From: Methylosinus sp. LW4 | Lineage (GTDB): Bacteria > Pseudomonadota > Alphaproteobacteria > Rhizobiales > Beijerinckiaceae | Reading direction: 5' to 3' | Assembly (NCBI RefSeq): GCF_000379125.1 | Contig: NZ_KB900627.1 | Location: forward strand, 2,312 to 66,311 | DNA length: 64,000 nt | Shown here: positions 1 through 64,000 of the stretch, piece by piece | How the letters are laid out: every line of letters starts with the position of its first letter | Numbering within the stretch: the stretch's first letter is position 1 | Notes under the pieces: model-generated | What the model was told of the DNA's origin: nothing | Seen by the model: the letters and a program-made list of their open reading frames with translations, nothing else | Databases searched by the model: none | Translations under genes and position numbers: made by a program

Positions 1-308
1 TCTGGATCGAGCGGCAGATAGGCGCCGCCCGCCTTCAACACGCCGAGCAAAGCGACCACCATCTCCAGCGAGCGCTCGACGCAAAGGCCGACGATCGTCT
101 CCGGCCCGACGCCGAGACCGACGAGACGACGCGCCAGCCGGCTCGCTCGCGCGTTCAATTCGCCATAGGTGAGAGCGTCTTCGCCGAAGATCGCGGCCAC
201 GGCGTCGGGCGTGCGCTGCGCCTGCGCCTCGAACAGCTCGTGGATGCAAAAGTCATGCGGAAACTCCGCCGATGTGTCGTTCCAATCTAGCAGAAGCTCA
301 CGGCGTTC
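1..308 (-). repeat. A-domain N-terminal repeat, copy 1
   Basis: Encodes the C-A linker and the start of the second A domain of the left-edge synthetase. It is almost base-for-base identical to 3179-3462 and 14889-15206, with only scattered single-base differences. The match probably continues beyond the window edge. Confidence 0.9.
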
Positions 309-3300
309 CGCCTCGCTCAGAATATCGAGCGCCCGAATTGGCGTGGCCGGCGCATTTTCGAGAGCGCTCGAGAGACCGTCGAGAACAACGCGCATGTAAT
401 CGCAAATTTTTACCGGATCGATGGATTCCAGCGTTTGGACTGTGAGCAGAAAGCCCTCGCCGAAATCGTCGACAGACAGCGTGAGCGGGTAATTCGTGCG
501 CTCGTCCGCAAAGATCAGCTCGGCGTCCTCGAAAGCGGATGAGCGGGCCTCGTCCGACTCGCTGTGACGGTAGTTCAGCAATGCAGAGAACAATGGCGTC
601 GGCGCCGCCACCTTGCTGCATCGCTGCGCCAAAGTGAGCGACGCATGTTCATGCTCCAGCAAGCTTGCCAGCAACATGTGCGCGCTGCGCACACGGTCGA
701 CGACGCTTCCGTCCCCGAGCTCGATCCGCATCGGCAGAGTATTGATGAAAAGCCCGAGCCCCAGGCTGTCGCCGCCGCTCATCCGCCCGAGCAGCACCGA
801 GCCGAAGACCACATTCTGACGTCCCGTCAGCTTCCCGAGCATTTGTGCGTAGGCGAGATGGAACAGGCTCGCGGCGCTGACGCCGAGATTTGTGGCGCTG
901 TCCCTCAGTCGCTGCGCGAGGCGAGCGTCGAGCGCGAGCTTCGCCTCGATAATAACGCCATCGCCTTGCATATCGATGAGCCCGAAGGGGGCCGTCGGCT
1001 CGCTGACATCGCCCAGCAGTGATGTAAAAAATGCTTCATGCGCCGAAGCGCTCACACCCAAGCGCGCGCGCGCCACGAAATTTCGATAAGGCGTCGGCTT
1101 CGACGCCAGATTTGTCCTCCCCGACAGATGAGCCTGCGCCTCCTCCATGAGCAATTGGAGAGTGGCGTGGTCCAAAGCAAGATGATGCGTCAAAAGGAGA
1201 AGGAGCCAACGGCTCTTCTCTTCCTCATGCGCGACCACGGCCTGCATCAGCGGCGCAGTACGGACGTCGAGACGGATACGGCGCGGATCGAAGCGCGCGC
1301 GCATTTCCACGGCGGACTCGACCTTCACATAGTCGACGCCCAGCGTCGCATGGCGCCATACGACCTGCATCGGCTCTGATAGCCCTTCCCACACGATGGC
1401 TGTGCGCAGCACATCGTTTCGTTCGATCATCGCTCGCAGCGCCTCGATGAATCGCATCATCGTCTCATGCGACTGGAAGGCGAGCTGGACCGGCATGAGA
1501 TAAGGGTCGCCGTCGACGTTCATCAGATGGTGAAACAATATGCCCTCTTGCAGAGGCGCCAATGGATAGATGTCCTGAATATTTGCGGCGCCGCCGGGAA
1601 CCGATCGAACGATGCGATCGATCTCCGCTCGAGAAAGGCTCGCGAGCGTCACCATTTCCGGCGTAATTTCGTGGCCGTCGCTCGGGATGAGATTTGGCGG
1701 AACCGCCACATCGGGCCGAACGCCCGAGGCGCGCGCCAGAGCAGCCGGAGTCGGCGCGATAAAAAGCATTCGAGCGTCGGCGCGCACGCCGTGCCGGCGC
1801 AGCTGATCGATGACGCGAATCGCTTTCAGCGAGTGACCGCCGAGCTCGAAGAAATTGTCGTCGACGCCGACGCGCTCGACGCCGAGAACAGTTGCGAAGA
1901 CGCGGCACAGCGTCTCTTCCGTCGGCGTGCGCGGCGCGACATAATCATGGCGCTCTCGCGCATCTGGATCAGGATCCGGCAGCGCCTTGCGGTCGAGCTT
2001 GCCACTGGCCGTCAGCGGCATCGCTTTCAGCTGGATAAGCAGCCGAGGGATCATATAGTCAGGCAGATCTCGTCGTAGCGCAGTTTTCACCGCGCCGATA
2101 TCCAGCTCTCCGTCACCCGTCACATAAGCCGCCAAACGCCGGTCGCCCGTAGCGTCCGCGCGCGCGAGCGCTACGGCCTCACGCACGAGAGGAAGACGTC
2201 GCAGCGCCATCTCGATCTCGCCGAGCTCGATGCGAAAGCCACGGATCTTCACCTGATGATCGATCCGCCCGAGGAATTCGATATTGCTGTCTGCTCGCCA
2301 GCGCGCGAGATCGCCTGTACGATACATTCGCTCTCCGGGCGTGCCGAAGGGGTTCGGGACAAAGCGCTCGGCGGTGACGTCCGGTCGGCCGAGATATCCG
2401 CGCGCCACCCCGGCGCCGCCGATATAGAGCTCCCCGGAGACGCCCACGGGAACAGGCCCCCGCTCGTCATCCAAAAGGAAGATTTGCGTGTTCGAGATCG
2501 GCCGGCCGATCGGCGGATTTCGCCAGTCCTGCTCTTGCAAGCGAATGTAGGTGGAATAAGTCGTGCATTCCGACGGTCCGTAGAGATTGAACACGCCATC
2601 GAGATCGCGGCGTCCTAAAGCCTCGGCCAAAGCGGGCGGAAAAGGCTCGCCAGCGAGATTGACGATTCGCACGGACGGCGGCAGCGCGTCGCTCCTCGAG
2701 AGTTCCGCCATAGCCGACGGCACCGTATTGATCACATGCGCCGCTTCGCGTCCGTTCAAGCCGGCGATCTCGAGCACGTTTTTCGCGATCACAATGACGC
2801 CGCCGAAGCTCAATGGCAAAAACAGCTCGAAGACCGACAGGTCGAAGCACAAGGACGTCGACGCCAGCACCGTGGATGCGCCGGGCCGAATGAAAATGTC
2901 CTTCGCCCAATGCAGCATGGCGGCCGTGCTGACATGCGCTATGGCGACGCCCTTGGGTCTTCCCGTGGAGCCCGAAGTGTAGATGACATAGGCGAGATTC
3001 TGCGGCGCGGCGCGGCGGCCGAGCGCTTCGGCGCTCTCGCTTTCGAATTGCTCCCGATCCGCATCGAGCTGCAGGATTTGCGTTCCCGCGGGAAGCCGCT
3101 CCGCGAGACGCTCCTGCGTCAGCACGAGACGCGGCGACGCATCCGCGATCATGTAGGCGAGACGCTCTGCCGGATAGTCTGGATCGAGCGGCAGATAGGC
3201 GCCGCCCGCCTTCAACACGCCGAGCAATGCGACCACCATCTCCAGCGAGCGTTCGACGCAAAGGCCGACGATCGTCTCTGGCCCGACGCCGAGACCGACG

Positions 3301-4934
3301 AGACGACGCGCCAGCCGGCTCGCCCGCGCGTTCAATTCGCCATAGGTGAGAGCGTCTTCGCCGAAGATCGCGGCCACGGCGTCGGGCGTGCGCTGCGCCT
3401 GCGCCTCGAACAGCTCGTGGATGCACAAGTCATGCGGAAACTCCGCCGATGTGTCGTTCCAATCGATCAGCAGCCGCCGACGTTCGGGCCCGCTCAGCAT
3501 CGGCAGCGTTCCGATGCGAGCGCGCGGATCGGCGACAATCGCTTCCAGCAGATTGCGATAATGATCCGCCATGCGCGCGATCGTCGACCGCTCGAACAGA
3601 GCGGCCGCATATTCGATCGATGCGCTCAATGCGCCCTCGCCCTCGGCGACTTCCAATGTGAGATCGAATTTCGACGTTCCGCTGTCCGCCGTAAGACTCT
3701 CGATCCGCAGGCCGGCCAAGGAAAACGCCCGCGCCGGCGCATTCTGAGAGACGAACATCGCCTGAAACAAAGGACTGCGGCTCATGTCGCGCGCCGGGCG
3801 CAGCTCCTCCACCAGACGTTCGAACGGAAGATCCTGATGCTCTTGCGCGCCCAGCGCCGCCTCGCGCACCCGCTCCAAAAGCGTGACGAAGCTCGGATCG
3901 CCAGAGAGGTCCGCGCGCAGAACCAGCGTGTTGACGAAAAAGCCGATCAGCCCCTCGAGCTCCACCCGTCGCCGATTGGCCGTCGGCGCGCCGACGCAAA
4001 TGTCGCTCTGCCCGCTGTAGCGCGACAACAGAAGCTGAAACGCCGCGAGCAATACCATGAACAGCGTCGCGCCCTGCTCCCGAGCGAGGCTCTTCAGCCG
4101 ATCCGCGAGCGCCGCCGGGATCACGAAGCGATGCACGCCGCCGGCGGAATCCTGAACCGCCGGACGCGGATGATCTGTCGGTAGCTCCAGAACCATGGAC
4201 GCATCCGCCAACCTCCGCCGCCAATAGGAGAGCTGCCGCTCCAACCGCTCGCCGCGCAGCCAATCGCGCTGCCAGGCGGCGTAATCGGCATATTGGATGG
4301 GAAGCGGCGGGAGCGGCGACGGACGGCCTGCGACGCGCGCCTCATAGAGCGCTGCGAGCTCGCGCATCAGAACGTCGGTCGACCATCCGTCGGACACGAT
4401 ATGATGCAGCGTGAAGGCGACGAGATGCTCGCGCGCCTCTTCGCCGACGCCGAGATCGATGATGAGGACGCGCAGAAGCGGCCCCTGCGTCAGATCGAAG
4501 GGCCGACGCGTCTCCCGCTCGATGAGACGAAGCGCCTCGGCGGCGCGCGCATCCGTTTCGAGATCGCGCAGATCGACGAGGGGACAGTCGATCTCCAGCG
4601 ATGGCGCGACGATCTGAGTCGCTTCGCCATCGACCACGGAAAAGCGCGTCCGCAGCGTCTCGTGCCGCGCCACGATCGCGTTCACCGCCCAGGAAAGGGC
4701 CGCAATGTTCAACGAGCCGATAAAGCGAAACGCGCCCGCGTTATTATAGGCGGAGCTATCGGGTTGAATAATATCGAGCAGCCATAGGCGCTGTTGCGCA
4801 TAGGACAGCGGCTTCCTCGCGCCGCGATATGCCGCGATCGGCCGCTCCTTGTCCGACTCCTCGTTCATTCGAGTCCGCAACAGCTGCAATTTTTCGGGAG
4901 ACAGGCGCGACAGGCGCTCGATCAGCTCAGCCAT
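1..4934 (-). CDS. Nonribosomal peptide synthetase C-A(Ala-like)-PCP-C-A, 3' end outside window
   Basis: The ATG at 4934 follows a GGAAG ribosome site, and the frame stays open through base 1, so about 1,644 residues are visible. Domains in order: C (about 20-460, HHIVSDG), A (about 500-1010), PCP (GGHSL, Ser near residue 1034), a second C (about 1110-1530, HHLALDH, entry motif YPLAPLQEGILF), then the first roughly 90 residues of another A domain. The A-domain code read by alignment to GrsA is DLFNNALTYK, which resembles codes reported for alanine; this assignment is from memory. The second C has the entry motif typical of DCL or dual E/C domains, so the Ala may be D-configured (inference). 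It lies 32 bp downstream of the CmlA-like gene and last in the visible assembly line, so it adds Ala and at least one more residue. The terminal thioesterase or further modules must lie left of the window. Confidence 0.95.
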   Translation of the reverse strand, partial: MAELIERLSRLSPEKLQLLRTRMNEESDKERPIAAYRGARKPLSYAQQRLWLLDIIQPDSSAYNNAGAFRFIGSLNIAALSWAVNAIVARHETLRTRFSVVDGEATQIVAPSLEIDCPLVDLRDLETDARAAEALRLIERETRRPFDLTQGPLLRVLIIDLGVGEEAREHLVAFTLHHIVSDGWSTDVLMRELAALYEARVAGRPSPLPPLPIQYADYAAWQRDWLRGERLERQLSYWRRRLADASMVLELPTDHPRPAVQDSAGGVHRFVIPAALADRLKSLAREQGATLFMVLLAAFQLLLSRYSGQSDICVGAPTANRRRVELEGLIGFFVNTLVLRADLSGDPSFVTLLERVREAALGAQEHQDLPFERLVEELRPARDMSRSPLFQAMFVSQNAPARAFSLAGLRIESLTADSGTSKFDLTLEVAEGEGALSASIEYAAALFERSTIARMADHYRNLLEAIVADPRARIGTLPMLSGPERRRLLIDWNDTSAEFPHDLCIHELFEAQAQRTPDAVAAIFGEDALTYGELNARASRLARRLVGLGVGPETIVGLCVERSLEMVVALLGVLKAGGAYLPLDPDYPAERLAYMIADASPRLVLTQERLAERLPAGTQILQLDADREQFESESAEALGRRAAPQNLAYVIYTSGSTGRPKGVAIAHVSTAAMLHWAKDIFIRPGASTVLASTSLCFDLSVFELFLPLSFGGVIVIAKNVLEIAGLNGREAAHVINTVPSAMAELSRSDALPPSVRIVNLAGEPFPPALAEALGRRDLDGVFNLYGPSECTTYSTYIRLQEQDWRNPPIGRPISNTQIFLLDDERGPVPVGVSGELYIGGAGVARGYLGRPDVTAERFVPNPFGTPGERMYRTGDLARWRADSNIEFLGRIDHQVKIRGFRIELGEIEMALRRLPLVREAVALARADATGDRRLAAYVTGDGELDIGAVKTALRRDLPDYMIPRLLIQLKAMPLTASGKLDRKALPDPDPDARERHDYVAPRTPTEETLCRVFATVLGVERVGVDDNFFELGGHSLKAIRVIDQLRRHGVRADARMLFIAPTPAALARASGVRPDVAVPPNLIPSDGHEITPEMVTLASLSRAEIDRIVRSVPGGAANIQDIYPLAPLQEGILFHHLMNVDGDPYLMPVQLAFQSHETMMRFIEALRAMIERNDVLRTAIVWEGLSEPMQVVWRHATLGVDYVKVESAVEMRARFDPRRIRLDVRTAPLMQAVVAHEEEKSRWLLLLLTHHLALDHATLQLLMEEAQAHLSGRTNLASKPTPYRNFVARARLGVSASAHEAFFTSLLGDVSEPTAPFGLIDMQGDGVIIEAKLALDARLAQRLRDSATNLGVSAASLFHLAYAQMLGKLTGRQNVVFGSVLLGRMSGGDSLGLGLFINTLPMRIELGDGSVVDRVRSAHMLLASLLEHEHASLTLAQRCSKVAAPTPLFSALLNYRHSESDEARSSAFEDAELIFADERTNYPLTLSVDDFGEGFLLTVQTLESIDPVKICDYMRVVLDGLSSALENAPATPIRALDILSEAERRELLLDWNDTSAEFPHDFCIHELFEAQAQRTPDAVAAIFGEDALTYGELNARASRLARRLVGLGVGPETIVGLCVERSLEMVVALLGVLKAGGAYLPLDP
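2952..3462 (-). repeat. A-domain N-terminal repeat, copy 2
   Basis: Covers the C-A linker to the A3 phosphate-loop motif of the Ala-like A domain. It is near-identical to 14660-15206. Similarity drops sharply just after the A3 motif, where the substrate-binding core begins, and returns around A6 (from about 2500 down to 1850, against 14130-13490). Confidence 0.85.
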
Positions 4935-4966
4935 TATCGTTCTTCCAGACTCGCGTGTTCAATCGG

Positions 4967-6565
4967 TCAGATCAGGATTTCGGTTCGGCCGAAGAGAAGC
5001 TTCGCGTCGACGCCCATTTCATCGTTCAACGACCGAATATACTTGGCGATCTCCGCCATGTAGACGTCGTCCTCGGCGGGAGTGAGGGCGAGGAGATATC
5101 GTACCCATGGCTCGCGCCCGACCGCATAGATGAACGCCTGCCGACAACGCACAGCGCGCGCGAGCTCCAGAGCGGTGTTGGAATTGCACCCATTTGAGCG
5201 GCGTCCCTGGCTATGTCGATGATCGGGCTTGTTCGGCAAAATCGGCCCATAGACCCAATTCAACGGCGCGCCGACGCATTCCATTCCGACGAAGAGAGTG
5301 TCGATGGGACCCGTCTCGCGAAGCAGATGCGCGTAGATCTCCGAAACCAGGCAATTGGAGTCGGCGGCGAAGAGCAGGCTTCGCGTTCCGAGGCGCAGAA
5401 AATAGGCCGTTTTCGCGGAGGGCAGATCATTGTGCTCCCCCAGGAACGGAACCGCGACAATTCGGCCATTGGGAATGGCGAATTCATCGAGGCAATCGAC
5501 CTCCCGCACATTCGAGAACCCGAGCTGACGCGCCAGCAGCGTCAGCGACAGATCGCCATAAAAAACGCCCGAGCTCCTCGGCGCTACGAGGGTCCCGATC
5601 TTGCGTCTCAACCGCAGTAACGTCTCGATGACGAAATGATCGTGGTGCCCATGCGTGATGAGAACATAATCGATCCACTCCGGCAGATCGCCAAAGCTGA
5701 AACGTTCCACGTCATGACGCTCTGGACGCGGCGCGATCAGCGGATCGACGAGGATCGAAACCCCTCCGCTCTCCACGAGCACGCAGGCGTGCCCGAAGTA
5801 TCGAATGCGAATTCGATCGCCGCGCCATGGCGCTCGAATGGCGCCGTCGCTCTCGCGCAAAATGGCTCGCAGCTTCGCGTCCTGCGACGTCGGAGAGTCC
5901 AGCAAGGATCTGATCTCGGCGAAGGATTTCGGCTCCTGTTCCAGACGGAACAGCTCGTCGATTTTGGGATCGTCGAAAGCGACGTTCCAATCGAGAGAAT
6001 CGTCTCCTGGCAATCTCGGCGTGCTCATATAATAGGGACGCTCGAGGTCGGTCTCCTGACGAAACAGGCGTAGCGACTGGGCCTCCTTCTTATAATATCC
6101 GCTCTTGTAGAGAAGCCCTTCGAGCGGCCGCACGATCGGTCGATTGTAGTAATCGTAGAGAAGCTCGACATAGCCACGCAGCGGTTCGGGAATCCGTCGA
6201 TAATAGCCCTCGAGGCTTTCGCCATTCGCTTCGTTGACGAGCCGATTGTGAAACGCGATCAGCGCGCGCGCGAAAGCGAGATTATCCGAAAAATCATCCT
6301 TCATCTTAGCCGAGAAGTCGCGAACCTCGGCTAGGCGCGACGTCGGGACGTCGACGAAAGCGCCGCCCAAAAGCTTGGGATTGCGGCAAGAGGTCTCGTG
6401 AATTCCAGGATTCGCGAGATAGGAGTCGAGCGTCGTGATCTGGTAGTTCAGAAGATGCAGACTCTGCGTGACCGGAGACATCACATGGGGCCACGCCACC
6501 CATCGTCCGACCAAAGGCTCTACACATACGCTCTCCGCGAGAGCGTAGCGGATCTCGTCAGACAT
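4967..6565 (-). CDS. CmlA-like diiron beta-hydroxylase acting on PCP-bound amino acid
   Basis: The 532-residue protein starts at the ATG at 6565, which overlaps the end of the upstream synthetase by 8 bp and follows an AGGAAGGA ribosome site. An N-terminal domain of about 245 residues precedes a metallo-beta-lactamase fold with the metal motif HGHHDH at residues 305-310. GEH places a Glu at 377, and there is an Asp at 402. Length and spacing match CmlA of chloramphenicol biosynthesis (also 532 residues as I recall, with H305/H307/D309/H310/E377-type iron ligands). CmlA beta-hydroxylates an amino acid held on an NRPS carrier protein using O2 and a dinuclear iron centre. The gene directly follows the His-like C-A-PCP module, so PCP-bound histidine is the likeliest substrate (inference). 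An ordinary metallo-hydrolase is the alternative, but the N-terminal domain and context argue against it. Confidence 0.85.
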   Translation of the reverse strand: MSDEIRYALAESVCVEPLVGRWVAWPHVMSPVTQSLHLLNYQITTLDSYLANPGIHETSCRNPKLLGGAFVDVPTSRLAEVRDFSAKMKDDFSDNLAFARALIAFHNRLVNEANGESLEGYYRRIPEPLRGYVELLYDYYNRPIVRPLEGLLYKSGYYKKEAQSLRLFRQETDLERPYYMSTPRLPGDDSLDWNVAFDDPKIDELFRLEQEPKSFAEIRSLLDSPTSQDAKLRAILRESDGAIRAPWRGDRIRIRYFGHACVLVESGGVSILVDPLIAPRPERHDVERFSFGDLPEWIDYVLITHGHHDHFVIETLLRLRRKIGTLVAPRSSGVFYGDLSLTLLARQLGFSNVREVDCLDEFAIPNGRIVAVPFLGEHNDLPSAKTAYFLRLGTRSLLFAADSNCLVSEIYAHLLRETGPIDTLFVGMECVGAPLNWVYGPILPNKPDHRHSQGRRSNGCNSNTALELARAVRCRQAFIYAVGREPWVRYLLALTPAEDDVYMAEIAKYIRSLNDEMGVDAKLLFGRTEILI

Positions 6566-9500
6566 GCTGCGATCCTTCCTTTTCGAGCCCATGAGCGACG
6601 GCCTGCGCATCAGCGGTGGAGTCGATCTCCGCGAGAAGAAAGCTCAGCGTCTCGTCGATGGCCGCGCCGGCGGTCGCCTCGATCTCCGCGGCGAGCTCGC
6701 CGAGAGTCCCTCCCTCGAAAAGCGTCGTGATCGGAATGTCCTTGCCGAACCGCTGCTGCGCGCGCGCGACCACTTGAATCGCAGACAGCGAGTTGCCGCC
6801 GAGATCGAAAAAGTTGTCGTTGCGCCCGATCTCCTCGACGCCGAGCACGGCGCGCCAGATATCGGCGAGGAGAAATTCGACAGCGCTGATGGGATCCTTG
6901 CTTTCCAGCGTGTGTTCCGTGGCGGCCGTCGCCGGCTCGAACAGCGCCGAACGATCGACTTTTCCATTCGGAAGCCGCGGCAAGGCGGGGAGAGCGACGA
7001 TGACATCGGGGACCATGAAGGCCGGCAGATTCTGCTCGACATGCCGGCGCAACGCGGCTTCGATCTCTCGCGAATCGTCATTTGCGACGACATAGCCGAT
7101 CAGCCTGGCGCCGTCCCCCTTCTCCCCGCGCACGACCACGACTGCCTCGGACACATTGGGATGGGACGACAGCACATCCTCGATTTCTCGAGGATCGACG
7201 CGATAGCCGCGCAGCTTGATCTGCTCATCGAAGCGTCCGAGAAACTCGAGTCCTCCGTCCCGGCGGCGCTTTACGCGGTCGCCGGTACGGTAGAGTCGTT
7301 CGCCGCCGTGGCCGAAGGGGTCTGGGACGAATTTCTCAGCGGTCAATTCCGGCTGGCCATGGTACCCTCGCGTCACGCCCGGACCGCCGATATAGAGCTC
7401 GCCGGCAAGGCCCACGGCCGATAGGTCGCCATCCGGCCCGACGACATAAGCTCGGGCGCCGGGAATTGGCTCCCCTATGCTCACGGGGCTCGCCCTGTTC
7501 TCATGCTCGGCGATTTCATGAATCGTGCTCCACACGGAGCATTCCGTCGGTCCATATTCATTGAACAGAGCGGCGTGTGGCAGCGTCGCAAAGTGAGCGT
7601 CGACGACAGCGCGCTTGCAAGTCTCGCCGGCGACGACGCAGCATCGCAGCGATGCGCAGGCCTGCGGGGTCGCCACTTCCAGCAATGCGGAATAGAATGA
7701 CGGCAGACATAGGAGATGCGTGACCGACTCTCTCTCGACGAGACGTATGAGCGCGCCCGGATCGCGCCGCACCCTCTCGGACGGGATATGCAGCCGGCCG
7801 CCCTGGGACAAGGTCCAGAACAGCCCCGCCAAAGAGCTGTCGAAGGAAATGGACGACAAGAGCAGGAAGCCGGCGACAGGCTCCGCGTAACGCTCCAAGC
7901 GCGCGCGCGTCGAGGCGACGGCGTTGCGATGCGTCGCCATCACGCCTTTCGCGCGGCCCGTCGAGCCAGACGTGTAGATGATATAGGCGACGTTTTCAGG
8001 CGCGACGTTCGAAATGACAGGATGGTCCGGCATTGAGCCGAGGACATTCTGATCCAGAATTGCGATTGGAACCGCAATCTGGTCGAGATTCGAAGCCAGC
8101 TCCCGCGTCGTGAGCAGAGCGCCCGCCCGCGCATCGGATAGAACATAGTCGATCCGGCCGGGCGGATAGGCGGGATCAAGCGGCACGAAGGCGCCGCCCG
8201 CCTTAGACACGCCGATGATCGCGGCGACCAGCTCTACCGAGGGTTCGAGAAGCACGCCCACCGGCACGTCGGGGCCGACGCCCAGCCGCTGCAGCCAATG
8301 CGCGATCTGATTTGCGCGTACGGCTAATTCGCCATAGGTCATCGTCGCATCGCCCGTCGCCACCGCGACATGATCGGCACGCGCATTTCGGCCGATCCAA
8401 TGATGAATAAGCTCCGGCGCGACTGTACGAAGCGAAGCGCCTTCGGACATTGCGACGATTTGCGAATATTCTGCCGCGTCCGAGAGACGTAGCGCCGCGA
8501 TGCGCGTCGTCGGAGACGCCAGCAGATTGTCGACGAGAGTTGTGAAATGCGCCGCCATCCTGGCGATGGTCTCTTCGTCGAAGAGGTCCAAATCATGCTC
8601 GAAACGCAGCCGCAGTCCCGGCGCCTCGTTGAAGACATGCAGAACGAGATCGAAGATCGCCGAGTCCGTGCTCACTTCCTCGACGTCGATCGCGAGACCG
8701 GATAGCGACAGTCGCTCGATCGGGATATTGTGGTGAACGAACGCCACTTGGAACAGAGGATTGTGACCGAGGCACCGCTTCGTCGCCAATTTTTCGACGA
8801 GCATTTCGAATGGCGCATCCTGATTCGATTGGGCGTCGACAGCGGTCTCATGCACACGCGCGAGCAATGTCTCGAAGCTCGGATTGTCGTCGAGCGTCGT
8901 GCGCAGAACGAGAGCGTTCGCGAAAAATCCTACGAGCCGCTCGAGTTCGGGATGCGTGCGATATGCGATGGTGGTGCCGACCGCGATGTCCGTCTGGCCG
9001 CTGTAATGATAGAGCAGAGTTTTGAAGGCCGACAGCAAGACGACGAACAGCGTCGTGTTCATCCTTCTGGCGAGATTTGTAAGTCCCTCGAGAGCCTCTT
9101 GCGACAGCGTCCAGGAATAGCGCGAGCCGCGATTGCCTTGCGTCGACGCGCGCGGCCTGTCGGTCGGCAGCGCCAGCAAATCGGGAAGTCCGGCGAGCCT
9201 TTGCGCCCAATGGTCGATTTGCCTTCGGCCCGCCTCGCTCGTCATTAGGCGACGATGCCAGGCGGCAAAGTCGCCATATTGCACGGACAGCGGCGCGAGC
9301 GGGTTTGGCGCGCCCCTTATCGCAGCCTCATAGAGCCGCCCGATTTCCTGGATCAGCAGCCCGCTGGACCATCCGTCCCAAATGATGTGATGGATCGTCA
9401 GCAGCAAGACATGCCTTTCGATGCCCAAGGTCAGCAAGGTCGCTCGCATCAGCGGCGGCGCATCGAGATCGAAAGGCTTCCGCGCCTCGACGTGTGACAA

Positions 9501-9935
9501 TGCCTGAACTTCTCTATTTTGCGCCTCCTCATCGAGGCGACACAGATCGGTTCGTTCGAAGGGGAATTCTGCATCGCTTGCGTAAAAGAGCCGAGGAACG
9601 CCGCAGTCGCTCACGAAACCAGAGCGCAGCACTTCGTGACGACGAATAATTTCTCTCAGGCTCGACTGCAGCGCTGCCGGATCGAGGGCTCCTTCGATGC
9701 GCGCCAGTAGCGCTATGTTGAACAATGCCGGATTGGGCGACACTTGGCATTGAAACCAGATGCGCTCTTGGCCGTATGACAGCGGATCGTCGCCGGGCGC
9801 CCGAGGAGCGATGCGGTCTCGAGATATCTTCAGTGAAGAACGGCCCCGCAAGCGGAGCTCGAGAAGCTCGCGCTGACCCGGAGAAAGGCGCGCCTTTTTG
9901 TTCTGCTGCTCGTTTTCGATCTCGATCGTGTCCAT
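6558..9935 (-). CDS. Single-module nonribosomal peptide synthetase C-A(His-like)-PCP
   Basis: 1,125 residues from the ATG at 9935. An in-frame extension to 10256 exists but overlaps the preceding synthetase and reads as Arg-rich shadow. Domains: C (about 50-480, HHIIWDG intact), A (about 505-1010), PCP (GGNSL, Ser near 1044). Specificity residues are D-S-A-L-V-A-E-V-W plus the invariant Lys. This shares D,S,L,A,E,V with the bacitracin histidine code DSELTAEVCK, so histidine is the best guess; an aromatic residue is possible. It sits 47 bp after the two-module synthetase and overlaps the CmlA-like gene, giving collinear order. The entry motif PLSYGQERIW is that of an ordinary LCL-type C domain, so the preceding Dab should be L. 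Confidence 0.95.
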   Translation of the reverse strand: MDTIEIENEQQNKKARLSPGQRELLELRLRGRSSLKISRDRIAPRAPGDDPLSYGQERIWFQCQVSPNPALFNIALLARIEGALDPAALQSSLREIIRRHEVLRSGFVSDCGVPRLFYASDAEFPFERTDLCRLDEEAQNREVQALSHVEARKPFDLDAPPLMRATLLTLGIERHVLLLTIHHIIWDGWSSGLLIQEIGRLYEAAIRGAPNPLAPLSVQYGDFAAWHRRLMTSEAGRRQIDHWAQRLAGLPDLLALPTDRPRASTQGNRGSRYSWTLSQEALEGLTNLARRMNTTLFVVLLSAFKTLLYHYSGQTDIAVGTTIAYRTHPELERLVGFFANALVLRTTLDDNPSFETLLARVHETAVDAQSNQDAPFEMLVEKLATKRCLGHNPLFQVAFVHHNIPIERLSLSGLAIDVEEVSTDSAIFDLVLHVFNEAPGLRLRFEHDLDLFDEETIARMAAHFTTLVDNLLASPTTRIAALRLSDAAEYSQIVAMSEGASLRTVAPELIHHWIGRNARADHVAVATGDATMTYGELAVRANQIAHWLQRLGVGPDVPVGVLLEPSVELVAAIIGVSKAGGAFVPLDPAYPPGRIDYVLSDARAGALLTTRELASNLDQIAVPIAILDQNVLGSMPDHPVISNVAPENVAYIIYTSGSTGRAKGVMATHRNAVASTRARLERYAEPVAGFLLLSSISFDSSLAGLFWTLSQGGRLHIPSERVRRDPGALIRLVERESVTHLLCLPSFYSALLEVATPQACASLRCCVVAGETCKRAVVDAHFATLPHAALFNEYGPTECSVWSTIHEIAEHENRASPVSIGEPIPGARAYVVGPDGDLSAVGLAGELYIGGPGVTRGYHGQPELTAEKFVPDPFGHGGERLYRTGDRVKRRRDGGLEFLGRFDEQIKLRGYRVDPREIEDVLSSHPNVSEAVVVVRGEKGDGARLIGYVVANDDSREIEAALRRHVEQNLPAFMVPDVIVALPALPRLPNGKVDRSALFEPATAATEHTLESKDPISAVEFLLADIWRAVLGVEEIGRNDNFFDLGGNSLSAIQVVARAQQRFGKDIPITTLFEGGTLGELAAEIEATAGAAIDETLSFLLAEIDSTADAQAVAHGLEKEGSQHV

Positions 9936-9982
9936 GAGGCGGTCGCTCCGAATGGCTCGTTTCTCGAGGGAGGACTCGCGTC

Positions 9983-12900
9983 TCAGACGCGAGCTTCCGC
10001 CATCTCCTGCGCGCGACGAGACGCTTCGGCGTCGCTCAGCTCTTCGATGTCGGCGAGAATAAGATCTTCCACGCGCTCGGCGAGCTTGGCCACTGTCGAA
10101 GCCTCGAACACCACAGGCAAAGGCATTTCGATTCCGAAGGCGGATCGAATGCGCGAACGCAATCGAATCGCGAGAAGAGAATGTCCGCCGAGCTCGAAGA
10201 AATTGTCCTCGACGCCGACGCGCGGCGTCTCCAGCGCCTCGGCCCAAATCTCGCACAAGATTTCTTCGGTCGCATTGCGTGGCGCGACATAGGCGCGCGA
10301 GACATGGGCGAAGGCGTCGACCTCCGGCAATTTGTCGCGGTCGACCTTGCCATTGGAGATGAGCGGCAGCGCGTCCATGCAGACGAAGGCGCTCGGAACC
10401 ATGAAGTCCGGCAGCGTCTGCAACACATGCTCACGAAGAGCGCTCGCGTCGAGCTGCGGCGCGACCACATAGGCGATCAGCCCATGCGCGCCCTTGGACA
10501 GCCGACGAGCGACGACACACGCTGCTTCAACGAGCGGATGGGTGACGAGACAGGCTTCGATCTCTCCCGGCTCGATCCGATGTCCGCGAATCTTGACCTG
10601 ATGATCGGCGCGGCCCAGAAATTCAATGACTCCGTTCGGCCGGTAGCGTCCCAGATCGCCGGTTCGATAAAGGATCGAGCCAGATGGTCCGAACGGATCG
10701 GGGACGAAGGATTGCGCGGTCAATTCCGGGCGACGGAGATAGCCTCGGCCGACCTGAACGCCGCCGACGCAGATTTCGCCGGCGACGCCCGGCGGCGCCA
10801 AATCGAGGCGCCGATTCAAAATATAGATCTGCGTGTTGTCGACAGGCCTGCCGATCGGAACGCTGAGGTCGTCGCCTTCGGGCGCCGCGTCGATCGGATA
10901 ATAGGATACGTCGTCCGAGCACTCCGCCGGTCCATAGGCGTTCAGAAGATGGATATTCGGAAAGCGCGCCATGAAGCGCCGGCACAGTTCCGGCGTGAAG
11001 GCCTCCCCGCAAGGCAGAAGCCAGCGGAGCCGAGCCAGTCGCTCGCCATCCTCCACGACATCGAGCAGCGCCTTGATCATCGACGGCACGGCTTCGAGAA
11101 TAGTGACGCCGCGACGATCGATCTCTTCGAGCAGCCGTTGAGGATCGCGCGAGATTTCGTCGGGGAATATCTCGACCCGCGCGCCGATTGCGATCGCCGT
11201 GAGGAACTGCCAGACGGAAATATCGAAGCATTGCGACGCTGTCTGCGCGATGACGTCATCCGCGGTCAGATTCAGCGCGCGTTCTTTCGTGATCAGATTA
11301 TTGAACATGCCTCTATGCTCGACCATCACGCCTTTCGGCTTGCCGGTGGAGCCGGAAGTAAAGATGACGAAAGCGAGATTTCGCGGCTCATTGCGGCGCG
11401 GCGATCTCGTCGTCGTGGCTTCGCCGCTCGTCATCGGCGCGATCAGAAGCGGCCGTTCGGCCTCATCCAGTGCCTCGCAGAGCGCGCTCGCTCGCTCGAG
11501 ATGATCGGTCCCGGCCAAGATCCATTCGACCTCGGCTTCCTTCAGCACTTGCAAGATCCGTCCGTCTGGATAGGCGGGATCGAGCGGCAGATAGGCCGCG
11601 CCGGCCTTGAAGACGCCGAGCATAGCCGCCAAAAAGCTCAGCCCGCGCGTGTCCCACAAGGCGACGAGGCTGTCTCGTCCGACTCCTGCCTCGACCAATG
11701 CGCTCGCGATATGATTCGTGCGTTCATCGAGCGCTCGATAGGTCAGCGTCTCGCCCTCGCAGGCGGCGGCGACGGTGTCTGGATGCCGCGCTGCTTGCGC
11801 CTCGAAGCGCTGCACGAGATCGAGCGGCTCGCCATAGTCATGATCCGTGTCATTCCATTCGACGACGGCTCGGCGAAGTTCCGCGGGGGCCAGGAGCTGT
11901 ACGTCGCCGACCCGCCCGTCGCTCTTTGCGATCAATTCTTCGAGAGCGCGCTGAAAATGCGTCGCCATGCGCCCGATCGTCGAGGCCTCGAACCGCTCGC
12001 GATCGTAAGTCAGGCGGAGCGTGAGCGTGTCGCCTGGAATGGCGACGAAGGTGAGCGGATAGTTGGTGTGAACGCGAAGCTGCAGGAGATCGATATCGAG
12101 AATGTCCTTTTCCCCGCGCAGGCTGGGGTCGATCGGCGCGTTCTCGAAAGTGAGCAGATGTTGGAACAGGAGCGCGTTGGCGCGTGGGATGGAACTCCAG
12201 CTCTGGATCATCGATTGAGAGACGAACTCGTGCTGGCGCATCTCCAAATTGCTGGTCATTATCTTTTTCAGCCAATCGATGATCGGCTGATCCGGCCGGA
12301 TGCGCACACGCAATGGCAAGCCGTTGATGAACAGGCCCAATGCCGTCTCTGAGCTCGGAAGATCGATCGGACGGCCGGCGACCGTCACGCCGAACGCGAC
12401 CTCGTCCACATCGGCATATCGGCCGAGCAGCAGCGCGAGCGCGCCCTGGACAAAGGTGTTGACGGTCAAGAGATGCCGGCGCGCGAGCTCTTCGAGCTTT
12501 CGTCGATCTTCCGCCGAAAGGGTCACGACGACGTCGTCGACGGAAGCGGCCGCCTCGGCTGTGACCTCTGTCGCCCTGGCGCCCACCAGCGGCGTCGGCT
12601 CCGAAAAGCCCTCGAGATAGCGGCGCCAGAAGCTCTCCGCGGACGCCAGGTCCTTGGTTCGCAGCCAGGCGATATAATCGCGGAACTGTCCTGGCGGCTC
12701 GACGTCGACGGGCTCTCCCTTCAGCTCGGCGGCATAATGCCGGCGAACGTCGAGCAGCAGCGGAGATGTGCACCAGTCGTCCATGATGATGTGATGGAAG
12801 CTGCGCACGCAAATGTGCCGATCGTCTCCTACGCGAATGATCTTTATGCGCATCAGCGGCGCGATCGAGAGATCGAATCCGTCTTCGCGTTCGCGGCTCA

Positions 12901-15900
12901 GCAATCGATCGATGTAGGACAATTGATCGGCATCGGATAAATGTCGAAGGTCGATGATGTCGACCGGCAAATCGACGCGGCTGTGAACCACCTGATGGGC
13001 GCGCGCCTTCACATCCCATTCGAACGACGTGCGTAAGGCGGCGTGCCTTCCGATCACTCGGCGCCAAGCGCTAGCGAAAGCCTCGACGTCGAGCGGCCCT
13101 CTTATCTCATAGCGTTCTTGCATATGATAGAGGCCCGTCCCCGTCTGAGACAGGGCGTGAAAGAGCATCCCTTCCTGCATCGGCGTCAACGGATAGAGAT
13201 CTTCGACATCGCCGTGTCGATGCAGGATGCCGTCGATTTCGTCCGGCTCCAGCTCCGCGAGAGCGAATGGGGCTGCGAATTGCGCGAGCGCGCGTTCGGC
13301 CTCGGATTTCGGAGCGGCTTCTGCGCCGAGCGTCAACCCCGGCGCCAGCAGGCGCACGGTCGGATGTTGGAACAATTGACGCGGCGTCAGCTCATATCCG
13401 GCTTGCCTCAGCCTGCTCGCAGCCTGAATAGCTCGGATCGAGTCGCCGCCGAGGGCGAAGAAGCCATCGTCGACGCCGACGCGCTCGACGCCGAGCACTT
13501 CGGCGAAGACGCGGCACAGCGTCTCTTCCGTCGGCGTGCGCGGCGCGGCATAGTCCCGGCGCGATTGCGCGTCGGGATCGGGCGCCGGCAGCGCCTTGCG
13601 GTCCAGCTTGCCGCTCGCCGTCAGCGGCAGCGCATCGAGGCGAACGAATAGCTGCGGAACCATATAATCCGGCAGCTCCCGCCGTAGCGCCGTCTTCACC
13701 GCTTCGAAGTCCAGCTCTCCCTCGCCTGTCACATAGGCCGCCAGCCGCTTGTCGCCCGAGCCGTCCGCCCAGGCGACCGCAACCGCATCGCGCACATCCG
13801 GCCGTCGCTGCAGCGCAGCCTCTATCTCTCCGAGCTCGATGCGAAAGCCCCGGATCTTCACCTGATGATCGATCCGCCCGAGGAACTCTATGTTCCCGTC
13901 CCGACGCCAGCGCACGAGATCGCCGGTGCGATACATGCGCTCCCCTGCGACGAAAGGATTGGCGACGAAACGCTCGGCCGTCAGATCCGCGCGGCCGAGA
14001 TAGCCGCGCGCCAGCCCGACGCCGCCGATGCACAATTCGCCGGCGACGCCGACCGCGACGGGCTCGAAGCCCGCATCGAGAATATAGAGCCGAATGTTCG
14101 AGATCGGGCGGCCGATCGGCACTCTCTCGCCAGAGCCTTTCCGCTTCGGATCGAGCCGCAGAGATTCCAGCTTCGCTCGCTCTGTCGTGTTTTCTTCGCT
14201 CGAAAGCGCTGTCGCGTCGTCCGGCGCGCATCGATAAGCGCTGACGTCGATCGAGGCTTCTGTCGGGCCGTAGAGATTGTGAAGCTCCGCCGCCGTCGCG
14301 GCGCGAAAGCTCTGCGCCGCCGCAGCGGGAAGCTCCTCGCCGCTGCATATCACGCGGCGCAGCGATCCGAGCGGGGCCATGTCGACGACGCTCATGAATG
14401 CGCGCAGCATCGACGGCACGAAATGCAGTGTCGTGACGCTATGGCGCTGGATGAGCTCCGCCAGGCGCGCCGGCTCGCGATGATCGTTTGGCGCGGCGAG
14501 CGCGAGACGCGCGCCGGCCTGCAGCGGCCAGAACAGCTCCCATGCCGAAACATCGAAGCCCAATGGCGTCTTCTGCAGGACCGTATCCTCGGCGGTCAGG
14601 CCATAGCGCTTCTGCATCCAATCGACGCGGTTGACCACGCCGTGATGCGGCGCGGCGACGCCCTTGGGCTTTCCCGTGGAGCCCGAAGTGTAGATGACAT
14701 AGGCGAGATTCTGCGGCGCGGCGCGACGGCCGAGCGCCTCGGCGCTCGCGCTTTCGAACTGCTCCCGATCCGCATCGAGCCGCAGGATCGGCGTTCCCGC
14801 AGGAAGGCGCTCCGCCAGACGTTCCTGCGTCAGCACGAGACGCGGCGACGCATCCGCGATCATGTAGGCGAGACGCTCCGCCGGATAGTCTGGATCGAGC
14901 GGCAGATAGGCGCCGCCCGCCTTCAACACGCCGAGCAAAGCGACCACCATCTCCAGCGAGCGCTCGACACAAAGGCCGACGATCGTCTCCGGCCCGACGC
15001 CGAGACCGATGAGATAACGCGCCAGCCGGCTCGCTCGCGCGTTCAATTCGCCATAGGTGAGAGCGTCTTCGCCGAAGATCGCGGCCACGGCGTCTGGCGT
15101 GCGCTGCGCCTGCGCCTCGAACAGCTCGTGGATGCACAAATCATGCGGAAACTCCGCCGATGTGTCGTTCCAATCTAGCAGAAGCTCACGGCGTTCCGCC
15201 TCTTCCAAGAAGGGAAGATCGCCGATGCGCGCCTGCGGATCGTCCAGAACGCCGGCGAGCAGCGCATGATACCGGCGCGTCAAGCGCTCGATCGTGGTTG
15301 CGGTGAACAGCTGCGTCTCGAACTGAAACGACAGCAGCAATTCCTCGCCGACCTCGGCCGCCATCACCGCGAGGTCGAACATTTGCACACGTTCACGCAG
15401 GCGCGACGATCGCGCTCTACGCCCGCAAAATGAGAAGGGAGCCCCATCCTCGCCGAGCGCGAGAGCGGCGAAATCCGCCGGCGCTTCCGCTTGCGCCTGT
15501 TGGAGAACGAACCAGCTCTGGTAGATCGGCCATTGGCTTTCATTGCGTTCGGGCTGAAGACGTTCGACGATCAGCGGAAATGGGAATTGCTGATGCCGGA
15601 GCGCGCCTCGCACCGTCGCATGCGTCCTATGCAGAAGATCGTCGAAGCTGTCTTGTGATTGCGCCCGCACCCGCAGCGCGACTGGATTGACGCAATTTCC
15701 GACGAGTCCGACCGTCTCCGAGCCCAAGCGGCCGCTCGTGGGAGCGCCGACGACGAGGTCGGACTGTCCGGTGACGCGATGAAGAAGCGCGAAATAAGCG
15801 GCGAGCAGCAGCGAAAACAGACTTACGCCCTCGCGTTTGGCCCGCTCCTTCAGCCTATGTGTCGTCTCTCTGTCGAGCCGCAGCGGCGCCGATCCTCCGA

Positions 15901-18670
15901 CGTAATCGGGAATGGAGGGGCGCGGAAAATCCGTCGGCAATTCGAGCGAAGGCAAGGGGCCGCTAAGCTGGTCGCGCCAATAGCTCCAATCCCTTTCGGC
16001 GGCGGACGATGCGAGATAATTCGCTTCACGACGAACGAATGCGCCATATTCCCCGCTCGTGGGCGGAGCAAAGCGGCCTCCCGCCTCCAAGGTGCAATAG
16101 GCGGCGTCGAGCTGCGAGATCAGGAGCAGCAACGACCACAAATCGACAGCGATGTGATGTGCGACGAATAGGAGAGTCGAGCCGCCGTCGCCCCGACGAT
16201 AGAGGATGATCCGAAACGGAGCCTGCGCGTCGAGATCGAACGGACGTTGGGCTTCTCGCGACAGCGCGCCATTCAGCTCGGTCGCCGTCCAGGCCGTCGC
16301 ATCCTCCAGGCGCAGCCGATCGGCCAGAGCTTCGAGGGGAAGCGCTTCCTGACCGACGCCGTCCGAGCCGGAGCGATAGACGGTGCGAAGCTGCGCATGG
16401 CGCTCGACGAGCAATGACAGCGCCCGGCGGAAGCAGTCGAAGTCCAACGTCTCGTCGATATCGAGCGCGAGATGCAGATTATAGGCGCTGCTCGCCGCAT
16501 CGAGCCGATGGACGGTCCAGATAGCGCGCTGGCTGTAGGATAGAGCCCGTGGGTCTGGCGTGCGCGCCGCCTCGCGCGCCGTCGATGCGTCATCGTCAGC
16601 GAGCCCGGCGAGCGCTTCGGCTGCTTCCGCAAAGCTCGCATCCGAGAGCAAAATCCCGATCGGCGTTTCGATTCCGAGCACGGAATCCAGTGAATGCTTC
16701 ACCTCGATCGCCCGCAGCGACGAAAGTCCGCTTCGAGAAAGCGAGCTGGCGGCGTCGAAATCGCTTTCCGGCGCCCCCAGTGATCGCGCCACTCTGGAAA
16801 TGAGAAAGCGCGTGAGAAGCGCGGCCTTTTGCGCCGGCGCCAGATAGGAGAGCGCCTCGCGCAGGAACGCCTCGGCCGGCGCCGCTCGCTCCGCCGCGGC
16901 CGGCGGCGCAGAGAGATGCGTGCGGGCCAATGTCCGCAGATCTCCTGATAAATAGCGTTGTCGACACTCCGCCCGCCGAAGCTTGCCGCTCGACGTCTTG
17001 GGAACCGAGCCGGGCTGCACGAGCAAGATATCGGTCGGCTCGATATCGACCTCATTGGCGACGCAAGCGCTGATCTTGCGAAGCAGCGCGTCGCCGCCGC
17101 CATTTTCCAGAGCCGCCAAGAATGATCGATCCGGCTCCGCCACGACAATGAGAGCTTCTCGATCGTCGATGGTCGCAGAGAAGGCCGCCGTGCAGCCGCG
17201 TCGCAATCCGTCGATCTGCTCATCGATGACGCATTCTATGTCTTGCGGATGAAAATTTCGGCCGGCGACGATGATCAGATCCTTGAGGCGGCCGGCGACG
17301 AAAATCTCGCTCTGCTCCATGAAGCCGAGATCGCCCGTCCGCAGATAGGCGCGCCCATTCCCTCCGGCGATCGTCGCGCCGAAGACGCGCGCCGTATCGT
17401 CCGGCCTGTTCCAATAGCCCTGCGCAACGCCTGGTCCCGCGATCCAAATTTCGCCGACTTCACCCGGGGCGCAGAGCTTCGTCGACTCGGGGTCGACGAT
17501 TTTGACTTCATATCCCGGCCAGCCGTGGCCGCAGCCGACGACGGCCGTGGATTTGGCGCCTTGCGACGGGACGATGCGGCGCGCCTCCAACGCCTGCCGA
17601 TCCACTTCGATAATCGGTAGCGGCCGGCGATGCGTCGGCGCCGTCGCCACCAGCGTCGCCTCCGCGAGCCCGTAGCAGGGATAGAAGCTGTCACGCCGAA
17701 AGCCGGCGCCCGCGAAAGCTCGAGCGAAGCGATCGAACGTGGACGCGCGCACCGGCTCGGCGCCGCTGAACGCAATGCGCCAATGGCTCAAATCGAGATC
17801 GCGCTTGTCTTCGTCCTTTATCTTGCGCGCACAAAGATCGAAGGCGAAATTCGGACCGCCGCTCGTATGCGCTCGATAGGCGGAGATCGCCTTCAGCCAA
17901 CGCAGCGGCTTTTCGAGGAACGCCATGGGCGACATCAGATAGGCGGTCGCGCCGATATAGAGCGGCTGGAGAATATTCCCGATCAGTCCCATGTCGTGAT
18001 AGAGCGGCAACCATCCGACGAGATCGCAGCGCTCGTCATGTCCGAAGCTCTTCTCGATGAGCGCCTGGTTGCTGATGAGATTGGCGTGCGTGACCATCAC
18101 GCCGCGGGGATCGCCGGTCGAGCCCGACGTATATTGCAGAAAGGCGATCTGATCCGGCTGCGGCGCATGAGCGCGCCACGCTTCCGCCTGTTCGGAGGAG
18201 ATCACGTCGGTCGCCGCCCAGGGGCAAGGAATTCGCGCCGATTGCTCGCCGGCCTCGTTCTCGAACCGTTGGCGCAACGCCTCCGTCGTCAAGATCGCGG
18301 CCGGTCGCGCGTCGCGGAATATCGATTGCAGCCTTTGCAAATGCCGGCCGGAAGGCGGATAGGCGGGGACGGCGACAACGCCCGCGTAGAGGCAGCCGAA
18401 AAAGGCCTCGATATAATCGAGGCCCGGCGGATACAGCAGCAGAGCGCGCTCGCGGGTCAGCCCCAGCGCGGTCAAATGCGTCGCGATCGCACGCGCTCTG
18501 CGATCGAGATCGCCATAGCTCAGACGCGCGCCTTCTCTCTCGCCGTCGTCGAGAAAGACATAGCCCGGCTTCGTCCCCTGCTCGGCGGCGCGAATGCGCA
18601 ACAGATCGACGAGATTGCGGGCGGCGAGAGGAAGGTCGGTCCTGCGGACGCCATCGAGAACGATCGCCAT
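9983..18670 (-). CDS. Lipo-initiating NRPS: FAAL-ACP-C-A(Ser)-PCP-C-A(Dab-like)-PCP
   Basis: 2,895 residues from the ATG at 18670, which has AAGGAAA upstream; a GTG at 18691 is less likely. A fatty acyl-AMP ligase (about 1-575) activates a free fatty acid and loads an ACP (GLSSL, Ser near 652). The next C domain has HHIAVDL, with Leu in place of the usual Gly, as I recall for lipo-initiation C domains after FAALs. The first A domain (about 1175-1690) reads DVWHISLIDK, the classic Ser code, and is followed by a GGDSI PCP. The second C (HHIIMDD, entry motif YPLTPMQEGMLF) looks like a DCL or dual E/C domain. The last A domain reads DIWELCADDK, close to reported diaminobutyrate codes, and ends with a GGHSL PCP. 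The architecture parallels PvdL-type starters. The Ser A domain carries an unusual charged insertion of about 30 residues before A6. Confidence 0.96.
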   Translation of the reverse strand: MAIVLDGVRRTDLPLAARNLVDLLRIRAAEQGTKPGYVFLDDGEREGARLSYGDLDRRARAIATHLTALGLTRERALLLYPPGLDYIEAFFGCLYAGVVAVPAYPPSGRHLQRLQSIFRDARPAAILTTEALRQRFENEAGEQSARIPCPWAATDVISSEQAEAWRAHAPQPDQIAFLQYTSGSTGDPRGVMVTHANLISNQALIEKSFGHDERCDLVGWLPLYHDMGLIGNILQPLYIGATAYLMSPMAFLEKPLRWLKAISAYRAHTSGGPNFAFDLCARKIKDEDKRDLDLSHWRIAFSGAEPVRASTFDRFARAFAGAGFRRDSFYPCYGLAEATLVATAPTHRRPLPIIEVDRQALEARRIVPSQGAKSTAVVGCGHGWPGYEVKIVDPESTKLCAPGEVGEIWIAGPGVAQGYWNRPDDTARVFGATIAGGNGRAYLRTGDLGFMEQSEIFVAGRLKDLIIVAGRNFHPQDIECVIDEQIDGLRRGCTAAFSATIDDREALIVVAEPDRSFLAALENGGGDALLRKISACVANEVDIEPTDILLVQPGSVPKTSSGKLRRAECRQRYLSGDLRTLARTHLSAPPAAAERAAPAEAFLREALSYLAPAQKAALLTRFLISRVARSLGAPESDFDAASSLSRSGLSSLRAIEVKHSLDSVLGIETPIGILLSDASFAEAAEALAGLADDDASTAREAARTPDPRALSYSQRAIWTVHRLDAASSAYNLHLALDIDETLDFDCFRRALSLLVERHAQLRTVYRSGSDGVGQEALPLEALADRLRLEDATAWTATELNGALSREAQRPFDLDAQAPFRIILYRRGDGGSTLLFVAHHIAVDLWSLLLLISQLDAAYCTLEAGGRFAPPTSGEYGAFVRREANYLASSAAERDWSYWRDQLSGPLPSLELPTDFPRPSIPDYVGGSAPLRLDRETTHRLKERAKREGVSLFSLLLAAYFALLHRVTGQSDLVVGAPTSGRLGSETVGLVGNCVNPVALRVRAQSQDSFDDLLHRTHATVRGALRHQQFPFPLIVERLQPERNESQWPIYQSWFVLQQAQAEAPADFAALALGEDGAPFSFCGRRARSSRLRERVQMFDLAVMAAEVGEELLLSFQFETQLFTATTIERLTRRYHALLAGVLDDPQARIGDLPFLEEAERRELLLDWNDTSAEFPHDLCIHELFEAQAQRTPDAVAAIFGEDALTYGELNARASRLARYLIGLGVGPETIVGLCVERSLEMVVALLGVLKAGGAYLPLDPDYPAERLAYMIADASPRLVLTQERLAERLPAGTPILRLDADREQFESASAEALGRRAAPQNLAYVIYTSGSTGKPKGVAAPHHGVVNRVDWMQKRYGLTAEDTVLQKTPLGFDVSAWELFWPLQAGARLALAAPNDHREPARLAELIQRHSVTTLHFVPSMLRAFMSVVDMAPLGSLRRVICSGEELPAAAAQSFRAATAAELHNLYGPTEASIDVSAYRCAPDDATALSSEENTTERAKLESLRLDPKRKGSGERVPIGRPISNIRLYILDAGFEPVAVGVAGELCIGGVGLARGYLGRADLTAERFVANPFVAGERMYRTGDLVRWRRDGNIEFLGRIDHQVKIRGFRIELGEIEAALQRRPDVRDAVAVAWADGSGDKRLAAYVTGEGELDFEAVKTALRRELPDYMVPQLFVRLDALPLTASGKLDRKALPAPDPDAQSRRDYAAPRTPTEETLCRVFAEVLGVERVGVDDGFFALGGDSIRAIQAASRLRQAGYELTPRQLFQHPTVRLLAPGLTLGAEAAPKSEAERALAQFAAPFALAELEPDEIDGILHRHGDVEDLYPLTPMQEGMLFHALSQTGTGLYHMQERYEIRGPLDVEAFASAWRRVIGRHAALRTSFEWDVKARAHQVVHSRVDLPVDIIDLRHLSDADQLSYIDRLLSREREDGFDLSIAPLMRIKIIRVGDDRHICVRSFHHIIMDDWCTSPLLLDVRRHYAAELKGEPVDVEPPGQFRDYIAWLRTKDLASAESFWRRYLEGFSEPTPLVGARATEVTAEAAASVDDVVVTLSAEDRRKLEELARRHLLTVNTFVQGALALLLGRYADVDEVAFGVTVAGRPIDLPSSETALGLFINGLPLRVRIRPDQPIIDWLKKIMTSNLEMRQHEFVSQSMIQSWSSIPRANALLFQHLLTFENAPIDPSLRGEKDILDIDLLQLRVHTNYPLTFVAIPGDTLTLRLTYDRERFEASTIGRMATHFQRALEELIAKSDGRVGDVQLLAPAELRRAVVEWNDTDHDYGEPLDLVQRFEAQAARHPDTVAAACEGETLTYRALDERTNHIASALVEAGVGRDSLVALWDTRGLSFLAAMLGVFKAGAAYLPLDPAYPDGRILQVLKEAEVEWILAGTDHLERASALCEALDEAERPLLIAPMTSGEATTTRSPRRNEPRNLAFVIFTSGSTGKPKGVMVEHRGMFNNLITKERALNLTADDVIAQTASQCFDISVWQFLTAIAIGARVEIFPDEISRDPQRLLEEIDRRGVTILEAVPSMIKALLDVVEDGERLARLRWLLPCGEAFTPELCRRFMARFPNIHLLNAYGPAECSDDVSYYPIDAAPEGDDLSVPIGRPVDNTQIYILNRRLDLAPPGVAGEICVGGVQVGRGYLRRPELTAQSFVPDPFGPSGSILYRTGDLGRYRPNGVIEFLGRADHQVKIRGHRIEPGEIEACLVTHPLVEAACVVARRLSKGAHGLIAYVVAPQLDASALREHVLQTLPDFMVPSAFVCMDALPLISNGKVDRDKLPEVDAFAHVSRAYVAPRNATEEILCEIWAEALETPRVGVEDNFFELGGHSLLAIRLRSRIRSAFGIEMPLPVVFEASTVAKLAERVEDLILADIEELSDAEASRRAQEMAEARV
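14660..15206 (-). repeat. A-domain N-terminal repeat, copy 3
   Basis: C-A linker to A3 motif of the Ser-activating A domain. It is near-identical to 2952-3462 and, over its distal 318 bp, to 1-308. The following core (about 14230-14650) is unrelated at base level to the corresponding core of the Ala-like domain. Confidence 0.85.
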
Positions 18671-18722
18671 TTTTCGCCGTTTCCTTTGCACTTTCCCGAT
18701 CGTGACGCGACGCGCCGATCGG

Positions 18723-19616
18723 TCACGACACGTAGCTGAGATAGGATTTGTAGAAGGGCATGACGCGCTTGGGCGGGACGCCGGCCCACATGCCGAAAGC
18801 GATCAGCGCATTGTAGTAGACGTTCTGGAGAGGCATGCCGCGCATCGCCGCCAGCAGGCCCTTCAGAGCGCTGTCTTTCGTGTGCCAATCGACGTTGAAG
18901 GACAGGGCGCAATCGAGGCTTCTGACATGATGCAGCGTGCCGGGCGGCATGTAGAGCAGATCGCCGGGACCGACCACGATCTCGACGCCGCGCGCATCGC
19001 GGTAGAGCGGATAGCGCTCATGATCGGGATTTTCCACGTCTACGCTGCACCAGCGCCAATTATAAGGATAGCAGCGTTGCAGATCGTCGTGGGGGAATAG
19101 GGTGAAGCGCTTCCGACCGGAGATTTGAAAGAACAAATTGTGAGTCAGAAGACAGTCGAAATGCAGTGGCGTGAGGCTCGCCGACGGTCCGAGAAACATC
19201 TGCGCGAATTTTGGCCAGTCGGCGCCGTACCACGACGGAAAATAGCTTCGAGGAAAGGCCGCGAGATCGGCGCTCGCGTCACGAAGCACGCTGGTCAAAG
19301 GAATGTCGTGCAGATAGAGCGGCCTCGCGCCATCGGGCTCCCCCGCCGCCAGGCGTCTCTCATAGAGCTCCAAGCTGTCGAGATAATCAGCGAGCGGCAT
19401 ATGAGAGATTTTGACGCCGGATGCGGTCCATTCCTTCAGCGGCGTCTTCAAGTCGCCGGCCCGACGACGAAGATGATCGAAGGTCCAATCGGAGAGAGCC
19501 GCGCATTCTTTCAGAGCGCCTCTCACGACCACCGGCCGCGCGGGACGAATGTAGAATTTCACGAAATCGTCAGGCGACAGACGATCCAGCTCTGCGACGC
19601 CGTAGGGCTTCGACAT
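18723..19616 (-). CDS. Cupin-like (JmjC/FIH-type) Fe(II)/2-oxoglutarate oxygenase
   Basis: 297 residues, with a GGGAGCGGGA ribosome site before the ATG at 19616. It has a Cupin_8-type double-stranded beta-helix core: the facial-triad motif LHFD (H152, D154), then ISGRKRF, a probable 2-oxoglutarate-binding strand, and the distal metal His in PPGTLHH (H229 or H230). Members of this family hydroxylate beta-carbons of Asn, Asp or His in proteins, and some act in peptide natural-product pathways. It lies between the mbtH-like gene and the synthetases in a tight run of genes, so it is probably a tailoring enzyme of the same peptide. A second beta-hydroxylation, perhaps of an Asp added by a module outside the window, is a reasonable hypothesis. 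The substrate cannot be read from the sequence. Confidence 0.85.
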   Translation of the reverse strand: MSKPYGVAELDRLSPDDFVKFYIRPARPVVVRGALKECAALSDWTFDHLRRRAGDLKTPLKEWTASGVKISHMPLADYLDSLELYERRLAAGEPDGARPLYLHDIPLTSVLRDASADLAAFPRSYFPSWYGADWPKFAQMFLGPSASLTPLHFDCLLTHNLFFQISGRKRFTLFPHDDLQRCYPYNWRWCSVDVENPDHERYPLYRDARGVEIVVGPGDLLYMPPGTLHHVRSLDCALSFNVDWHTKDSALKGLLAAMRGMPLQNVYYNALIAFGMWAGVPPKRVMPFYKSYLSYVS

Positions 19617-19704
19617 TCCCGCTCCCGCTCTTTGATTTTTTACGATCGCGCGTCTCGCGAGAGCGCGCCGAAACGCGATCTCGCCGCACGACGATGAGAC
19701 AGGC

Positions 19705-19929
19705 TCAGGAGGCAGCCGTCTGAGCTTCGGCCATTTGCCGGCGCAAGCTCAAGGGACGCATGTCCGTCCACACTTCTTTGATGTAGGCGAGACACTCCGC
19801 TTTCGGACCCGTTTTGCCAACGGCGCGCCACCCGGCTGGAATGGCCTTGTAATCCGGCCAAATCGAATATTGCTCTTCGTGATTGATCACGACCGTGTAG
19901 ATCGTGCGATCCTCTTCGTCCCGATCCAT
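19705..19929 (-). CDS. MbtH-like NRPS chaperone
   Basis: 74 residues from the ATG at 19929, which has GAGAGGAG upstream; an in-frame extension to 20019 lacks family similarity. The MbtH signature is clear: [16 protein letters not shown], then CLAYIKEVW and TDMRP. MbtH proteins bind A domains and are often required for their folding and adenylation activity. It is encoded 88 bp upstream of the cupin oxygenase and in front of all the visible synthetase genes, so it probably serves these A domains. The gene may be the first of the biosynthetic transcription unit, since about 330 bp of non-coding DNA precedes it. Confidence 0.95.
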
Positions 19930-20258
19930 GAGCCGGCTCCTCTCGTTGCAGTCTCGCAGAACGCCGAGATCGCATTCTGCTCGTTCCACAAAGCTAGACG
20001 GATCGGCCTCGCAAAACACGCCAATGAAAATTTCAGAAACTGCTTCTTGGACCAGCGGGGCTCATCGCCGACCGGCGTCGCTCGCCGAAAGGTCGCGCGA
20101 AGCACGTCGAGACGCATCGCCTCGCGGCGAATAGCGCGACCGCGCGTCCGAGGCTTCTCGTCGGATTGGATCACGCTCCCGATCGCAGCGTGCGGAGAGC
20201 GCGCGCAGACGCCCGCTCACGATCGCCGAGCCTGCCGATGCGCCGCTCGCGAGGCGCG
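19930..20258. other. Intergenic region upstream of mbtH-like gene
   Basis: No convincing coding sequence was found: short open frames here are Arg-rich and lack ribosome sites. Position suggests it carries the promoter of the mbtH-cupin-NRPS unit. No clear Fur, Irr or RirA box was recognised by eye. Confidence 0.5.
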
Positions 20259-21500
20259 CTATTCCGAGGACCGGAGCGCGGCGGATTTCGGCGCCTCGGC
20301 CGAATCGCGTCGCGCATGAAAGCGACGGGCTCCTCGCTTTTTCCACCAGATATAGACGCCGGTCGCCGACAGCGCCGTGAGCGCGAGGCCGAGCGCGCAA
20401 ACGAAGAGCCTGTAGGGCAGACCGAATATGCGCGCCATATGCAGCGCGTAGAGCCAGCTCTCGATCGTGTTGCCGACATGCTCGCCCGTGGGCTCGGACG
20501 CCTCGATCAAATGGCCGTCGTCGCCGTCGAGCATCACATATGTGCCGCCGCCTTTCGGCGAGCGCTCGAAGAGATCCCGCCCGCCGCGGACCTCGTAAAT
20601 ATAGGCGTTCGCCTCTTCCAGATAGGACAGCGCCAAGGCTTTGCCGATCGCGAAGCCGCGAATGGCCGATTGCTCGGCGATGAGCCGCTCGCCGGTCTCC
20701 TGCGCCGCGCGCCAGTCGAGCATGGGCGGCCGGTACGCGCGCTTCGGCAAGGCCAGATAGAGATCGAGCGACGAGTGGAAGTCGAACAGAGACCGCATCA
20801 CCGGCTCATAGACGAAGGGTCGCAAGTTCATCATCACGCTCGACCAGGCGAAGACGAACAGCGCCGCCCATAGCCAGAGGCCGCCCGCGCGGTGGAGATC
20901 GAAATTCAGGCGATAGAAGCCGGCGTTGCGCTTGACGAGCCAAGCCGGCTTCCAGCGCCGCACAAAGGATTTCGTCGTGGGCGGAAAGGTCAGATAGAAG
21001 GCCACGAAGCAATCGAGCGTCCAGATCGTCGCGACGATCCCCAATATCAGCTGGCCGGCGACGCCCAGCATGAGACGCCAGTGCAGATCGTAGATGAAGG
21101 GCATGAGATTGACGAGGCCTTCGGAGAGATCGGCGCGCCTGCGTCGGCCGAGCTCCGCGCCGGTCCATGGATCCACGAAGAATTCCGTGAAGCCGAGATC
21201 ATATGGCGCCTGCGTCTGCGGATTCTGCCGCGGGGCGAAGGAGATCGAGACTTGATCGGGCTCCGCATAGGTGACGGAGATCACGCGGCCCTGCGGGACT
21301 TGCGCCTCGGCGCGTGACGCCAGCGCCGCGAGTCCGAGCGGCGGCGCATCGATCCGCGGCGTCGCGAAGAGCTGGGGCGCGAAGACGCGCTCCAGCTCCG
21401 TGTTGAAGGCGAGCAGGCTGCCGGTCAGGCCGACGACGACGAGAAACGCCGCCATGGCCAGCCCGGCCCAGCGATGCAGGAAAACGAAAAAGCCGCGCAA
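20259..21500 (-). CDS. PepSY-associated transmembrane protein (putative siderophore reductase)
   Basis: The best start is the TTG at 21500, giving 413 residues, because GGAGG lies 7 nt upstream; the longer TTG frame from 21545 begins inside a hairpin. The protein begins with a HRWAGL helix and has about four membrane helices (near 10-35, 130-155, 180-205 and the C-terminus) flanking a large periplasmic part. This is the PepSY_TM family, commonly encoded beside TonB-dependent siderophore receptors; some members are thought to act in ferric-siderophore reduction. It sits 73 bp downstream of the receptor gene with a strong hairpin between, so it may be expressed at a lower level than the receptor. 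Confidence 0.88.
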   Translation of the reverse strand: MRGFFVFLHRWAGLAMAAFLVVVGLTGSLLAFNTELERVFAPQLFATPRIDAPPLGLAALASRAEAQVPQGRVISVTYAEPDQVSISFAPRQNPQTQAPYDLGFTEFFVDPWTGAELGRRRRADLSEGLVNLMPFIYDLHWRLMLGVAGQLILGIVATIWTLDCFVAFYLTFPPTTKSFVRRWKPAWLVKRNAGFYRLNFDLHRAGGLWLWAALFVFAWSSVMMNLRPFVYEPVMRSLFDFHSSLDLYLALPKRAYRPPMLDWRAAQETGERLIAEQSAIRGFAIGKALALSYLEEANAYIYEVRGGRDLFERSPKGGGTYVMLDGDDGHLIEASEPTGEHVGNTIESWLYALHMARIFGLPYRLFVCALGLALTALSATGVYIWWKKRGARRFHARRDSAEAPKSAALRSSE

Positions 21501-21528
21501 GCCTCTTCCTCCTCTCTGGAGGGCGGGT

Positions 21529-21563
21529 CCGACGCTCGGCGCCAAAGGGGCGCCGAGCGTCGG
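21529..21563 (-). terminator. Perfect 15-bp inverted repeat after receptor gene
   Basis: CCGACGCTCGGCGCC is followed by a 5-nt loop and its exact complement, starting 11 bp past the receptor stop codon. No long U-run follows. It probably acts as a terminator/attenuator or mRNA 3' stabiliser separating receptor from PepSY expression. Confidence 0.75.
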
Positions 21564-21573
21564 CTAAATGTCG

Positions 21574-23790
21574 TCAGAACTCGGCGCGAATAGAGGCGAG
21601 GAATGTCCTCGGCGCGCCGGGCGCAATGCTGAACCGATCGTAGGAATGCAGATAGTAGGTCGTGTTCAGCAGATTCTTGACATTGAATTGGAGCGACACA
21701 TTTTTCGCCCAGGGCGCGAGCGAGGCCGGCAGGCGATAAAGGATCAGCGTGTCGACTCTCGCATATCCCGGCAGCTGGAAGTCGTTCTGATTGTCGCCCT
21801 GACGTTGTCCGACCGCGAAGACGCCCGCTCCGAGGCTCAAACCCTGAAACTGGCTCGAAGCGTCATATTTCACCCATAGGCTTCCAGAGTGCCGCGGAAC
21901 ATTCTGCAGGCGATTGCCCTCCTGGCCGCCGGTGAGCGGCGTTCCATTCGCGTCGGCGATGATGCGCGCGTCGTCATAGCTGTAATTGCCGATGACGCTC
22001 CAATTATCGTCGATGCGGCCGGTGACGTCGAGCTCGACGCCGCGGCTCTCGACGAGGCCCACGGGACGAGAGAATTGCGTGCCCGGGATCGACTGCACGA
22101 CTCCCGATTTGGTGATGTCGTAATAGGCGAGAGTCGCGACGAGGCGCTTGTCGAGCAGCTCGGCCTTCACGCCCCCTTCCCATTGCAGGCCGCGTTGTGG
22201 CGAGAAAGGAAGGCTGCCGGGGCTCGGAATGCCATTGGTCGAGCCGAAGGAGCGCGTGTAGTTCGCATAGAAGGAGAGCCACGGCTGAGGCTGCAGCACG
22301 ACGCCGAGGCGAGGGCTCCAGGCATGATCGACAGCGTTCTGGAAGCCGGCGCCCGTATCCGAATTATAGAGAGATCGCGCCTGCTGGAAGGAGCTCGAGC
22401 TGGAGCCATAACCATAGCTCGCCCAGTCGTGACGCCCGCCGAGCAGGACATGCACGCGATCGTCGAGGAAGGAAATCATGTCCTGGCCATAGATTCCCTT
22501 CCAGGATTGACGCTGGTCCCAGTAGAAGTTGTTCGCGGGCTTGATATAGCCGGTGGTCGCATAGGCAGGCGCATAGGCGTTGAGCGGCGTGATGGACGAG
22601 CCGTCACAGCAATAGCCGAAGTCGTGATTCTCGTCGTAGCGATAATCGGCTCCGAGCAGAATTTCGTGGCGGAACGGGCCGGTCTCCAGCTTCCCTTTCA
22701 GATCGAGATTCGAGTTGAGGACGGCGCGATGGGCGTTGACGTCCCAAATGCTGAAGCCCGTCGCGCCGGTCGGCGCATCGAAGGACGAAATGTCGGTGAG
22801 CCTTTGAGCCCATTGCAGGTCGGTATACATGAAACGATTGGTGAGGCTCCAATCCTTGTCGAAGTCGAAGGTCCAGTCATAGCTGACCAGCCCTCTCTCC
22901 AGGCGGCTCGGATTCGCGCGCGTCACTGCGGGACTCTGGAGATAGCGGCCGACGGGCAAGGACGCCGGACGGTCTCCGATGGCGGGGAGGACAGTATCCG
23001 CGTCCGAGACGAAGCTCGTGTTCTGATATTCGAAGTCGAGATTGAACCGCAATTGCTCGGTCGGACGCCAGCTGAGCGTGGGCGCGACGAACGCGTCCTG
23101 ATTGGTCACGAAATTGCGAAAAGAATCGGCGTGGTTGAACGAGACGTTCAGCCGATACAGCCAGGTCTTGTCCTCGGTCAGCGGGCCGGTGGCGTCGACG
23201 CTGGTGCGCGTGAGGCCCCAGGAACCCGCCTGCTCCTCGATGGAGTAATAGCGGTAATCGAGCGGGCGCTTGGTGATCAGATTGACGGCGCCGCCCGGCT
23301 CCAGACGTCCATAGAGCATGGCGGCCGGCCCTTTGAGCACCTCGATCGATTGCAGATTGGCGGTTTGGAGATGCGTGAGGTTCGGCGTGGCGAGATTGTT
23401 GCGGAAAATGCTCGAGCTATCGAACCCGCGAATGGTGAAGCCGTCATAGAACGTGTCGCCGCTCGGCTGCACGCCGGAGACATTGCCGACGATGGCGTCC
23501 TGGACCGAAATGGCCTGCTGGTCGTCCAGCACCTGCCGCGGAACCACCTGCACCGAAATCGGATTCCGCATCGTGTCGATGCCGTCCTTGGTCGAGCTGG
23601 CCGGCTGGCTCGCGGCGGCGTAGCCGGTGAAGCGGTCTCCTGGCCCCTCGGCCGGCAGCGCCGGCCGGCGCTGCGCCGATGAGTCGCCGGCGACATCGAT
23701 CGTGGGGAGCGCCTCCTGCGCGAGCGCGGCGACGGACGGAAGCATGAGGACCAATGCGGAAACGCCCCGCAAGAGGATCGAGTCTTTCAT
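21574..23790 (-). CDS. TonB-dependent siderophore receptor
   Basis: 738 residues from the ATG at 23790, preceded by AGGAGA. A signal peptide (about 1-25, ending ALAQ) leads into a plug domain with typical features: ISVQVVPRQVL, DAIVGNVSGV, FTIRGFD, IEVLKGPAAMLYG and PGGAVNLITKRP. A 22-strand barrel region follows, ending in a terminal aromatic residue (RAEF). This matches the FhuA/FpvA-type ferric-siderophore receptor family (TIGR01783-like). No N-terminal signalling extension is present, so it should not signal through a FecI/FecR pair. Its position ahead of the PepSY and NRPS genes suggests it imports the metal complex of the peptide made by this locus. Confidence 0.95.
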   Translation of the reverse strand: MKDSILLRGVSALVLMLPSVAALAQEALPTIDVAGDSSAQRRPALPAEGPGDRFTGYAAASQPASSTKDGIDTMRNPISVQVVPRQVLDDQQAISVQDAIVGNVSGVQPSGDTFYDGFTIRGFDSSSIFRNNLATPNLTHLQTANLQSIEVLKGPAAMLYGRLEPGGAVNLITKRPLDYRYYSIEEQAGSWGLTRTSVDATGPLTEDKTWLYRLNVSFNHADSFRNFVTNQDAFVAPTLSWRPTEQLRFNLDFEYQNTSFVSDADTVLPAIGDRPASLPVGRYLQSPAVTRANPSRLERGLVSYDWTFDFDKDWSLTNRFMYTDLQWAQRLTDISSFDAPTGATGFSIWDVNAHRAVLNSNLDLKGKLETGPFRHEILLGADYRYDENHDFGYCCDGSSITPLNAYAPAYATTGYIKPANNFYWDQRQSWKGIYGQDMISFLDDRVHVLLGGRHDWASYGYGSSSSSFQQARSLYNSDTGAGFQNAVDHAWSPRLGVVLQPQPWLSFYANYTRSFGSTNGIPSPGSLPFSPQRGLQWEGGVKAELLDKRLVATLAYYDITKSGVVQSIPGTQFSRPVGLVESRGVELDVTGRIDDNWSVIGNYSYDDARIIADANGTPLTGGQEGNRLQNVPRHSGSLWVKYDASSQFQGLSLGAGVFAVGQRQGDNQNDFQLPGYARVDTLILYRLPASLAPWAKNVSLQFNVKNLLNTTYYLHSYDRFSIAPGAPRTFLASIRAEF

Positions 23791-23871
23791 AGCTGAATTT
23801 CTCCTGGCGCGACGACATTGGCCGCGCGAAAGCCGAAAGGAAGGAAGATGCGGCGGAGCCGCTGCTCGGGC

Positions 23872-24297
23872 TCAGGAGAAAAGGGGCGGCGCGCGGGGCG
23901 ACCAGGAACTCGCCCAGCCGCTCGGCCGGCCGCTGCGCTTGTCGACCGGGGGCCAGACGCCGCCGCGCGGCGCGTCGAAAGCCGGCGACCCGGCGAGAGA
24001 GGCGTGGAGGAGGTCGAACGCCGGCGGCGCCGCATCGCAATTGCGGTCGCAGGCTCCAAAGAACAGGCAACAGAGCGGCTCGTCGTGGCCGGGAGCGCGC
24101 CGATGAGCGTCCGACTTCTGCGCGACGCAAGCGACGGAAGGCGTCGATGCGCCGAGCTCCGTCGTCATCGAATGCGGCGACCTGCCGCCGCCGATCGCGG
24201 CGAAGGCCTGGAGGGCGAAACAGAGCGCCGCCAAGCTCATGAAAAGCCAACGGAGCCTTTTCGCCAATCCCTTCGGGTGAGTTTCAGCCGCCGTCAT
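23872..24297 (-). CDS. DUF2946-like small exported Cys-rich protein
   Basis: 141 residues from the ATG at 24297, with GGAGG 9 nt upstream. One N-terminal hydrophobic helix (about 15-40) is followed by a His/Cys-containing segment (PLCCLFFGACDRNC) and a C-terminal SPRAPP motif, as in DUF2946 proteins. These are often encoded next to metal-related TonB receptors and may bind metal in the periplasm; function is unproven. It is first in the receptor operon, 81 bp ahead of the receptor gene. Family assignment rests on the motif pattern only. Confidence 0.65.
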   Translation of the reverse strand: MTAAETHPKGLAKRLRWLFMSLAALCFALQAFAAIGGGRSPHSMTTELGASTPSVACVAQKSDAHRRAPGHDEPLCCLFFGACDRNCDAAPPAFDLLHASLAGSPAFDAPRGGVWPPVDKRSGRPSGWASSWSPRAPPLFS

Positions 24298-24667
24298 GGC
24301 GCCGAGCCTCCGCATCTCGATTTGTCGCCGCCGATCGAGTCTACGCCGATCGATTCCGGCAAAATACGTATCGACCCTCCCCTTAGTCTCACATATCGAG
24401 CGGCGACGACGAAGATAGGCTCACTGTATCTTCCGAGCAACAGAGTGGCGATCGACCGACAGCGCCCGCCATTGATTTATCGTAAAGTTTTCGTCAGATC
24501 GATGCGGCTTCGGCCTCGGCGTCCCGGGCCGGCCGCGAGCTGCAGCGTGACCACAACCGATCGGCTATGCTCACGCTATAGATTCTCTGCTCGGGAGCGA
24601 ATTCAGATCGATCGCGAGATCAGAAGGCGCTCTTCGAGAAAATTTTCCCCATAAGAAGGGTGAGGTC
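24298..24667. other. Divergent promoter region, receptor operon / two-component system
   Basis: 370 bp without a plausible gene between two divergent units. AT content rises locally (around 24361-24500 and 24640). It must hold both promoters. No recognisable Fur box was seen. Confidence 0.6.
24411..24433. promoter_or_regulatory. Inverted repeat GAAGATA-N9-TATCTTC, possible operator
   Basis: A perfect 7-bp inverted repeat with centre-to-centre spacing of 16 bp sits in the middle of the divergent intergenic region. The size fits a dimeric regulator site, possibly for the adjacent OmpR-type regulator. Chance occurrence is possible. Confidence 0.35.
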
Positions 24668-25345
24668 ATGCGTATTCTCCTCGTCGAGGACGAGCCGGAG
24701 ATGGGGCGTCTGATCGCCTCGCTCGTCGCGGAAGCCCAATTCATCGTCGATCGCAGCGGCTCGCTCGAGGAGACGATCGAAGCCGCGACGCGGGCCGACT
24801 ATGGCCTCATCCTTCTCGACCGGCGCCTCCCGGACGGCGACGGCTTGTCGATCGTCGCCGATCTGCGCAAGCTGCGGCCCGGCGTGCGGATCATAATGTT
24901 GACGGCGCTGGACTCGCTGGACGACACGATCTGCGGGCTCGACGCGGGCGCGGACGACTATCTCTCCAAGCCGTTTCGCGGCCCGGAGCTGATGGCGCGG
25001 ATCCGGGCCTGCATGAGGCGTCCGGGCGCCGAGCCGCAGCCATCGCTCTCCGTCGCCGGCCTCACGCTCGACCTCGCCAGCCGCGAGGTGACGATCGGCG
25101 GCCGCCCTGTCGGCCTGCATCGGCGCGAGCTCGCGCTGCTCGAAGCGCTGATGCGGCGCGCCGATCGCGTCGTGGCGCGCGAAGCCTTGCTGGACGAGGT
25201 TTACGGCCTCTACGCCGAGGTCCAGCCGCATACGCTCGACACGCTCGTCTGGCGATTGCGCAAGCGGCTGGAATCGCTGGGCGCCGGCGTCACGATTCAT
25301 CTCGCGCGCGGCATCGGCTATATGCTGACGGAAGCCGCGCGATGA
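24668..25345 (+). CDS. OmpR/PhoB-type response regulator
   Basis: 225 residues, ATG with GAAGGGTGAGG upstream. The receiver domain has the acidic pair in VEDEP, phospho-acceptor D51 (LLDRRLPDG), and the conserved Thr and Lys (LTAL, SKPF). The C-terminal winged helix (about 130-225) has the OmpR-type pattern ending HLARGIGYML. It overlaps the downstream kinase gene by ATGA, so the pair is cotranslated. Being divergent from the receptor operon makes that operon a likely target (inference); the signal may be metal limitation or cell-envelope state. Confidence 0.95.
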   Translation: MRILLVEDEPEMGRLIASLVAEAQFIVDRSGSLEETIEAATRADYGLILLDRRLPDGDGLSIVADLRKLRPGVRIIMLTALDSLDDTICGLDAGADDYLSKPFRGPELMARIRACMRRPGAEPQPSLSVAGLTLDLASREVTIGGRPVGLHRRELALLEALMRRADRVVAREALLDEVYGLYAEVQPHTLDTLVWRLRKRLESLGAGVTIHLARGIGYMLTEAAR

Positions 25346-26805
25346 GCGAAGGCCCTTCGCTGGCGCTGCGGGTGGCGACCTATCTCCTGGCCGCGCAGCT
25401 CGTCGCGGTGGGCGGCGGATGGATTTGCGCGCTCGTCCTCGGCCTGTTCGGGCTCGAGGATTTTGCGACCTCCCTCGATGAGATCGCCTATCCGCGCACG
25501 CGCGAGATGGTCATGGCTTCTCTCACGCGCGACGCGGACGGGGCGCTGCGAGTGGAGCCCACGCCGGCGCTGCGCGCCGAATTGGCGCGGAACCCGAAAT
25601 TGAAATATGCGGTGTTCGAGCCTGAGGAGATGCGCCCGGCGCGCGGCTCCGCGCCAGAGCTCGTGACCGCCTTGACGAGCCTGCGCTCCCTTCATCCGAG
25701 CTGGGTCCATTTCTCGCTCGATCCGCATCCGCGCAGCCGGCCGACCGGCTATCTGCAATCGCGCGAGACGCCCTATGGCGCGGTGTCGGTCGGCGTTCAC
25801 GGCTTCGCGTTTCGCTGGCCGGACATATTCGTGTCCATGTACTACGACGCCAAATGGATGAGCGCCTATTTCGGCCCCGCCATTCTCTTTTCCATTGTCA
25901 CGAGCTGGTTCGCCGTGCGCCACGGACTCGCGCCGCTGCGCGACATGGCCGCCGAAGCCGCGCGGATCGACATGGATTCGCTCGAGCAGCGGCTTCCCGA
26001 TGCGAAGACGCCCGCGGAGGTCCGGCCGCTGGTCGTCGCCTTCAATCAGGCGTTGGAGCGCCTCGACGCGGGAGCCGCGCGGCTTAGGCGCTTCACCGCC
26101 AACGCCGCTCATGAATTGCGCACGCCCGTCGCGATTTTGACCGCGCGCCTCGACGCGCCGAAGCAGCCGAGCTTTCTCGTCGATCTGCAAGGCGACGCGC
26201 ACCGCATTCGCAACATCGTCGAGCAATTGCTGGCGACGACCCGCCTTTCGGACAGCCCTGCGCGCATGGATGAAACGGTCGATCTCGTGGCTTCGAGCCG
26301 GCGCGTGGCGGCCGATGCGCTGCTGCTCGCCGTTCAGAGAGGTCGCCAAATCGAATTCGAGGCGCCCGATTCCGCGGTCCTTGTCCGCGGAAATCGCGCG
26401 GCCATCGAATCCGTTCTGTCCAATCTCGTCGACAATGCGCTGCGCGCCGAGCCCGAAGGCGGATCAGTGATCGTCCGTGTCGGCGCCGACGCCGGCGACG
26501 GCGCCGTGGTCGCGGTCATCGACCATGGCGAGGGAATCGCCGAAGCGGATCGCGCGCTCATTTTCGAGCCGTTCTGGCGCAAGAGCGAGGCGCCGCCGGG
26601 AACGGGCCTCGGCCTGGCGATTGCCAAAGAGGTGATGACGCGCCTCGGCGGCCGAATCATGGTCGGCGACACCGAAGGAGGAGGCGCTACGTTCACGCTC
26701 GCTTTTCGGCGGCCGCCGCGAGACCGAGACGGAGCGAATTGCGAGCCTGCGCCCCAAAATTCGAGCGATGGCGAATGGCCGGCGAAAACGCCGCTCCCGC
26801 GATGA
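25342..26805 (+). CDS. Sensor histidine kinase
   Basis: 487 residues. Two membrane helices (about 8-35 and 175-197) bracket a periplasmic sensor of about 135 residues with no family I recognise. A HAMP-like linker, the HisKA box with phospho-acceptor H257 (HELRTP), the N box (NLVDNALRA) and the G2 box (GTGLGLAIAKE) follow. The start overlaps the stop of the response regulator gene (ATGA). The C-terminus runs to within 10 bp of the convergent aminotransferase-like gene. Confidence 0.95.
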   Translation: MSEGPSLALRVATYLLAAQLVAVGGGWICALVLGLFGLEDFATSLDEIAYPRTREMVMASLTRDADGALRVEPTPALRAELARNPKLKYAVFEPEEMRPARGSAPELVTALTSLRSLHPSWVHFSLDPHPRSRPTGYLQSRETPYGAVSVGVHGFAFRWPDIFVSMYYDAKWMSAYFGPAILFSIVTSWFAVRHGLAPLRDMAAEAARIDMDSLEQRLPDAKTPAEVRPLVVAFNQALERLDAGAARLRRFTANAAHELRTPVAILTARLDAPKQPSFLVDLQGDAHRIRNIVEQLLATTRLSDSPARMDETVDLVASSRRVAADALLLAVQRGRQIEFEAPDSAVLVRGNRAAIESVLSNLVDNALRAEPEGGSVIVRVGADAGDGAVVAVIDHGEGIAEADRALIFEPFWRKSEAPPGTGLGLAIAKEVMTRLGGRIMVGDTEGGGATFTLAFRRPPRDRDGANCEPAPQNSSDGEWPAKTPLPR

Positions 26806-26814
26806 GGTCGGGCT

Positions 26815-27888
26815 TCATTCCGTCTCTGGCGCGCAAGCCGCGTCGATGATGGACGCCGCCGCGTCGATTTCCGCTTCCTCGACGATGAGCGGAGGAAATA
26901 GGCCGAGGAACGATCCCATGGCGCGGGTGAGGAGCCCGCGCTCGGCCAGCGTCGCGCGCATCGGCTCCGCCTCTCCCGAGCACGCCAAGCCTTGCAGAAG
27001 GCCGATGCCGCCAAGCGCCGCAAACGCGCCGCGGCGCTTGTAGAATAGTTCCGTGAGCCGGTCTTCGAGGCGCCAGCCGCGATTCTGCACCCGTTCCAGA
27101 AAGCCGGGCGCCGCGAGCGCGCTCATCAAGGCGCGCCCGCTGACGAGCGTCTCGCGATCGACGAGGCGCGGCCGGTCCGGCGCCCCGCGCGCCAATTTTT
27201 GCGTGACGACCAGCGCCGCCAATGGCGGGGCGTTTCCTGGGCGATGAAGGGCGACCATCACATCCGGGGTCACGCCCGTCCATTCATGCGCCCACATCAT
27301 GCCGGAGCGGCCGAAGCCGCTCAAGCTTTCGTCGTAAGCGAGGACGAGCCCATATTCGTCCGCGGTCTCGCGCAGACGCGCGAGCAGCGCTCCCGGAACA
27401 ATCTCGAAACCCGCTTTCGTCCTCACCGGAGCGACGAGAATTCCCGCCGTTCGATTGTCGATCGCCGCGGCCAATGCGCCCGGATCATCGGTTTGGAGCA
27501 GCACGACCTCGCCATCGGCTTCCAAGCCCGGGGGCAGGCCTCCCGCTCCATCCGCGGCTCCGGCGCAGACGATGAGCTGTCGCCGCTTGGGGCGGCTACC
27601 GATCCGATGGCGCCGCCGCATCGTCTCGACCGCATAGCGCCAAGCCTCCGCCTCGGACTGAAACAAGAAGACGCGATCGCCGAACGACAGCGGCTCGATT
27701 TGAGCGCAGAGAGCGTCGGAGAGCGCGGCCGCCTCCAGAGTCTCGTCCAGCTCCGGCGATCCGGCGAAATCCTCCGGCGAGGCGCCCGAAAAGTCGAGCG
27801 CCGCCGCCGCCGCGGACCCCTCGCCGCCGATCGCGGGTTCGATTTGGCCATTGGGCTCGGTGGCCGGATCAGACGATGCGCCGGACAT
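26815..27888 (-). CDS. Degenerate class-III aminotransferase-like protein
   Basis: 357 residues from the ATG at 27888; the frame extends to 28086 but that part is Arg-rich and overlaps the neighbouring leader. The fold is recognisable from YDESLSGFGRSGMMWAHEWTGVTPDVM, which matches the DEVQTGFGRTG...PD block of class-III PLP aminotransferases. However, the segment that should carry the PLP lysine (SKAIGGGLP in the intact paralogue at 34.3-35.8 kb) reads ALHRPGNAPP, so Lys is replaced by His and the Gly-rich turn is altered. The N-terminal half is also short. It is probably catalytically inactive or repurposed, for instance as a regulatory or binding protein. It is convergent with the histidine kinase gene. 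Confidence 0.75.
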   Translation of the reverse strand: MSGASSDPATEPNGQIEPAIGGEGSAAAAALDFSGASPEDFAGSPELDETLEAAALSDALCAQIEPLSFGDRVFLFQSEAEAWRYAVETMRRRHRIGSRPKRRQLIVCAGAADGAGGLPPGLEADGEVVLLQTDDPGALAAAIDNRTAGILVAPVRTKAGFEIVPGALLARLRETADEYGLVLAYDESLSGFGRSGMMWAHEWTGVTPDVMVALHRPGNAPPLAALVVTQKLARGAPDRPRLVDRETLVSGRALMSALAAPGFLERVQNRGWRLEDRLTELFYKRRGAFAALGGIGLLQGLACSGEAEPMRATLAERGLLTRAMGSFLGLFPPLIVEEAEIDAAASIIDAACAPETE

Positions 27889-28078
27889 GTTCCGCTGCTC
27901 GAAGGCGAGGCGACGCCTCGGGGGGAGGCGCCGCGCACGGCGCCCGGCTCCTGCGCCAAATCGGCAAGCAAGGATGGAGCCAGACGCAGCATTGCCCCCC
28001 GAGAGCGCCCGCGGGCCGCAGGCGGGCTTGCGCCGCCAGGGTCGCCGCACCAAAGTGCGGCGAAAGGGAAGCTGCGTC

Positions 28079-28708
28079 ATGTCCAATCGTCACCTTGCTA
28101 TCGTCGCCGCGGCCGTCGCCTTGTTCGGCTCTCTCGGGCTCGCGCGCGCGGAGCCGGTCGGCTCGGTGGTCGCGGCGCGTGGGGAGGCGGCGCTGGAACG
28201 CGCCGACGGGCGTTCGCCGGCGGAGGCGGGCGCCGCCGTCCTGCTGAATGATCGCGCTACGACCGGCGAGGCCTCCCGGCTCGACCTCAGGCTCGGCGCG
28301 GCGACCCGGCTGCGGCTCGGCGCCAATGCGTCGCTGAAGGTCGACAAATTCATCGGAAAATTGTCCGCCAGGACCACTCTGGAAGAGGGGGCGGTTGTGA
28401 TCGACCGCGCCACTGGGGCGGAAAAAAGCTTCGACCTCGAGACGCCCTACGGGCTTTTGTCGGCGCGCGGCACGGTGTTTTTCGCCGGCCCCAGCCGAGG
28501 GGTTTTCGGCGTTTTCGTTCAGAAAGGCGCCGTCGACGTCGTCACCCGGTCGGGCTCCGTGCGGCTGACGGCGGGAGAAGGCGTCGATTTCCCGCCGCCT
28601 CGCGTGGTCGTCCTTCCCGGACTGCTCGAAGCTGAGCCCTCGGCGCCCGGCCCGGTGACGAAATGGGGGGCGAAGCGCATCGAGGAGGCGCTGGACTCCG
28701 TCCGCTGA
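28079..28708 (+). CDS. FecR-domain exported protein
   Basis: 209 residues. The start at 28079 is chosen because AAGGGAAG lies upstream and the protein then opens with a clean signal peptide (ending LARAEP). The body matches the FecR-domain beta fold found in free-standing periplasmic proteins: VGSVVAARGEAAL, DRATTGEASRLDL, TLEEGAVVI, TPYGLLSARGT and GAVDVVT. There is no sigma-regulator N-terminus, so it is not an anti-sigma factor. It is convergent with a CHASE2 adenylate cyclase gene, a partner commonly seen with such proteins, separated by 9 bp. Confidence 0.85.
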   Translation: MSNRHLAIVAAAVALFGSLGLARAEPVGSVVAARGEAALERADGRSPAEAGAAVLLNDRATTGEASRLDLRLGAATRLRLGANASLKVDKFIGKLSARTTLEEGAVVIDRATGAEKSFDLETPYGLLSARGTVFFAGPSRGVFGVFVQKGAVDVVTRSGSVRLTAGEGVDFPPPRVVVLPGLLEAEPSAPGPVTKWGAKRIEEALDSVR

Positions 28709-28717
28709 CGCGGCGCG

Positions 28718-30655
28718 TCATTCGCCGGCGAGCGTGAAGATCATCGTGTCCTCCGGCAGGCCTTTGAGACGCAGCGCGCCGAGCGGGACCAGATCGCGCC
28801 GCGCCGCCGCCGCCGCGCCCGGTCCGATGCAAATTTGCGACTCGAGCTGCTTATTCGCCTGCTCCAGCCGCGCCGCGACGATCACCGCGTCGCCATAGGC
28901 GGTGTAGTTCAATCGGCGCGCGCCGCCGACGTCGCCGACGATGGCCGGCCCCGTCTCGACGCCGACCCGCGTGCGCCCGAAGCCGGCCTGCGCCGCCAGC
29001 GGCTCCCGGCGGAATCTCTCCGAAAATTCGACGATGGCCGCGGCGCAGTCGATGGCGGCGTCGACATGATCGGCGCGCTCCAGCGGCACGTTGAAAAAGG
29101 CGTGAATGGCGTCGCCGGCCACGCCGTCGACCATGCCGCCGTGATCGGTGACGATACGCTCCAGCCCGCCGAGATAGACGTCGAGCAGAGAGATGAGGTC
29201 GCGCGGCGCGAGACGTTGCGTCATGGGGGTGAAATTTTCGATATCGGTGAAGAGCGCCGTGACGATGCGCATCTCGCCCTCGCGCCGCAGCCGCTCCGGG
29301 TGGGCGATAATCTCGCGCACCACATCGGCGGAAAGATATTGCTCGAACTTGCGCGAGATGAACGCCTTCATCCGGCGCGTGCGGGCGAAGGACGCTGCCG
29401 CGGCCATATTGCCGGAGAGCAGGACGATGAGCGGAGGGCCGGCGGGATCGAGGACGATATTCTGAAAGATCAGCGCCGAGGCGGCGACGGCGATCCAGAG
29501 CGCGGACAAGGCCGACTGCAGGGCGAAGGCCGCCGAGGGGCCGACCCGCGCGGCGACGGCGGCCGCGACGCCGGCGAGGACGAGAGCCGCGCCGATTTCC
29601 GCCGAGAGCGCGCGCCCCGGACGCAGCGGGACCATTCCAGCGCGGAGCTGCTCCGCCGCTTCGGCGTGGATCTGAACGCTGGGGGTCAGCGGGCCGAGCG
29701 GAGTGGGGCGCAGCGCTCCGGCCTGCGGCGCGCTGGCGCCCACGATGACCAATTGTCCCGTAAAGCGCTCGGGCGCGACGCGCCCTTCGAGAAGCTCGCC
29801 GGCGGAGATCGTGCGCTGCGCCCAATGGGCGGGATCGGACCAGCGCAGGCGCAGCGCGCCGCCTTCGCCGAGCGGCATGCTGCGCGCTCCCGTCTCCAGC
29901 CGACCGTTCTCGACAGAGAGCATGGCGACATTTTCGGCGACGCGCGTCGCCTCCAGCGCGAGGCCGGGAATGAGCCGATCGCCGACCGAGAATAGCAGCG
30001 GCGCCCTGCGCACCACCCCGCCCTCCTCGCCGAACAGCGACGACACGCCGAGACCGAGCGCCGCCGCCGCCAGCGGCTCGTGAGGCGCCAGCGCGCCGGG
30101 GATCGGCCGCGCCCACCGCGGGCCGGCCGGCTCCTCGAGCCGCACGAAATTGAATGCGGCCGGCGGCGCGGCGCCGCCCGCCAGCGCAGCCAGAATCGTC
30201 TGGCCGCGCTCGAGCGTCTCGCCGAATTCATGATCGGGATCGGGCGCCTGCGCGAGAATCGGCGCGAGCGCTTCGCGCAATTTCGGATCGGACGCGCCCT
30301 CGATGCGAGCCCGCAGGGACTGTCGATCCGATCCGTCGAAGAAAATATCGAAAGCGAGCGCCGCGGGACGCCCGTCGAGAATGCGCGCCGCGAGCCGCGC
30401 CATATCCGCGCGCGGGAGCGGCCAGCCGCCGGCGCGAGCGACGCTCGCCGCATCGATATCGACGACCAGCACGCCGCCGCGCCCGGCCTCGCGCGGGGCG
30501 ATCCGCTGAATCGCGTCGATCGCCCGCTCGCGCAGCATGCCCGCGACGCCGTGAAAATCCGCCGCCCAGAGCGCGGCGAAGATCAGCGCGCCGACGCCGC
30601 CGACGGCGGCCGGCGCCGTGAGGAGGCGTATGAGCTGACGACGCCGGTCGATCAT
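28718..30655 (-). CDS. Adenylate/guanylate cyclase with CHASE2 sensor domain
   Basis: 645 residues from the ATG at 30655. An N-terminal membrane helix (about 12-35) precedes a large extracytoplasmic CHASE2 domain ([32 protein letters not shown]). Two or three membrane helices (about 350-425) follow, then a class-III cyclase domain (about 465-640) with [11 protein letters not shown] carrying a metal-binding Asp, and GDAIHAFFN. It makes cAMP (or cGMP) in response to a periplasmic signal. Convergence with the FecR-domain gene suggests the two periplasmic domains act together. Confidence 0.93.
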
Positions 30656-30772
30656 GAATGCGATACGAGCCTTCGGCGCCGACTGCGGAAGAGAGCGCGC
30701 GCCGACGCCTTTTGCTACGGCGCCGGCGAAAAGGTCAATCCAGCGGCGCCGAGCAGGTCGTCGCGGCCGCCC

Positions 30773-31288
30773 TCACGCCGCCGCGCCACAGCATTTCTTG
30801 TATTTTTTGCCCGAGCCGCAAGAGCAAGGGTCATTGCGTCCCGGTCTCGGCTGCCGGATGACCGGCGCGCTCTTGCGGCCCTCGCCCTCGACGAAATACC
30901 AGCGCTGATCGGCCTCGTCGAAGCGAAACAGGGATTTTTCGCGATGGGTGAGACGCAGGCCTTCCGAAATATAATGCGCGGTGAATTCCACATGGCCAGT
31001 GGCGTCGCCGGGCTGGCCCGCCTCCGTCGCTTCTATGTCGAGGCCGAGCCATTGCGATTTTTTGGACCAGTCGGTCGCCGCCGCGCGGTGGAAGCTCGCC
31101 CGCCGCTCGGGCGCGAGAGTGGCCTCCAGATAATCGATGCGGCCGAGAACATAAGCCGTATAGCGCGAGCGCATCAGCGCCTCGGCTGTCGGCGCGGGCT
31201 TCGCTCCTTCGACGTAGGGACCGCAGCAAGCGGAGAGAGACGCCGGCTCGGCGTCCTGGGCGCGGCAGGGACAGGGCTGATCGGTCAT
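30773..31288 (-). CDS. YchJ-like protein with SEC-C zinc motif
   Basis: 171 residues from the ATG at 31288; upstream in-frame codons are not conserved-looking. N-terminal Cys cluster (PCPC...CCGPY), the YchJ core ([15 protein letters not shown]...[15 protein letters not shown]) and a C-terminal SEC-C motif ([18 protein letters not shown]). The family is widespread; the role is unclear, and the zinc motif resembles that of SecA. It stands alone on the minus strand between the cyclase gene and a divergent FYDLN gene. Confidence 0.9.
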
Positions 31289-31662
31289 TCGAGGACGGCT
31301 CGTTCGTTTGCGTTGGCGCGTTCCGATCGGCGAAATTCGCGTCCCGAAATTCGCGCTCGAAGAGGGAGTCGAGAGCGCTATTCGATGGTTCGGATAGCGC
31401 TCTGGAAGCAGAATCTGCGAGCAGTAAGCAGCCTGTGTCTCGAGGTTCAACTCTTTTTTTCAGCGCCTGCAATCCCGACGCCATAGCGTCACGAAAAGCC
31501 GGTCTGTTGCATTTTCGCCCCGACGCCCTATATCTCCCTCATCGAGTTTCGGCCGAACGAACGAGCTTTCCCGCCTTTTGGCGCGTCGGCGTGCGACTTT
31601 CCTCCCAGAGCTTCGATCTCATGCGACCGCGACGCCGCGGCCGCCACCAAGAGGAGAAGGCC
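31289..31662. other. Divergent intergenic region, no gene seen
   Basis: Open frames here are in-frame extensions of the two neighbours and lack family similarity. It contains a 10-bp inverted repeat (listed separately). It must hold promoters for both the YchJ-like and FYDLN genes. Confidence 0.5.
31372..31403. repeat. Perfect 10-bp inverted repeat AGAGCGCTAT-N12-ATAGCGCTCT
   Basis: The two arms are exact reverse complements separated by 12 bp. The 22-bp centre-to-centre distance fits a regulator site on one DNA face, but a hairpin in a 5' leader is also possible. Confidence 0.5.
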
Positions 31663-32007
31663 GTGGCGAAAGCCGAACTTGGCGCGAAGCGCCGATGCCT
31701 GAGCTGTGGCGCCGCGTTTTTCGATCTCAATCGCGAGCCGATCGCTTGTCCGAAATGCGACGCGATCTTCCAAGTCGTGGAACTGCCGCGCTCGCTTCCG
31801 CGGAGGGGCGCTCCGCCATATCGCTCCGCGCCGAACGGGGCGCGCATCGGCGACCAGCCTTCGGGCGACGAAGTCTCGTCGACGGAGGAAACCGAAACGG
31901 AGATCGACGCCGAGGAGGCGGACGAAGAAGAAGCGGAAGCCGACGACAGCGTCCCGCCGCCGATCGACGACGACGATAAGATCGAGGAGATCGACGATCT
32001 CCTCTAG
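31663..32007 (+). CDS. FYDLN-acid family protein (TIGR02300-like)
   Basis: 114 residues from a GTG at 31663 with GAGGAGAAG upstream; the longer frame from 31435 does not fit the family, which starts with MAKxELG. Conserved opening KAELGAKRRCLSCGAAFFDLNREP with a CxxC...CPKC zinc ribbon, then a long acidic tail (many Glu/Asp, ending DDDKIEEIDDLL). The family is characteristic of Alphaproteobacteria and has no assigned function. It usually sits on the chromosome near aroA/cmk, so its presence here may mean this is a chromid-like or chromosomal replicon. Confidence 0.88.
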   Translation: MAKAELGAKRRCLSCGAAFFDLNREPIACPKCDAIFQVVELPRSLPRRGAPPYRSAPNGARIGDQPSGDEVSSTEETETEIDAEEADEEEAEADDSVPPPIDDDDKIEEIDDLL

Positions 32008-32034
32008 AGCGGCGTCCTCGAGCCCCCTCCCCGA

Positions 32035-32060
32035 CCCTCCCCCGCTTTCGCGGGAGAGGG
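32035..32060 (+). terminator. Hairpin after FYDLN gene
   Basis: GC-rich stem of 11 positions with one mismatch around a TTTC loop, 28 bp past the stop codon. It has no T-run, so it may be a dispersed intergenic palindrome rather than a true intrinsic terminator. Confidence 0.45.
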
Positions 32061-32279
32061 AGCAGATTCGGCGCTTCATCGAAGGCTCGCGCAACGTCAC
32101 CGCCCCCGCTCCCGCTCCCGCAGATCACTAGCGGGACCCGCGCGAAGCAAATAATAGTGTTCCGATCAAGCTCGTTTCGGCGGCTTCCGCCTCAGACGAG
32201 CGGATGGCTCGACGAGACCCGATCGAGCGCGTATCTCTCGCCCACTCTCTGCATCGCCCACCCCCAGGCAAACTGACCC

Positions 32280-34046
32280 GTGACCTTTCTGAACGCCCGC
32301 GCCCCGCTCGCCAAAGCCTTGGCGGAGCGCAATTACAATTCGCCCACGCCGGTCCAGGCCGCGGTTCTGTCCGCCGATGCGCAAGGCGGCGACATTCTCG
32401 TTTCCGCTCAGACCGGATCTGGAAAGACGGTCGCCTATGGCCTGGCCATCGCCTCGACGCTTCTGGGAGAGGCCGATCGTCTGCCGGAGCCGCAGGCGCC
32501 CCTCGCGCTCGTTGTCGCGCCGACGCGCGAGCTCGCCTTGCAGGTGGAGCGCGAGCTGGGCTGGCTCTACGAGCATGCGGGGGCGCGAATCGTCGCTTGC
32601 GTCGGCGGCATGGATGCGCGCCTCGAGCGCCGCAAATTGACCGAGGGCGCCCATATAGTGGTGGGAACGCCCGGACGTCTTCGCGATCACATAGAGCGCG
32701 GCGGGCTGGACACGGCTCACATCGTCGCGGCCATTCTCGACGAAGCCGACGAGATGCTCGATCTCGGCTTTCGCGAGGATCTCGAGTTCATTCTCGAGGC
32801 CACGCCGCAGGATCGGCGCACGCTGCTCTTCTCCGCCACAATGCCGAAAGGCATCGCCGCTCTGGCCAAGCGCTATCAGCGCGACGCGCGGCGGATCGAC
32901 GTGGCGCGCGGGGAGCGCGGCCATGGCGACATCGACTATCGCGCGGTTCGCGTCGCGCCGAAGGAGATAGAGCTCGCGACCGTCAATCTCTTGCGCTATT
33001 TCGAGGCGCCGACGGCGATCGTGTTCTGCAACACGCGCGAGTCCGTGCGTCATCTGCACGCGACCTTGCTCGAGCGCGGATTTGCGGCCGTGCTGCTCTC
33101 GGGCGAGCTCGGCCAGCACGAGCGCAACCATTCCATGCAGGCGCTTCGCGACGGGCGCGCGCGCGTCTGCGTCGCCACCGACGTCGCGGCGCGCGGCATC
33201 GATCTGCCAAATCTCGACCTCGTCATTCACGCCGATCTCCCGCATGACGCGGAGGCCCTGCAGCACCGCAGCGGGCGGACCGGCCGCGCCGGGCGCAAAG
33301 GCGTCAGCGCGCTGCTGATTCCTTCGGCGCGGCGCCATCGCGCCGAGCGGCTGCTGCGCGACGCCGGCGTTCACGCATTTTGGAGCGGACCGCCCTCCGC
33401 CGAGGAGATCGACGAGCTCGATCGCAAGCGCATGATGCGCGATCCACTGCTGGCGGAGCCGCCGAGCGAGGAGGATTTCGAAGCGGCGAAGCTGCTTCTC
33501 GCGGAGCGATCGCCCGAGCAGCTCGGCGCCATGCTCGTTCGGCTCTACCGTGCGCGGCTTCCCGCGACCGAGGCCGTCATCGACCCCGGGCAGGAGCCCG
33601 CGCGTCGGGAGCCCCGCGAGTCTCGGGAGCCCAGGGAGTCTCGGGAGCCCCGAGAGCCCCGCCCCTCCTCCCGGGCGGCAGGCGCGCGGCCCGCCAAGGA
33701 GCCGCGCCCGTCCCGCTTGCCCGGCGGCGCCGTCTGGTTTCGTCTCGACATCGGCCGCGCGAAGAACGCCGATCCGAAATGGCTGCTGCCCATGCTCTGC
33801 CGCAAGGGAAATCTCACGCGGCAAGACATTGGCGCGATCCAGATTTTCGAGCATGAGACGCAGGTCGAGATCGCCGAGCCGGCGGCGGCGCAATTCATCG
33901 TCGACATGCGGCGGCCCGGCGGCGAGAATATCCGCGTGGATCGCCTGAACGGCTATTCCGAGCCGAGACAGGTCAAGCCGCCGCGCACAGACGCGCCGCC
34001 GAAGCACAAGCAGAAGCCGCGTCGGGAAAAGCGGCCGCGAGGCTGA
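32280..34046 (+). CDS. DEAD-box RNA helicase (DbpA-like C-terminal domain)
   Basis: 588 residues from a GTG at 32280. Helicase motifs are complete: Q motif TPVQ, AQTGSGKT, PTREL, GTPGRL, DEAD, SAT, then VATDVAARGID and HRSGRTGRAG. After the two RecA-like domains (to about 375) there is an Arg/Glu/Pro linker made of REPRES-type repeats, followed by a DbpA-type RNA-binding domain (VWFRLDIGRAKNADPKWLLPMLCRKGNLT) and a basic tail. The enzyme probably remodels rRNA or mRNA structure, as DeaD/DbpA proteins do. The gene stands alone ahead of dat. Confidence 0.95.
   Translation: MTFLNARAPLAKALAERNYNSPTPVQAAVLSADAQGGDILVSAQTGSGKTVAYGLAIASTLLGEADRLPEPQAPLALVVAPTRELALQVERELGWLYEHAGARIVACVGGMDARLERRKLTEGAHIVVGTPGRLRDHIERGGLDTAHIVAAILDEADEMLDLGFREDLEFILEATPQDRRTLLFSATMPKGIAALAKRYQRDARRIDVARGERGHGDIDYRAVRVAPKEIELATVNLLRYFEAPTAIVFCNTRESVRHLHATLLERGFAAVLLSGELGQHERNHSMQALRDGRARVCVATDVAARGIDLPNLDLVIHADLPHDAEALQHRSGRTGRAGRKGVSALLIPSARRHRAERLLRDAGVHAFWSGPPSAEEIDELDRKRMMRDPLLAEPPSEEDFEAAKLLLAERSPEQLGAMLVRLYRARLPATEAVIDPGQEPARREPRESREPRESREPREPRPSSRAAGARPAKEPRPSRLPGGAVWFRLDIGRAKNADPKWLLPMLCRKGNLTRQDIGAIQIFEHETQVEIAEPAAAQFIVDMRRPGGENIRVDRLNGYSEPRQVKPPRTDAPPKHKQKPRREKRPRG
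33607..33663 (+). repeat. In-frame REPRES tandem repeats in helicase linker
   Basis: Short imperfect tandem repeats built on cgggagccc(c)gcgagtct encode REPRESREPRESREPREPR between the helicase core and the RNA-binding domain. The array is prone to slippage. Confidence 0.8.
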
Positions 34047-34262
34047 CCACGCCTGCGCGCCGCGGGCCGAAATCAGCCGATCATGCAGATGATTTCCTCA
34101 TTGTCGCGCGGGTGAGCCGCGCCTCGTCGCCAGAGTCCCCGCAAGGGTCGGCGACGGCCGAAAATTGTTTGGCGCTTTCATCGATCCTCGCGCGTCTATG
34201 TCAGCAGGAATGCGTACGCCGACGGAATGGTCCGTCGTCGCGAGGCGCCGACGAGGTGCACG

Positions 34263-35783
34263 ATGTCCAAATCGTCAGATGCGTTTGCGAGCAGCCGCGC
34301 GCCGTCGATCGCGCCGACCGAGCCGGAATTCGACAGGGAGCCGAATGCGGGCGTGCAGCTCGTCGATCGTCCTGCGGACGACGAATTTCCGAGCCCCGGC
34401 GCCGGGGAGCTCGATCCCGCCTATCCGCTCTATGGCGCATTCGGCAATCGCTATCTCACGCGCCAGGCCGATATCGAATCCAATGCGAGAACCTATCCGC
34501 GAAGCCTGCCGATCGCGCTCCGAGCGGGGCGCGGCGTCATCGTGGAAGACACGGAAGGCCGCGAATACATAGATTGTCTCGCGGGCGCGGGCGCCTTGGC
34601 TCTCGGCCATAATCATCCGATCGTCGTCGAGGCGATCCGCGCGACATTGGCGGAAGAAGCGCCGTTCCAGACGCTCGATCTGCCGACGCCGCTGAAGGAC
34701 CGCTTTATCCGCGAGCTGTTCGACAGCCTGCCTCCGAGCTTCGCCGAAGAGTTCAAGATACAATTTTGCGGTCCCTCCGGCGCGGATGCGATCGAGGCGG
34801 CTCTCAAGCTCGTCAAGACCGCGACCGGGCGACGCGGCATCGCATCCTTCCAAGGCGCCTATCACGGGATGACGCATGCGACGCTCGGCGTCACCGGCGA
34901 GCCGACGCCGCGAAGATCCGTCGGCGGCCTCGGCGGCGAGGTGCAATTTCTCCCCTATCCTTCCGATTATCGCTGTCCCTTCGGGCTCGGCGGCGAGGCC
35001 GGATGGGCCATGGGCGCGCGCTATATCGAGAATCTGCTCGAGGATCCGAACAGCGGCGTGCTTCCGCCCGCCGGAATGATTCTCGAGGTCGTTCAAGGCG
35101 AAGGCGGCGTGAACCCGGCGCCGGACGACTGGCTGCGCAAGATACGCGACATCACCAGGCGCCGCGGCGTGCCTCTCATCATCGATGAGGTGCAGACGGG
35201 TCTCGGACGCACCGGGCGCATGTATGCCTGCGAGCATGCCGGCGTGACGCCGGATGTGCTCGTGCTCTCGAAAGCGATCGGCGGCGGGCTTCCGCTATCG
35301 GTCGTCGTCTATCATCGCGATCTGGACCTATGGAAGGCCGGCGCGCATGCCGGGACGTTTCGCGGCAATCAGCTCGCCTTCGCCTCCGGCGCCGCGACGA
35401 TCCGCCATATCATGCGCGAAAGGCTCGATCTCAATGCGGAGACCATGGGCGCGCGTCTTCGCCGCGGCCTGGCGTCGATCGCCGCCGACGCATCCTGCAT
35501 CGGCGATATTCGCGGGCGCGGGCTCATGATCGGCGTCGAGATCGTCGACGATGGCGCATCGGATGGAGCGACGCGTCCCGCGGCTCCAGAGACCGCGCGA
35601 AAAATTCAATATGAGTGCTTGCGTCGCGGCCTCATTCTCGAGCTCGGCGGACGCTTCGCCTCGGTCGTGCGCCTGCTGCCGCCGCTCATTGTGAGCGATA
35701 GCGACATTGGCGCAATTCTCGACAGATTCGAGGCGGCGCTGAAGGCCGTCGAGCGAGGCTACGCTTCCGCCGCGAGCCGCTGA
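34263..35783 (+). CDS. dat: Diaminobutyrate--2-oxoglutarate aminotransferase
   Basis: 506 residues from the ATG at 34263, with a GAGG site upstream. Class-III PLP aminotransferase with an intact active site: FCGPSGADAIEAALKL, YHGMTHATLGVTGE, IDEVQTGLGRTGRMYACEHAGVTPDV and the PLP lysine in SKAIGGGLP, then AGTFRGNQLAFASG. Subfamily features (FCGPSGADA, the TFRGNQLA block) point to 2,4-diaminobutyrate aminotransferases (EctB/Dat), which convert aspartate semialdehyde plus an amino donor to L-2,4-diaminobutyrate. No ectoine genes are nearby. It most likely feeds the Dab-activating NRPS domain about 22 kb away (inference). The N-terminal 60 residues are longer than usual. Confidence 0.85.
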   Translation: MSKSSDAFASSRAPSIAPTEPEFDREPNAGVQLVDRPADDEFPSPGAGELDPAYPLYGAFGNRYLTRQADIESNARTYPRSLPIALRAGRGVIVEDTEGREYIDCLAGAGALALGHNHPIVVEAIRATLAEEAPFQTLDLPTPLKDRFIRELFDSLPPSFAEEFKIQFCGPSGADAIEAALKLVKTATGRRGIASFQGAYHGMTHATLGVTGEPTPRRSVGGLGGEVQFLPYPSDYRCPFGLGGEAGWAMGARYIENLLEDPNSGVLPPAGMILEVVQGEGGVNPAPDDWLRKIRDITRRRGVPLIIDEVQTGLGRTGRMYACEHAGVTPDVLVLSKAIGGGLPLSVVVYHRDLDLWKAGAHAGTFRGNQLAFASGAATIRHIMRERLDLNAETMGARLRRGLASIAADASCIGDIRGRGLMIGVEIVDDGASDGATRPAAPETARKIQYECLRRGLILELGGRFASVVRLLPPLIVSDSDIGAILDRFEAALKAVERGYASAASR

Positions 35784-35824
35784 GCGCGCGCATCGATGGG
35801 GCGGGCGTCGCTTGACGCTCGTCG

Positions 35825-36484
35825 TCACTTCAATTCGATGACGTCTTCCTCTGATCCATCGATACGATGGTAGAATCGCACGAGGTCGGCGAACGAATCC
35901 GCCCGCATTTTTCGCATGACCTGACCACGTCGCATCTTTATCGTCACCTCGCTGAGGCCGAGCTGACCCGCGATCTGCTTGTTCAAGAGTCCCGATACGG
36001 CGAGCTTCATCACCTCCTTCTCGCCGTCCGACAGGCTCGCGTAACGCCGACGCAGCTCGGTCTGCACGCGCTCCGCTCGCCTGCGCGCCAAATCGCGCGC
36101 GAGGCCATTTTGTATCGCATCGACCAGGTCTTGCTCACGAAACGGCTTGGTCAAGAAATCGACGGCGCCGGCTTTCATCGCTTTGACGGACATCGGCACG
36201 TCGCCATGCGCGGTGACGAAAATGATCGACATCCTTATTCCCGACCTCGTCAGCTCCTCCTGAAACTCGAGGCCGCTCACGCCGGGCATGCGCACATCGA
36301 GCACGAGACATGACGGCGCATCCGGCCTTTCGCTCTGCGAGAATTCCTTCGGCGACGCGAATGTCGCGGCGCGCAGCCCGATGGAAGCCAGCAGATCCGC
36401 GAGAGATTCTCGAATCGACTGGTCGTCATCCACGACATAGACGATCGGCGACTCTGCTTCTTGCGTATCGGCGGCCATATTCAT
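35825..36484 (-). CDS. FixJ/NarL-type response regulator
   Basis: 219 residues from the ATG at 36484, which overlaps the kinase stop codon (ATGA). Receiver domain with DDD at 19-21, phospho-acceptor D63 (LVLDVRMPG), conserved Thr (FVTAHGD) and Lys (LTKPF), and a C-terminal LuxR-type HTH (LSDGEKEVMKLAVSGLLNKQIAGQL). FixJ-like regulators of this kind act downstream of soluble or membrane kinases. Convergent with dat (41 bp between stops). The target is unknown. Confidence 0.93.
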   Translation of the reverse strand: MNMAADTQEAESPIVYVVDDDQSIRESLADLLASIGLRAATFASPKEFSQSERPDAPSCLVLDVRMPGVSGLEFQEELTRSGIRMSIIFVTAHGDVPMSVKAMKAGAVDFLTKPFREQDLVDAIQNGLARDLARRRAERVQTELRRRYASLSDGEKEVMKLAVSGLLNKQIAGQLGLSEVTIKMRRGQVMRKMRADSFADLVRFYHRIDGSEEDVIELK

Positions 36485-37530
36485 GCGCCCTTCTTCTTCC
36501 GTCCCGGCAGGAGGAAATGAAATTCGGCGCCTCCCTCCGCGTTGGCGGCGGCCCAAATCCGACCGCCATGCGCTTCGACGATCGAGCGGCTGATCGCGAG
36601 GCCAATGCCGGTTCCATCCGCTTTCGTCGTGTAAAAGGCTTCGAAAATCGTCTCGAGCCGATCCGGCGCGATGCCATGGCCGGAATCGCTGACGATGAGC
36701 TCGACGCGCTTTTCGTCCGCGAGCCGCGCCTCTATCGACACGCGCGGCTCCGAGCGCGCTCGCGTGACGGAGTCTATGGCGTTCAGCATGATGTTCAACA
36801 GCACCAGCTCGATTTGAACCGCCTCGGCGTAGATTTCGAGCGCGGCGCCCGCGAAAATCACCGTCACCGCGACATTGTTGCGCTGCAGCTCGGCCTCGCT
36901 CAGCGCGAGGACCTGATCGACAACGGACATCACATCGATCCAATTCGTATTGAGCTTCGGCAGCTTATAGAGGTTGCGAACACGGGCCACGATCCCGCTG
37001 GTGCGATTGGCGTCGCCGATCATCCGCTCCACCGCCTGCCGCGCCTTCGGCAGGTTGGGAGGGTCGCACGCCAACCAGTTCAAGCACGCGTTTCCACTCG
37101 CGATGATCCCGGTGAGGGGCTGATTGACCTCATGCGCGATCGAGGCTGTCGTCTCGCTCAAGGAATTGACCCGCGCGAGCCGGATCAGCTGGGCGCGCGC
37201 CGCCTGCTCGGCGAGGGTCGCCTCCGCGCTCTTCAACGCGAGATAAGTGGTCGCCGCAATCGCGCTGACGCTCAAAGCGCAATTGACCACGCCCGGCCCA
37301 TAGGCGCCCGCGTGGCTAAGCATGAAGCTCGCCAATGTCAGAGCGATGCAGCCGAACGAAACGGCGAGCACGCCGCGTTTCGGAAGAAACCCGGTCGCGA
37401 TCAGGACGACGACGACATAAAGGACAGCGACGGCGATCTCGAAGTCCGTCACCGTATCCCCGACAAAAATCGCAGCCGCCAGAGCGAGCATGGACGCCCA
37501 GCGCATGACGGCTCCACGCTTTCCGCGCAT
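36481..37530 (-). CDS. Membrane sensor histidine kinase
   Basis: 349 residues from the ATG at 37530; the ATG at 37506 (GGAG upstream) is an equally good start, and a TTG at 37551 is possible. Four or five membrane helices (about 10-100) form the sensor, with no PAS domain seen. HisKA box H133 (ASIAHEVNQPLTGI), an N box (LNIMLNAIDSV), and G boxes (SDSGHGIAP; GTGIGLAISRSIV) follow. The DctB/FixL-like HEVNQPL signature pairs with FixJ-type regulators, and the gene overlaps its regulator gene. Confidence 0.92.
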   Translation of the reverse strand: MRGKRGAVMRWASMLALAAAIFVGDTVTDFEIAVAVLYVVVVLIATGFLPKRGVLAVSFGCIALTLASFMLSHAGAYGPGVVNCALSVSAIAATTYLALKSAEATLAEQAARAQLIRLARVNSLSETTASIAHEVNQPLTGIIASGNACLNWLACDPPNLPKARQAVERMIGDANRTSGIVARVRNLYKLPKLNTNWIDVMSVVDQVLALSEAELQRNNVAVTVIFAGAALEIYAEAVQIELVLLNIMLNAIDSVTRARSEPRVSIEARLADEKRVELIVSDSGHGIAPDRLETIFEAFYTTKADGTGIGLAISRSIVEAHGGRIWAAANAEGGAEFHFLLPGRKKKGA

Positions 37531-37661
37531 GAAGCCTGCTGTCCCGGCCAATCGAGCGATCTCCCTGCTGTGGCGCCGATTTCGCGATCGAGCTTAGATC
37601 ATCTCGGCCGTGACGTGAACGCCCGATCGCGCGAGGCGTTCGTCCTGCGCCGCAGCTCTGC

Positions 37662-37979
37662 TCATCGGCACCGGACGATATATTGCCTCGCATAGGTCGG
37701 AGGCGCCTCCGGCCAGGATGCGCGTTGCGCGTCGGCGAGCTCGAAGCGGTCGGAGCAGATTTCCGCCGCGAGTCGGCGCACAAAGGCGTCGAGGCGCGCT
37801 CGCCGAGCCGATGCGACGTCGAGCAGGAGATCGGAAGCGCTGAGCCGCAAGACATGCGTGTCGGCGCCGATCGTCTCATGCGAAAACCAGATATCGCCGT
37901 CGCCGCGCGGAATCGCGGGCTCCGGGGCGCCGGTCACGACCGTGCAGAAGAAGCAGAGACCTCGTAGAACAGCATCCAT
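37662..37979 (-). CDS. Small exported protein of unknown function
   Basis: 105 residues from the ATG at 37979, with GAGG upstream. It opens with a probable signal sequence (about 1-20) and has no motif I recognise; the central part is rich in Leu/Ala/Arg and could be helical. It begins 32 bp after the outer-membrane channel gene of the efflux operon and runs in the same direction, so it is likely the last gene of that operon. It could be a small periplasmic accessory. Confidence 0.55.
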   Translation of the reverse strand: MDAVLRGLCFFCTVVTGAPEPAIPRGDGDIWFSHETIGADTHVLRLSASDLLLDVASARRARLDAFVRRLAAEICSDRFELADAQRASWPEAPPTYARQYIVRCR

Positions 37980-38011
37980 TGTCGCCTCGATCTGTCGAGC
38001 GCCGCCCAGCG

Positions 38012-39547
38012 TCAGAGCGCCGCCGCGGCCGCGTGCGATTTGGCGTCTCGACGGTTCCACCAGCCGCCGCCCAACGCCTGAAACAGCGCCACCGTGTCGG
38101 CGAAGCGCGAGGCCCGCGCGTCGACGAGCGCCGTCGTCGTGTCGAGATAGGCGCGCTGCGCCTCTATCACGATCGGAACATTGACCAAGCCCTGCTCGAG
38201 CTGGCGCTGGATCAGCTCGACATTTCGCCTGGCCGAGCTCTCGGCCGCAGTCGCCGCCGCGATCGCCTGGCTGTCCGACCGTAGCGCGGACAAGGCGTCG
38301 GCGACGTTCTGGAACGCCGCCAGCACGACGCTGCGATATTGCGCGAAGGAACGGCTGGCGCCCTCCTCCGCGGCGCGCTGCTTATAGGCGAGCGTTCCCG
38401 CATCGAAAACCTTCTGCGCCAAATGACTGCCGACCTGCCACATGGCCCCGCTCGGCGACAGATCCGGCGCATTGGACGATGTTCTGCCGATATTCGCCGA
38501 CAAGGTGATCTGCGGCAGCCGATCGGCGATCGCCGCGCCGATCTGCGCATTCGCTTCGTGAAGCGAGGCTTCCGCCGCCCGAACGTCCGGCCGCTGGCGT
38601 ATCAGATCGCCGGGAACGCTCAATGGCAGGGCGCGAGGAAGACCGAAGGCGGCGAGCCGAAATGTCGGAGACGGCGGATCGGCGGGAAAGCGGCCGGTGA
38701 GAAAAGCGAGGAGATGACGTTGCGTGGCGAGCGACTGCACGAGCGGCGGCAGCGCCAGACGCGATTGCGCGAGCGCCGTCTCCTGCGTCATGACGTCGGA
38801 CGAGGCGATATGCCCGATCTCGAATTGTCGCCGCAAAATGCTCAAGAGCTTCGTCTGCAAGGCGATGACCCGATTGGTGGCGTCGATCTGTCCGCGCAGC
38901 CGCGCCTCTTCGATCGCCGCGAGGGCGACATTGGAGGCGAGCGTCAGATAGACGCCTTCTCTCTGGAACGCTTGCAATTCGACCTCCGCATCCGCGGATT
39001 CGATTTGCCGCCGCGTTCCGCCCCAGATGTCCGGCGCGAAGGACACGCTCACCTGCCGCGTGACCACGCTGTATCGCGACGGTCCCGTCGAGGTTTCTCC
39101 CGTGCTCGGGTCGACGGTCGGCGCGACGGCGATCTTTTGCCGATTTGCGTCCAGCATCGCGTCCACCGACGGGAACAGCGCGCCCCGTTGCGCGAGCGCA
39201 TTGGCGCGCGCGACGCGCACGGCGGCTTCGGCGGCGGTCAGATCGGAATTATGCGCGATCGCCTCGCGCACCAGCTGGTTCAAGCCGTCCGAGCGCAGCA
39301 GCTCCCACCATTGGGCGGGGACTTCGGCGCCGCTCACGAGCTTCAAACCGTCGAGCGGAGCCGATCCGGCGCGATCGTCATGCGCCGTCGGCAGAAAGCT
39401 CGAGACGGAAGGCGCGCTCGGCGGCTGAAAGTCGGGACCGACTGCGCATCCCGACAAGAACATCAGGACCGACGATCCGAGCGAGAGACGGCGCAGGCGC
39501 GCGGTCACGATCGTCCAATGCCTGAATTCGAGATTTGAAGGGCTCAT
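38012..39547 (-). CDS. Outer-membrane efflux lipoprotein (NodT/CusC family)
   Basis: 511 residues from the ATG at 39547 overlapping the pump stop (ATGA); a GTG 15 codons later is also possible. The lipobox LSGC precedes AVGPDFQPP, the typical start of NodT-family channels. Two OEP repeats with APDIWGGTRR and long coiled-coil helices follow. It forms the outer-membrane exit duct of the tripartite pump with the two upstream genes. The C-terminus (GGGWWNRRDA) is of the usual type. Confidence 0.93.
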   Translation of the reverse strand: MSPSNLEFRHWTIVTARLRRLSLGSSVLMFLSGCAVGPDFQPPSAPSVSSFLPTAHDDRAGSAPLDGLKLVSGAEVPAQWWELLRSDGLNQLVREAIAHNSDLTAAEAAVRVARANALAQRGALFPSVDAMLDANRQKIAVAPTVDPSTGETSTGPSRYSVVTRQVSVSFAPDIWGGTRRQIESADAEVELQAFQREGVYLTLASNVALAAIEEARLRGQIDATNRVIALQTKLLSILRRQFEIGHIASSDVMTQETALAQSRLALPPLVQSLATQRHLLAFLTGRFPADPPSPTFRLAAFGLPRALPLSVPGDLIRQRPDVRAAEASLHEANAQIGAAIADRLPQITLSANIGRTSSNAPDLSPSGAMWQVGSHLAQKVFDAGTLAYKQRAAEEGASRSFAQYRSVVLAAFQNVADALSALRSDSQAIAAATAAESSARRNVELIQRQLEQGLVNVPIVIEAQRAYLDTTTALVDARASRFADTVALFQALGGGWWNRRDAKSHAAAAAL

Positions 39548-42500
39548 TGGACGATGTGCTCGCTTGCTTCCGGCTCCCGCCGCGGCGCGCGCCGAAGCGC
39601 CCGCTGCTCGAGGAGAAAATAGAAGACGGGAATGATGAACAGTGTGAGCAATGTCGCCGTCAGAAGGCCGCCGGCGACGACTGTGCCGACCCCGCGCTGC
39701 ACATCGCTGCCCACGCCTGTCGCGACCGCCGCCGGCAACATGCCGACCGTGGCCACGGTCGCTGTCATCAGCACCGGCCGCAGCCGCTCCTCGGCGCCCG
39801 CCGCTACGGCTTCGCGCAGCGGCAGCCCGCTCAGCCGAGCGCGATTGAGATTGGCGACCATCACGACGCCATTCATGATCGCCACGCCGAACAGAGCGAT
39901 GAAGCCGACGCTCGATGCGACATTCAGCGTCGTGCCGGTCGCATGGATCGCGACGAGTCCTCCCAGCGTCGCGAGCGGCACGATGCCGAGCACGAGCAGC
40001 GCCTGGCGGAGAACGCCGAATCCGGGATAGAGCAGAATGATCATCAGGCCGATCACGAGCCCCATCATGGCGATGAGCCGCCGCTCCGCGCGGCGTTGGT
40101 TCTCGAATTGGCCGCCCCATTCGACCTGGTATTTGCGAGGATCGAAGCTCACCTTCTTGCTCACGCCGGCTCGCGCGTCCTCGAGCAGGGACGAGAGATC
40201 GCGATCGCGGTAATTGAGCTTGACGGTCAGATGCCGACGATTCATCTCGCGCGTGATCGTGCTCTCGCCGGCCTGCAGCGTGATCTTCGCAATTTGCGAC
40301 AATGGTATGAGAGCGCCGTCGCTCGACGTCAGCGTGAGATCGCCGAGCGCCTCCGGGCTCCCGCGCGCCGCCGCCGAGAAGCGAACCGTGGCGTCGTATC
40401 GACGTTCGCCGATGAAGATCTGGCTCACGGGAGCGCCGCCGATTCCCTTTTCGATCAGATCGGCGATGTCGGACACATTGATGCCGTAGCGCGCCGTCGC
40501 CTCGCGATCGACCTTGATCGCGATCTGCGGAAGCGGCGGCTCCTGATCGATCGCGACATCGGCGGAGCCCGGAGTCGCTCGGAGGACATCGACGATTTCG
40601 CGCGCGATTCTGCGCAGCTCGCCGAAATCGTCGCCATATATCTTGACGACGAGCTGGCTGTGCGCGCCGGAGATCTTGTCATTGACGCCGTCGATCATCG
40701 GCTGGCTGAAGCCGACGTCGAATCCGCTCAGCTCCTTATAGCGCGCGGACATGCGTGATATCAGCTGCTGCTTGGTGTCGCCCGACTCCCAAGAGTCATA
40801 GGGCCGGAGCCCGACGCTGGCTTCGATATGCGACGGCGTCCAAGGATCGGTGCCGTCGTCATTGCGTCCCAATTGCGTCACGACATAAGACACTTCGGGA
40901 AATTCCAGCGTCGCGCGGCGCAGATCGGCCGCCATTTCCGTCGCCTTGCGGAGCGACAGGCCGGCGGGCATCTGAACCTGAAGCCAGATGGAGCCTTCAT
41001 CGAGCTCCGGCAGAAACTCCCGGCCCACTGTCGCGCCGAGAACGATCACCGCGACGGCTGTGATCGCTGCGCCGCGAAGCGCGATCGTCGGCCGGTCGAG
41101 AAGGCGATCGAGCGCGCGCCGATATCGCGACTCGAGCCATGCGATCGCAGGATTGTGAAAGAGCCGCGTCGGCCGCCGATAGGCCACAAAAGCCAATCCG
41201 GGAACGATGACGAGAGCGAAGGTCAGCGCGCCGAATTGGGCATAGCCGACCGCGAACACCATCGGAGTGAAGAGCTTCGCCTCGACGCGTTGGAACGCGA
41301 ACAGCGGCAGATAGGTGACGATGATGACCAGAGTGGCGAAGAAGATCGGCCTCGCGACCTGCGTCGCGGTCTCGCGCATGTCCAGCGCCGTGAGCGGATC
41401 GTCGGGCTTCGCCTCGCGGCGTCGCAGGACCGCCTCCGCCATGACGATCGAGGCGTCGACGATAATTCCGAAGTCGATCGCGCCGAGCGACAGAAGATTG
41501 GCCGGCACTCTGGTGAGATTCATCAGCGAGAAGGCCGCCAGCATGGCGAAGGGAACCGTCATGCCGACGATCAGCGCGCCGCGCGGGCTGCCCAGAAAGA
41601 GGATCAGAATGATGAGAACGAGCCCGATCCCCTCGAACACGGTTCGCGACACTTTCTCGACTGTCGCGTCGACGAGACCGGAACGATCGAGATAGGGCGC
41701 GATCCGCACGTCCGAAGCTTCGAGCGTCGCATTCAGCTCGTCGACTTTCGCATGCACCCCTTCGAGAACGCGAGACGGATTTTCGCCGCGAAGCAGCAGG
41801 ACAATGCCGGAAATAGCGTCATTCCTCTGGTCCTTGCCGAGAATGCCGCGGCGCTCCTGATTGCTCAGCTTCAATTTTCCGAGATCATGGACGAAGATCG
41901 GCGATCCGCCACGCTGGGCGACGACGATGTTCCCCATGTCCTCGAGCGTCTGAACGAGACCGACGCCGCGAATGACGTAATCGAGCTCGCCGCGCGTCAG
42001 CACGCTTCCGCCGGAATTCGAGCTGTTGGACTCGATCGCGTCAGTGACGTTCTTCAGCGACACATTGAAGCGCATGAGCTGCGCGGGGTCGAGCTCGAGC
42101 TGAAATTGCGTCGTGACGCCGCCGAAATTGGAGACGTCCGCCACGCCCGCGACCTGCTTGAGTGCGGGAATGATCGTCCATCGCTGCAGCTCGGAGAGCT
42201 CGCGCAGGCCTTTGGTGCTCGATTCGAGCGTGTAGCGATAGATTTCGCCGATCGGCGAGGTCAGAGGATCGAGTCCCGGCGAAACGCCATCGGGCAGAGT
42301 GACGTTCTGCAACCGCTCCGAGATGCGTTGGCGCGCCCAATAGTCCTCGACGCCGTCCCTGAAGACGAGCGTGATCAAGGACAGCCCGAATGTGCTCTTG
42401 GAGCGCATCATGAGCAGCCCGGGCGTGCCGTTCAATTCTCGCTCGAGCGGAACGGTGATCTGCTGCTCGACCTCCTCCGCCGCGAGCCCGGGCGCCTGTG

Positions 42501-42651
42501 TGATGACCTGCGACGTCACATCGGCGATATCGGGATAAGCCTCGAGCGCGAGCTGGGTCCAGGAATAATAGCCGAAGATCGCCACGGCGATCGCGACCAC
42601 CCAGACGAGCAAGCGTCGATTGAGAGCGAGCTCGACCAGGCGATCAATCAT
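39544..42651 (-). CDS. RND heavy-metal efflux pump (CzcA/CusA family)
   Basis: 1,035 residues from the ATG at 42651. Twelve-helix RND architecture with two large periplasmic loops. The helix-4 motif DFGIIVDASIVMAE carries the charged D...D...E set typical of metal-exporting (HME) RND proteins rather than drug pumps (whose motif is GLLVDDAIVVVE). It overlaps the adaptor gene by 8 bp and the channel gene by 4 bp, so all three are cotranslated. Metal specificity (Co/Zn/Cd/Ni or Cu/Ag) cannot be read safely. It may also handle metals entering with the metallophore. Confidence 0.94.
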   Translation of the reverse strand: MIDRLVELALNRRLLVWVVAIAVAIFGYYSWTQLALEAYPDIADVTSQVITQAPGLAAEEVEQQITVPLERELNGTPGLLMMRSKSTFGLSLITLVFRDGVEDYWARQRISERLQNVTLPDGVSPGLDPLTSPIGEIYRYTLESSTKGLRELSELQRWTIIPALKQVAGVADVSNFGGVTTQFQLELDPAQLMRFNVSLKNVTDAIESNSSNSGGSVLTRGELDYVIRGVGLVQTLEDMGNIVVAQRGGSPIFVHDLGKLKLSNQERRGILGKDQRNDAISGIVLLLRGENPSRVLEGVHAKVDELNATLEASDVRIAPYLDRSGLVDATVEKVSRTVFEGIGLVLIILILFLGSPRGALIVGMTVPFAMLAAFSLMNLTRVPANLLSLGAIDFGIIVDASIVMAEAVLRRREAKPDDPLTALDMRETATQVARPIFFATLVIIVTYLPLFAFQRVEAKLFTPMVFAVGYAQFGALTFALVIVPGLAFVAYRRPTRLFHNPAIAWLESRYRRALDRLLDRPTIALRGAAITAVAVIVLGATVGREFLPELDEGSIWLQVQMPAGLSLRKATEMAADLRRATLEFPEVSYVVTQLGRNDDGTDPWTPSHIEASVGLRPYDSWESGDTKQQLISRMSARYKELSGFDVGFSQPMIDGVNDKISGAHSQLVVKIYGDDFGELRRIAREIVDVLRATPGSADVAIDQEPPLPQIAIKVDREATARYGINVSDIADLIEKGIGGAPVSQIFIGERRYDATVRFSAAARGSPEALGDLTLTSSDGALIPLSQIAKITLQAGESTITREMNRRHLTVKLNYRDRDLSSLLEDARAGVSKKVSFDPRKYQVEWGGQFENQRRAERRLIAMMGLVIGLMIILLYPGFGVLRQALLVLGIVPLATLGGLVAIHATGTTLNVASSVGFIALFGVAIMNGVVMVANLNRARLSGLPLREAVAAGAEERLRPVLMTATVATVGMLPAAVATGVGSDVQRGVGTVVAGGLLTATLLTLFIIPVFYFLLEQRALRRAPRREPEASEHIVQ

Positions 42652-43849
42652 CGAGAAGCACTCCGCCTTTCACGATGACGCGATCGCCGACCCGAAGGCC
42701 GGATCGAATGACCGCCTGGCCATCTCTCTCGAAGCGAAGGTCGACGGATCGCGCTTCGAACGCCCAGGGCTCGACCTCGACCCAAGCTTGGGTCGTATCG
42801 TCCTTCAGCAGAAGAGCGCCGGTGGGAACGACCGGCGCCGCCTCCTTCGGCGAGAAGAAGGTGACGGTGCCGAACATGCCGGGCTTCAGCTTCATGCACG
42901 GATTGTCGAAGGCGATGCGGACCTTGGTGCGGCGCGTGTCGGTGTCGAGCGAGTCGCTCACGAAGGAAACCGCTCCATCGAATGTTTCGCCCGGATATGC
43001 GGCCAGCGAGACCTCGATCTTCTGCCCCTCCGAGACACGCGTCGTGTCCTTCTCCGGCAAATTTGCCGTGACGAAAATCTGGTTCAGATTCGCGATCGTC
43101 AGAAATGACGCGGTGGTGTCGTTCCAATAGGCGCCCGCCGCGACGGAGAGCTCGAGCACGCTTCCTGAAATCGGCGCGCGAACGACGATGATGCGCGACT
43201 TGTCGGATGTCTCTGGATCGACGCCGACTTGCCGCAGACGCGCATCGGCGCGGCGAAACTCCGCATTCGCGGTGATGAGATCGGCGTCGGCTTGCTGAAT
43301 ATCCTTGAGCGCGACGCCGCCGCCGACGCCGAGAGAATGGAGCCGCTTCTGGTTCTTGGCGGCGAGATCGAGCAAGACCTTGCCACGATCGTAATCGGCG
43401 TAGGCGGTGTAGAGATCGGGAGAATCCATCACGAGGAGAGGCTGTCCGCGCTCCACTCTCTCGCCGAGACGTATCTTCAGCTCGGTCACGCGCCCCGCCA
43501 GCGGCGGCAGAACTTTCATGAGCCGCGCGGGATCGGCCTCGACAACGGCCGGGATCATCAGATCATGCGCGATCTCCTTTTGCGCCACCGCGTCGACCGT
43601 CAATTGGCGGCGCAGAGGCGATCCTTCCGGGACGCGGATGCGGTCGCCTTCCTTTATGAAGGCCGCCGTTGTCGCCGCGGGGGAGGAAGATGCGGCGCGA
43701 TGCGTCGCGCGATAGAGGATCGCGCTCGCGCCGATGAGGATCAGCGCGACAGCCGCGCCGGCATAAAGACGAAAGCGCGGTTGCGACACAAAAGCGCGCG
43801 CGCCGGGAGAGCGCGAAGCGGGCGGCGCTCGAAATTCTTCCCCATGCAT
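42644..43849 (-). CDS. Periplasmic adaptor (membrane fusion) protein, CzcB family
   Basis: 401 residues from the ATG at 43849, with AAAGGAA upstream; the frame extends to 43942 without support. A single N-terminal membrane helix (about 25-45), the first half lipoyl motif (PAVVEADPARLMKVLPPLAGRV), a short helical hairpin, beta-barrel and membrane-proximal domains (GMFGTVTFF; VPTGALLLKDD). It links the inner-membrane pump to the outer-membrane channel encoded downstream. First gene of the efflux operon. Confidence 0.93.
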   Translation of the reverse strand: MHGEEFRAPPASRSPGARAFVSQPRFRLYAGAAVALILIGASAILYRATHRAASSSPAATTAAFIKEGDRIRVPEGSPLRRQLTVDAVAQKEIAHDLMIPAVVEADPARLMKVLPPLAGRVTELKIRLGERVERGQPLLVMDSPDLYTAYADYDRGKVLLDLAAKNQKRLHSLGVGGGVALKDIQQADADLITANAEFRRADARLRQVGVDPETSDKSRIIVVRAPISGSVLELSVAAGAYWNDTTASFLTIANLNQIFVTANLPEKDTTRVSEGQKIEVSLAAYPGETFDGAVSFVSDSLDTDTRRTKVRIAFDNPCMKLKPGMFGTVTFFSPKEAAPVVPTGALLLKDDTTQAWVEVEPWAFEARSVDLRFERDGQAVIRSGLRVGDRVIVKGGVLLDD

Positions 43850-44449
43850 CGAATAGATTCCTTTGAAGCGCCACGCCGTCGCCATAAGAGGCTCCGCGCT
43901 ACGCCTATTACGCGGCGAGCAGCGTGAGCGCGAGCCGAGCAATCGGATGGCGCGACGATACGAAAGTCTATCGCGCTTCGACTTTGTCGCTCATTGACAA
44001 AAAGGAATGGCGGCGCGGACGAAGACGTTCTTTCGGCGAAAAGACGCATTTCGCGCGGCTCTGCAGGAGCTTTCTCGTCGGCGGACGGCTTCTCGGACTC
44101 GTTTCCAGCGCGGTTCTGCCGCCGTTTCTTGCTATTCTTCTTGCTGGCTGTGAAAATTTGGCGACATACGTGATCTTCGGCGCGCGCCGCGAGCGTTCGT
44201 CGAGCGTTTCTCATCCCTCGGATTTTAGATCGAGGGCGCGACGGCCCAGATCTCACGGCTTCGACGAATGTCGGGGGCGGCGTCCGACGCCCACGCCCCG
44301 AATGTTTTACGAAGTGCGCTCCCCGGCAGTTTCCATGTGAGGCGATTTTTCGGTTTTCCGCTCCTGCGCGCGGGGAGCAGGCAGGCCCTTTCCTAAATAT
44401 GACTGATTTGATAGAAAATGCGAAACGGCCGCCGTTGGAGAGGCATTGC
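43850..44449. other. 600-bp divergent intergenic region, no gene seen
   Basis: Open frames on both strands are Arg/Ser-rich and lack ribosome sites or family motifs. An isolated TTGACA occurs near 43994 without a good -10. It presumably holds promoters for the efflux operon (left) and the molybdenum hydroxylase genes (right). Confidence 0.5.
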
Positions 44450-44905
44450 ATGACGACCCTTACGTTGACCGTCAATGGGCGTGGCTACGACGTAGACGTC
44501 GCGCCGGACACGCCGCTGCTCTGGGCGATCCGCGAGAATGTCGGCCTCACGGGCACCAAATACGGCTGTGGCATCGCGCAATGCGGCGCTTGCACCGTGC
44601 ATGTGGACGGCGAGGCGGTGCGCGCTTGCAGCGTGCAGGTCGGCGATGTCGTCGGCAAGAAGATCACCACCATAGAGGGGCTCGGCCGGGACGGCGCTCT
44701 GCATCGGCTACAAGAGGCGTGGATCGCGCGTGACGTGCCGCAATGCGGCTATTGCCAGAGCGGGCTGCTCATGGCCGCCGCGGCCCTGCTGCGCGAGAAG
44801 CCGAATCCGACCGACAAGGACATAGACGAGGCGATCACCAATATCTGCCGCTGCGGCACATTCCAGCAGGCGCGTGAAGCCATTCACGCCGCGGCCCGGG
44901 CCTGA
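44450..44905 (+). CDS. Molybdenum hydroxylase 2Fe-2S subunit (IorA-like)
   Basis: 151 residues from the ATG at 44450, with TTGGAGAGG upstream; the frame from 44399 is not supported. Plant-type ferredoxin cluster [15 protein letters not shown] plus the second 2Fe-2S domain [10 protein letters not shown]...CRCGTF, as in xanthine dehydrogenase-family small subunits. It transfers electrons from the molybdenum site of the large subunit encoded 11 bp downstream. No FAD-subunit gene is present, consistent with isoquinoline 1-oxidoreductase-type enzymes that pass electrons to another acceptor. Confidence 0.95.
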
Positions 44906-44916
44906 AGGGGAAAATC

Positions 44917-47094
44917 ATGACGCGATCTCTTTCGATTGGCCGGCGCGGCTTCATCATCGGCGGGGCCTCGCTCGGCGCGGGGCTGGCGCTCGGTCTCGAC
45001 ATTCCCGGCGCTCCTAAAGGCGCTCTCGCGGCGGAAGGCGCGCCGGAGGTCAACGCCTGGGTGGTGGTGAAGCCGGACGATACTGTCGTCATTCGCATCG
45101 CCCGCTCGGAGATGGGCCAGGGCTCGCTCACCGGCCTCGCGCAGCTCGTGGCCGAGGAGCTCGAATGCGACTGGTCCAAGGTCACGACCGAATATCCGAC
45201 CCCGGGCCAGAGCGTGGCGCGCAATCGCGTCTGGGGCGATTTCTCCACCGGCGGCAGCCGAGGCATCCGCGGATCGCATGATTATGTCCGCAAGGGCGGC
45301 GCGACGGCGCGCGAGATGCTGATCCAGGCCGCGGCCGACGAATGGAAGGTCCCCGCAGCGGAGTGCAGAGCGCAAAACAGCATCGTCACTCACGCCGCCT
45401 CCGGCCGTTCCACGAGCTTCGGCAAGGTGGCCGCGGCGGCGGCGCTGCTGAAGCCGCCGGCCGACCCGCCGCTGAAGGACCCGAAGGACTGGAAAATCGC
45501 CGGCAAGGGCCTGCCGCGGCTGGACACGGCCGACAAGACCAATGGCAAAATGGTCTACGGCATAGATTTGAAGCTGCCGAACATGCTGAATGCGGCGATC
45601 GCCGATTGCCCGGTTTTCGGCGGCCGGCTGAAGAGCTTCGACGAAGCGAAGATCGCCGGGCTGCCCGGCGTCGTGAAGGCCGTTCCGGTGGGCGCTACCG
45701 CGGTCGCCGTGGTGGCGGACACATGGTGGCGCGCCAAGACGGCGCTGGATGCGCTGCCGATCGTCTGGGACGAGGGGCCGAACGCTTCGGCCTCCAGCGC
45801 GGCGACGGCCGCTTGGCTCGCCGAGGGGCTGGACTTCGCAGAGGCCGCCGTGGTCGGTAATCGCAACGGCGACGCGAATGCGGCGATCGCCGGCGCCGCC
45901 AAGGTGATTGAGGCGGTCTATTCTTATCCGCATCAAAATCACGCGCAGATGGAGCCGTTGAACGCCACGGCGCTCTATACGCCGCAGCGCTGCGAGGTTT
46001 GGACCGGCACGCAGAACGGCGAGGCCGCCTTCGCCGCCGTGGTCGCCGCCTCGGGCCTGCCGCCGGAAAAATGCGAGGTTCACAAGATCATGCTCGGCGG
46101 CGGCTTCGGCCGGCGCGGCTTCACCGATTACGTCACCCAGGCGGTGCTTCTCGCCAAGCAGTTTCCCGGCCGGCCGGTGAAGCTCTTGTGGTCGCGCGAG
46201 GAGGATATGGCGCATGGCAAATATCATCCGGTGACGCAATGCCGGCTCGTCGGCGGGCTCGACGCGCAGAATAATCTCATCGGCCTGCATATTCGCCTGT
46301 CGGGTCAGTCGATTCTGGCGAGCGTGCGGCCCGAGGCGATCAAGGACGGCGTCGATCCGGCGGCTTTCCAAGGGCTCGCGCCGAGTGGCGACGCGCAGAT
46401 CGGTTATGACGTCCCTCACCTGCTCGTCGAGCATTCGATGCGCAATCCTTCGGTGCCGCCGGGCTTCTGGCGCGGCGTTAACATCAATCATAACGCCATC
46501 TATCTCGAGAGCTTCATCGACGAGCTGGCCCATGCCGCCGGCGCCGAGCCTCTGGCCTTCCGCCGCGCGCTGATGAAAAACCACCCCAAGCAGCTCGCCG
46601 TGCTCGACGCCGTGGCGGAGCGCATCGGCTGGAGCGCGCCGCCGCCCGCCGGCGTGCATCGGGGGATCGCCTCCTTCATGGGCTATGGCAGCTATGTCGC
46701 GGCGGCGACGGAAATCTCCGTGCAGGACGGCGACAAGATCAAGATCCATCGCATCGTCGCGGCGACGGATACGGGCTATGCCGTCAATCCGGCGCAGATC
46801 GAGCGGCAGGTCGCGGGCTCCTTCGTCTACGGCCTCTCGGCGCTCTTCTATGGGGCCATTACGGTGAAGAACGGTCGGGTCGAACAGAGCAATTTCGATA
46901 ATTATGATTCGATGCGCATCAAGGACATGCCGAAAGTGGAGACGATCGTCATGCCGAGCGGCGGCTTTTGGGGCGGCGTCGGCGAGCCGACGATCTGCGT
47001 CGCCGCGCCCGCCGTGCTCAACGCGTTTTTCGCAGCGACCGGAAAGCGTATTCGCAGCGTCCCGCTGAAGACCACCAATGTCGCATTTGCATAG
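44917..47094 (+). CDS. Molybdopterin-binding hydroxylase/aldehyde dehydrogenase large subunit (IorB-like)
   Basis: 725 residues from the ATG at 44917. A twin-arginine signal (IGRRGFIIGG) followed by a hydrophobic stretch sends the folded heterodimer to the periplasm. Xanthine dehydrogenase-family motifs are present: EMGQGSLTGLAQLVAEEL, HQNHAQMEPLNATA, GGGFGRRGFTDYV and FWGGVGEPTICVAAPAVLNA with the catalytic Glu. It oxidises aldehydes or N-heterocycles using a Mo cofactor; the substrate is unknown. It has no fused cytochrome c domain. It is convergent with maturation genes (mocA/xdhC-like), which supports a Mo-cytosine-dinucleotide enzyme. Confidence 0.94.
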   Translation: MTRSLSIGRRGFIIGGASLGAGLALGLDIPGAPKGALAAEGAPEVNAWVVVKPDDTVVIRIARSEMGQGSLTGLAQLVAEELECDWSKVTTEYPTPGQSVARNRVWGDFSTGGSRGIRGSHDYVRKGGATAREMLIQAAADEWKVPAAECRAQNSIVTHAASGRSTSFGKVAAAAALLKPPADPPLKDPKDWKIAGKGLPRLDTADKTNGKMVYGIDLKLPNMLNAAIADCPVFGGRLKSFDEAKIAGLPGVVKAVPVGATAVAVVADTWWRAKTALDALPIVWDEGPNASASSAATAAWLAEGLDFAEAAVVGNRNGDANAAIAGAAKVIEAVYSYPHQNHAQMEPLNATALYTPQRCEVWTGTQNGEAAFAAVVAASGLPPEKCEVHKIMLGGGFGRRGFTDYVTQAVLLAKQFPGRPVKLLWSREEDMAHGKYHPVTQCRLVGGLDAQNNLIGLHIRLSGQSILASVRPEAIKDGVDPAAFQGLAPSGDAQIGYDVPHLLVEHSMRNPSVPPGFWRGVNINHNAIYLESFIDELAHAAGAEPLAFRRALMKNHPKQLAVLDAVAERIGWSAPPPAGVHRGIASFMGYGSYVAAATEISVQDGDKIKIHRIVAATDTGYAVNPAQIERQVAGSFVYGLSALFYGAITVKNGRVEQSNFDNYDSMRIKDMPKVETIVMPSGGFWGGVGEPTICVAAPAVLNAFFAATGKRIRSVPLKTTNVAFA

Positions 47095-47148
47095 AGCGCT
47101 CTCCGAGCCGGCCGCATCGGCAGGTTGGCGAGAATGCGATCGAAGAAC

Positions 47149-47772
47149 CTAGATTTTCTCCGATCCGATCGGATCGGAGGATGCGCGCTCACCGCGGCGC
47201 AATGCGTCGAGATCGTCTGGCGTATCGACATCGAGAATTACGCCGTCTCCGTCGGCTTCCACCTCCACGACATTCGGGGCCGCCCGCAACAGAGCGCGCG
47301 CGCCGATATCGCCGCGCAATTCCAAAATACGCGGGAACAGCGCGCGTCCGATGAGGACCGGATTGCCGCGTCGTCCGCCACGCAGCGGGACGACCGCGGG
47401 AGCGTGCGTCTCCTCGAATGTTCCAATCAGAAGATCGAGGACGGCGGAAGAGACATTGGGCATATCGCCGAGCAGGATCAGCGCGCCCTGCGCATCAGGC
47501 GCCTGTGCAATTCCCATGCGCAGAGTCGACGCCATGCCTTCGGCATGATCCAAATTATGGACGAGCGTCACGGACCGATCGGCGAGCGCCGCTGAGACGC
47601 GCTCGTGGTCCCAGCCCGTGACGACGATGGTCTTGCCGGCGCGCGATCCGAGCGCAGCGTCGACAGCGCGTCGGAGCAGCGGACTTCCGCCAAGGTCCTC
47701 GAGCAATTTGTTGCGTTCATCCGCCGCAAAGCGCGCGCCACGACCGGCGGCGAGAATAATCGCCGCGATCAT
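47149..47772 (-). CDS. mocA: Molybdenum cofactor cytidylyltransferase-like NTP transferase
   Basis: 207 residues from the ATG at 47772. MobA-like fold: IILAAGRGARF nucleotide loop, then NKLLEDLGG, LGDMPNV (metal Asp) and GNPVLIGR. MocA joins CMP to molybdopterin to form the MCD cofactor used by xanthine dehydrogenase-family enzymes. It overlaps the xdhC-like gene upstream by ATGA and is convergent with the hydroxylase genes, so it most likely serves that enzyme. Confidence 0.85.
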   Translation of the reverse strand: MIAAIILAAGRGARFAADERNKLLEDLGGSPLLRRAVDAALGSRAGKTIVVTGWDHERVSAALADRSVTLVHNLDHAEGMASTLRMGIAQAPDAQGALILLGDMPNVSSAVLDLLIGTFEETHAPAVVPLRGGRRGNPVLIGRALFPRILELRGDIGARALLRAAPNVVEVEADGDGVILDVDTPDDLDALRRGERASSDPIGSEKI

Positions 47773-48761
47773 GCGGTCTTCTGCGCTTCGTTGCGCAGCG
47801 GCTTGCGCTTGCGTTCGAAGATCAGTTCTCCGAGCACGGAAACGGCGATCTCGGCGGGGCCGAGCGCGCCTATGTCGAGGCCGACCGGCGCCCTTATGCG
47901 CGCCAGAGCGTCACGCTTCGCGCCTTTGGCGAAAAGCCTCTCGATCCGCCGCGCATGGGTCACGCGCGATCCGAGCGCGCCGAGGTAATAGCAATCCGAG
48001 GCCAGCGCCAGCAGAAGCGCCGAATCGTCGATTTTCGGATCATGGGTCAGCACGACGAGCGCCGTGGAAGCGTCCAGGCCGATCTCCGGCAATGCTTCAT
48101 CCGGCCAGCGCAAATCCAAATGAACGCCGGGGAAGCGATCCGGCGCGGCGTAGGCGTCCCGCGGGTCGACGATGACCGGCTCGATTCCCGTGAGCCGCGC
48201 CATGGGCGCGAGAAATTGCGCGATATGCACCGCCCCGATGACGATGAGGCGCGGCGACGGCTCGCGCCATTCGACGAACCAGCGGCGGCCGTCATGCAAC
48301 GTCACCCCGCGCATGGCGTAGAGCGGATCGTTCATGCCCGGCAGATTCGGATCGCCGCCGTCGAGAGGGATCGCGATCGCATGAGGTCTTCGCGCGGCAG
48401 TCCAGCGATTGGAGATCGCGAGCACATCCGCTGCGGCGGCGCCGACGGCTTGCACCAGCACGGCGATGCGTCCGCCGCAGGAGAGGCCGACGCGCCAAGC
48501 GGTTTCGTCGGCGACGCCGAACTCCAAAATGCGCGGCGTCCCATCCGCTATGACGTCGAGCGCCGCGGAGATGACGTCGCCTTCCACGCAGCCCGCCGAG
48601 ACCGAGCCCCGAAAGCGGCCAGTGTCGTCGACGACGAGATGCGAACCGACCGGCCGCGGAGCGGAGCCGAACGTCTCGATCACCGTCGCGATCGCGACGC
48701 CGCGCCCCTCCCGACGCCAGCGTTCCGCCTCCAGCAATATTTCCGCGTCGTCCGAAGCCAT
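47769..48761 (-). CDS. xdhC: XdhC/CoxF-family molybdoenzyme maturation protein
   Basis: 330 residues from the ATG at 48761, with GAGGGAAG upstream; the in-frame extension to 48875 is unsupported. N-terminal XdhC domain (ETFGSAPRPVGSHLVV; SAGCVEGDVI; CGGRI) and a C-terminal Rossmann-like domain (LIVIGAVHIAQFLAPMA; VVLTHDPKIDDSALLLAL; YYLGALGSRVTHARR). XdhC proteins bind and sulfurate the Mo cofactor before insertion. Cotranslated with the mocA-like gene. Confidence 0.93.
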   Translation of the reverse strand: MASDDAEILLEAERWRREGRGVAIATVIETFGSAPRPVGSHLVVDDTGRFRGSVSAGCVEGDVISAALDVIADGTPRILEFGVADETAWRVGLSCGGRIAVLVQAVGAAAADVLAISNRWTAARRPHAIAIPLDGGDPNLPGMNDPLYAMRGVTLHDGRRWFVEWREPSPRLIVIGAVHIAQFLAPMARLTGIEPVIVDPRDAYAAPDRFPGVHLDLRWPDEALPEIGLDASTALVVLTHDPKIDDSALLLALASDCYYLGALGSRVTHARRIERLFAKGAKRDALARIRAPVGLDIGALGPAEIAVSVLGELIFERKRKPLRNEAQKTA

Positions 48762-49102
48762 TCCCGCTTCCCTCGAAAGCCCGGCGGGCGGGCGCCGATC
48801 TCCGACATTATATGCCATATTTGTCGCCGGACGTGTCGGAGTTGCGCCATCTTTGCGGCGCCATACGATCCGCATCGTCGACTCGAGATTTCCAGGCGAC
48901 CAATGTCACGAGCAAATACGGAACTGCCGTCGGGAGAGACATCGTTTTCGTCACAGTTCCGCTATTGTATGTTTGAGGCGGGCTGGAATTTATTTTTCGA
49001 TGCGATAGCATGACCGCCCTTCGGTTCGCTTTCGACAGCGCCTCATAGCCACGCATAGTCCTCGAGACGAGCGACCGTGTCGCCAATTCAAAAGGAGCCA
49101 TC
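48762..49102. other. Divergent intergenic region, no gene seen
   Basis: No supported coding sequence. An AT-rich stretch at about 48808-48830 and another near 48955-49000 are candidate promoter zones for the xdhC-like and aldo/keto reductase genes. Confidence 0.45.
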
Positions 49103-50140
49103 ATGGAAGTTCGACGTCTCGGCGCGTCCGGCCTGCGGGTCCCGGCGCTCTCTTTTGGCACCGCGACATTTGGCGGCGCCGGCGATTTTTTCAAAGCCTG
49201 GGGCTCCACCGACTCTGCCGGCGCCGCGCGTCTCGTCGATATCTGTCTGGACCACGGCGTCGCAATGTTCGACAGCGCCGATGTCTATTCGGATGGTTTG
49301 GCGGAGGAGATCCTCGGCCAGGCGATCGTCGGCAAGCGTAACCGCGTGCTGATCTCGACCAAAGTGACCTTCCCGACCGGCGAGGGAGCCAATGACTTCG
49401 GCTCTTCGCGCATCCACCTCATAGAGGCCGTGGACGCCGCGCTCCGGCGCCTTGCCGTCGACCGCATCGATCTGCTCCAATTGCATGGACAGGACTACAA
49501 CACGCCGGTGGAAGAGACGCTCGCCACCTTGGATCAGCTCGTTCGCGACGGAAAGGTCCGATATGTCGGTGCGTCCAATTTCTCTGGCTGGCACCTAATG
49601 AAGTCTCTCGCGGTCGCCGATCGCTACGGCTATCCGCGGCATGTCGCGCATCAGGTTTATTATTCTCTCCTCAATCGCGATTATGAATGGGATTTGCTGG
49701 ATCTCGGTCGTGACCAAGGCGTCGGCGCCGTCGTCTGGAGCCCGCTCGGATGGGGAAAGCTGACCGGCAAGATCCGCCGCGGTCAGCCCGCCAAGCCCGG
49801 CACACGCGCTCACGACATAGCGGACACTGGTCCCCATTTCGATGAGGAACGCCTGTTTCGAATCGTCGACGCGTTGGAGAGGGTCGCGCAGGAGACCGGC
49901 AAGACGATCCCGCAGATCGCCTTGAACTGGTTGCTCCAGCGCGACACGGTCGCCAATGTCATCATCGGCGCACGCAATGAGGAGCAGCTCATCGAAAATG
50001 TCGGCGCGGTGGGCTGGCGGCTGAATGAAGCGCAAATTGCGGCTCTCGACGCCGCAAGCGATCAGCCGCCTGTCTATCCCGCTTGGCATCAGCGGGGGTT
50101 CCCTATGCTGCACGAATCCGGCGGCGCCTCGCGAGGCTGA
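49103..50140 (+). CDS. Aldo/keto reductase
   Basis: 345 residues from the ATG at 49103 with AAAAGGAG upstream. NADPH-dependent (alpha/beta)8 barrel with the catalytic tetrad visible: Asp/Tyr in FDSADVYSDG, Lys in ISTKVTFP, His in LLQLHGQD. Further family blocks are VRYVGASNFSGW and NVIIGARNEEQLIENVGAVGW. It reduces carbonyl compounds to alcohols; the physiological substrate is unknown. It stands alone, convergent with purC. Confidence 0.93.
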   Translation: MEVRRLGASGLRVPALSFGTATFGGAGDFFKAWGSTDSAGAARLVDICLDHGVAMFDSADVYSDGLAEEILGQAIVGKRNRVLISTKVTFPTGEGANDFGSSRIHLIEAVDAALRRLAVDRIDLLQLHGQDYNTPVEETLATLDQLVRDGKVRYVGASNFSGWHLMKSLAVADRYGYPRHVAHQVYYSLLNRDYEWDLLDLGRDQGVGAVVWSPLGWGKLTGKIRRGQPAKPGTRAHDIADTGPHFDEERLFRIVDALERVAQETGKTIPQIALNWLLQRDTVANVIIGARNEEQLIENVGAVGWRLNEAQIAALDAASDQPPVYPAWHQRGFPMLHESGGASRG

Positions 50141-50250
50141 TGAACGTGTTCGCCGTAACGAGACGGCTCCGCGACGCGGTCGGGTCGGCTGCTCGCGTGA
50201 GCCTTCCGATATTTCGCCGCGTAGTCTGCCTTGGATCGTCGAGGAAACGA

Positions 50251-51237
50251 TCAGATCTCATGGAATGTCCTCAAAGCCGCCATTACGCGCTCGTGTATCG
50301 GCTGCGTGGGCTCGGGCGGCTCGAACGCGCGTCCGGTAATCCGCTGGTGAGCATCGACATAGGTCAGCGCGGTTTTCCAGATCAGCTCTGAGGGTATTGC
50401 AGGGACATCATCCTTGTACGGATCGCATCGCGCGGCGACCCAGCTCCGAATTACGTCCTTGTCGAAGCTTTCCGGCGACTGGCCGGCGGCAAGACGCTGC
50501 GGATAGGTGGCTGCCTGCCAGTAGCGGCTGGAGTCGGGGGTGTGGATTTCGTCGGCGATGCGTAAGGTTCCCCTGGAATCGACGCCGAACTCGTATTTTG
50601 TGTCGGCGAGGATCAGGCCGCGCTCGGCGGCCAACCGTTGGCCACGCGCAAACAGAGCGAGAGCGACTTCACTCATCTGCCGCCACTGGGCTTCGGTCAG
50701 CAGCCGGCGCGCGAGGATTTCGTCTGCCGTAAGAGGCTCGTCATGAGCGCCGTCGATTGCCTTGCTCGTTGGCGTGATGATCGGCGTCTCGAGCGCCTGA
50801 TTGTCGACGAGGCCGTCCGGCAGCCGCTGCCCGTACATCTGGCGGCGACCGGCCCGATACATTGTCAGGATCGAGGTGCTTGTCGTGCCCGCCAAGTAGC
50901 CGCGCACGACGATCTCCACCGGGAGAATCTCGAGCCGATGGCCGACGATGATGTTCGGGTCGGGGTAGTCCAGTATATGGTTTGGGCAGATGTCGGCGGT
51001 CTGCTCGAAGGCCCAGCGGGCGACGCCATTCAGCACCTGTCCCTTGAACGGGATGTGGCACAGCACCCGGTCGAAGGCCGACAGGCGGTCGGAGGTAACG
51101 AGGATGCGCCGCCCGTCCGGCAGGTCGTAATTGTCGCGCACCTTGCCGCGATAGAGGCCGGGCAGGCCAGGGTCGATCGCATTCTGCAGCACCTGATGGG
51201 CGCTGGCTTTCAGTTTGGTTTCGTCGATAACTGACAT
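50251..51237 (-). CDS. purC: Phosphoribosylaminoimidazole-succinocarboxamide synthase
   Basis: 328 residues from the ATG at 51237, with GGAG upstream; the frame to 51372 has no support. SAICAR synthetase signatures: [28 protein letters not shown] split across the ATP site, [22 protein letters not shown] and [16 protein letters not shown]. It condenses CAIR with aspartate in purine synthesis. This is the longer SAICAR synthetase form (about 300 residues or more). No other purine gene is nearby, so on a plasmid this would be an extra copy or a relocated housekeeping gene. Confidence 0.94.
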
Positions 51238-51532
51238 TCTCGTCTCCGAGGAGGTCACGATCCTTGTCCACGATGACCATACGTCACATGAATTCGGCTT
51301 CTGAATGTGCTCGATAAGCGGATCGCGCGACCTGGTTTCTGCATCGGATCCGAAGAGATTTCGGATATTCATCGCTTCCTTGTAACGCTCTCGGGAGCAT
51401 TCGAGAAGGACCCGAAGCGGTCGCCGATGTTTCCCGAAAACGGCGCTTCATCCCGCGGCCATCAGCGATGCAGAGCAGTATCGCCGAGGACATGTTGGAC
51501 ACGTTCCGTTGTGGAAGGCAGAGCCCACAATC

Positions 51533-53050
51533 TCATGCCGCATCTTCGACGCCTCTCTTCCGCTCGAAGGTGATGAAGCTGAGCGCCGCGAGCACCCAGA
51601 CGCCGATGGCGCCGTAGAGCATGACGTCTCCGAAGCCGCCGGCCAGCGCGGCAGGACCGATCACCTTTGACGCTCCCATGGCGGACTGATCGATGGCCGA
51701 GACATTTCCGGCGACGATCTGCTCGGCGACGCGTCGAAGCTGCGCTGCATCGAATGCTCCAGACGCTGCGCTCAGCCGCTTCTGAACGCCCTCCAGCAAG
51801 ACGAAGCCCATCAGCGCGATATTGATGGCGAGGGAGATCATCCGGGCGCTCATATCGATGCCGGACGCCATGCCGGCTCTGTCGCTCGATACGGATCCGG
51901 TCGTGGTGTTGGTGACCGGCGTGTTGGTGGCTCCGAGGCCGATCCCGGCCAGCAACGCGCCGATCAACGTCGTCGTCAAGGCCGGCGAACCGCCGCTTGT
52001 TCCAGTCTTCATGATGAAAAAGCCGAAGCCTATCACGAACAGTCCCGTCGGGATGACGACGCCAGCGCCAAGGCGCAGCGAAAGGCGTTCGGCGAAGGGC
52101 GGGACAACGAGCGTCGGCAAGGTGTAGGCGAGAAGCGCCAGACCTGCCGTTAGTCCATCGAGCCCGAGTCCTGCCTGAAACCAGATCGGCAGATAGATCA
52201 TGAAAGGCCAGAAGCTGAAATTCATGCCTATCGAGCCGAACAGCGCTCCAGAAAAGGGCCGAATTCGGAACACCGAGAAATCGAACATCGGATGCAGCGC
52301 GATCTGCTCGACTATGATGAAGGCGATGAGGCTGAGAGCCGCTGTGGCGACGATCGCCAGCGCGAGCGGACTGGCGAGGCCGAGTTCGCTGCCCTGGGTG
52401 ATGACGTAAGCGACGCAAAAGACGGCCAGTGACAAGGTCGCGACGCCGGCGAGATCCAGCCGCCGGGCCTTCGGGTCTTTCGATTCCCGGACAGCGCGCC
52501 AAGCCAGAACGACCGTCGGCGCTGCGATGAAACCGTGGATCAGAAACACCCAGGCCCAGCCCATGAGGGCGGCGATGCCGGCGCCGATCGCCGGGCCGAA
52601 GCCGAGGCCAAACCCAGTAACAATGCCCCACCAGCCGAATGCCCGGGCTCGATCGGCAGCGGTGCTGAACTGATGTGAGAGCACTGCGATCCCACAAATC
52701 AGCATGGCGCCGCCGCTCGCGCCTTGGAGCGCTCGCCCGACGATGAGGATCGTCATGTCGGGGGCGAGGCCGCATAGGAGGGACGCGCCGCCGAACGCAA
52801 CGATGGCGACGATGAGGAGACGCTTGCGCCCGAAGCGATCCGCCAAAGCGCCGGCCGCCATCAGGACCGTCGCCACGGCGATGGTGTAGGCGTTCATGGT
52901 CCATTGGAGCTGCTGGAAATCGGCGTGAAGGACTTCCTCCAGCGTCGGCAGGATCGCCGGCACGCTCGATATTTCGAAGCCGAACATCGAAGCCGATAGG
53001 CAAATGGCGGCCAAGGCGAGGTTGTCTTGCCGCGAGGAAGCAAAGGACAT
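51533..53050 (-). CDS. MFS exporter, DHA2 (14-helix) family
   Basis: 505 residues from the ATG at 53050, with AAAGG upstream. About 14 membrane helices. Motif A appears as LADRFGRKRLLI, and motif C-like GxxxGPxxGG as GLGFGPAIGAG. Proton-driven export of drugs or metabolites is typical. A LysR-family gene starts divergently 179 bp away and probably controls it. A role in metallophore export is possible but not indicated by position. Confidence 0.93.
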   Translation of the reverse strand: MSFASSRQDNLALAAICLSASMFGFEISSVPAILPTLEEVLHADFQQLQWTMNAYTIAVATVLMAAGALADRFGRKRLLIVAIVAFGGASLLCGLAPDMTILIVGRALQGASGGAMLICGIAVLSHQFSTAADRARAFGWWGIVTGFGLGFGPAIGAGIAALMGWAWVFLIHGFIAAPTVVLAWRAVRESKDPKARRLDLAGVATLSLAVFCVAYVITQGSELGLASPLALAIVATAALSLIAFIIVEQIALHPMFDFSVFRIRPFSGALFGSIGMNFSFWPFMIYLPIWFQAGLGLDGLTAGLALLAYTLPTLVVPPFAERLSLRLGAGVVIPTGLFVIGFGFFIMKTGTSGGSPALTTTLIGALLAGIGLGATNTPVTNTTTGSVSSDRAGMASGIDMSARMISLAINIALMGFVLLEGVQKRLSAASGAFDAAQLRRVAEQIVAGNVSAIDQSAMGASKVIGPAALAGGFGDVMLYGAIGVWVLAALSFITFERKRGVEDAA

Positions 53051-53229
53051 GATCAGACCTTTCAGCGCCGAGATTCTCGGCGTCTCGTGAGCCGCCGCTC
53101 ACTCACAATGGCCAAGGCCGTGGTGATGCGGCAGTCTCGCGTGCGACGGTTGTCGATGGAGCTGATGGTAGGCGAAACTCGATGATGCAAAAATGATATG
53201 ATGTGCTATTTCAGAGACAACAAATCTGG

Positions 53230-54099
53230 ATGGTCGAAATGGCGTCCCTCGATGTCGAGTCGGTTCAGGCTTTCGTGGCCATCGCCGATCTGCAAAGTTT
53301 CACGCGAGCAGCCGAGGCCCTCGGCACCACACAAGGCGCGATCAGCGTCAAGCTGCGGCGCCTGGAAGAGCGGATCGGCCAACGGCTGATCGAGCGCACG
53401 CCGCGCCACGTCCGGCTCTCGGCTCACGGCGCCGTCTTTCTCGACCGTGCTCGCGCCTTTCTCGTCGCGCACGAAGCCGCGCTGTCGGCTCTCGCTTCCA
53501 CGACCCTGCGCCGCTTCGGGCTCGGCATTGCCGCCCATGTGGCCGGACCGGAGCTTCCGACTCTTCTGGCGCAACTCAACGCACATGATCCGGGTCTGCG
53601 CATCGAAGTCCGTCTCGAAAATTCGCGCGCTCTGCTCGACGCTTTCGATCGCGGAGAACTGGACGCCTGCATCATTCGGCGCGAGGACGACAGACGCGAT
53701 GGCGAGGTCCTCGGCCCCGAACATTTCGGATGGTTCGCCGCGCCGAATTTCGAGCATCGGCAGGGCGAGCCTTTGCGGCTGGCCGCCCTGTCTCCATCCT
53801 GTGGAGTGCGCGACGTCGCGACCCGCGCCCTCGACGAGGCGGGCGTCGCTTGGACGGAAGTGTTTCTCGGCGGCGGCTCGTCGGCGGTGGCGGCCGCGGT
53901 TTCCGCCGGGCTCGCCCTGGCCATCTTTTCCTGTCGCCTCGCTCCCCCCGGCGCCATCGAAATCGGCGAGCGCTTGGGGTTGCCGCGCCTGCCCTCGTCC
54001 GAGATCGTGTTGCACTCGACGCTCACCGATCCCAAATCGCGCGCCGCATTGCGCACACTCGCCGCCGCGTTCCGTGAGCATCGCGCGACGGCCAGATAG
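53230..54099 (+). CDS. LysR-family transcriptional regulator
   Basis: 289 residues from the ATG at 53230; ATG at 53203 or 53239 are alternatives and no strong ribosome site decides. The N-terminal winged HTH (VESVQAFVAIADLQSFTRAAEALGTTQGAISVKLRRLEE) is followed by a type-2 periplasmic-binding-fold effector domain. It is divergent from the MFS gene, the usual arrangement for a LysR regulator and its target. The inducer is unknown. Confidence 0.93.
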   Translation: MVEMASLDVESVQAFVAIADLQSFTRAAEALGTTQGAISVKLRRLEERIGQRLIERTPRHVRLSAHGAVFLDRARAFLVAHEAALSALASTTLRRFGLGIAAHVAGPELPTLLAQLNAHDPGLRIEVRLENSRALLDAFDRGELDACIIRREDDRRDGEVLGPEHFGWFAAPNFEHRQGEPLRLAALSPSCGVRDVATRALDEAGVAWTEVFLGGGSSAVAAAVSAGLALAIFSCRLAPPGAIEIGERLGLPRLPSSEIVLHSTLTDPKSRAALRTLAAAFREHRATAR

Positions 54100-54212
54100 C
54101 CGGCGCGAGAAAAGCTCGTGCTCGGGCCGGAAAACAGCAGTGTAGGAACGTTCCGGCAGACGTGGCGACTTCGAAATGGCTCGAGGTGGATTCGACAACC
54201 GCTCCCGCCAAC

Positions 54213-55733
54213 CTACGCGGAAATTTCCGGGCCAGGCGGGCCGCCATCGTCGCATTGCATTTTCGATGCGACGCCCTCGAGGATTTTCGCGATTTGAATG
54301 ACGCCCTCCTCCATCGCCGCGCTGTCAAAGGCCGCGAATCCCATGACCAGACCGCTCGGGCCCGCGACTGATTGCCGGTAATCCGAAATCGGCCGCGTCT
54401 CTATCCCACCTTGCGCGAGGGCTGCGGCGATGCGGCGATCGTCCACGCGGAACTGCAGCAGGGCGGCGGCGTCGAGCCCGGTCGCAATCTGTGGCATGGC
54501 GAGGAGGCCGGATAGACGCGAGCTAGCCAGATGCTCCATCGTCGCCGCGCGTTCGGCATAGAGCGATCGCATCTCCCGGATATGGCGCGCCAGATGCCCG
54601 TCCGCGATGAATTCGTGCAACAGGAGCTGCGGCAATAGCGACGCGTGACGACTGCACAAGGACAGCGCGGTCGTGAATGCTTCGACCAGCCTATCGGGAA
54701 CGATCAGATAAGCGAGCCGCAACGAAGGAAACAGCAGCTTGCTGAAGGTTCCCGCATAGATCACGCGATCGTCGTCGTCCAGGCTCTTGAGCGGAGCGAG
54801 CGGGAGACTGCCGTAGCGAAACTCTCCATCGTAATCGTCTTCGATCACGACCGCTTTGGCCGCTCGGGCCCAGCGAAGCAGCTCGAGGCGTCGGTGGAGC
54901 GCCATCGGCATGCCGAGAGGCGTGTGATGCGCGGGCGTCACATAGACGAGGCGAGCGTGCGGCGCGGCGCGCACCGCGTTCGCGACATCTAACCCGTCAC
55001 TGTCGACGGGCACGCCGACGATGTCGGCGCCCGCAGCGGCGAAGATGCGGCGTGCGCCCATATAGCCCGGATCTTCGATCCAGACTTCGTCGCCGGGATC
55101 GAGCAGCAGCCGCGCGCAAAGATCGAACCCTTGCTGCGCGCTCGCGAGAATCACCACGTGCTCGGAACGGCAGGTAACGCCCATGGAGCGCCGCAAATGA
55201 TCAGCGATAGCTCGACGAAGCGGCGCGTATCCCGCCGGGTCGCAGCTCAGCAGGTGCGCGCGCTGAAGCAAACCAGCTCTGCGCGCCGCAATTCGGTTCC
55301 AAATCCTCAAGGGAAACGCGGCGACGTCGGGCTGGTTCGGACGGAACGGGCGCGGAGGGAACGGCAGCTCACGCAGCGGAAAAGGCGACTGCGCAAGAAG
55401 CTCGCCGCGCCGTGACAGAATGCCCGCGCTCGCTTCCTTCTTCCTCATTGGAGCCGAGCGGGAGCTCACGGGAAGCGCCTCCGCCACGAAGGTCCCTTTG
55501 CCGACTTTGCCGACCAAATAACCTTCGGCGGCGAGCTGCGCGAAAGCATTGAGAACGACGCCGCGCGAAACATGATGCTGGCGTGCGAATTCGCGGCTTG
55601 CGGGTAGTCTGGTTCCGGGGGAAAGCCGTCCGCTCAGGATCGCGTCGCGAATTTCTCCATAGAGCCAGCGCAGAAGCGGCGTCCCTGCCGATGCTGGCGC
55701 GATAGCAAATTCGGTCTCTTCGGCCCGGCGCAC
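54213..55733 (-). CDS. MocR/PdxR-type GntR-aminotransferase regulator
   Basis: 506 residues from a GTG at 55733, which has AGGAG 6 nt upstream. GntR winged HTH (about 20-85: RLPASREFARQHHVSRGVV) fused to a class-I aminotransferase-like domain with EDDYDGEFRY and the PLP lysine in YAGTFSKLLFPSLR. MocR regulators sense PLP or amino-compound aldimines and control transport or metabolic genes. It is divergent (173 bp) from the membrane-protein gene at 55907, its most likely target. Confidence 0.93.
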   Translation of the reverse strand: MRRAEETEFAIAPASAGTPLLRWLYGEIRDAILSGRLSPGTRLPASREFARQHHVSRGVVLNAFAQLAAEGYLVGKVGKGTFVAEALPVSSRSAPMRKKEASAGILSRRGELLAQSPFPLRELPFPPRPFRPNQPDVAAFPLRIWNRIAARRAGLLQRAHLLSCDPAGYAPLRRAIADHLRRSMGVTCRSEHVVILASAQQGFDLCARLLLDPGDEVWIEDPGYMGARRIFAAAGADIVGVPVDSDGLDVANAVRAAPHARLVYVTPAHHTPLGMPMALHRRLELLRWARAAKAVVIEDDYDGEFRYGSLPLAPLKSLDDDDRVIYAGTFSKLLFPSLRLAYLIVPDRLVEAFTTALSLCSRHASLLPQLLLHEFIADGHLARHIREMRSLYAERAATMEHLASSRLSGLLAMPQIATGLDAAALLQFRVDDRRIAAALAQGGIETRPISDYRQSVAGPSGLVMGFAAFDSAAMEEGVIQIAKILEGVASKMQCDDGGPPGPEISA

Positions 55734-55906
55734 GGCGAGCTCCTAAATTGGCCCTGTATTTATGTTCTAAATGGCGCTTTACGCAAGGCCATTGTCCAGA
55801 TCAGTTTGCGAGGAGCCGCGTCGACGTCAGGCCTCGACGTCGAGGCGCAAAGACATCGGCTTGTTTCGTCCTGGCGATCCAAGACCGGCTTGGACGGAGG
55901 AAAACG

Positions 55907-56989
55907 ATGCATGAATCGACGACGAGTCCGCCTTACATTCTTCCGTCGCGGCGACTCGCGAGGCGCGTGGACGATATTCCTGCGGCGCGCTTCGCAGGTC
56001 CCGCCGCGGCCCTTCTCTACCCCTTCTGGCTCGACGGCTTTCACTTTTGCGTCGAGCGCATAGGGGCCGCTCGGGGGCTCTATGCCGCCCTCCTGCTTTT
56101 GTCGGCTTGCGCGCTGTTGGTGCTCGCCAACGCAACGCCGGCCGTCGCCGCCATTGCCTTCGCTAGCCTCGCGCGCAAGGATTTGACGACAAGGTCGCAT
56201 CTCCGCGCCGTGCGTGTCGCGCTTCTGGCCGTCGCCGCCGTGCCGATCTATACGTTCGTCGGCGTCATTTTCTACATGGCGGGGCTATCCGGCTCGGACC
56301 GATGGGCAGTCTCGATGCTGTGGACCATCATGATCTTTTTGCTCGCGCTTCCGGGTTCCGAGATTGCATCGTCGCAATCTCGACCTGTCGCCTCATGGTT
56401 CAAGATCCATCGGCTCCTCGGACTGACGATCGCGATTTTCGTGCTTGGTCACGAGGTCAATCATTTATTGGGGCTGGTAGGGCCGGACGCGCATTTGGCC
56501 GCGATGAAGGCGCTGCGTAAGATATATCGCCTTCCTGTCGTCGAACCGGCGATTGCCGGCGCCTTTTTGTCGACGGCGGCGACAGGAGGCTATTTGGCCT
56601 GGCGGGCGAGCGCCAAACGAATGGACGGCTTTCGCGCTTTCCAACTCATGTCCGGCGTGTTCCTGTTCTTTTTCATTATCTCGCATCTCAATGCGGTCTT
56701 CGTGCTCGCGCGGACCTATCTCGGCGTCGACTCGAATTGGGACTTTGCGACTGGAGCTCCTGCGGGGCTCATCCTGGACCCGTGGAACATCCGACTCGTT
56801 CCGCATTATGGATGGGGCGCATTCTTCGCTCTGGGGCATGTGTTCGTCGCGATTCGCTATATGATGCTTCGGCGCGGCGCGTCGAAGGCGAGCGCGGACC
56901 GTGTCGCGGTCTGGGGCGCCGTCGCCAGCGGGGTCGTCGCCATCCTGATCCTTCTCGGGATGTGCGGCGTAAGACCAGGTTTCGTCTGA
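55907..56989 (+). CDS. Polytopic membrane protein of unknown function
   Basis: 360 residues from the ATG at 55907, with GGAGGAAAA upstream; the longer frame from 55748 lacks support. About eight or nine hydrophobic helices. Conserved-looking His residues lie in or beside helices (KIHRLLG, LGHEVNHLLG, ISHLNAVF, LGHVFVAIRYM), a pattern reminiscent of di-heme membrane cytochromes b, but no family was recognised. It is divergent from the MocR regulator. A heme-binding or redox role is only a suggestion. Confidence 0.6.
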   Translation: MHESTTSPPYILPSRRLARRVDDIPAARFAGPAAALLYPFWLDGFHFCVERIGAARGLYAALLLLSACALLVLANATPAVAAIAFASLARKDLTTRSHLRAVRVALLAVAAVPIYTFVGVIFYMAGLSGSDRWAVSMLWTIMIFLLALPGSEIASSQSRPVASWFKIHRLLGLTIAIFVLGHEVNHLLGLVGPDAHLAAMKALRKIYRLPVVEPAIAGAFLSTAATGGYLAWRASAKRMDGFRAFQLMSGVFLFFFIISHLNAVFVLARTYLGVDSNWDFATGAPAGLILDPWNIRLVPHYGWGAFFALGHVFVAIRYMMLRRGASKASADRVAVWGAVASGVVAILILLGMCGVRPGFV

Positions 56990-57085
56990 GCGAAGGGCCC
57001 CCTCCCCCCGACGACGACGTCCCACAAACTCCGCCTGGGATCCGGGAGCGAGCCGCGCCGCCTATGCGCGGATGTTCACGCCGCC

Positions 57086-57113
57086 AAAAACCGCAACCGT
57101 TTCGGCGGTTGCG
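57086..57113 (-). terminator. Intrinsic terminator for the exported-protein gene
   Basis: Stem CGCAACCG/CGGTTGCG with a 6-nt loop; read on the minus strand it is followed by GGTTTTT. It lies 31 bp past the stop of the gene at 57144-57902. Confidence 0.75.
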
Positions 57114-57143
57114 TCAAATCGCGGCGCGTCGCTCAGCTCGGGG

Positions 57144-57902
57144 TCAGAGCCGTTCGCCGATCTCGGGGGCGGCCGCCGGGGCGGCTCCCGACGTGTAGCT
57201 TTCGAGCTCGCTCGCGAATCGTTCTGACCGAACGCCGTTCGAATCGTAATATTCTTCGACGGATTTGACCCAGCGTTTGATGCTGGGGACATACCAGAAC
57301 GCCTTATAGATACGCCCGCTGGCTTTCTTGGCGGGGATCGCGTTCTTCTGCGCGAGCAAGGCGGATTTCTCGCCGCCCTTCACCACGACGGCGTTCGTCA
57401 CGACGCGCGGGACGAGCTCGGCGGTCCAAGACCCGTTCACTTCGATCTTGAGCGCGCGGAACTCCCCGGCCGGAACGGCGACGGACTCCCAGCCGATCAC
57501 GCGCGACGGCGAGACGAAATGCTCGCTGCGATGCAGAGGATTGGGGTTCTCCTCCGTATATTCGACACGCCAAGTCTTCCCCACGGAGAGCGGGAAGGAC
57601 AATGGCTGATTGACGACTTTTTCTTCCCCGTTCACGCTTCGCAGGCGGCTCCAGTCGAAACCGAAGATTTGCTCTTTCGCCGGCAGCGACGAGCCGATCT
57701 CCCGGGTTCTCACGAGCAGGCTGTCGCCATTGACGCGCACGACGGCGATCTCATCTCGCCGCTCGCGGGCGGTTCCGCCCTTCTCGACCATGATATGGTA
57801 GGTCCAGGCTTCCTGCGTCGAAAGCTTCGGCCGATCCAATTCGCCCGCATGAGCGAAGGACGCACCTCCGAAAATGACCAAAAGAATGCTTTTTGTCCGC
57901 AT
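57144..57902 (-). CDS. Exported protein of unknown function
   Basis: 252 residues. Signal peptide (1-20, ending FAHAG). The mature part is predicted beta-rich, with paired strands such as FPLSVGKTWRVEYTEENP and VAVPAGEFRALKIEV, like periplasmic DUF3108/LolA-type sandwich proteins, but I cannot assign a family. Low-complexity Ala/Pro tail. It is followed by an intrinsic terminator and preceded by a methyltransferase gene in the same direction. Confidence 0.65.
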   Translation of the reverse strand: MRTKSILLVIFGGASFAHAGELDRPKLSTQEAWTYHIMVEKGGTARERRDEIAVVRVNGDSLLVRTREIGSSLPAKEQIFGFDWSRLRSVNGEEKVVNQPLSFPLSVGKTWRVEYTEENPNPLHRSEHFVSPSRVIGWESVAVPAGEFRALKIEVNGSWTAELVPRVVTNAVVVKGGEKSALLAQKNAIPAKKASGRIYKAFWYVPSIKRWVKSVEEYYDSNGVRSERFASELESYTSGAAPAAAPEIGERL

Positions 57903-57995
57903 CGCCGCGCACAGAGCCGAGTTGGAAGTCGAATGGTCGGATTCTAGACCGATCCCTCCGCCTGAACAAGCTCATGCGATCACGATTGACGGCGG

Positions 57996-58772
57996 CTATG
58001 ATTTCTGCGCGACGAAGAATAGGCGCGGATAGCGGAGCAGAACCTTCCCGTCCGGCTGCAACGGATAGGCGGCCGCGAGCTCCGATTCGTAACGAGACAA
58101 GAAGAGTGAACGCTCGATCTTGCTCAACGGATCGAGGAACGGCCGCAGCGCCGAGCCTTCGAACCATTCGACGACGCCCTTCGCGCCGTCGAGCGGATGA
58201 ACATAGGTGGTTTGCCAGGTCTCGAATACGGACGCATGCGCGGCCAGCCGCCGATAATATTCTTCCGGCGGGCTGATCACGGGCCGCGTCTTGGCGATGG
58301 GAACGAGGCGCTCCGCCCAAGGGCCGTCGGCCGCGATCATGCGCATCAGCGCATGCGACATCTCCTGCGTCGTGTTCGGCATTTGTACCGCGAGCCAGCC
58401 GCCCGGCCGCAGCACGGACAAGAGCCTGACGATCGCCTCGTCGTGATCCGGGACGAATTGCAGCGCCGCGTTGGAGAAGACGAGATCCGGCGGCTCCGCC
58501 GGGCGCCAGGCGGCGATGTCCTGCTTTTGAAATTGCGCGGAGGCGATGCCGCGACGACGCGCGACCTCGAGCATTTCGTCGGAGGTGTCGAGGCCGACGA
58601 GAGCGGCGCGGGGAAATCGCGCGGCGAGGAGCTCGGTGCTGTTCGCGGGACCGCATCCGAGATCGAAGACCGTGGTCGGCTCGAACTCCGGGATGCGCGC
58701 GAGCAGATCCCTCGCGGCCCGCGTGCGCTCCCTCTCATATTTCCGATAGAGAGCAATGTCCCAGTCGCTCAC
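57996..58772 (-). CDS. tam: Trans-aconitate 2-methyltransferase-like SAM enzyme
   Basis: 258 residues from a GTG at 58772; the ORF runs to 58937, but Tam proteins begin at this SDWxxALYxxYE block. SAM-binding motif I is FDLGCGPANST, then GLDTSDEM and FSNAALQFVPDH. The Tam-specific pattern AVQMPNTTQEMSHALM and the C-terminal LRYPRLFFVAQK are present. Tam methylates trans-aconitate, which forms spontaneously and inhibits the citrate cycle. Confidence 0.88.
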   Translation of the reverse strand: MSDWDIALYRKYERERTRAARDLLARIPEFEPTTVFDLGCGPANSTELLAARFPRAALVGLDTSDEMLEVARRRGIASAQFQKQDIAAWRPAEPPDLVFSNAALQFVPDHDEAIVRLLSVLRPGGWLAVQMPNTTQEMSHALMRMIAADGPWAERLVPIAKTRPVISPPEEYYRRLAAHASVFETWQTTYVHPLDGAKGVVEWFEGSALRPFLDPLSKIERSLFLSRYESELAAAYPLQPDGKVLLRYPRLFFVAQKS

Positions 58773-59088
58773 GTTGAGGCTCGCCTTCCGATCTGCGGCG
58801 CATTGATGGTCCCTACGGCGTCTATCGCTCGGGCGATCGGCGCCGGGCGCTTGCCCATTCGCATTCGCGCCTTGTCGCATGAAAATCGCTTCGAAGCCAT
58901 CTCGCCGCCGCGGCGCGTGGCGGGAAGACGCCCGCAACGCTTGCGCCGTCGACGCTCGAGGTGCCTACGAACCCGATTGGCGTGCTTTTGTGGGACGCCC
59001 GGTAAATTAAGCCGCGTTAAAACTCCAGGCCGGCTATTTAAGGAAATACCGAATTGCTTAAATAAGAAACCTGGGTCATGCTGCGCCG
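58773..59088. other. Divergent intergenic region, no gene seen
   Basis: No supported gene. The stretch at about 59000-59080 is AT-rich relative to its surroundings and probably holds the promoter of the Fic gene. Confidence 0.45.
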
Positions 59089-60267
59089 ATGAGCGCTCAG
59101 AATTCCCATAGTTCTAGGCTCGGTCGCTACGTGGAAGCGACTGTCGGCGGCGAAGTCGTGCGCGCCTTCGTTCCCCCTCCCCTGCCGCCGAGCCCGGACA
59201 TCGATCTCCTGCCCCTTCTCGGTCGCGTCAGCGCCGCGGAGCGAGCGCTCGGCCGGCTCGATGGCGCAGCCGTCCTGCTGCCGCGACAGGAGCTTTTTCT
59301 CTACATGTACGTCCGCAAGGAAGCTGTGCTCTCCTCGCAAATCGAGGGTACGCAGTCGACCCTCGCCGATCTCCTTCGGTTCGAGACGGAGGCGTCGTCG
59401 GGCCAACCGATCGACGACATCCGGGAAGTCTCGAATTATGTCGACGCGATGATGTACGGGCTCGAACGGCTCGAAGAGTTCCCGCTCTCGCTTCGACTCA
59501 TTCGTGAGCTCCACGCGCGCCTCCTGCAGAGCGGTCGCGGTGAGACGAAAGACCCCGGAGAGTTTCGGCGCTCGCAAAATTGGATCGGCGGCACGCGGCC
59601 CGGCAACGCGCTGTTCGTGCCCCCGCCCCCCAGTGAGCTCGGCGGCTGTCTCGACGCTTTCGAGCGCTTCATTCACGAAACCGGATCGCAATTGCCGCCG
59701 CTGATCAAAGCCGGGCTGCTTCACGTTCAGTTCGAGACCATTCATCCGTTTCTCGACGGGAATGGTCGTGTGGGGCGCCTTCTGGTCACGCTGTTCCTTT
59801 GCGCCAATGGCGTGCTGCGGACTCCCCTCCTCTATCTCAGCCTTTATCTGAAAACGCATCGCGCGGACTATTATCGTCTTTTGCAAGAGGTGCGCGAGAA
59901 TGGCGCTTGGGAGAGCTGGCTCGAATTTTTTCTGGAGGGCGTTGCCGAAACGGCAAATCAGGCCTTCGAAGCAGCCGTGCGGATCGCGGGTCTTTTCACG
60001 CGCGATCGGGAGCGGATAGCAGCCGAAAGCGATCGGACGGGGTCCTCGCTTCGCATTCACGACTTGCTTCAGCTGCATCCATTCGCCACCGCGAACGATC
60101 TCGTCGCGCGTACCGGGTTGAGCGCGCCGACCGTCAATGCGGCGCTGGCCGATCTCGAGCGCCTGGGCGTCGTCGCAGAGATTACGGGCCGTCGGCGTGG
60201 GCGCGTTTTCAGCTACCGTGCTTATCTCGATATTCTCAGCGAAGGAACGGGACCGCTGCGTGGGTGA
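59089..60267 (+). CDS. Fic-domain protein with N-terminal inhibitory motif and winged helix
   Basis: 392 residues from the ATG at 59089. The Fic motif HPFLDGNGRVGR (about 219-230) is complete, so AMP transfer to Ser/Thr/Tyr targets is expected. An (S/T)xxxE(G/N)-type inhibitory motif (SSQIEG, about residue 82-87) lies N-terminal, as in self-inhibited class-II Fic proteins. The C-terminus (about 315-385) is a winged helix (FATANDLVARTGLSAPTVNAALADLERLG). It sits immediately upstream of the replication module. Stand-alone Fic proteins of this architecture are common in bacteria; targets are unknown. Confidence 0.92.
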   Translation: MSAQNSHSSRLGRYVEATVGGEVVRAFVPPPLPPSPDIDLLPLLGRVSAAERALGRLDGAAVLLPRQELFLYMYVRKEAVLSSQIEGTQSTLADLLRFETEASSGQPIDDIREVSNYVDAMMYGLERLEEFPLSLRLIRELHARLLQSGRGETKDPGEFRRSQNWIGGTRPGNALFVPPPPSELGGCLDAFERFIHETGSQLPPLIKAGLLHVQFETIHPFLDGNGRVGRLLVTLFLCANGVLRTPLLYLSLYLKTHRADYYRLLQEVRENGAWESWLEFFLEGVAETANQAFEAAVRIAGLFTRDRERIAAESDRTGSSLRIHDLLQLHPFATANDLVARTGLSAPTVNAALADLERLGVVAEITGRRRGRVFSYRAYLDILSEGTGPLRG

Positions 60268-60350
60268 CCTCCGGCTTTGGCCTTTCCGGGGCGTGTAAAA
60301 AGAGCCCCTCGTTCGAGAGAGTTTTCTCGCCGTTGACCACTCTCCGCCGA

Positions 60351-60366
60351 GTTGCACGCGGACAAC
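60351..60366. promoter_or_regulatory. parS-like site 1 (GTTGCACGCGGACAAC)
   Basis: Fits the 16-bp RepB-binding consensus GTTNNNNGCNNNNAAC of repABC plasmids, with an imperfect palindrome in the variable positions. Lies 518 bp before repA. Confidence 0.75.
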
Positions 60367-60502
60367 TCAGGAACGAGTGTGCCGCGCCTTGGATCAAACA
60401 GAGCCGGCGAGTGGCCCCGGGCGCCTCCCGTCGAATTTGAGGATGATGCGCGTGCAAGACGGCCCTCGACCCAGCGGGAGGGCTCCGCGTGAGGCATGCG
60501 AT

Positions 60503-60518
60503 GCGCCGATAAGAACGG
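60503..60518 (+). repeat. Direct repeat GCGCCGATAAGAACGG, copy 1
   Basis: Identical 16-bp sequence recurs at 60561-60576, 58 bp downstream, between parS-like sites 1 and 2. Possible RepA or host-factor binding site. Confidence 0.6.
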
Positions 60519-60560
60519 TGGCGGGGAGGAGCAGTAGTGGATTGTGCGCTCGGTCCTTTA

Positions 60561-60576
60561 GCGCCGATAAGAACGG
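60561..60576 (+). repeat. Direct repeat GCGCCGATAAGAACGG, copy 2
   Basis: Second exact copy of the repeat at 60503-60518, in the same orientation. Confidence 0.6.
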
Positions 60577-60630
60577 CTCCGGCGATCGGCCGTATCGTTC
60601 TTTGATAGTATCTCGATCGTGCCGAATCGA

Positions 60631-60646
60631 GTTGCACGCGTGCAAC
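60631..60646. promoter_or_regulatory. parS-like site 2 (GTTGCACGCGTGCAAC)
   Basis: A perfect 16-bp palindrome matching the repABC parS consensus; it is the best of the three copies and is flanked by GA and TC, extending the symmetry to 20 bp. Confidence 0.88.
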
Positions 60647-60696
60647 TCCCGAGCCGGTGCAATTGTCCTCCAAAGTCGGGGTGACCGAGCGGCCGA

Positions 60697-60712
60697 GTTG
60701 TCCGCGTGCAAC
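60697..60712. promoter_or_regulatory. parS-like site 3 (GTTGTCCGCGTGCAAC)
   Basis: Third match to GTTNNNNGCNNNNAAC, 66 bp after site 2 and 157 bp before repA. Confidence 0.75.
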
Positions 60713-60868
60713 TGGTGAGTGAGCCGCCTGACAGCGAGGGCGCGATACGTGGCGGTAACCGCTCGTTAAATAAAAACTCCTTGCGGCGTAGAGCGAATCG
60801 GCCCTTATTCCTCGATCAGCGCATTTCAGGGCCACCAGCTGAAATTTCCGCAGATCCGAGGAAGTCTA

Positions 60869-62074
60869 ATGCCGTCATCGATCATAAGCCAGCAGCGGGG
60901 TCCCGACGACCTGCGGTCGCTGATCAATGCCGACGCCGCCGAGCTGTCTTTGCGTCTTCGCGCGCAGCAGATCAGGGATTTCCCGCCGGCCGCGCAGAAG
61001 ACTATTCGGCGATTTTCCCCAGCGGAGGCCGCGCGCTTCATCGGGATACACGAAGGCTATTTGCGGCAGCTCGTTGCAGAAGGGAAGGGGCCTCCGGCCC
61101 AGCCGAACAATCGACGCACCTATTCGATCGAGGACATCGAGGGGCTCCGCGCCGAACTCGACCGCAATGGCAAAGGCGCGCGCCGCTATGTGCCGCATCG
61201 CAAGGAGGGCGAGCCTCTTCAAATCGTCTCCGTGATGAACTTCAAGGGCGGAAGCGGCAAGACCACGACTGCTGCGCATCTCGCGCAATTCCTGGCGTTT
61301 CGGGGATATCGCGTGCTGGCGGTCGATCTCGATCCGCAGGCCAGCCTCTCGACCTTTTTCGGCCATCAGCCGGAGCTCGACGTCGGCGAGGGCGAGACGA
61401 TCTACGGAGCTATTCGCTATGACGCGCAGCGACGCGATATGGCGGAGATCGTCCGCGCCACGTACATACCGAATTTGCATGTGGTTCCCGGGCAATTGGA
61501 GCTCATGGAATTCGAGCATGAGACGCCCAAGGAGCTCATGGGGCGGCAGGGAAACAGCTCGCTGTTTTTCGCGCGAGTCGGGGAGGCGCTCGCGCAGGTG
61601 AGCTTCGCTTACGACATCGTCGTGATCGATTGTCCGCCGCAGCTCGGCTTTCTGACCCTTTCCGCGCTCTGCGCTGCGACCGCGGTCCTGATCACCGTGC
61701 ATCCGCAAATGCTCGACGTGATGTCCATGTCGCAGTTCTTGAACATGACGGGCAGTCTGCTCGACGTCGTCGCAAACGCGGGCGGCGAAACGCAATATGA
61801 TTGGATGCGATATCTGGTCACACGCTACGAGCCGAGCGACGGACCGCAAACGACGATGGTGGGGCTGCTGCGATCGATCTTCGGCTCGCGTGTGCTCACG
61901 CATCCGATGGTGAAGAGCACGGCGATCGCCGACGCCGGCCTGACGAAGCAGACGCTCTATGAGGTCGAAAGGCAACAGTTCACGCGGGGAACCTATGACC
62001 GCGCGGTCGAGGCGCTGGATCTCGTCAATGGCGAGATCGAAGGTCTCATTCGCGGCGTTTGGGGAAGGAGCTGA
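60869..62074 (+). CDS. repA: RepA, plasmid partition ATPase (ParA family)
   Basis: 401 residues from the ATG at 60869, with GAGGAA upstream. N-terminal HTH (FSPAEAARFIGIHEGYLRQLVAEG) typical of RepA proteins, a deviant Walker A motif FKGGSGKTTT, LAVDLDPQAS, and VVIDCPPQLGFLTLSAL. It partitions the replicon with RepB and represses the repABC promoter. The repB start lies 2 bp after the stop codon. Confidence 0.96.
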   Translation: MPSSIISQQRGPDDLRSLINADAAELSLRLRAQQIRDFPPAAQKTIRRFSPAEAARFIGIHEGYLRQLVAEGKGPPAQPNNRRTYSIEDIEGLRAELDRNGKGARRYVPHRKEGEPLQIVSVMNFKGGSGKTTTAAHLAQFLAFRGYRVLAVDLDPQASLSTFFGHQPELDVGEGETIYGAIRYDAQRRDMAEIVRATYIPNLHVVPGQLELMEFEHETPKELMGRQGNSSLFFARVGEALAQVSFAYDIVVIDCPPQLGFLTLSALCAATAVLITVHPQMLDVMSMSQFLNMTGSLLDVVANAGGETQYDWMRYLVTRYEPSDGPQTTMVGLLRSIFGSRVLTHPMVKSTAIADAGLTKQTLYEVERQQFTRGTYDRAVEALDLVNGEIEGLIRGVWGRS

Positions 62075-62076
62075 CG

Positions 62077-63093
62077 ATGGCGCGGAAAATCATCTTCGAC
62101 GCGCCTTTGGAGGAGACGAAGCCGCCGGAATCGCTGGCGCGCGCGACGGCGCCGCATCCGGCGCGTCCTCTTCTCGGTCTCGACCGGCCGATCAAGCAAT
62201 CGAGCGCTCTCGGCGCCATATCGCAATCCTTGGGAGATATCTCCGAGCGCGTGAAGCGAGCCGAGCAGATCGAGCAGAAACTGGTCGCAGGGCAAACCGT
62301 CGTCGAGATCGATCCCGATCTCATCGACGCCTCTTTCGTGCCCGATCGCATGGATGCGACGCCGGAGCAGGATGCGGCGTTTCGCGAGATGATCCGCGAA
62401 CACGGGCAGAATGTGCCCATTCTCGTCCGCCCCAAGACGCCGGAGCGTTTCGAGGTCGCCTTCGGTCATCGCAGGTTGCGCGCCGCGCGCGAGCTCGGAA
62501 TTAAAGTCCGCGCCGTCGTGCGCGATTTGACCGATGAGCAGCTCGTCATTGCGCAGGGGCAGGAGAATAGCGTCCGGACCGATCTCACCTTCATCGAGCG
62601 CGCCCGCTTTGCGGCGCGGCTCGAGGATCGAAAATTCTCGCGCGAGATCATCATGGCGTCTCTCAATGTCGACAAGGCCGCGCTGTCGCGCCTCATCGCC
62701 ATTGCGACGCGCGTTCCCGGCGCGCTGATCGATGCGATTGGTCCTGCACCCGGATTTGGCCGCGTGCGCTGGCAGGAACTGACCGAGCTTCTCGATGTGG
62801 ACGACAATCGCGCACGGGCGCGCGCCATTATCGCGGAGCCCTCGTTCGGAGATTTGGACACCGATAAAAGGTTCCAGACCCTCTATGATCGGCTGCGCGT
62901 TCGCGAAGCCCGCCTTCGCCCCGAGACCTGGAATGCAGAGGATGGGACGCGCGTCGCCCGCATCATGCGCTCCGGTAAAAAGCTGACGCTCACATTCGAC
63001 GATCGTGTGGTCCCGCAATTTGGCGATTTCGTCGCCGAAAGGCTGCAGCTTCTCTATGAGGAGTACAAGGCCAACGGAGATCGTGGGAGCTGA
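62077..63093 (+). CDS. repB: RepB, plasmid partition protein (ParB family)
   Basis: 338 residues from the ATG at 62077, with GGGGAAGGAG upstream. ParB-type N-terminal nuclease-like domain (EHGQNVPILVRP, FEVAFGHRRLRAARELG, GQENSVRTDLTFIERARFA) and a central HTH (SREIIMASLNVDKAALSRLIAIA), followed by the RepB C-terminal region. It should bind the three parS-like palindromes upstream of repA. Confidence 0.96.
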   Translation: MARKIIFDAPLEETKPPESLARATAPHPARPLLGLDRPIKQSSALGAISQSLGDISERVKRAEQIEQKLVAGQTVVEIDPDLIDASFVPDRMDATPEQDAAFREMIREHGQNVPILVRPKTPERFEVAFGHRRLRAARELGIKVRAVVRDLTDEQLVIAQGQENSVRTDLTFIERARFAARLEDRKFSREIIMASLNVDKAALSRLIAIATRVPGALIDAIGPAPGFGRVRWQELTELLDVDDNRARARAIIAEPSFGDLDTDKRFQTLYDRLRVREARLRPETWNAEDGTRVARIMRSGKKLTLTFDDRVVPQFGDFVAERLQLLYEEYKANGDRGS

Positions 63094-63159
63094 CGCTTCT
63101 TTCGCGCTGCGTATTTGGCGCTGTTCGTGCGTTCACGAAGGCAACGGAGATTTATCGCA

Positions 63160-63211
63160 AAAGAAAAAGGCCCCCGAAACGTCGTCTCGGAAGCCCTTCT
63201 CATCCTTCAGC
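63160..63211 (-). ncRNA. Antisense ctRNA (incA-type) controlling repC
   Basis: In the repB-repC spacer the minus strand reads a promoter, about 50 nt, then a GC-rich hairpin (63169-63195, two mismatches) followed by TTTTTCTTTT. This is the layout of repABC counter-transcribed RNAs of about 55 nt that block repC expression and determine incompatibility. Ends are estimated from the promoter and terminator. Confidence 0.78.
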
Positions 63212-63217
63212 AAGCTG

Positions 63218-63246
63218 AGAATCCCACTTCCGCGAATCACTGTCAA
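63218..63246 (-). promoter_or_regulatory. ctRNA promoter
   Basis: A perfect -35 TTGACA (63246-63241), 17-bp spacer, and -10 GATTCT (63223-63218) on the minus strand, which predicts a start near 63211. Strong constitutive promoters are usual for ctRNAs. Confidence 0.7.
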
Positions 63247-63301
63247 GAGTCGGCGCCGTTTCAGCGAGCGGATTTCTTTTGCCTGAACGAGGCAAAGGAA
63301 C

Positions 63302-64000
63302 ATGCAGACACGTTCAACGACGCCCTTCGGGCGGCGGCCGTTGTCGCTCGCCATGGTGGCGAGCCAGGCCGCGACCGAGAATTTCGCCGCCAAGCCGGGC
63401 GCATCCGAAACAGTCGTCCATAAGTGGCGGCTGTTCCGCGCGCTCACCGAGGCCAAAGAGCCGCTCGGCGTCACCGAGCGCGCGCTATCGGTGCTGCACG
63501 CGCTGCTGAGCTTCCACCAGGAGACCGCGCTCAGTCTGCCGGAGGTCGCTTCGATGTCCGCCGAGGCGGGCTCGGCCGGCGCCGGAATCGTCGTGTTTCC
63601 TTCGAACAAGGAACTCTCGATCCGCGCCCATGGCATGGCGCCGGCGACTTTGCGCCGGCATCTCGCCTGCTTGGTCGACGCCGGGCTCATCATCCGCCGT
63701 GATTCCCCGAACGGCAAGCGCTTCGCCCGGAAAGGGCAGGGGGGAGCGATAGCGGACGCCTTCGGCTTCGACCTCGCGCCACTCGTCGCGCGCTCGAGCG
63801 AAATCGAGAACCTCGCAGAGGAGGTGCGGGCCGAGAACCGCGCGATCGCGCTGCTGCGCGAGAAGATCACGCTCACGCGGCGAGACATCGTCAAAATGAT
63901 CGAGACCGCTTTGGAGGAGGGCGTCTCGGGCGACTGGGACGAGGCGCATCAGCGCTATGCGACGCTCTCGGGGCGCTATGGACGGGGGCTTTCCTGCGCC
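63302..64000 (+). CDS. repC: RepC replication initiator, 3' end outside window
   Basis: 233 codons visible from the ATG at 63302 (AAAGGAAC upstream); the frame is open to the window edge, against a usual length of about 400 residues. The opening TTPFGRR, the block FPSNKELSIRAHGMAPATLRRHLACLVDAGLIIRRDSPNGKRFARK and ITLTRRDIVKMIETALEEG are typical of RepC. It initiates replication at an origin normally inside its own coding sequence. Preceded by the ctRNA region, as in other repABC operons. Confidence 0.95.
   Translation, partial: MQTRSTTPFGRRPLSLAMVASQAATENFAAKPGASETVVHKWRLFRALTEAKEPLGVTERALSVLHALLSFHQETALSLPEVASMSAEAGSAGAGIVVFPSNKELSIRAHGMAPATLRRHLACLVDAGLIIRRDSPNGKRFARKGQGGAIADAFGFDLAPLVARSSEIENLAEEVRAENRAIALLREKITLTRRDIVKMIETALEEGVSGDWDEAHQRYATLSGRYGRGLSCA

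Follow-up and report, generated by a model that had tools for sequence, protein, structure and literature searches.

Metallophores of the corrugatin type from Pseudomonas (corrugatin, ornicorrugatin and histicorrugatin) combine Dab, beta-hydroxyhistidine (beta-OH-His), a lipid start and TonB uptake, and TauD-family enzymes are the known makers of beta-OH-His in siderophores. Pyoverdine maturation involves a PvdL start, PvdE export, PvdQ deacylation, FpvA and FpvG. Methylosinus produces methanobactin, a ribosomal peptide metallophore; methane oxidation is governed by copper, and an ATCUN N-terminus (H2N-X-X-His) holds Cu(II). FrsH of FR900359 is described as a CmlA-type diiron beta-hydroxylase (PMC7794379), and the copper-repressed operon cruR-crtA-crpH of Bordetella pertussis as comprising a small RAPP ORF, a TonB receptor and a PepSY_TM gene (PMC9426467, PMC12914433, PMC13038864). 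In Methylosinus trichosporium OB3b grown on methane, two siderophore-type clusters rose with copper, and the metals they bind are stated to be open (PMC12811070). The methanotroph siderophore literature, as far as consulted, describes no product of a cluster such as the one reported here.

The locus lies in a Methylosinus genome, within a 64,000-nt stretch of contig NZ_KB900627.1 (hereafter the window); its features are collected in Table 1. A sequence-only reading had proposed an acyl-peptide metallophore for this DNA. The elements it listed, namely four adenylation codes, a FAAL, an MbtH protein, a TonB siderophore receptor, a PepSY protein and two different oxygenases (the CmlA-type and the cupin_8 enzyme), are all present, and the gene content supports its assignment to an alphaproteobacterial NRPS cluster of metallophore type. 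The starts of NRPS2 (9935) and of the CmlA-type gene (6565) were chosen from the lengths of close homologs, and only aligned substrate codes were used throughout.

Table 1. Features of the locus (window positions).
Feature	Position	Strand	Domains or evidence
NRPS3, cut by window edge	3..4934	-	C-A(Ala-type)-PCP-C(dual E/C motif)-A(partial)
CmlA-type diiron beta-hydroxylase, proposed His beta-hydroxylase	4967..6565	-	CmlA_N, PF18456 276 bits
NRPS2	6558..9935	-	C-A(His)-PCP (Pfam C-A-PCP)
NRPS1	9983..18691	-	FAAL-ACP-C-A(Ser)-PCP-C-A(Dab)-PCP
cupin_8 (FIH/JMJD5-like) dioxygenase	18723..19616	-	Pfam; HxD...H kept
MbtH-like protein	19705..19929	-	PF03621 84 bits
PepSY_TM protein, probable periplasmic metal-chelate reductase	20259..21545	-	Pfam 199 bits
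TonB-dependent siderophore-type receptor	21574..23790	-	TonB-siderophore model 331.5 vs 223.5 bits
CruR-like (divergent DUF2946) small Cys-rich ORF, ends RAPPLFS	23872..24315	-	81 bp upstream of receptor
Response regulator + sensor kinase	24668..26805	+	Pfam; divergent from receptor operon
Diaminobutyrate-2-oxoglutarate transaminase (Dab supply)	34227..35783	+	NF005393 700.5 bits, cut-off 671
RND tripartite efflux genes (OEP, AcrB-type, adaptor)	38012..43942	-	candidate exporter of mature product

Pfam finds three adenylation and two condensation domains in NRPS1, and solved fatty-acyl-AMP ligases are among the best matches of its first domain. The aligned codes, DVWHISLIDK, DIWELCADDK, DSALVAEVWK and DLFNNALTYK, are identical to those read earlier, and with the domain scans they bear out the order Ser-Dab-His-Ala-... 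on a FAAL-initiated line; we take the first adenylation code of NRPS3 to be of the Ala type, and the C-domain motif of the same protein is presumably that of a dual E/C domain. DSALIAEVWK has been printed as a His code accepting the beta-hydroxylated residue (PMC12283262), and DSALVAEVWK is read as a His code. Of the 120 best homologs of NRPS2, 26 are of single-module length (the query's own protein included), and all 26 have a His-type code. The order X1-Dab2-His3, in which X1 is Ser or Asp, is common to six loci, i.e. the window and five relatives; a FAAL was seen in five of the six, and the third residue is His in each of the five lines whose FAAL start was seen.

To the left of the window the scaffold extends for 2,311 bp, with two 100-N gaps in that part, and the left end is an assembly break amid near-identical modules. 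The prediction that the line continues to this side is supported, its remainder being placed at C2:227-234 kb, on the same scaffold as the window, where a Gly-like module, a thioesterase, an exporter and an acylase are located. We infer the join across the break from synteny and 85% identity, a point that weighs against the pathway proposed below. The fragment C2:1-924, which is 96.6% like the A1 module, allows no placement, so that six or seven modules are both possible. When NRPS1-2 of the window are taken with NRPS3-4 of the relative G174, condensation and adenylation domains are equal in number (6 and 6), and thus no extra interface domain was seen.

The CmlA-type protein belongs to this family of diiron beta-hydroxylases by its CmlA_N domain and by diiron residues conserved with respect to 8a90 and 5kik; HxHxDH, the E of GEH and the D of ADS are kept in comparison with CmlA and 8a90, these residues presumably acting as metal ligands. 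Its gene directly follows the His module in all six close loci (window included), whose hydroxylases form one supported clade in the tree, with a sister clade in gammaproteobacterial methanotrophs. On the basis of this neighbourhood, the His-PCP is proposed as the substrate, and the beta-OH-His suggested by the sequence-only reading appears likely. The kinship with the known beta-OH-His route that had also been suggested is not supported, because a CmlA-type enzyme stands in place of the TauD-type one: the cluster contains no TauD-family (PF02668) enzyme, the genome's own matches are confined to C1:712 kb and C1:1907 kb, and among the four genomes searched, G042 and G089 gave no match at E 0.001.

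CmlA as a general marker of His was rejected: the nine plasmid matches opened (out of 12) contained no His-type code among the adenylation domains detected by script, the code is not His at the CmlA-linked loci of G385 and G482, and the His label requires three changes on the hydroxylase tree. Searches matched three of 398 genomes (own genome, G385 and G482) and one of 369 (G705), with no match in G385, G482 or G705 above 38% identity, and a further scan of genome contigs gave two loci. At the distant CmlA-His loci of G079 and G705, neither a FAAL-like start nor MbtH nor a receptor was seen in the vicinity; the CmlA-His pair alone does not therefore denote a metallophore, which counts against the pathway proposed below. 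The antiSMASH NRP-metallophore rule includes IBH_His and TBH_Asp among its chelator pathways, and the main text of its description contains no occurrence of CmlA (PMC12971057). The TauD-type terms of this rule have no counterpart in the cluster, the other terms being judged by Pfam scans of the cluster genes; the cluster offers a predicted peptide and a candidate beta-OH-His route outside the rule as published there.

Orthologs of the Dab transaminase directly adjoin MbtH in the relatives G042 and G089. The aminotransferase at 26815-28086 (54 bits) was dropped as Dab supplier in favour of that at 34227-35783. The cupin_8 dioxygenase occurs in the own genome and in four of the five other genomes searched, and no chromophore or hydroxamate gene was found among the cluster genes scanned with Pfam.

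The receptor resembles the pyochelin, ferrichrome and ferrioxamine receptors, and shares 40-42% identity with the receptor at the equivalent place in G174, the neighbouring genes sharing 88-95%. The PepSY_TM protein matches 7abw, which we take to be FoxB, over residues 17-412 (E 4e-54). Receptor and PepSY genes adjoin the NRPS genes, in differing orders, in window/G174, G042 and G161, but no receptor match was found within a 60-kb stretch of G089. G174 and G161 likewise have the response regulator and sensor kinase next to the receptor, as seen by synteny; a heavy-metal two-component identity was rejected, the models scoring below cut-off. The CruR-like ORF (147 aa) is the first gene before the receptor, with an export signal recognized by eye, and ends ...SSWSPRAPPLFS, RAPP standing three residues before the stop. 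Corresponding ORFs end in RAPPLFS in G174 and RAPPSIS in G042, and the G161 receptor stretch has no RAPP-ending ORF. PF11162 gave no match for the window and G174 ORFs and 22.6 bits for the G042 counterpart (cut-off 23.7). An exact CXXC, about 45 residues before RAPP, is absent from the window ORF, which has CCLFFGACDRNC, and from that of G174; at this site the G042 counterpart has CCILC. The RAPP/DUF2946 count was made on 89 of 107 DUF2946 rows and repeated with all 107; both counts omit the four receptor rows of G128 and G017.

The exporter beyond the assembly break is of the PvdE/SyrD type (TIGR01194, 423.7 bits; cut-off 286.2), and the acylase is a member of the penicillin-amidase family (PF01804, 523 bits). 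In four genomes (the own one, G161, G042 and G089) the two genes are neighbours and come after the end of the NRPS; the thioesterase was verified in the own one, G042 and G161. By analogy, this pair suggests a pyoverdine-like deacylation, and the final product may be unacylated. Of the acyl-peptide proposed earlier, the acyl start agrees with the FAAL at the head of the line; acylation of the final product becomes doubtful, because exporter and acylase follow the thioesterase piece. The acyl chain could instead stay on the lipopeptide, the acylase being a degrader or serving another pathway. This is possible, yet the less probable course: the acylase scores 43.2 bits on the PvdQ-specific model (cut-off 950), its G042 counterpart is divergent (27% identity over 347 residues), and G174 gave an acylase match of just 198 residues and no exporter match, but adjacency of exporter and acylase in four genomes argues against retention.

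As read from the sequence, we would give a probability of roughly 60% to the whole pathway being a nonribosomal metallophore route of Methylosinus and Methylocystis, the chemical steps of which we infer as follows. The FAAL would load a fatty acid onto the NRPS line, on which at least six modules would build acyl-Ser-Dab-His-Ala-Ser-Gly. His would be beta-hydroxylated by the CmlA-type diiron enzyme while bound to its carrier protein. The cupin_8 dioxygenase may introduce a second modification, independent of Asp, with Dab or His as conceivable sites. The thioesterase would free the peptide, the exporter carry it into the periplasm and the acylase strip the fatty acid; the metal-loaded peptide would re-enter via the TonB receptor, and the PepSY_TM protein unload it. 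In favour of this pathway are the aligned codes with their uniform His type among NRPS2 homologs, the CmlA-type gene after the His module with its residues kept, transaminase and exporter scores above cut-off, the conserved exporter-acylase pair, and the receptor and PepSY genes beside the NRPS; the G089 stretch, the PvdQ score and the weak G042 and G174 acylase matches stand against it. The cluster is probably an uncharacterised line for a small metal-binding peptide built around a hydroxylated His and trimmed after export.

As to the metal, the sequence-only reading had left Fe or Cu open, and because of the CruR-like leader in the receptor operon either metal is plausible; we put iron slightly ahead. 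An iron siderophore of the beta-OH-His/beta-OH-Asp kind, in which Fe(III) would be held by beta-OH-His with Asp or the C-terminal carboxylate, with uptake through the TonB receptor and reduction by a PepSY protein resembling FoxB, falls a little short of even odds. It agrees with the Asp code at position 1 in G042, G161, G089 and L030 (in G042 position 6 is Asp as well), with the receptor passing the TonB-siderophore model and resembling siderophore receptors, and with the match to 7abw. However, the aligned codes of the window and G174 lines include no Asp code, which leaves few hard donors, and a CruR-like leader precedes the receptor in the window, G174 and G042. If the metal is iron, both Asp residues would have been lost in the window lineage, as a derived variant.

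Copper rivals iron because deacylation would leave H2N-X-Dab-His, an ATCUN N-terminus. The acylase would free this Cu(II) site, and the cruR-like leader would induce the receptor operon when copper is scarce; such a copper metallophore is tentative, with the odds clearly against it. It would suit the need of methanotrophs for copper, the constant His at the third position, the presence of acylase and exporter, and the three RAPP endings, and the order of ORF, receptor and PepSY gene is that of the described copper operon (PMC9426467, PMC12914433, PMC13038864). Against it are the lack of an exact CXXC and of a PF11162 match in the window and G174 ORFs, the G161 stretch devoid of a RAPP-ending ORF, the genome's own MbnB, the lack of an intact acylase in G174, and the two other siderophore-type clusters of M. 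trichosporium OB3b that on methane went up, not down, with copper (PMC12811070). The fullest version, a second, NRPS-made chalkophore beside methanobactin, FAAL-started, hydroxylated on His by the diiron enzyme, periplasmically deacylated to an H2N-X-Dab-(beta-OH)His Cu(II) site and imported by a receptor under a CruR-like copper leader, is unlikely. Copper may nonetheless replace iron as the metal of the peptide, and a second copper metallophore, if true, would matter for methanotroph physiology.

Compared by description, the locus shares with the corrugatin type the predicted residues Dab and beta-OH-His, lipid start and TonB uptake, but its His hydroxylase is of the CmlA and not the TauD type, its acylase and exporter suggest acyl removal, and no extra interface domain was seen. 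Pyoverdine maturation likewise begins with a fatty acid and involves Dab, MbtH, an exporter of cyclic peptides, an acylase, a TonB receptor and a PepSY protein; here, however, no chromophore or hydroxamate gene is among the scanned cluster genes, and the acylase is only distantly PvdQ-like. The cruR-crtA-crpH operon has the same succession of RAPP ORF, TonB receptor and PepSY_TM, whereas the window copy has no exact CXXC, an attached NRPS and a spacer of 81 instead of 162 bp. With FrsH and CmlA (FR900359, chloramphenicol) the hydroxylase shares the family, HxHxDH and a gene adjoining an NRPS module, but its neighbour module is a His module and it belongs to a separate supported clade in methanotrophs. 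Methanobactin, finally, is likewise a Methylosinus metallophore, with an MbnB gene at a separate locus of this genome (C2:372144-372920), but it is ribosomal, whereas the product of the window would be made by NRPS.

The cluster is real and conserved, and represents an uncharacterised locus of the metallophore type in methanotrophs. It lies near the start of scaffold C2 (length 842,783 bp, genome 4.8 Mb; the window is C2 bases 2312-66311), with a gene for a CHASE2-adenylate/guanylate cyclase nearby (window 28718-30655).

Features of the cluster and its surroundings (window positions)
Feature	Position	Strand	Remark
CruR-like ORF	24315-23872	minus	first in transcription order
TonB receptor	23790-21574	minus	second in transcription order
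PepSY_TM protein	21545-20259	minus	3' of receptor
MbtH	19929-19705	minus	3' of PepSY_TM
cupin_8 dioxygenase	19616-18723	minus	3' of MbtH
NRPS1, FAAL-ACP-C-A-PCP-C-A-PCP	18691-9983	minus	3' of cupin_8
NRPS2, C-A-PCP	9935-6558	minus	3' of NRPS1
CmlA-type hydroxylase	6565-4967	minus	3' of NRPS2
NRPS3	4934 to window edge	minus	last in transcription order
Two-component system	24668-26805		divergent from minus-strand genes
Diaminobutyrate transaminase	34227-35783		above its model's cut-off

Specificity codes were read off after aligning 44 adenylate-forming domains. Those of the window read Ser, Dab, His and DLFNNALTYK, which we take to be an Ala code, followed by a domain cut by the assembly break, whose visible pieces resemble the Ser domain of the first module (A1). 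The Dab assignment is likewise presumed, with the transaminase gene as a further basis. Among the close relatives, G174 has Ser-Dab-His-DLFNNALTYK-Ser-DILQLGVIWK and then a TE, Methylosinus sporium DSM 17706 (G042) has Asp-Dab-His-DLFNNALTYK-Ser-Asp, and G161, probably Methylosinus sp. Sm6, and locus L030 have Asp-Dab-His in their visible part. Methylocystis heyeri (G089) has Asp-Dab-His-Ser-Dab-Ser-DAMFLGCTYK-DAWQLGLIDK-DFWNIGMVHK-Ser-Dab; its longer line (G089:C1; L021, L022, L026) has no fewer than 11 A domains in addition to the FAAL. Excerpts of PMC12283262 give DSALIAEVWK as a His code accepting the beta-hydroxylated residue, DILQLGMIWK as Gly, DLTKVGHVGK as Asp/Asn and DVWHLSLVDK as Ser. 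The window His code is one residue off DSALIAEVWK, which the remaining close loci match exactly.

In all six close loci (window, G174, G042, G161, G089 and L030) the gene of the CmlA-type enzyme, a predicted diiron His beta-hydroxylase, lies 3' of the His module, and their hydroxylases form one clade (support 100/99) with proteins of gammaproteobacterial methanotrophs as neighbours. The top named homologue of the window enzyme is a 98% identical protein deposited as Methylosinus sporium; its closest solved relative is the non-heme diiron monooxygenase 8a90, with CmlA next. When 199 genomes of the family were searched, matches over most of the length were found, besides the own genome, in G174, G042, G161, G089 and the more distant G079 (35%), and five same-genus genomes gave none. 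Among the 120 best NRPS2 homologues, DSxLxAEVWK occurs in 26 of the 26 proteins of single-module length (1072-1135 aa), the window's own included; among the remaining 94, DTALIAEVWK was read once, in a second module, and two proteins yielded no code. Thirteen distant hydroxylase loci were opened: the nearest code is His in two (G079 and G705, the latter with another gene between His-coded module and hydroxylase), and no His-type code was seen among the A domains detected in the other 11. On a Gloeocapsa plasmid (L051), a CmlA-like domain comes immediately after a single-module-sized NRPS (DAPTLGAVNK); the protein that contains this domain has a thioester reductase annotation. TauD enzymes are the family given for beta-hydroxy-His in the current rule set, as excerpted from PMC12971057; none was found in the cluster, and the genomes G042 and G089 gave zero TauD matches at E 0.001. 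By occurrence counts, none of the seven papers matched in the literature contains both CmlA and hydroxyhistidine.

The second oxygenase is a FIH/JMJD5-like cupin_8 protein with the HxD..H residues present. In a search of six genomes, it was found in the own genome and, at 60-92% identity, in G174, G042, G161 and G089, and not in G079. Because G174 retains it (92% identical to that of the window) in a line without an Asp code, Asp would not be its sole substrate; Dab or His, shared by these lines, would be candidates.

Two 100-N gaps at the start of C2 lie within or adjoin near-identical modules, and such copies explain the assembly break. In G174, identity reaches 98.5% between A1 and A5 (1679 bp) and 98.9% between C4 and C6 (1781 bp); G089 holds an internal copy of 4838 bp at 99.6%, and the same test gave no internal repeat of at least 90% in G042. 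Position 1 is Asp in G042, G161, G089 and L030, which is explained most simply by copying of a Ser domain into module 1 in the lineage of the window and G174. The receptor (window 21574-23790) has probably been exchanged between these otherwise closely similar loci, because the window and G174 copies share just 40-42% identity, against 88-95% for regulator, kinase, PepSY, MbtH and cupin_8, and the window receptor has closer relatives elsewhere (60% in the further relative G146).

By protein search, C2:232002-233795 is 85% identical to the last NRPS of G174. It stops at another 100-N gap, reads A-PCP-TE, and carries the Gly-like code DILQLGVIWK. It adjoins an ABC exporter gene (TIGR01194, 423.7 bits against a cut-off of 286.2) and a penicillin-amidase acylase gene, which are also neighbours in G042, G089 and G161; this synteny, rather than one read contig, suggests that the piece belongs to the window line. 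The NRPS end thus placed lies about 230 kb off on the same scaffold (C2:1-2311 versus 227516-233795), which points to a displaced contig or a misjoined scaffold. Its neighbour is a gene encoding a Mu-type transposase domain, and 7,500 N (C2:219812-227311; L031:3813-11312) follow immediately past the acylase gene. Fragment C2:1-924 is an extra unplaced, Ser-module-like piece, and the genome has a second NRPS gene (C2:466914-474428, L002; about 2504 aa). In the G174 stretch examined, no exporter match and an acylase match of only 198 residues were found, which suggests that maturation has decayed in that strain; transposase-like genes (rve match weak) lie 3' of its NRPS (L020, about C4:195158-199700).

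Were the acylase to expose the N-terminus, the product would begin H2N-Ser-Dab-His or H2N-Asp-Dab-His. In serum albumin, a free amine with His at position 3 makes up the copper-binding ATCUN site. His occupies this position in all five lines with a visible FAAL start (window, G174, G042, G161 and G089), and the deacylated product would carry an ATCUN-type copper site.

As to the metal, the PepSY protein matches 7abw (E 4e-54), presumably the iron-siderophore reductase FoxB. MbnB lies above the model cut-off in the window genome, G174 and G161 (the last copy with an in-frame stop) and was not found at that cut-off in G042 and G089; therefore, the NRPS cluster exists with and without MbnB. A PF11162 match lies at most 300 bp upstream of 14 of 91 receptor matches in eight Methylosinus/Methylocystis genomes, and 0.3-3.5 kb (mostly about 2.2 kb) upstream of a further 21, both lists being threshold-limited and including weak matches; this hints that copper leader ORFs are widespread across these genomes. 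The ORFs of the window and G174 are not matched by PF11162, that of G042 scores 22.6 bits (under the cut-off of 23.7), and no CruR-like ORF was detected 5' of the G161 receptor. In Bordetella, according to excerpts of PMC9426467, PMC12914433 and PMC13038864, the CruR ORF mediates copper control of a TonB receptor and a PepSY_TM gene, and CXXC and RAPP are required for this control. Compared with Bordetella CruR, the window and G174 ORFs are without an exact CXXC; CCILC is present in that of G042, the C-terminal end of the window ORF reads SSWSPRAPPLFS, and a DUF2946 protein of G146 terminates in SWSSRAPPAFS.
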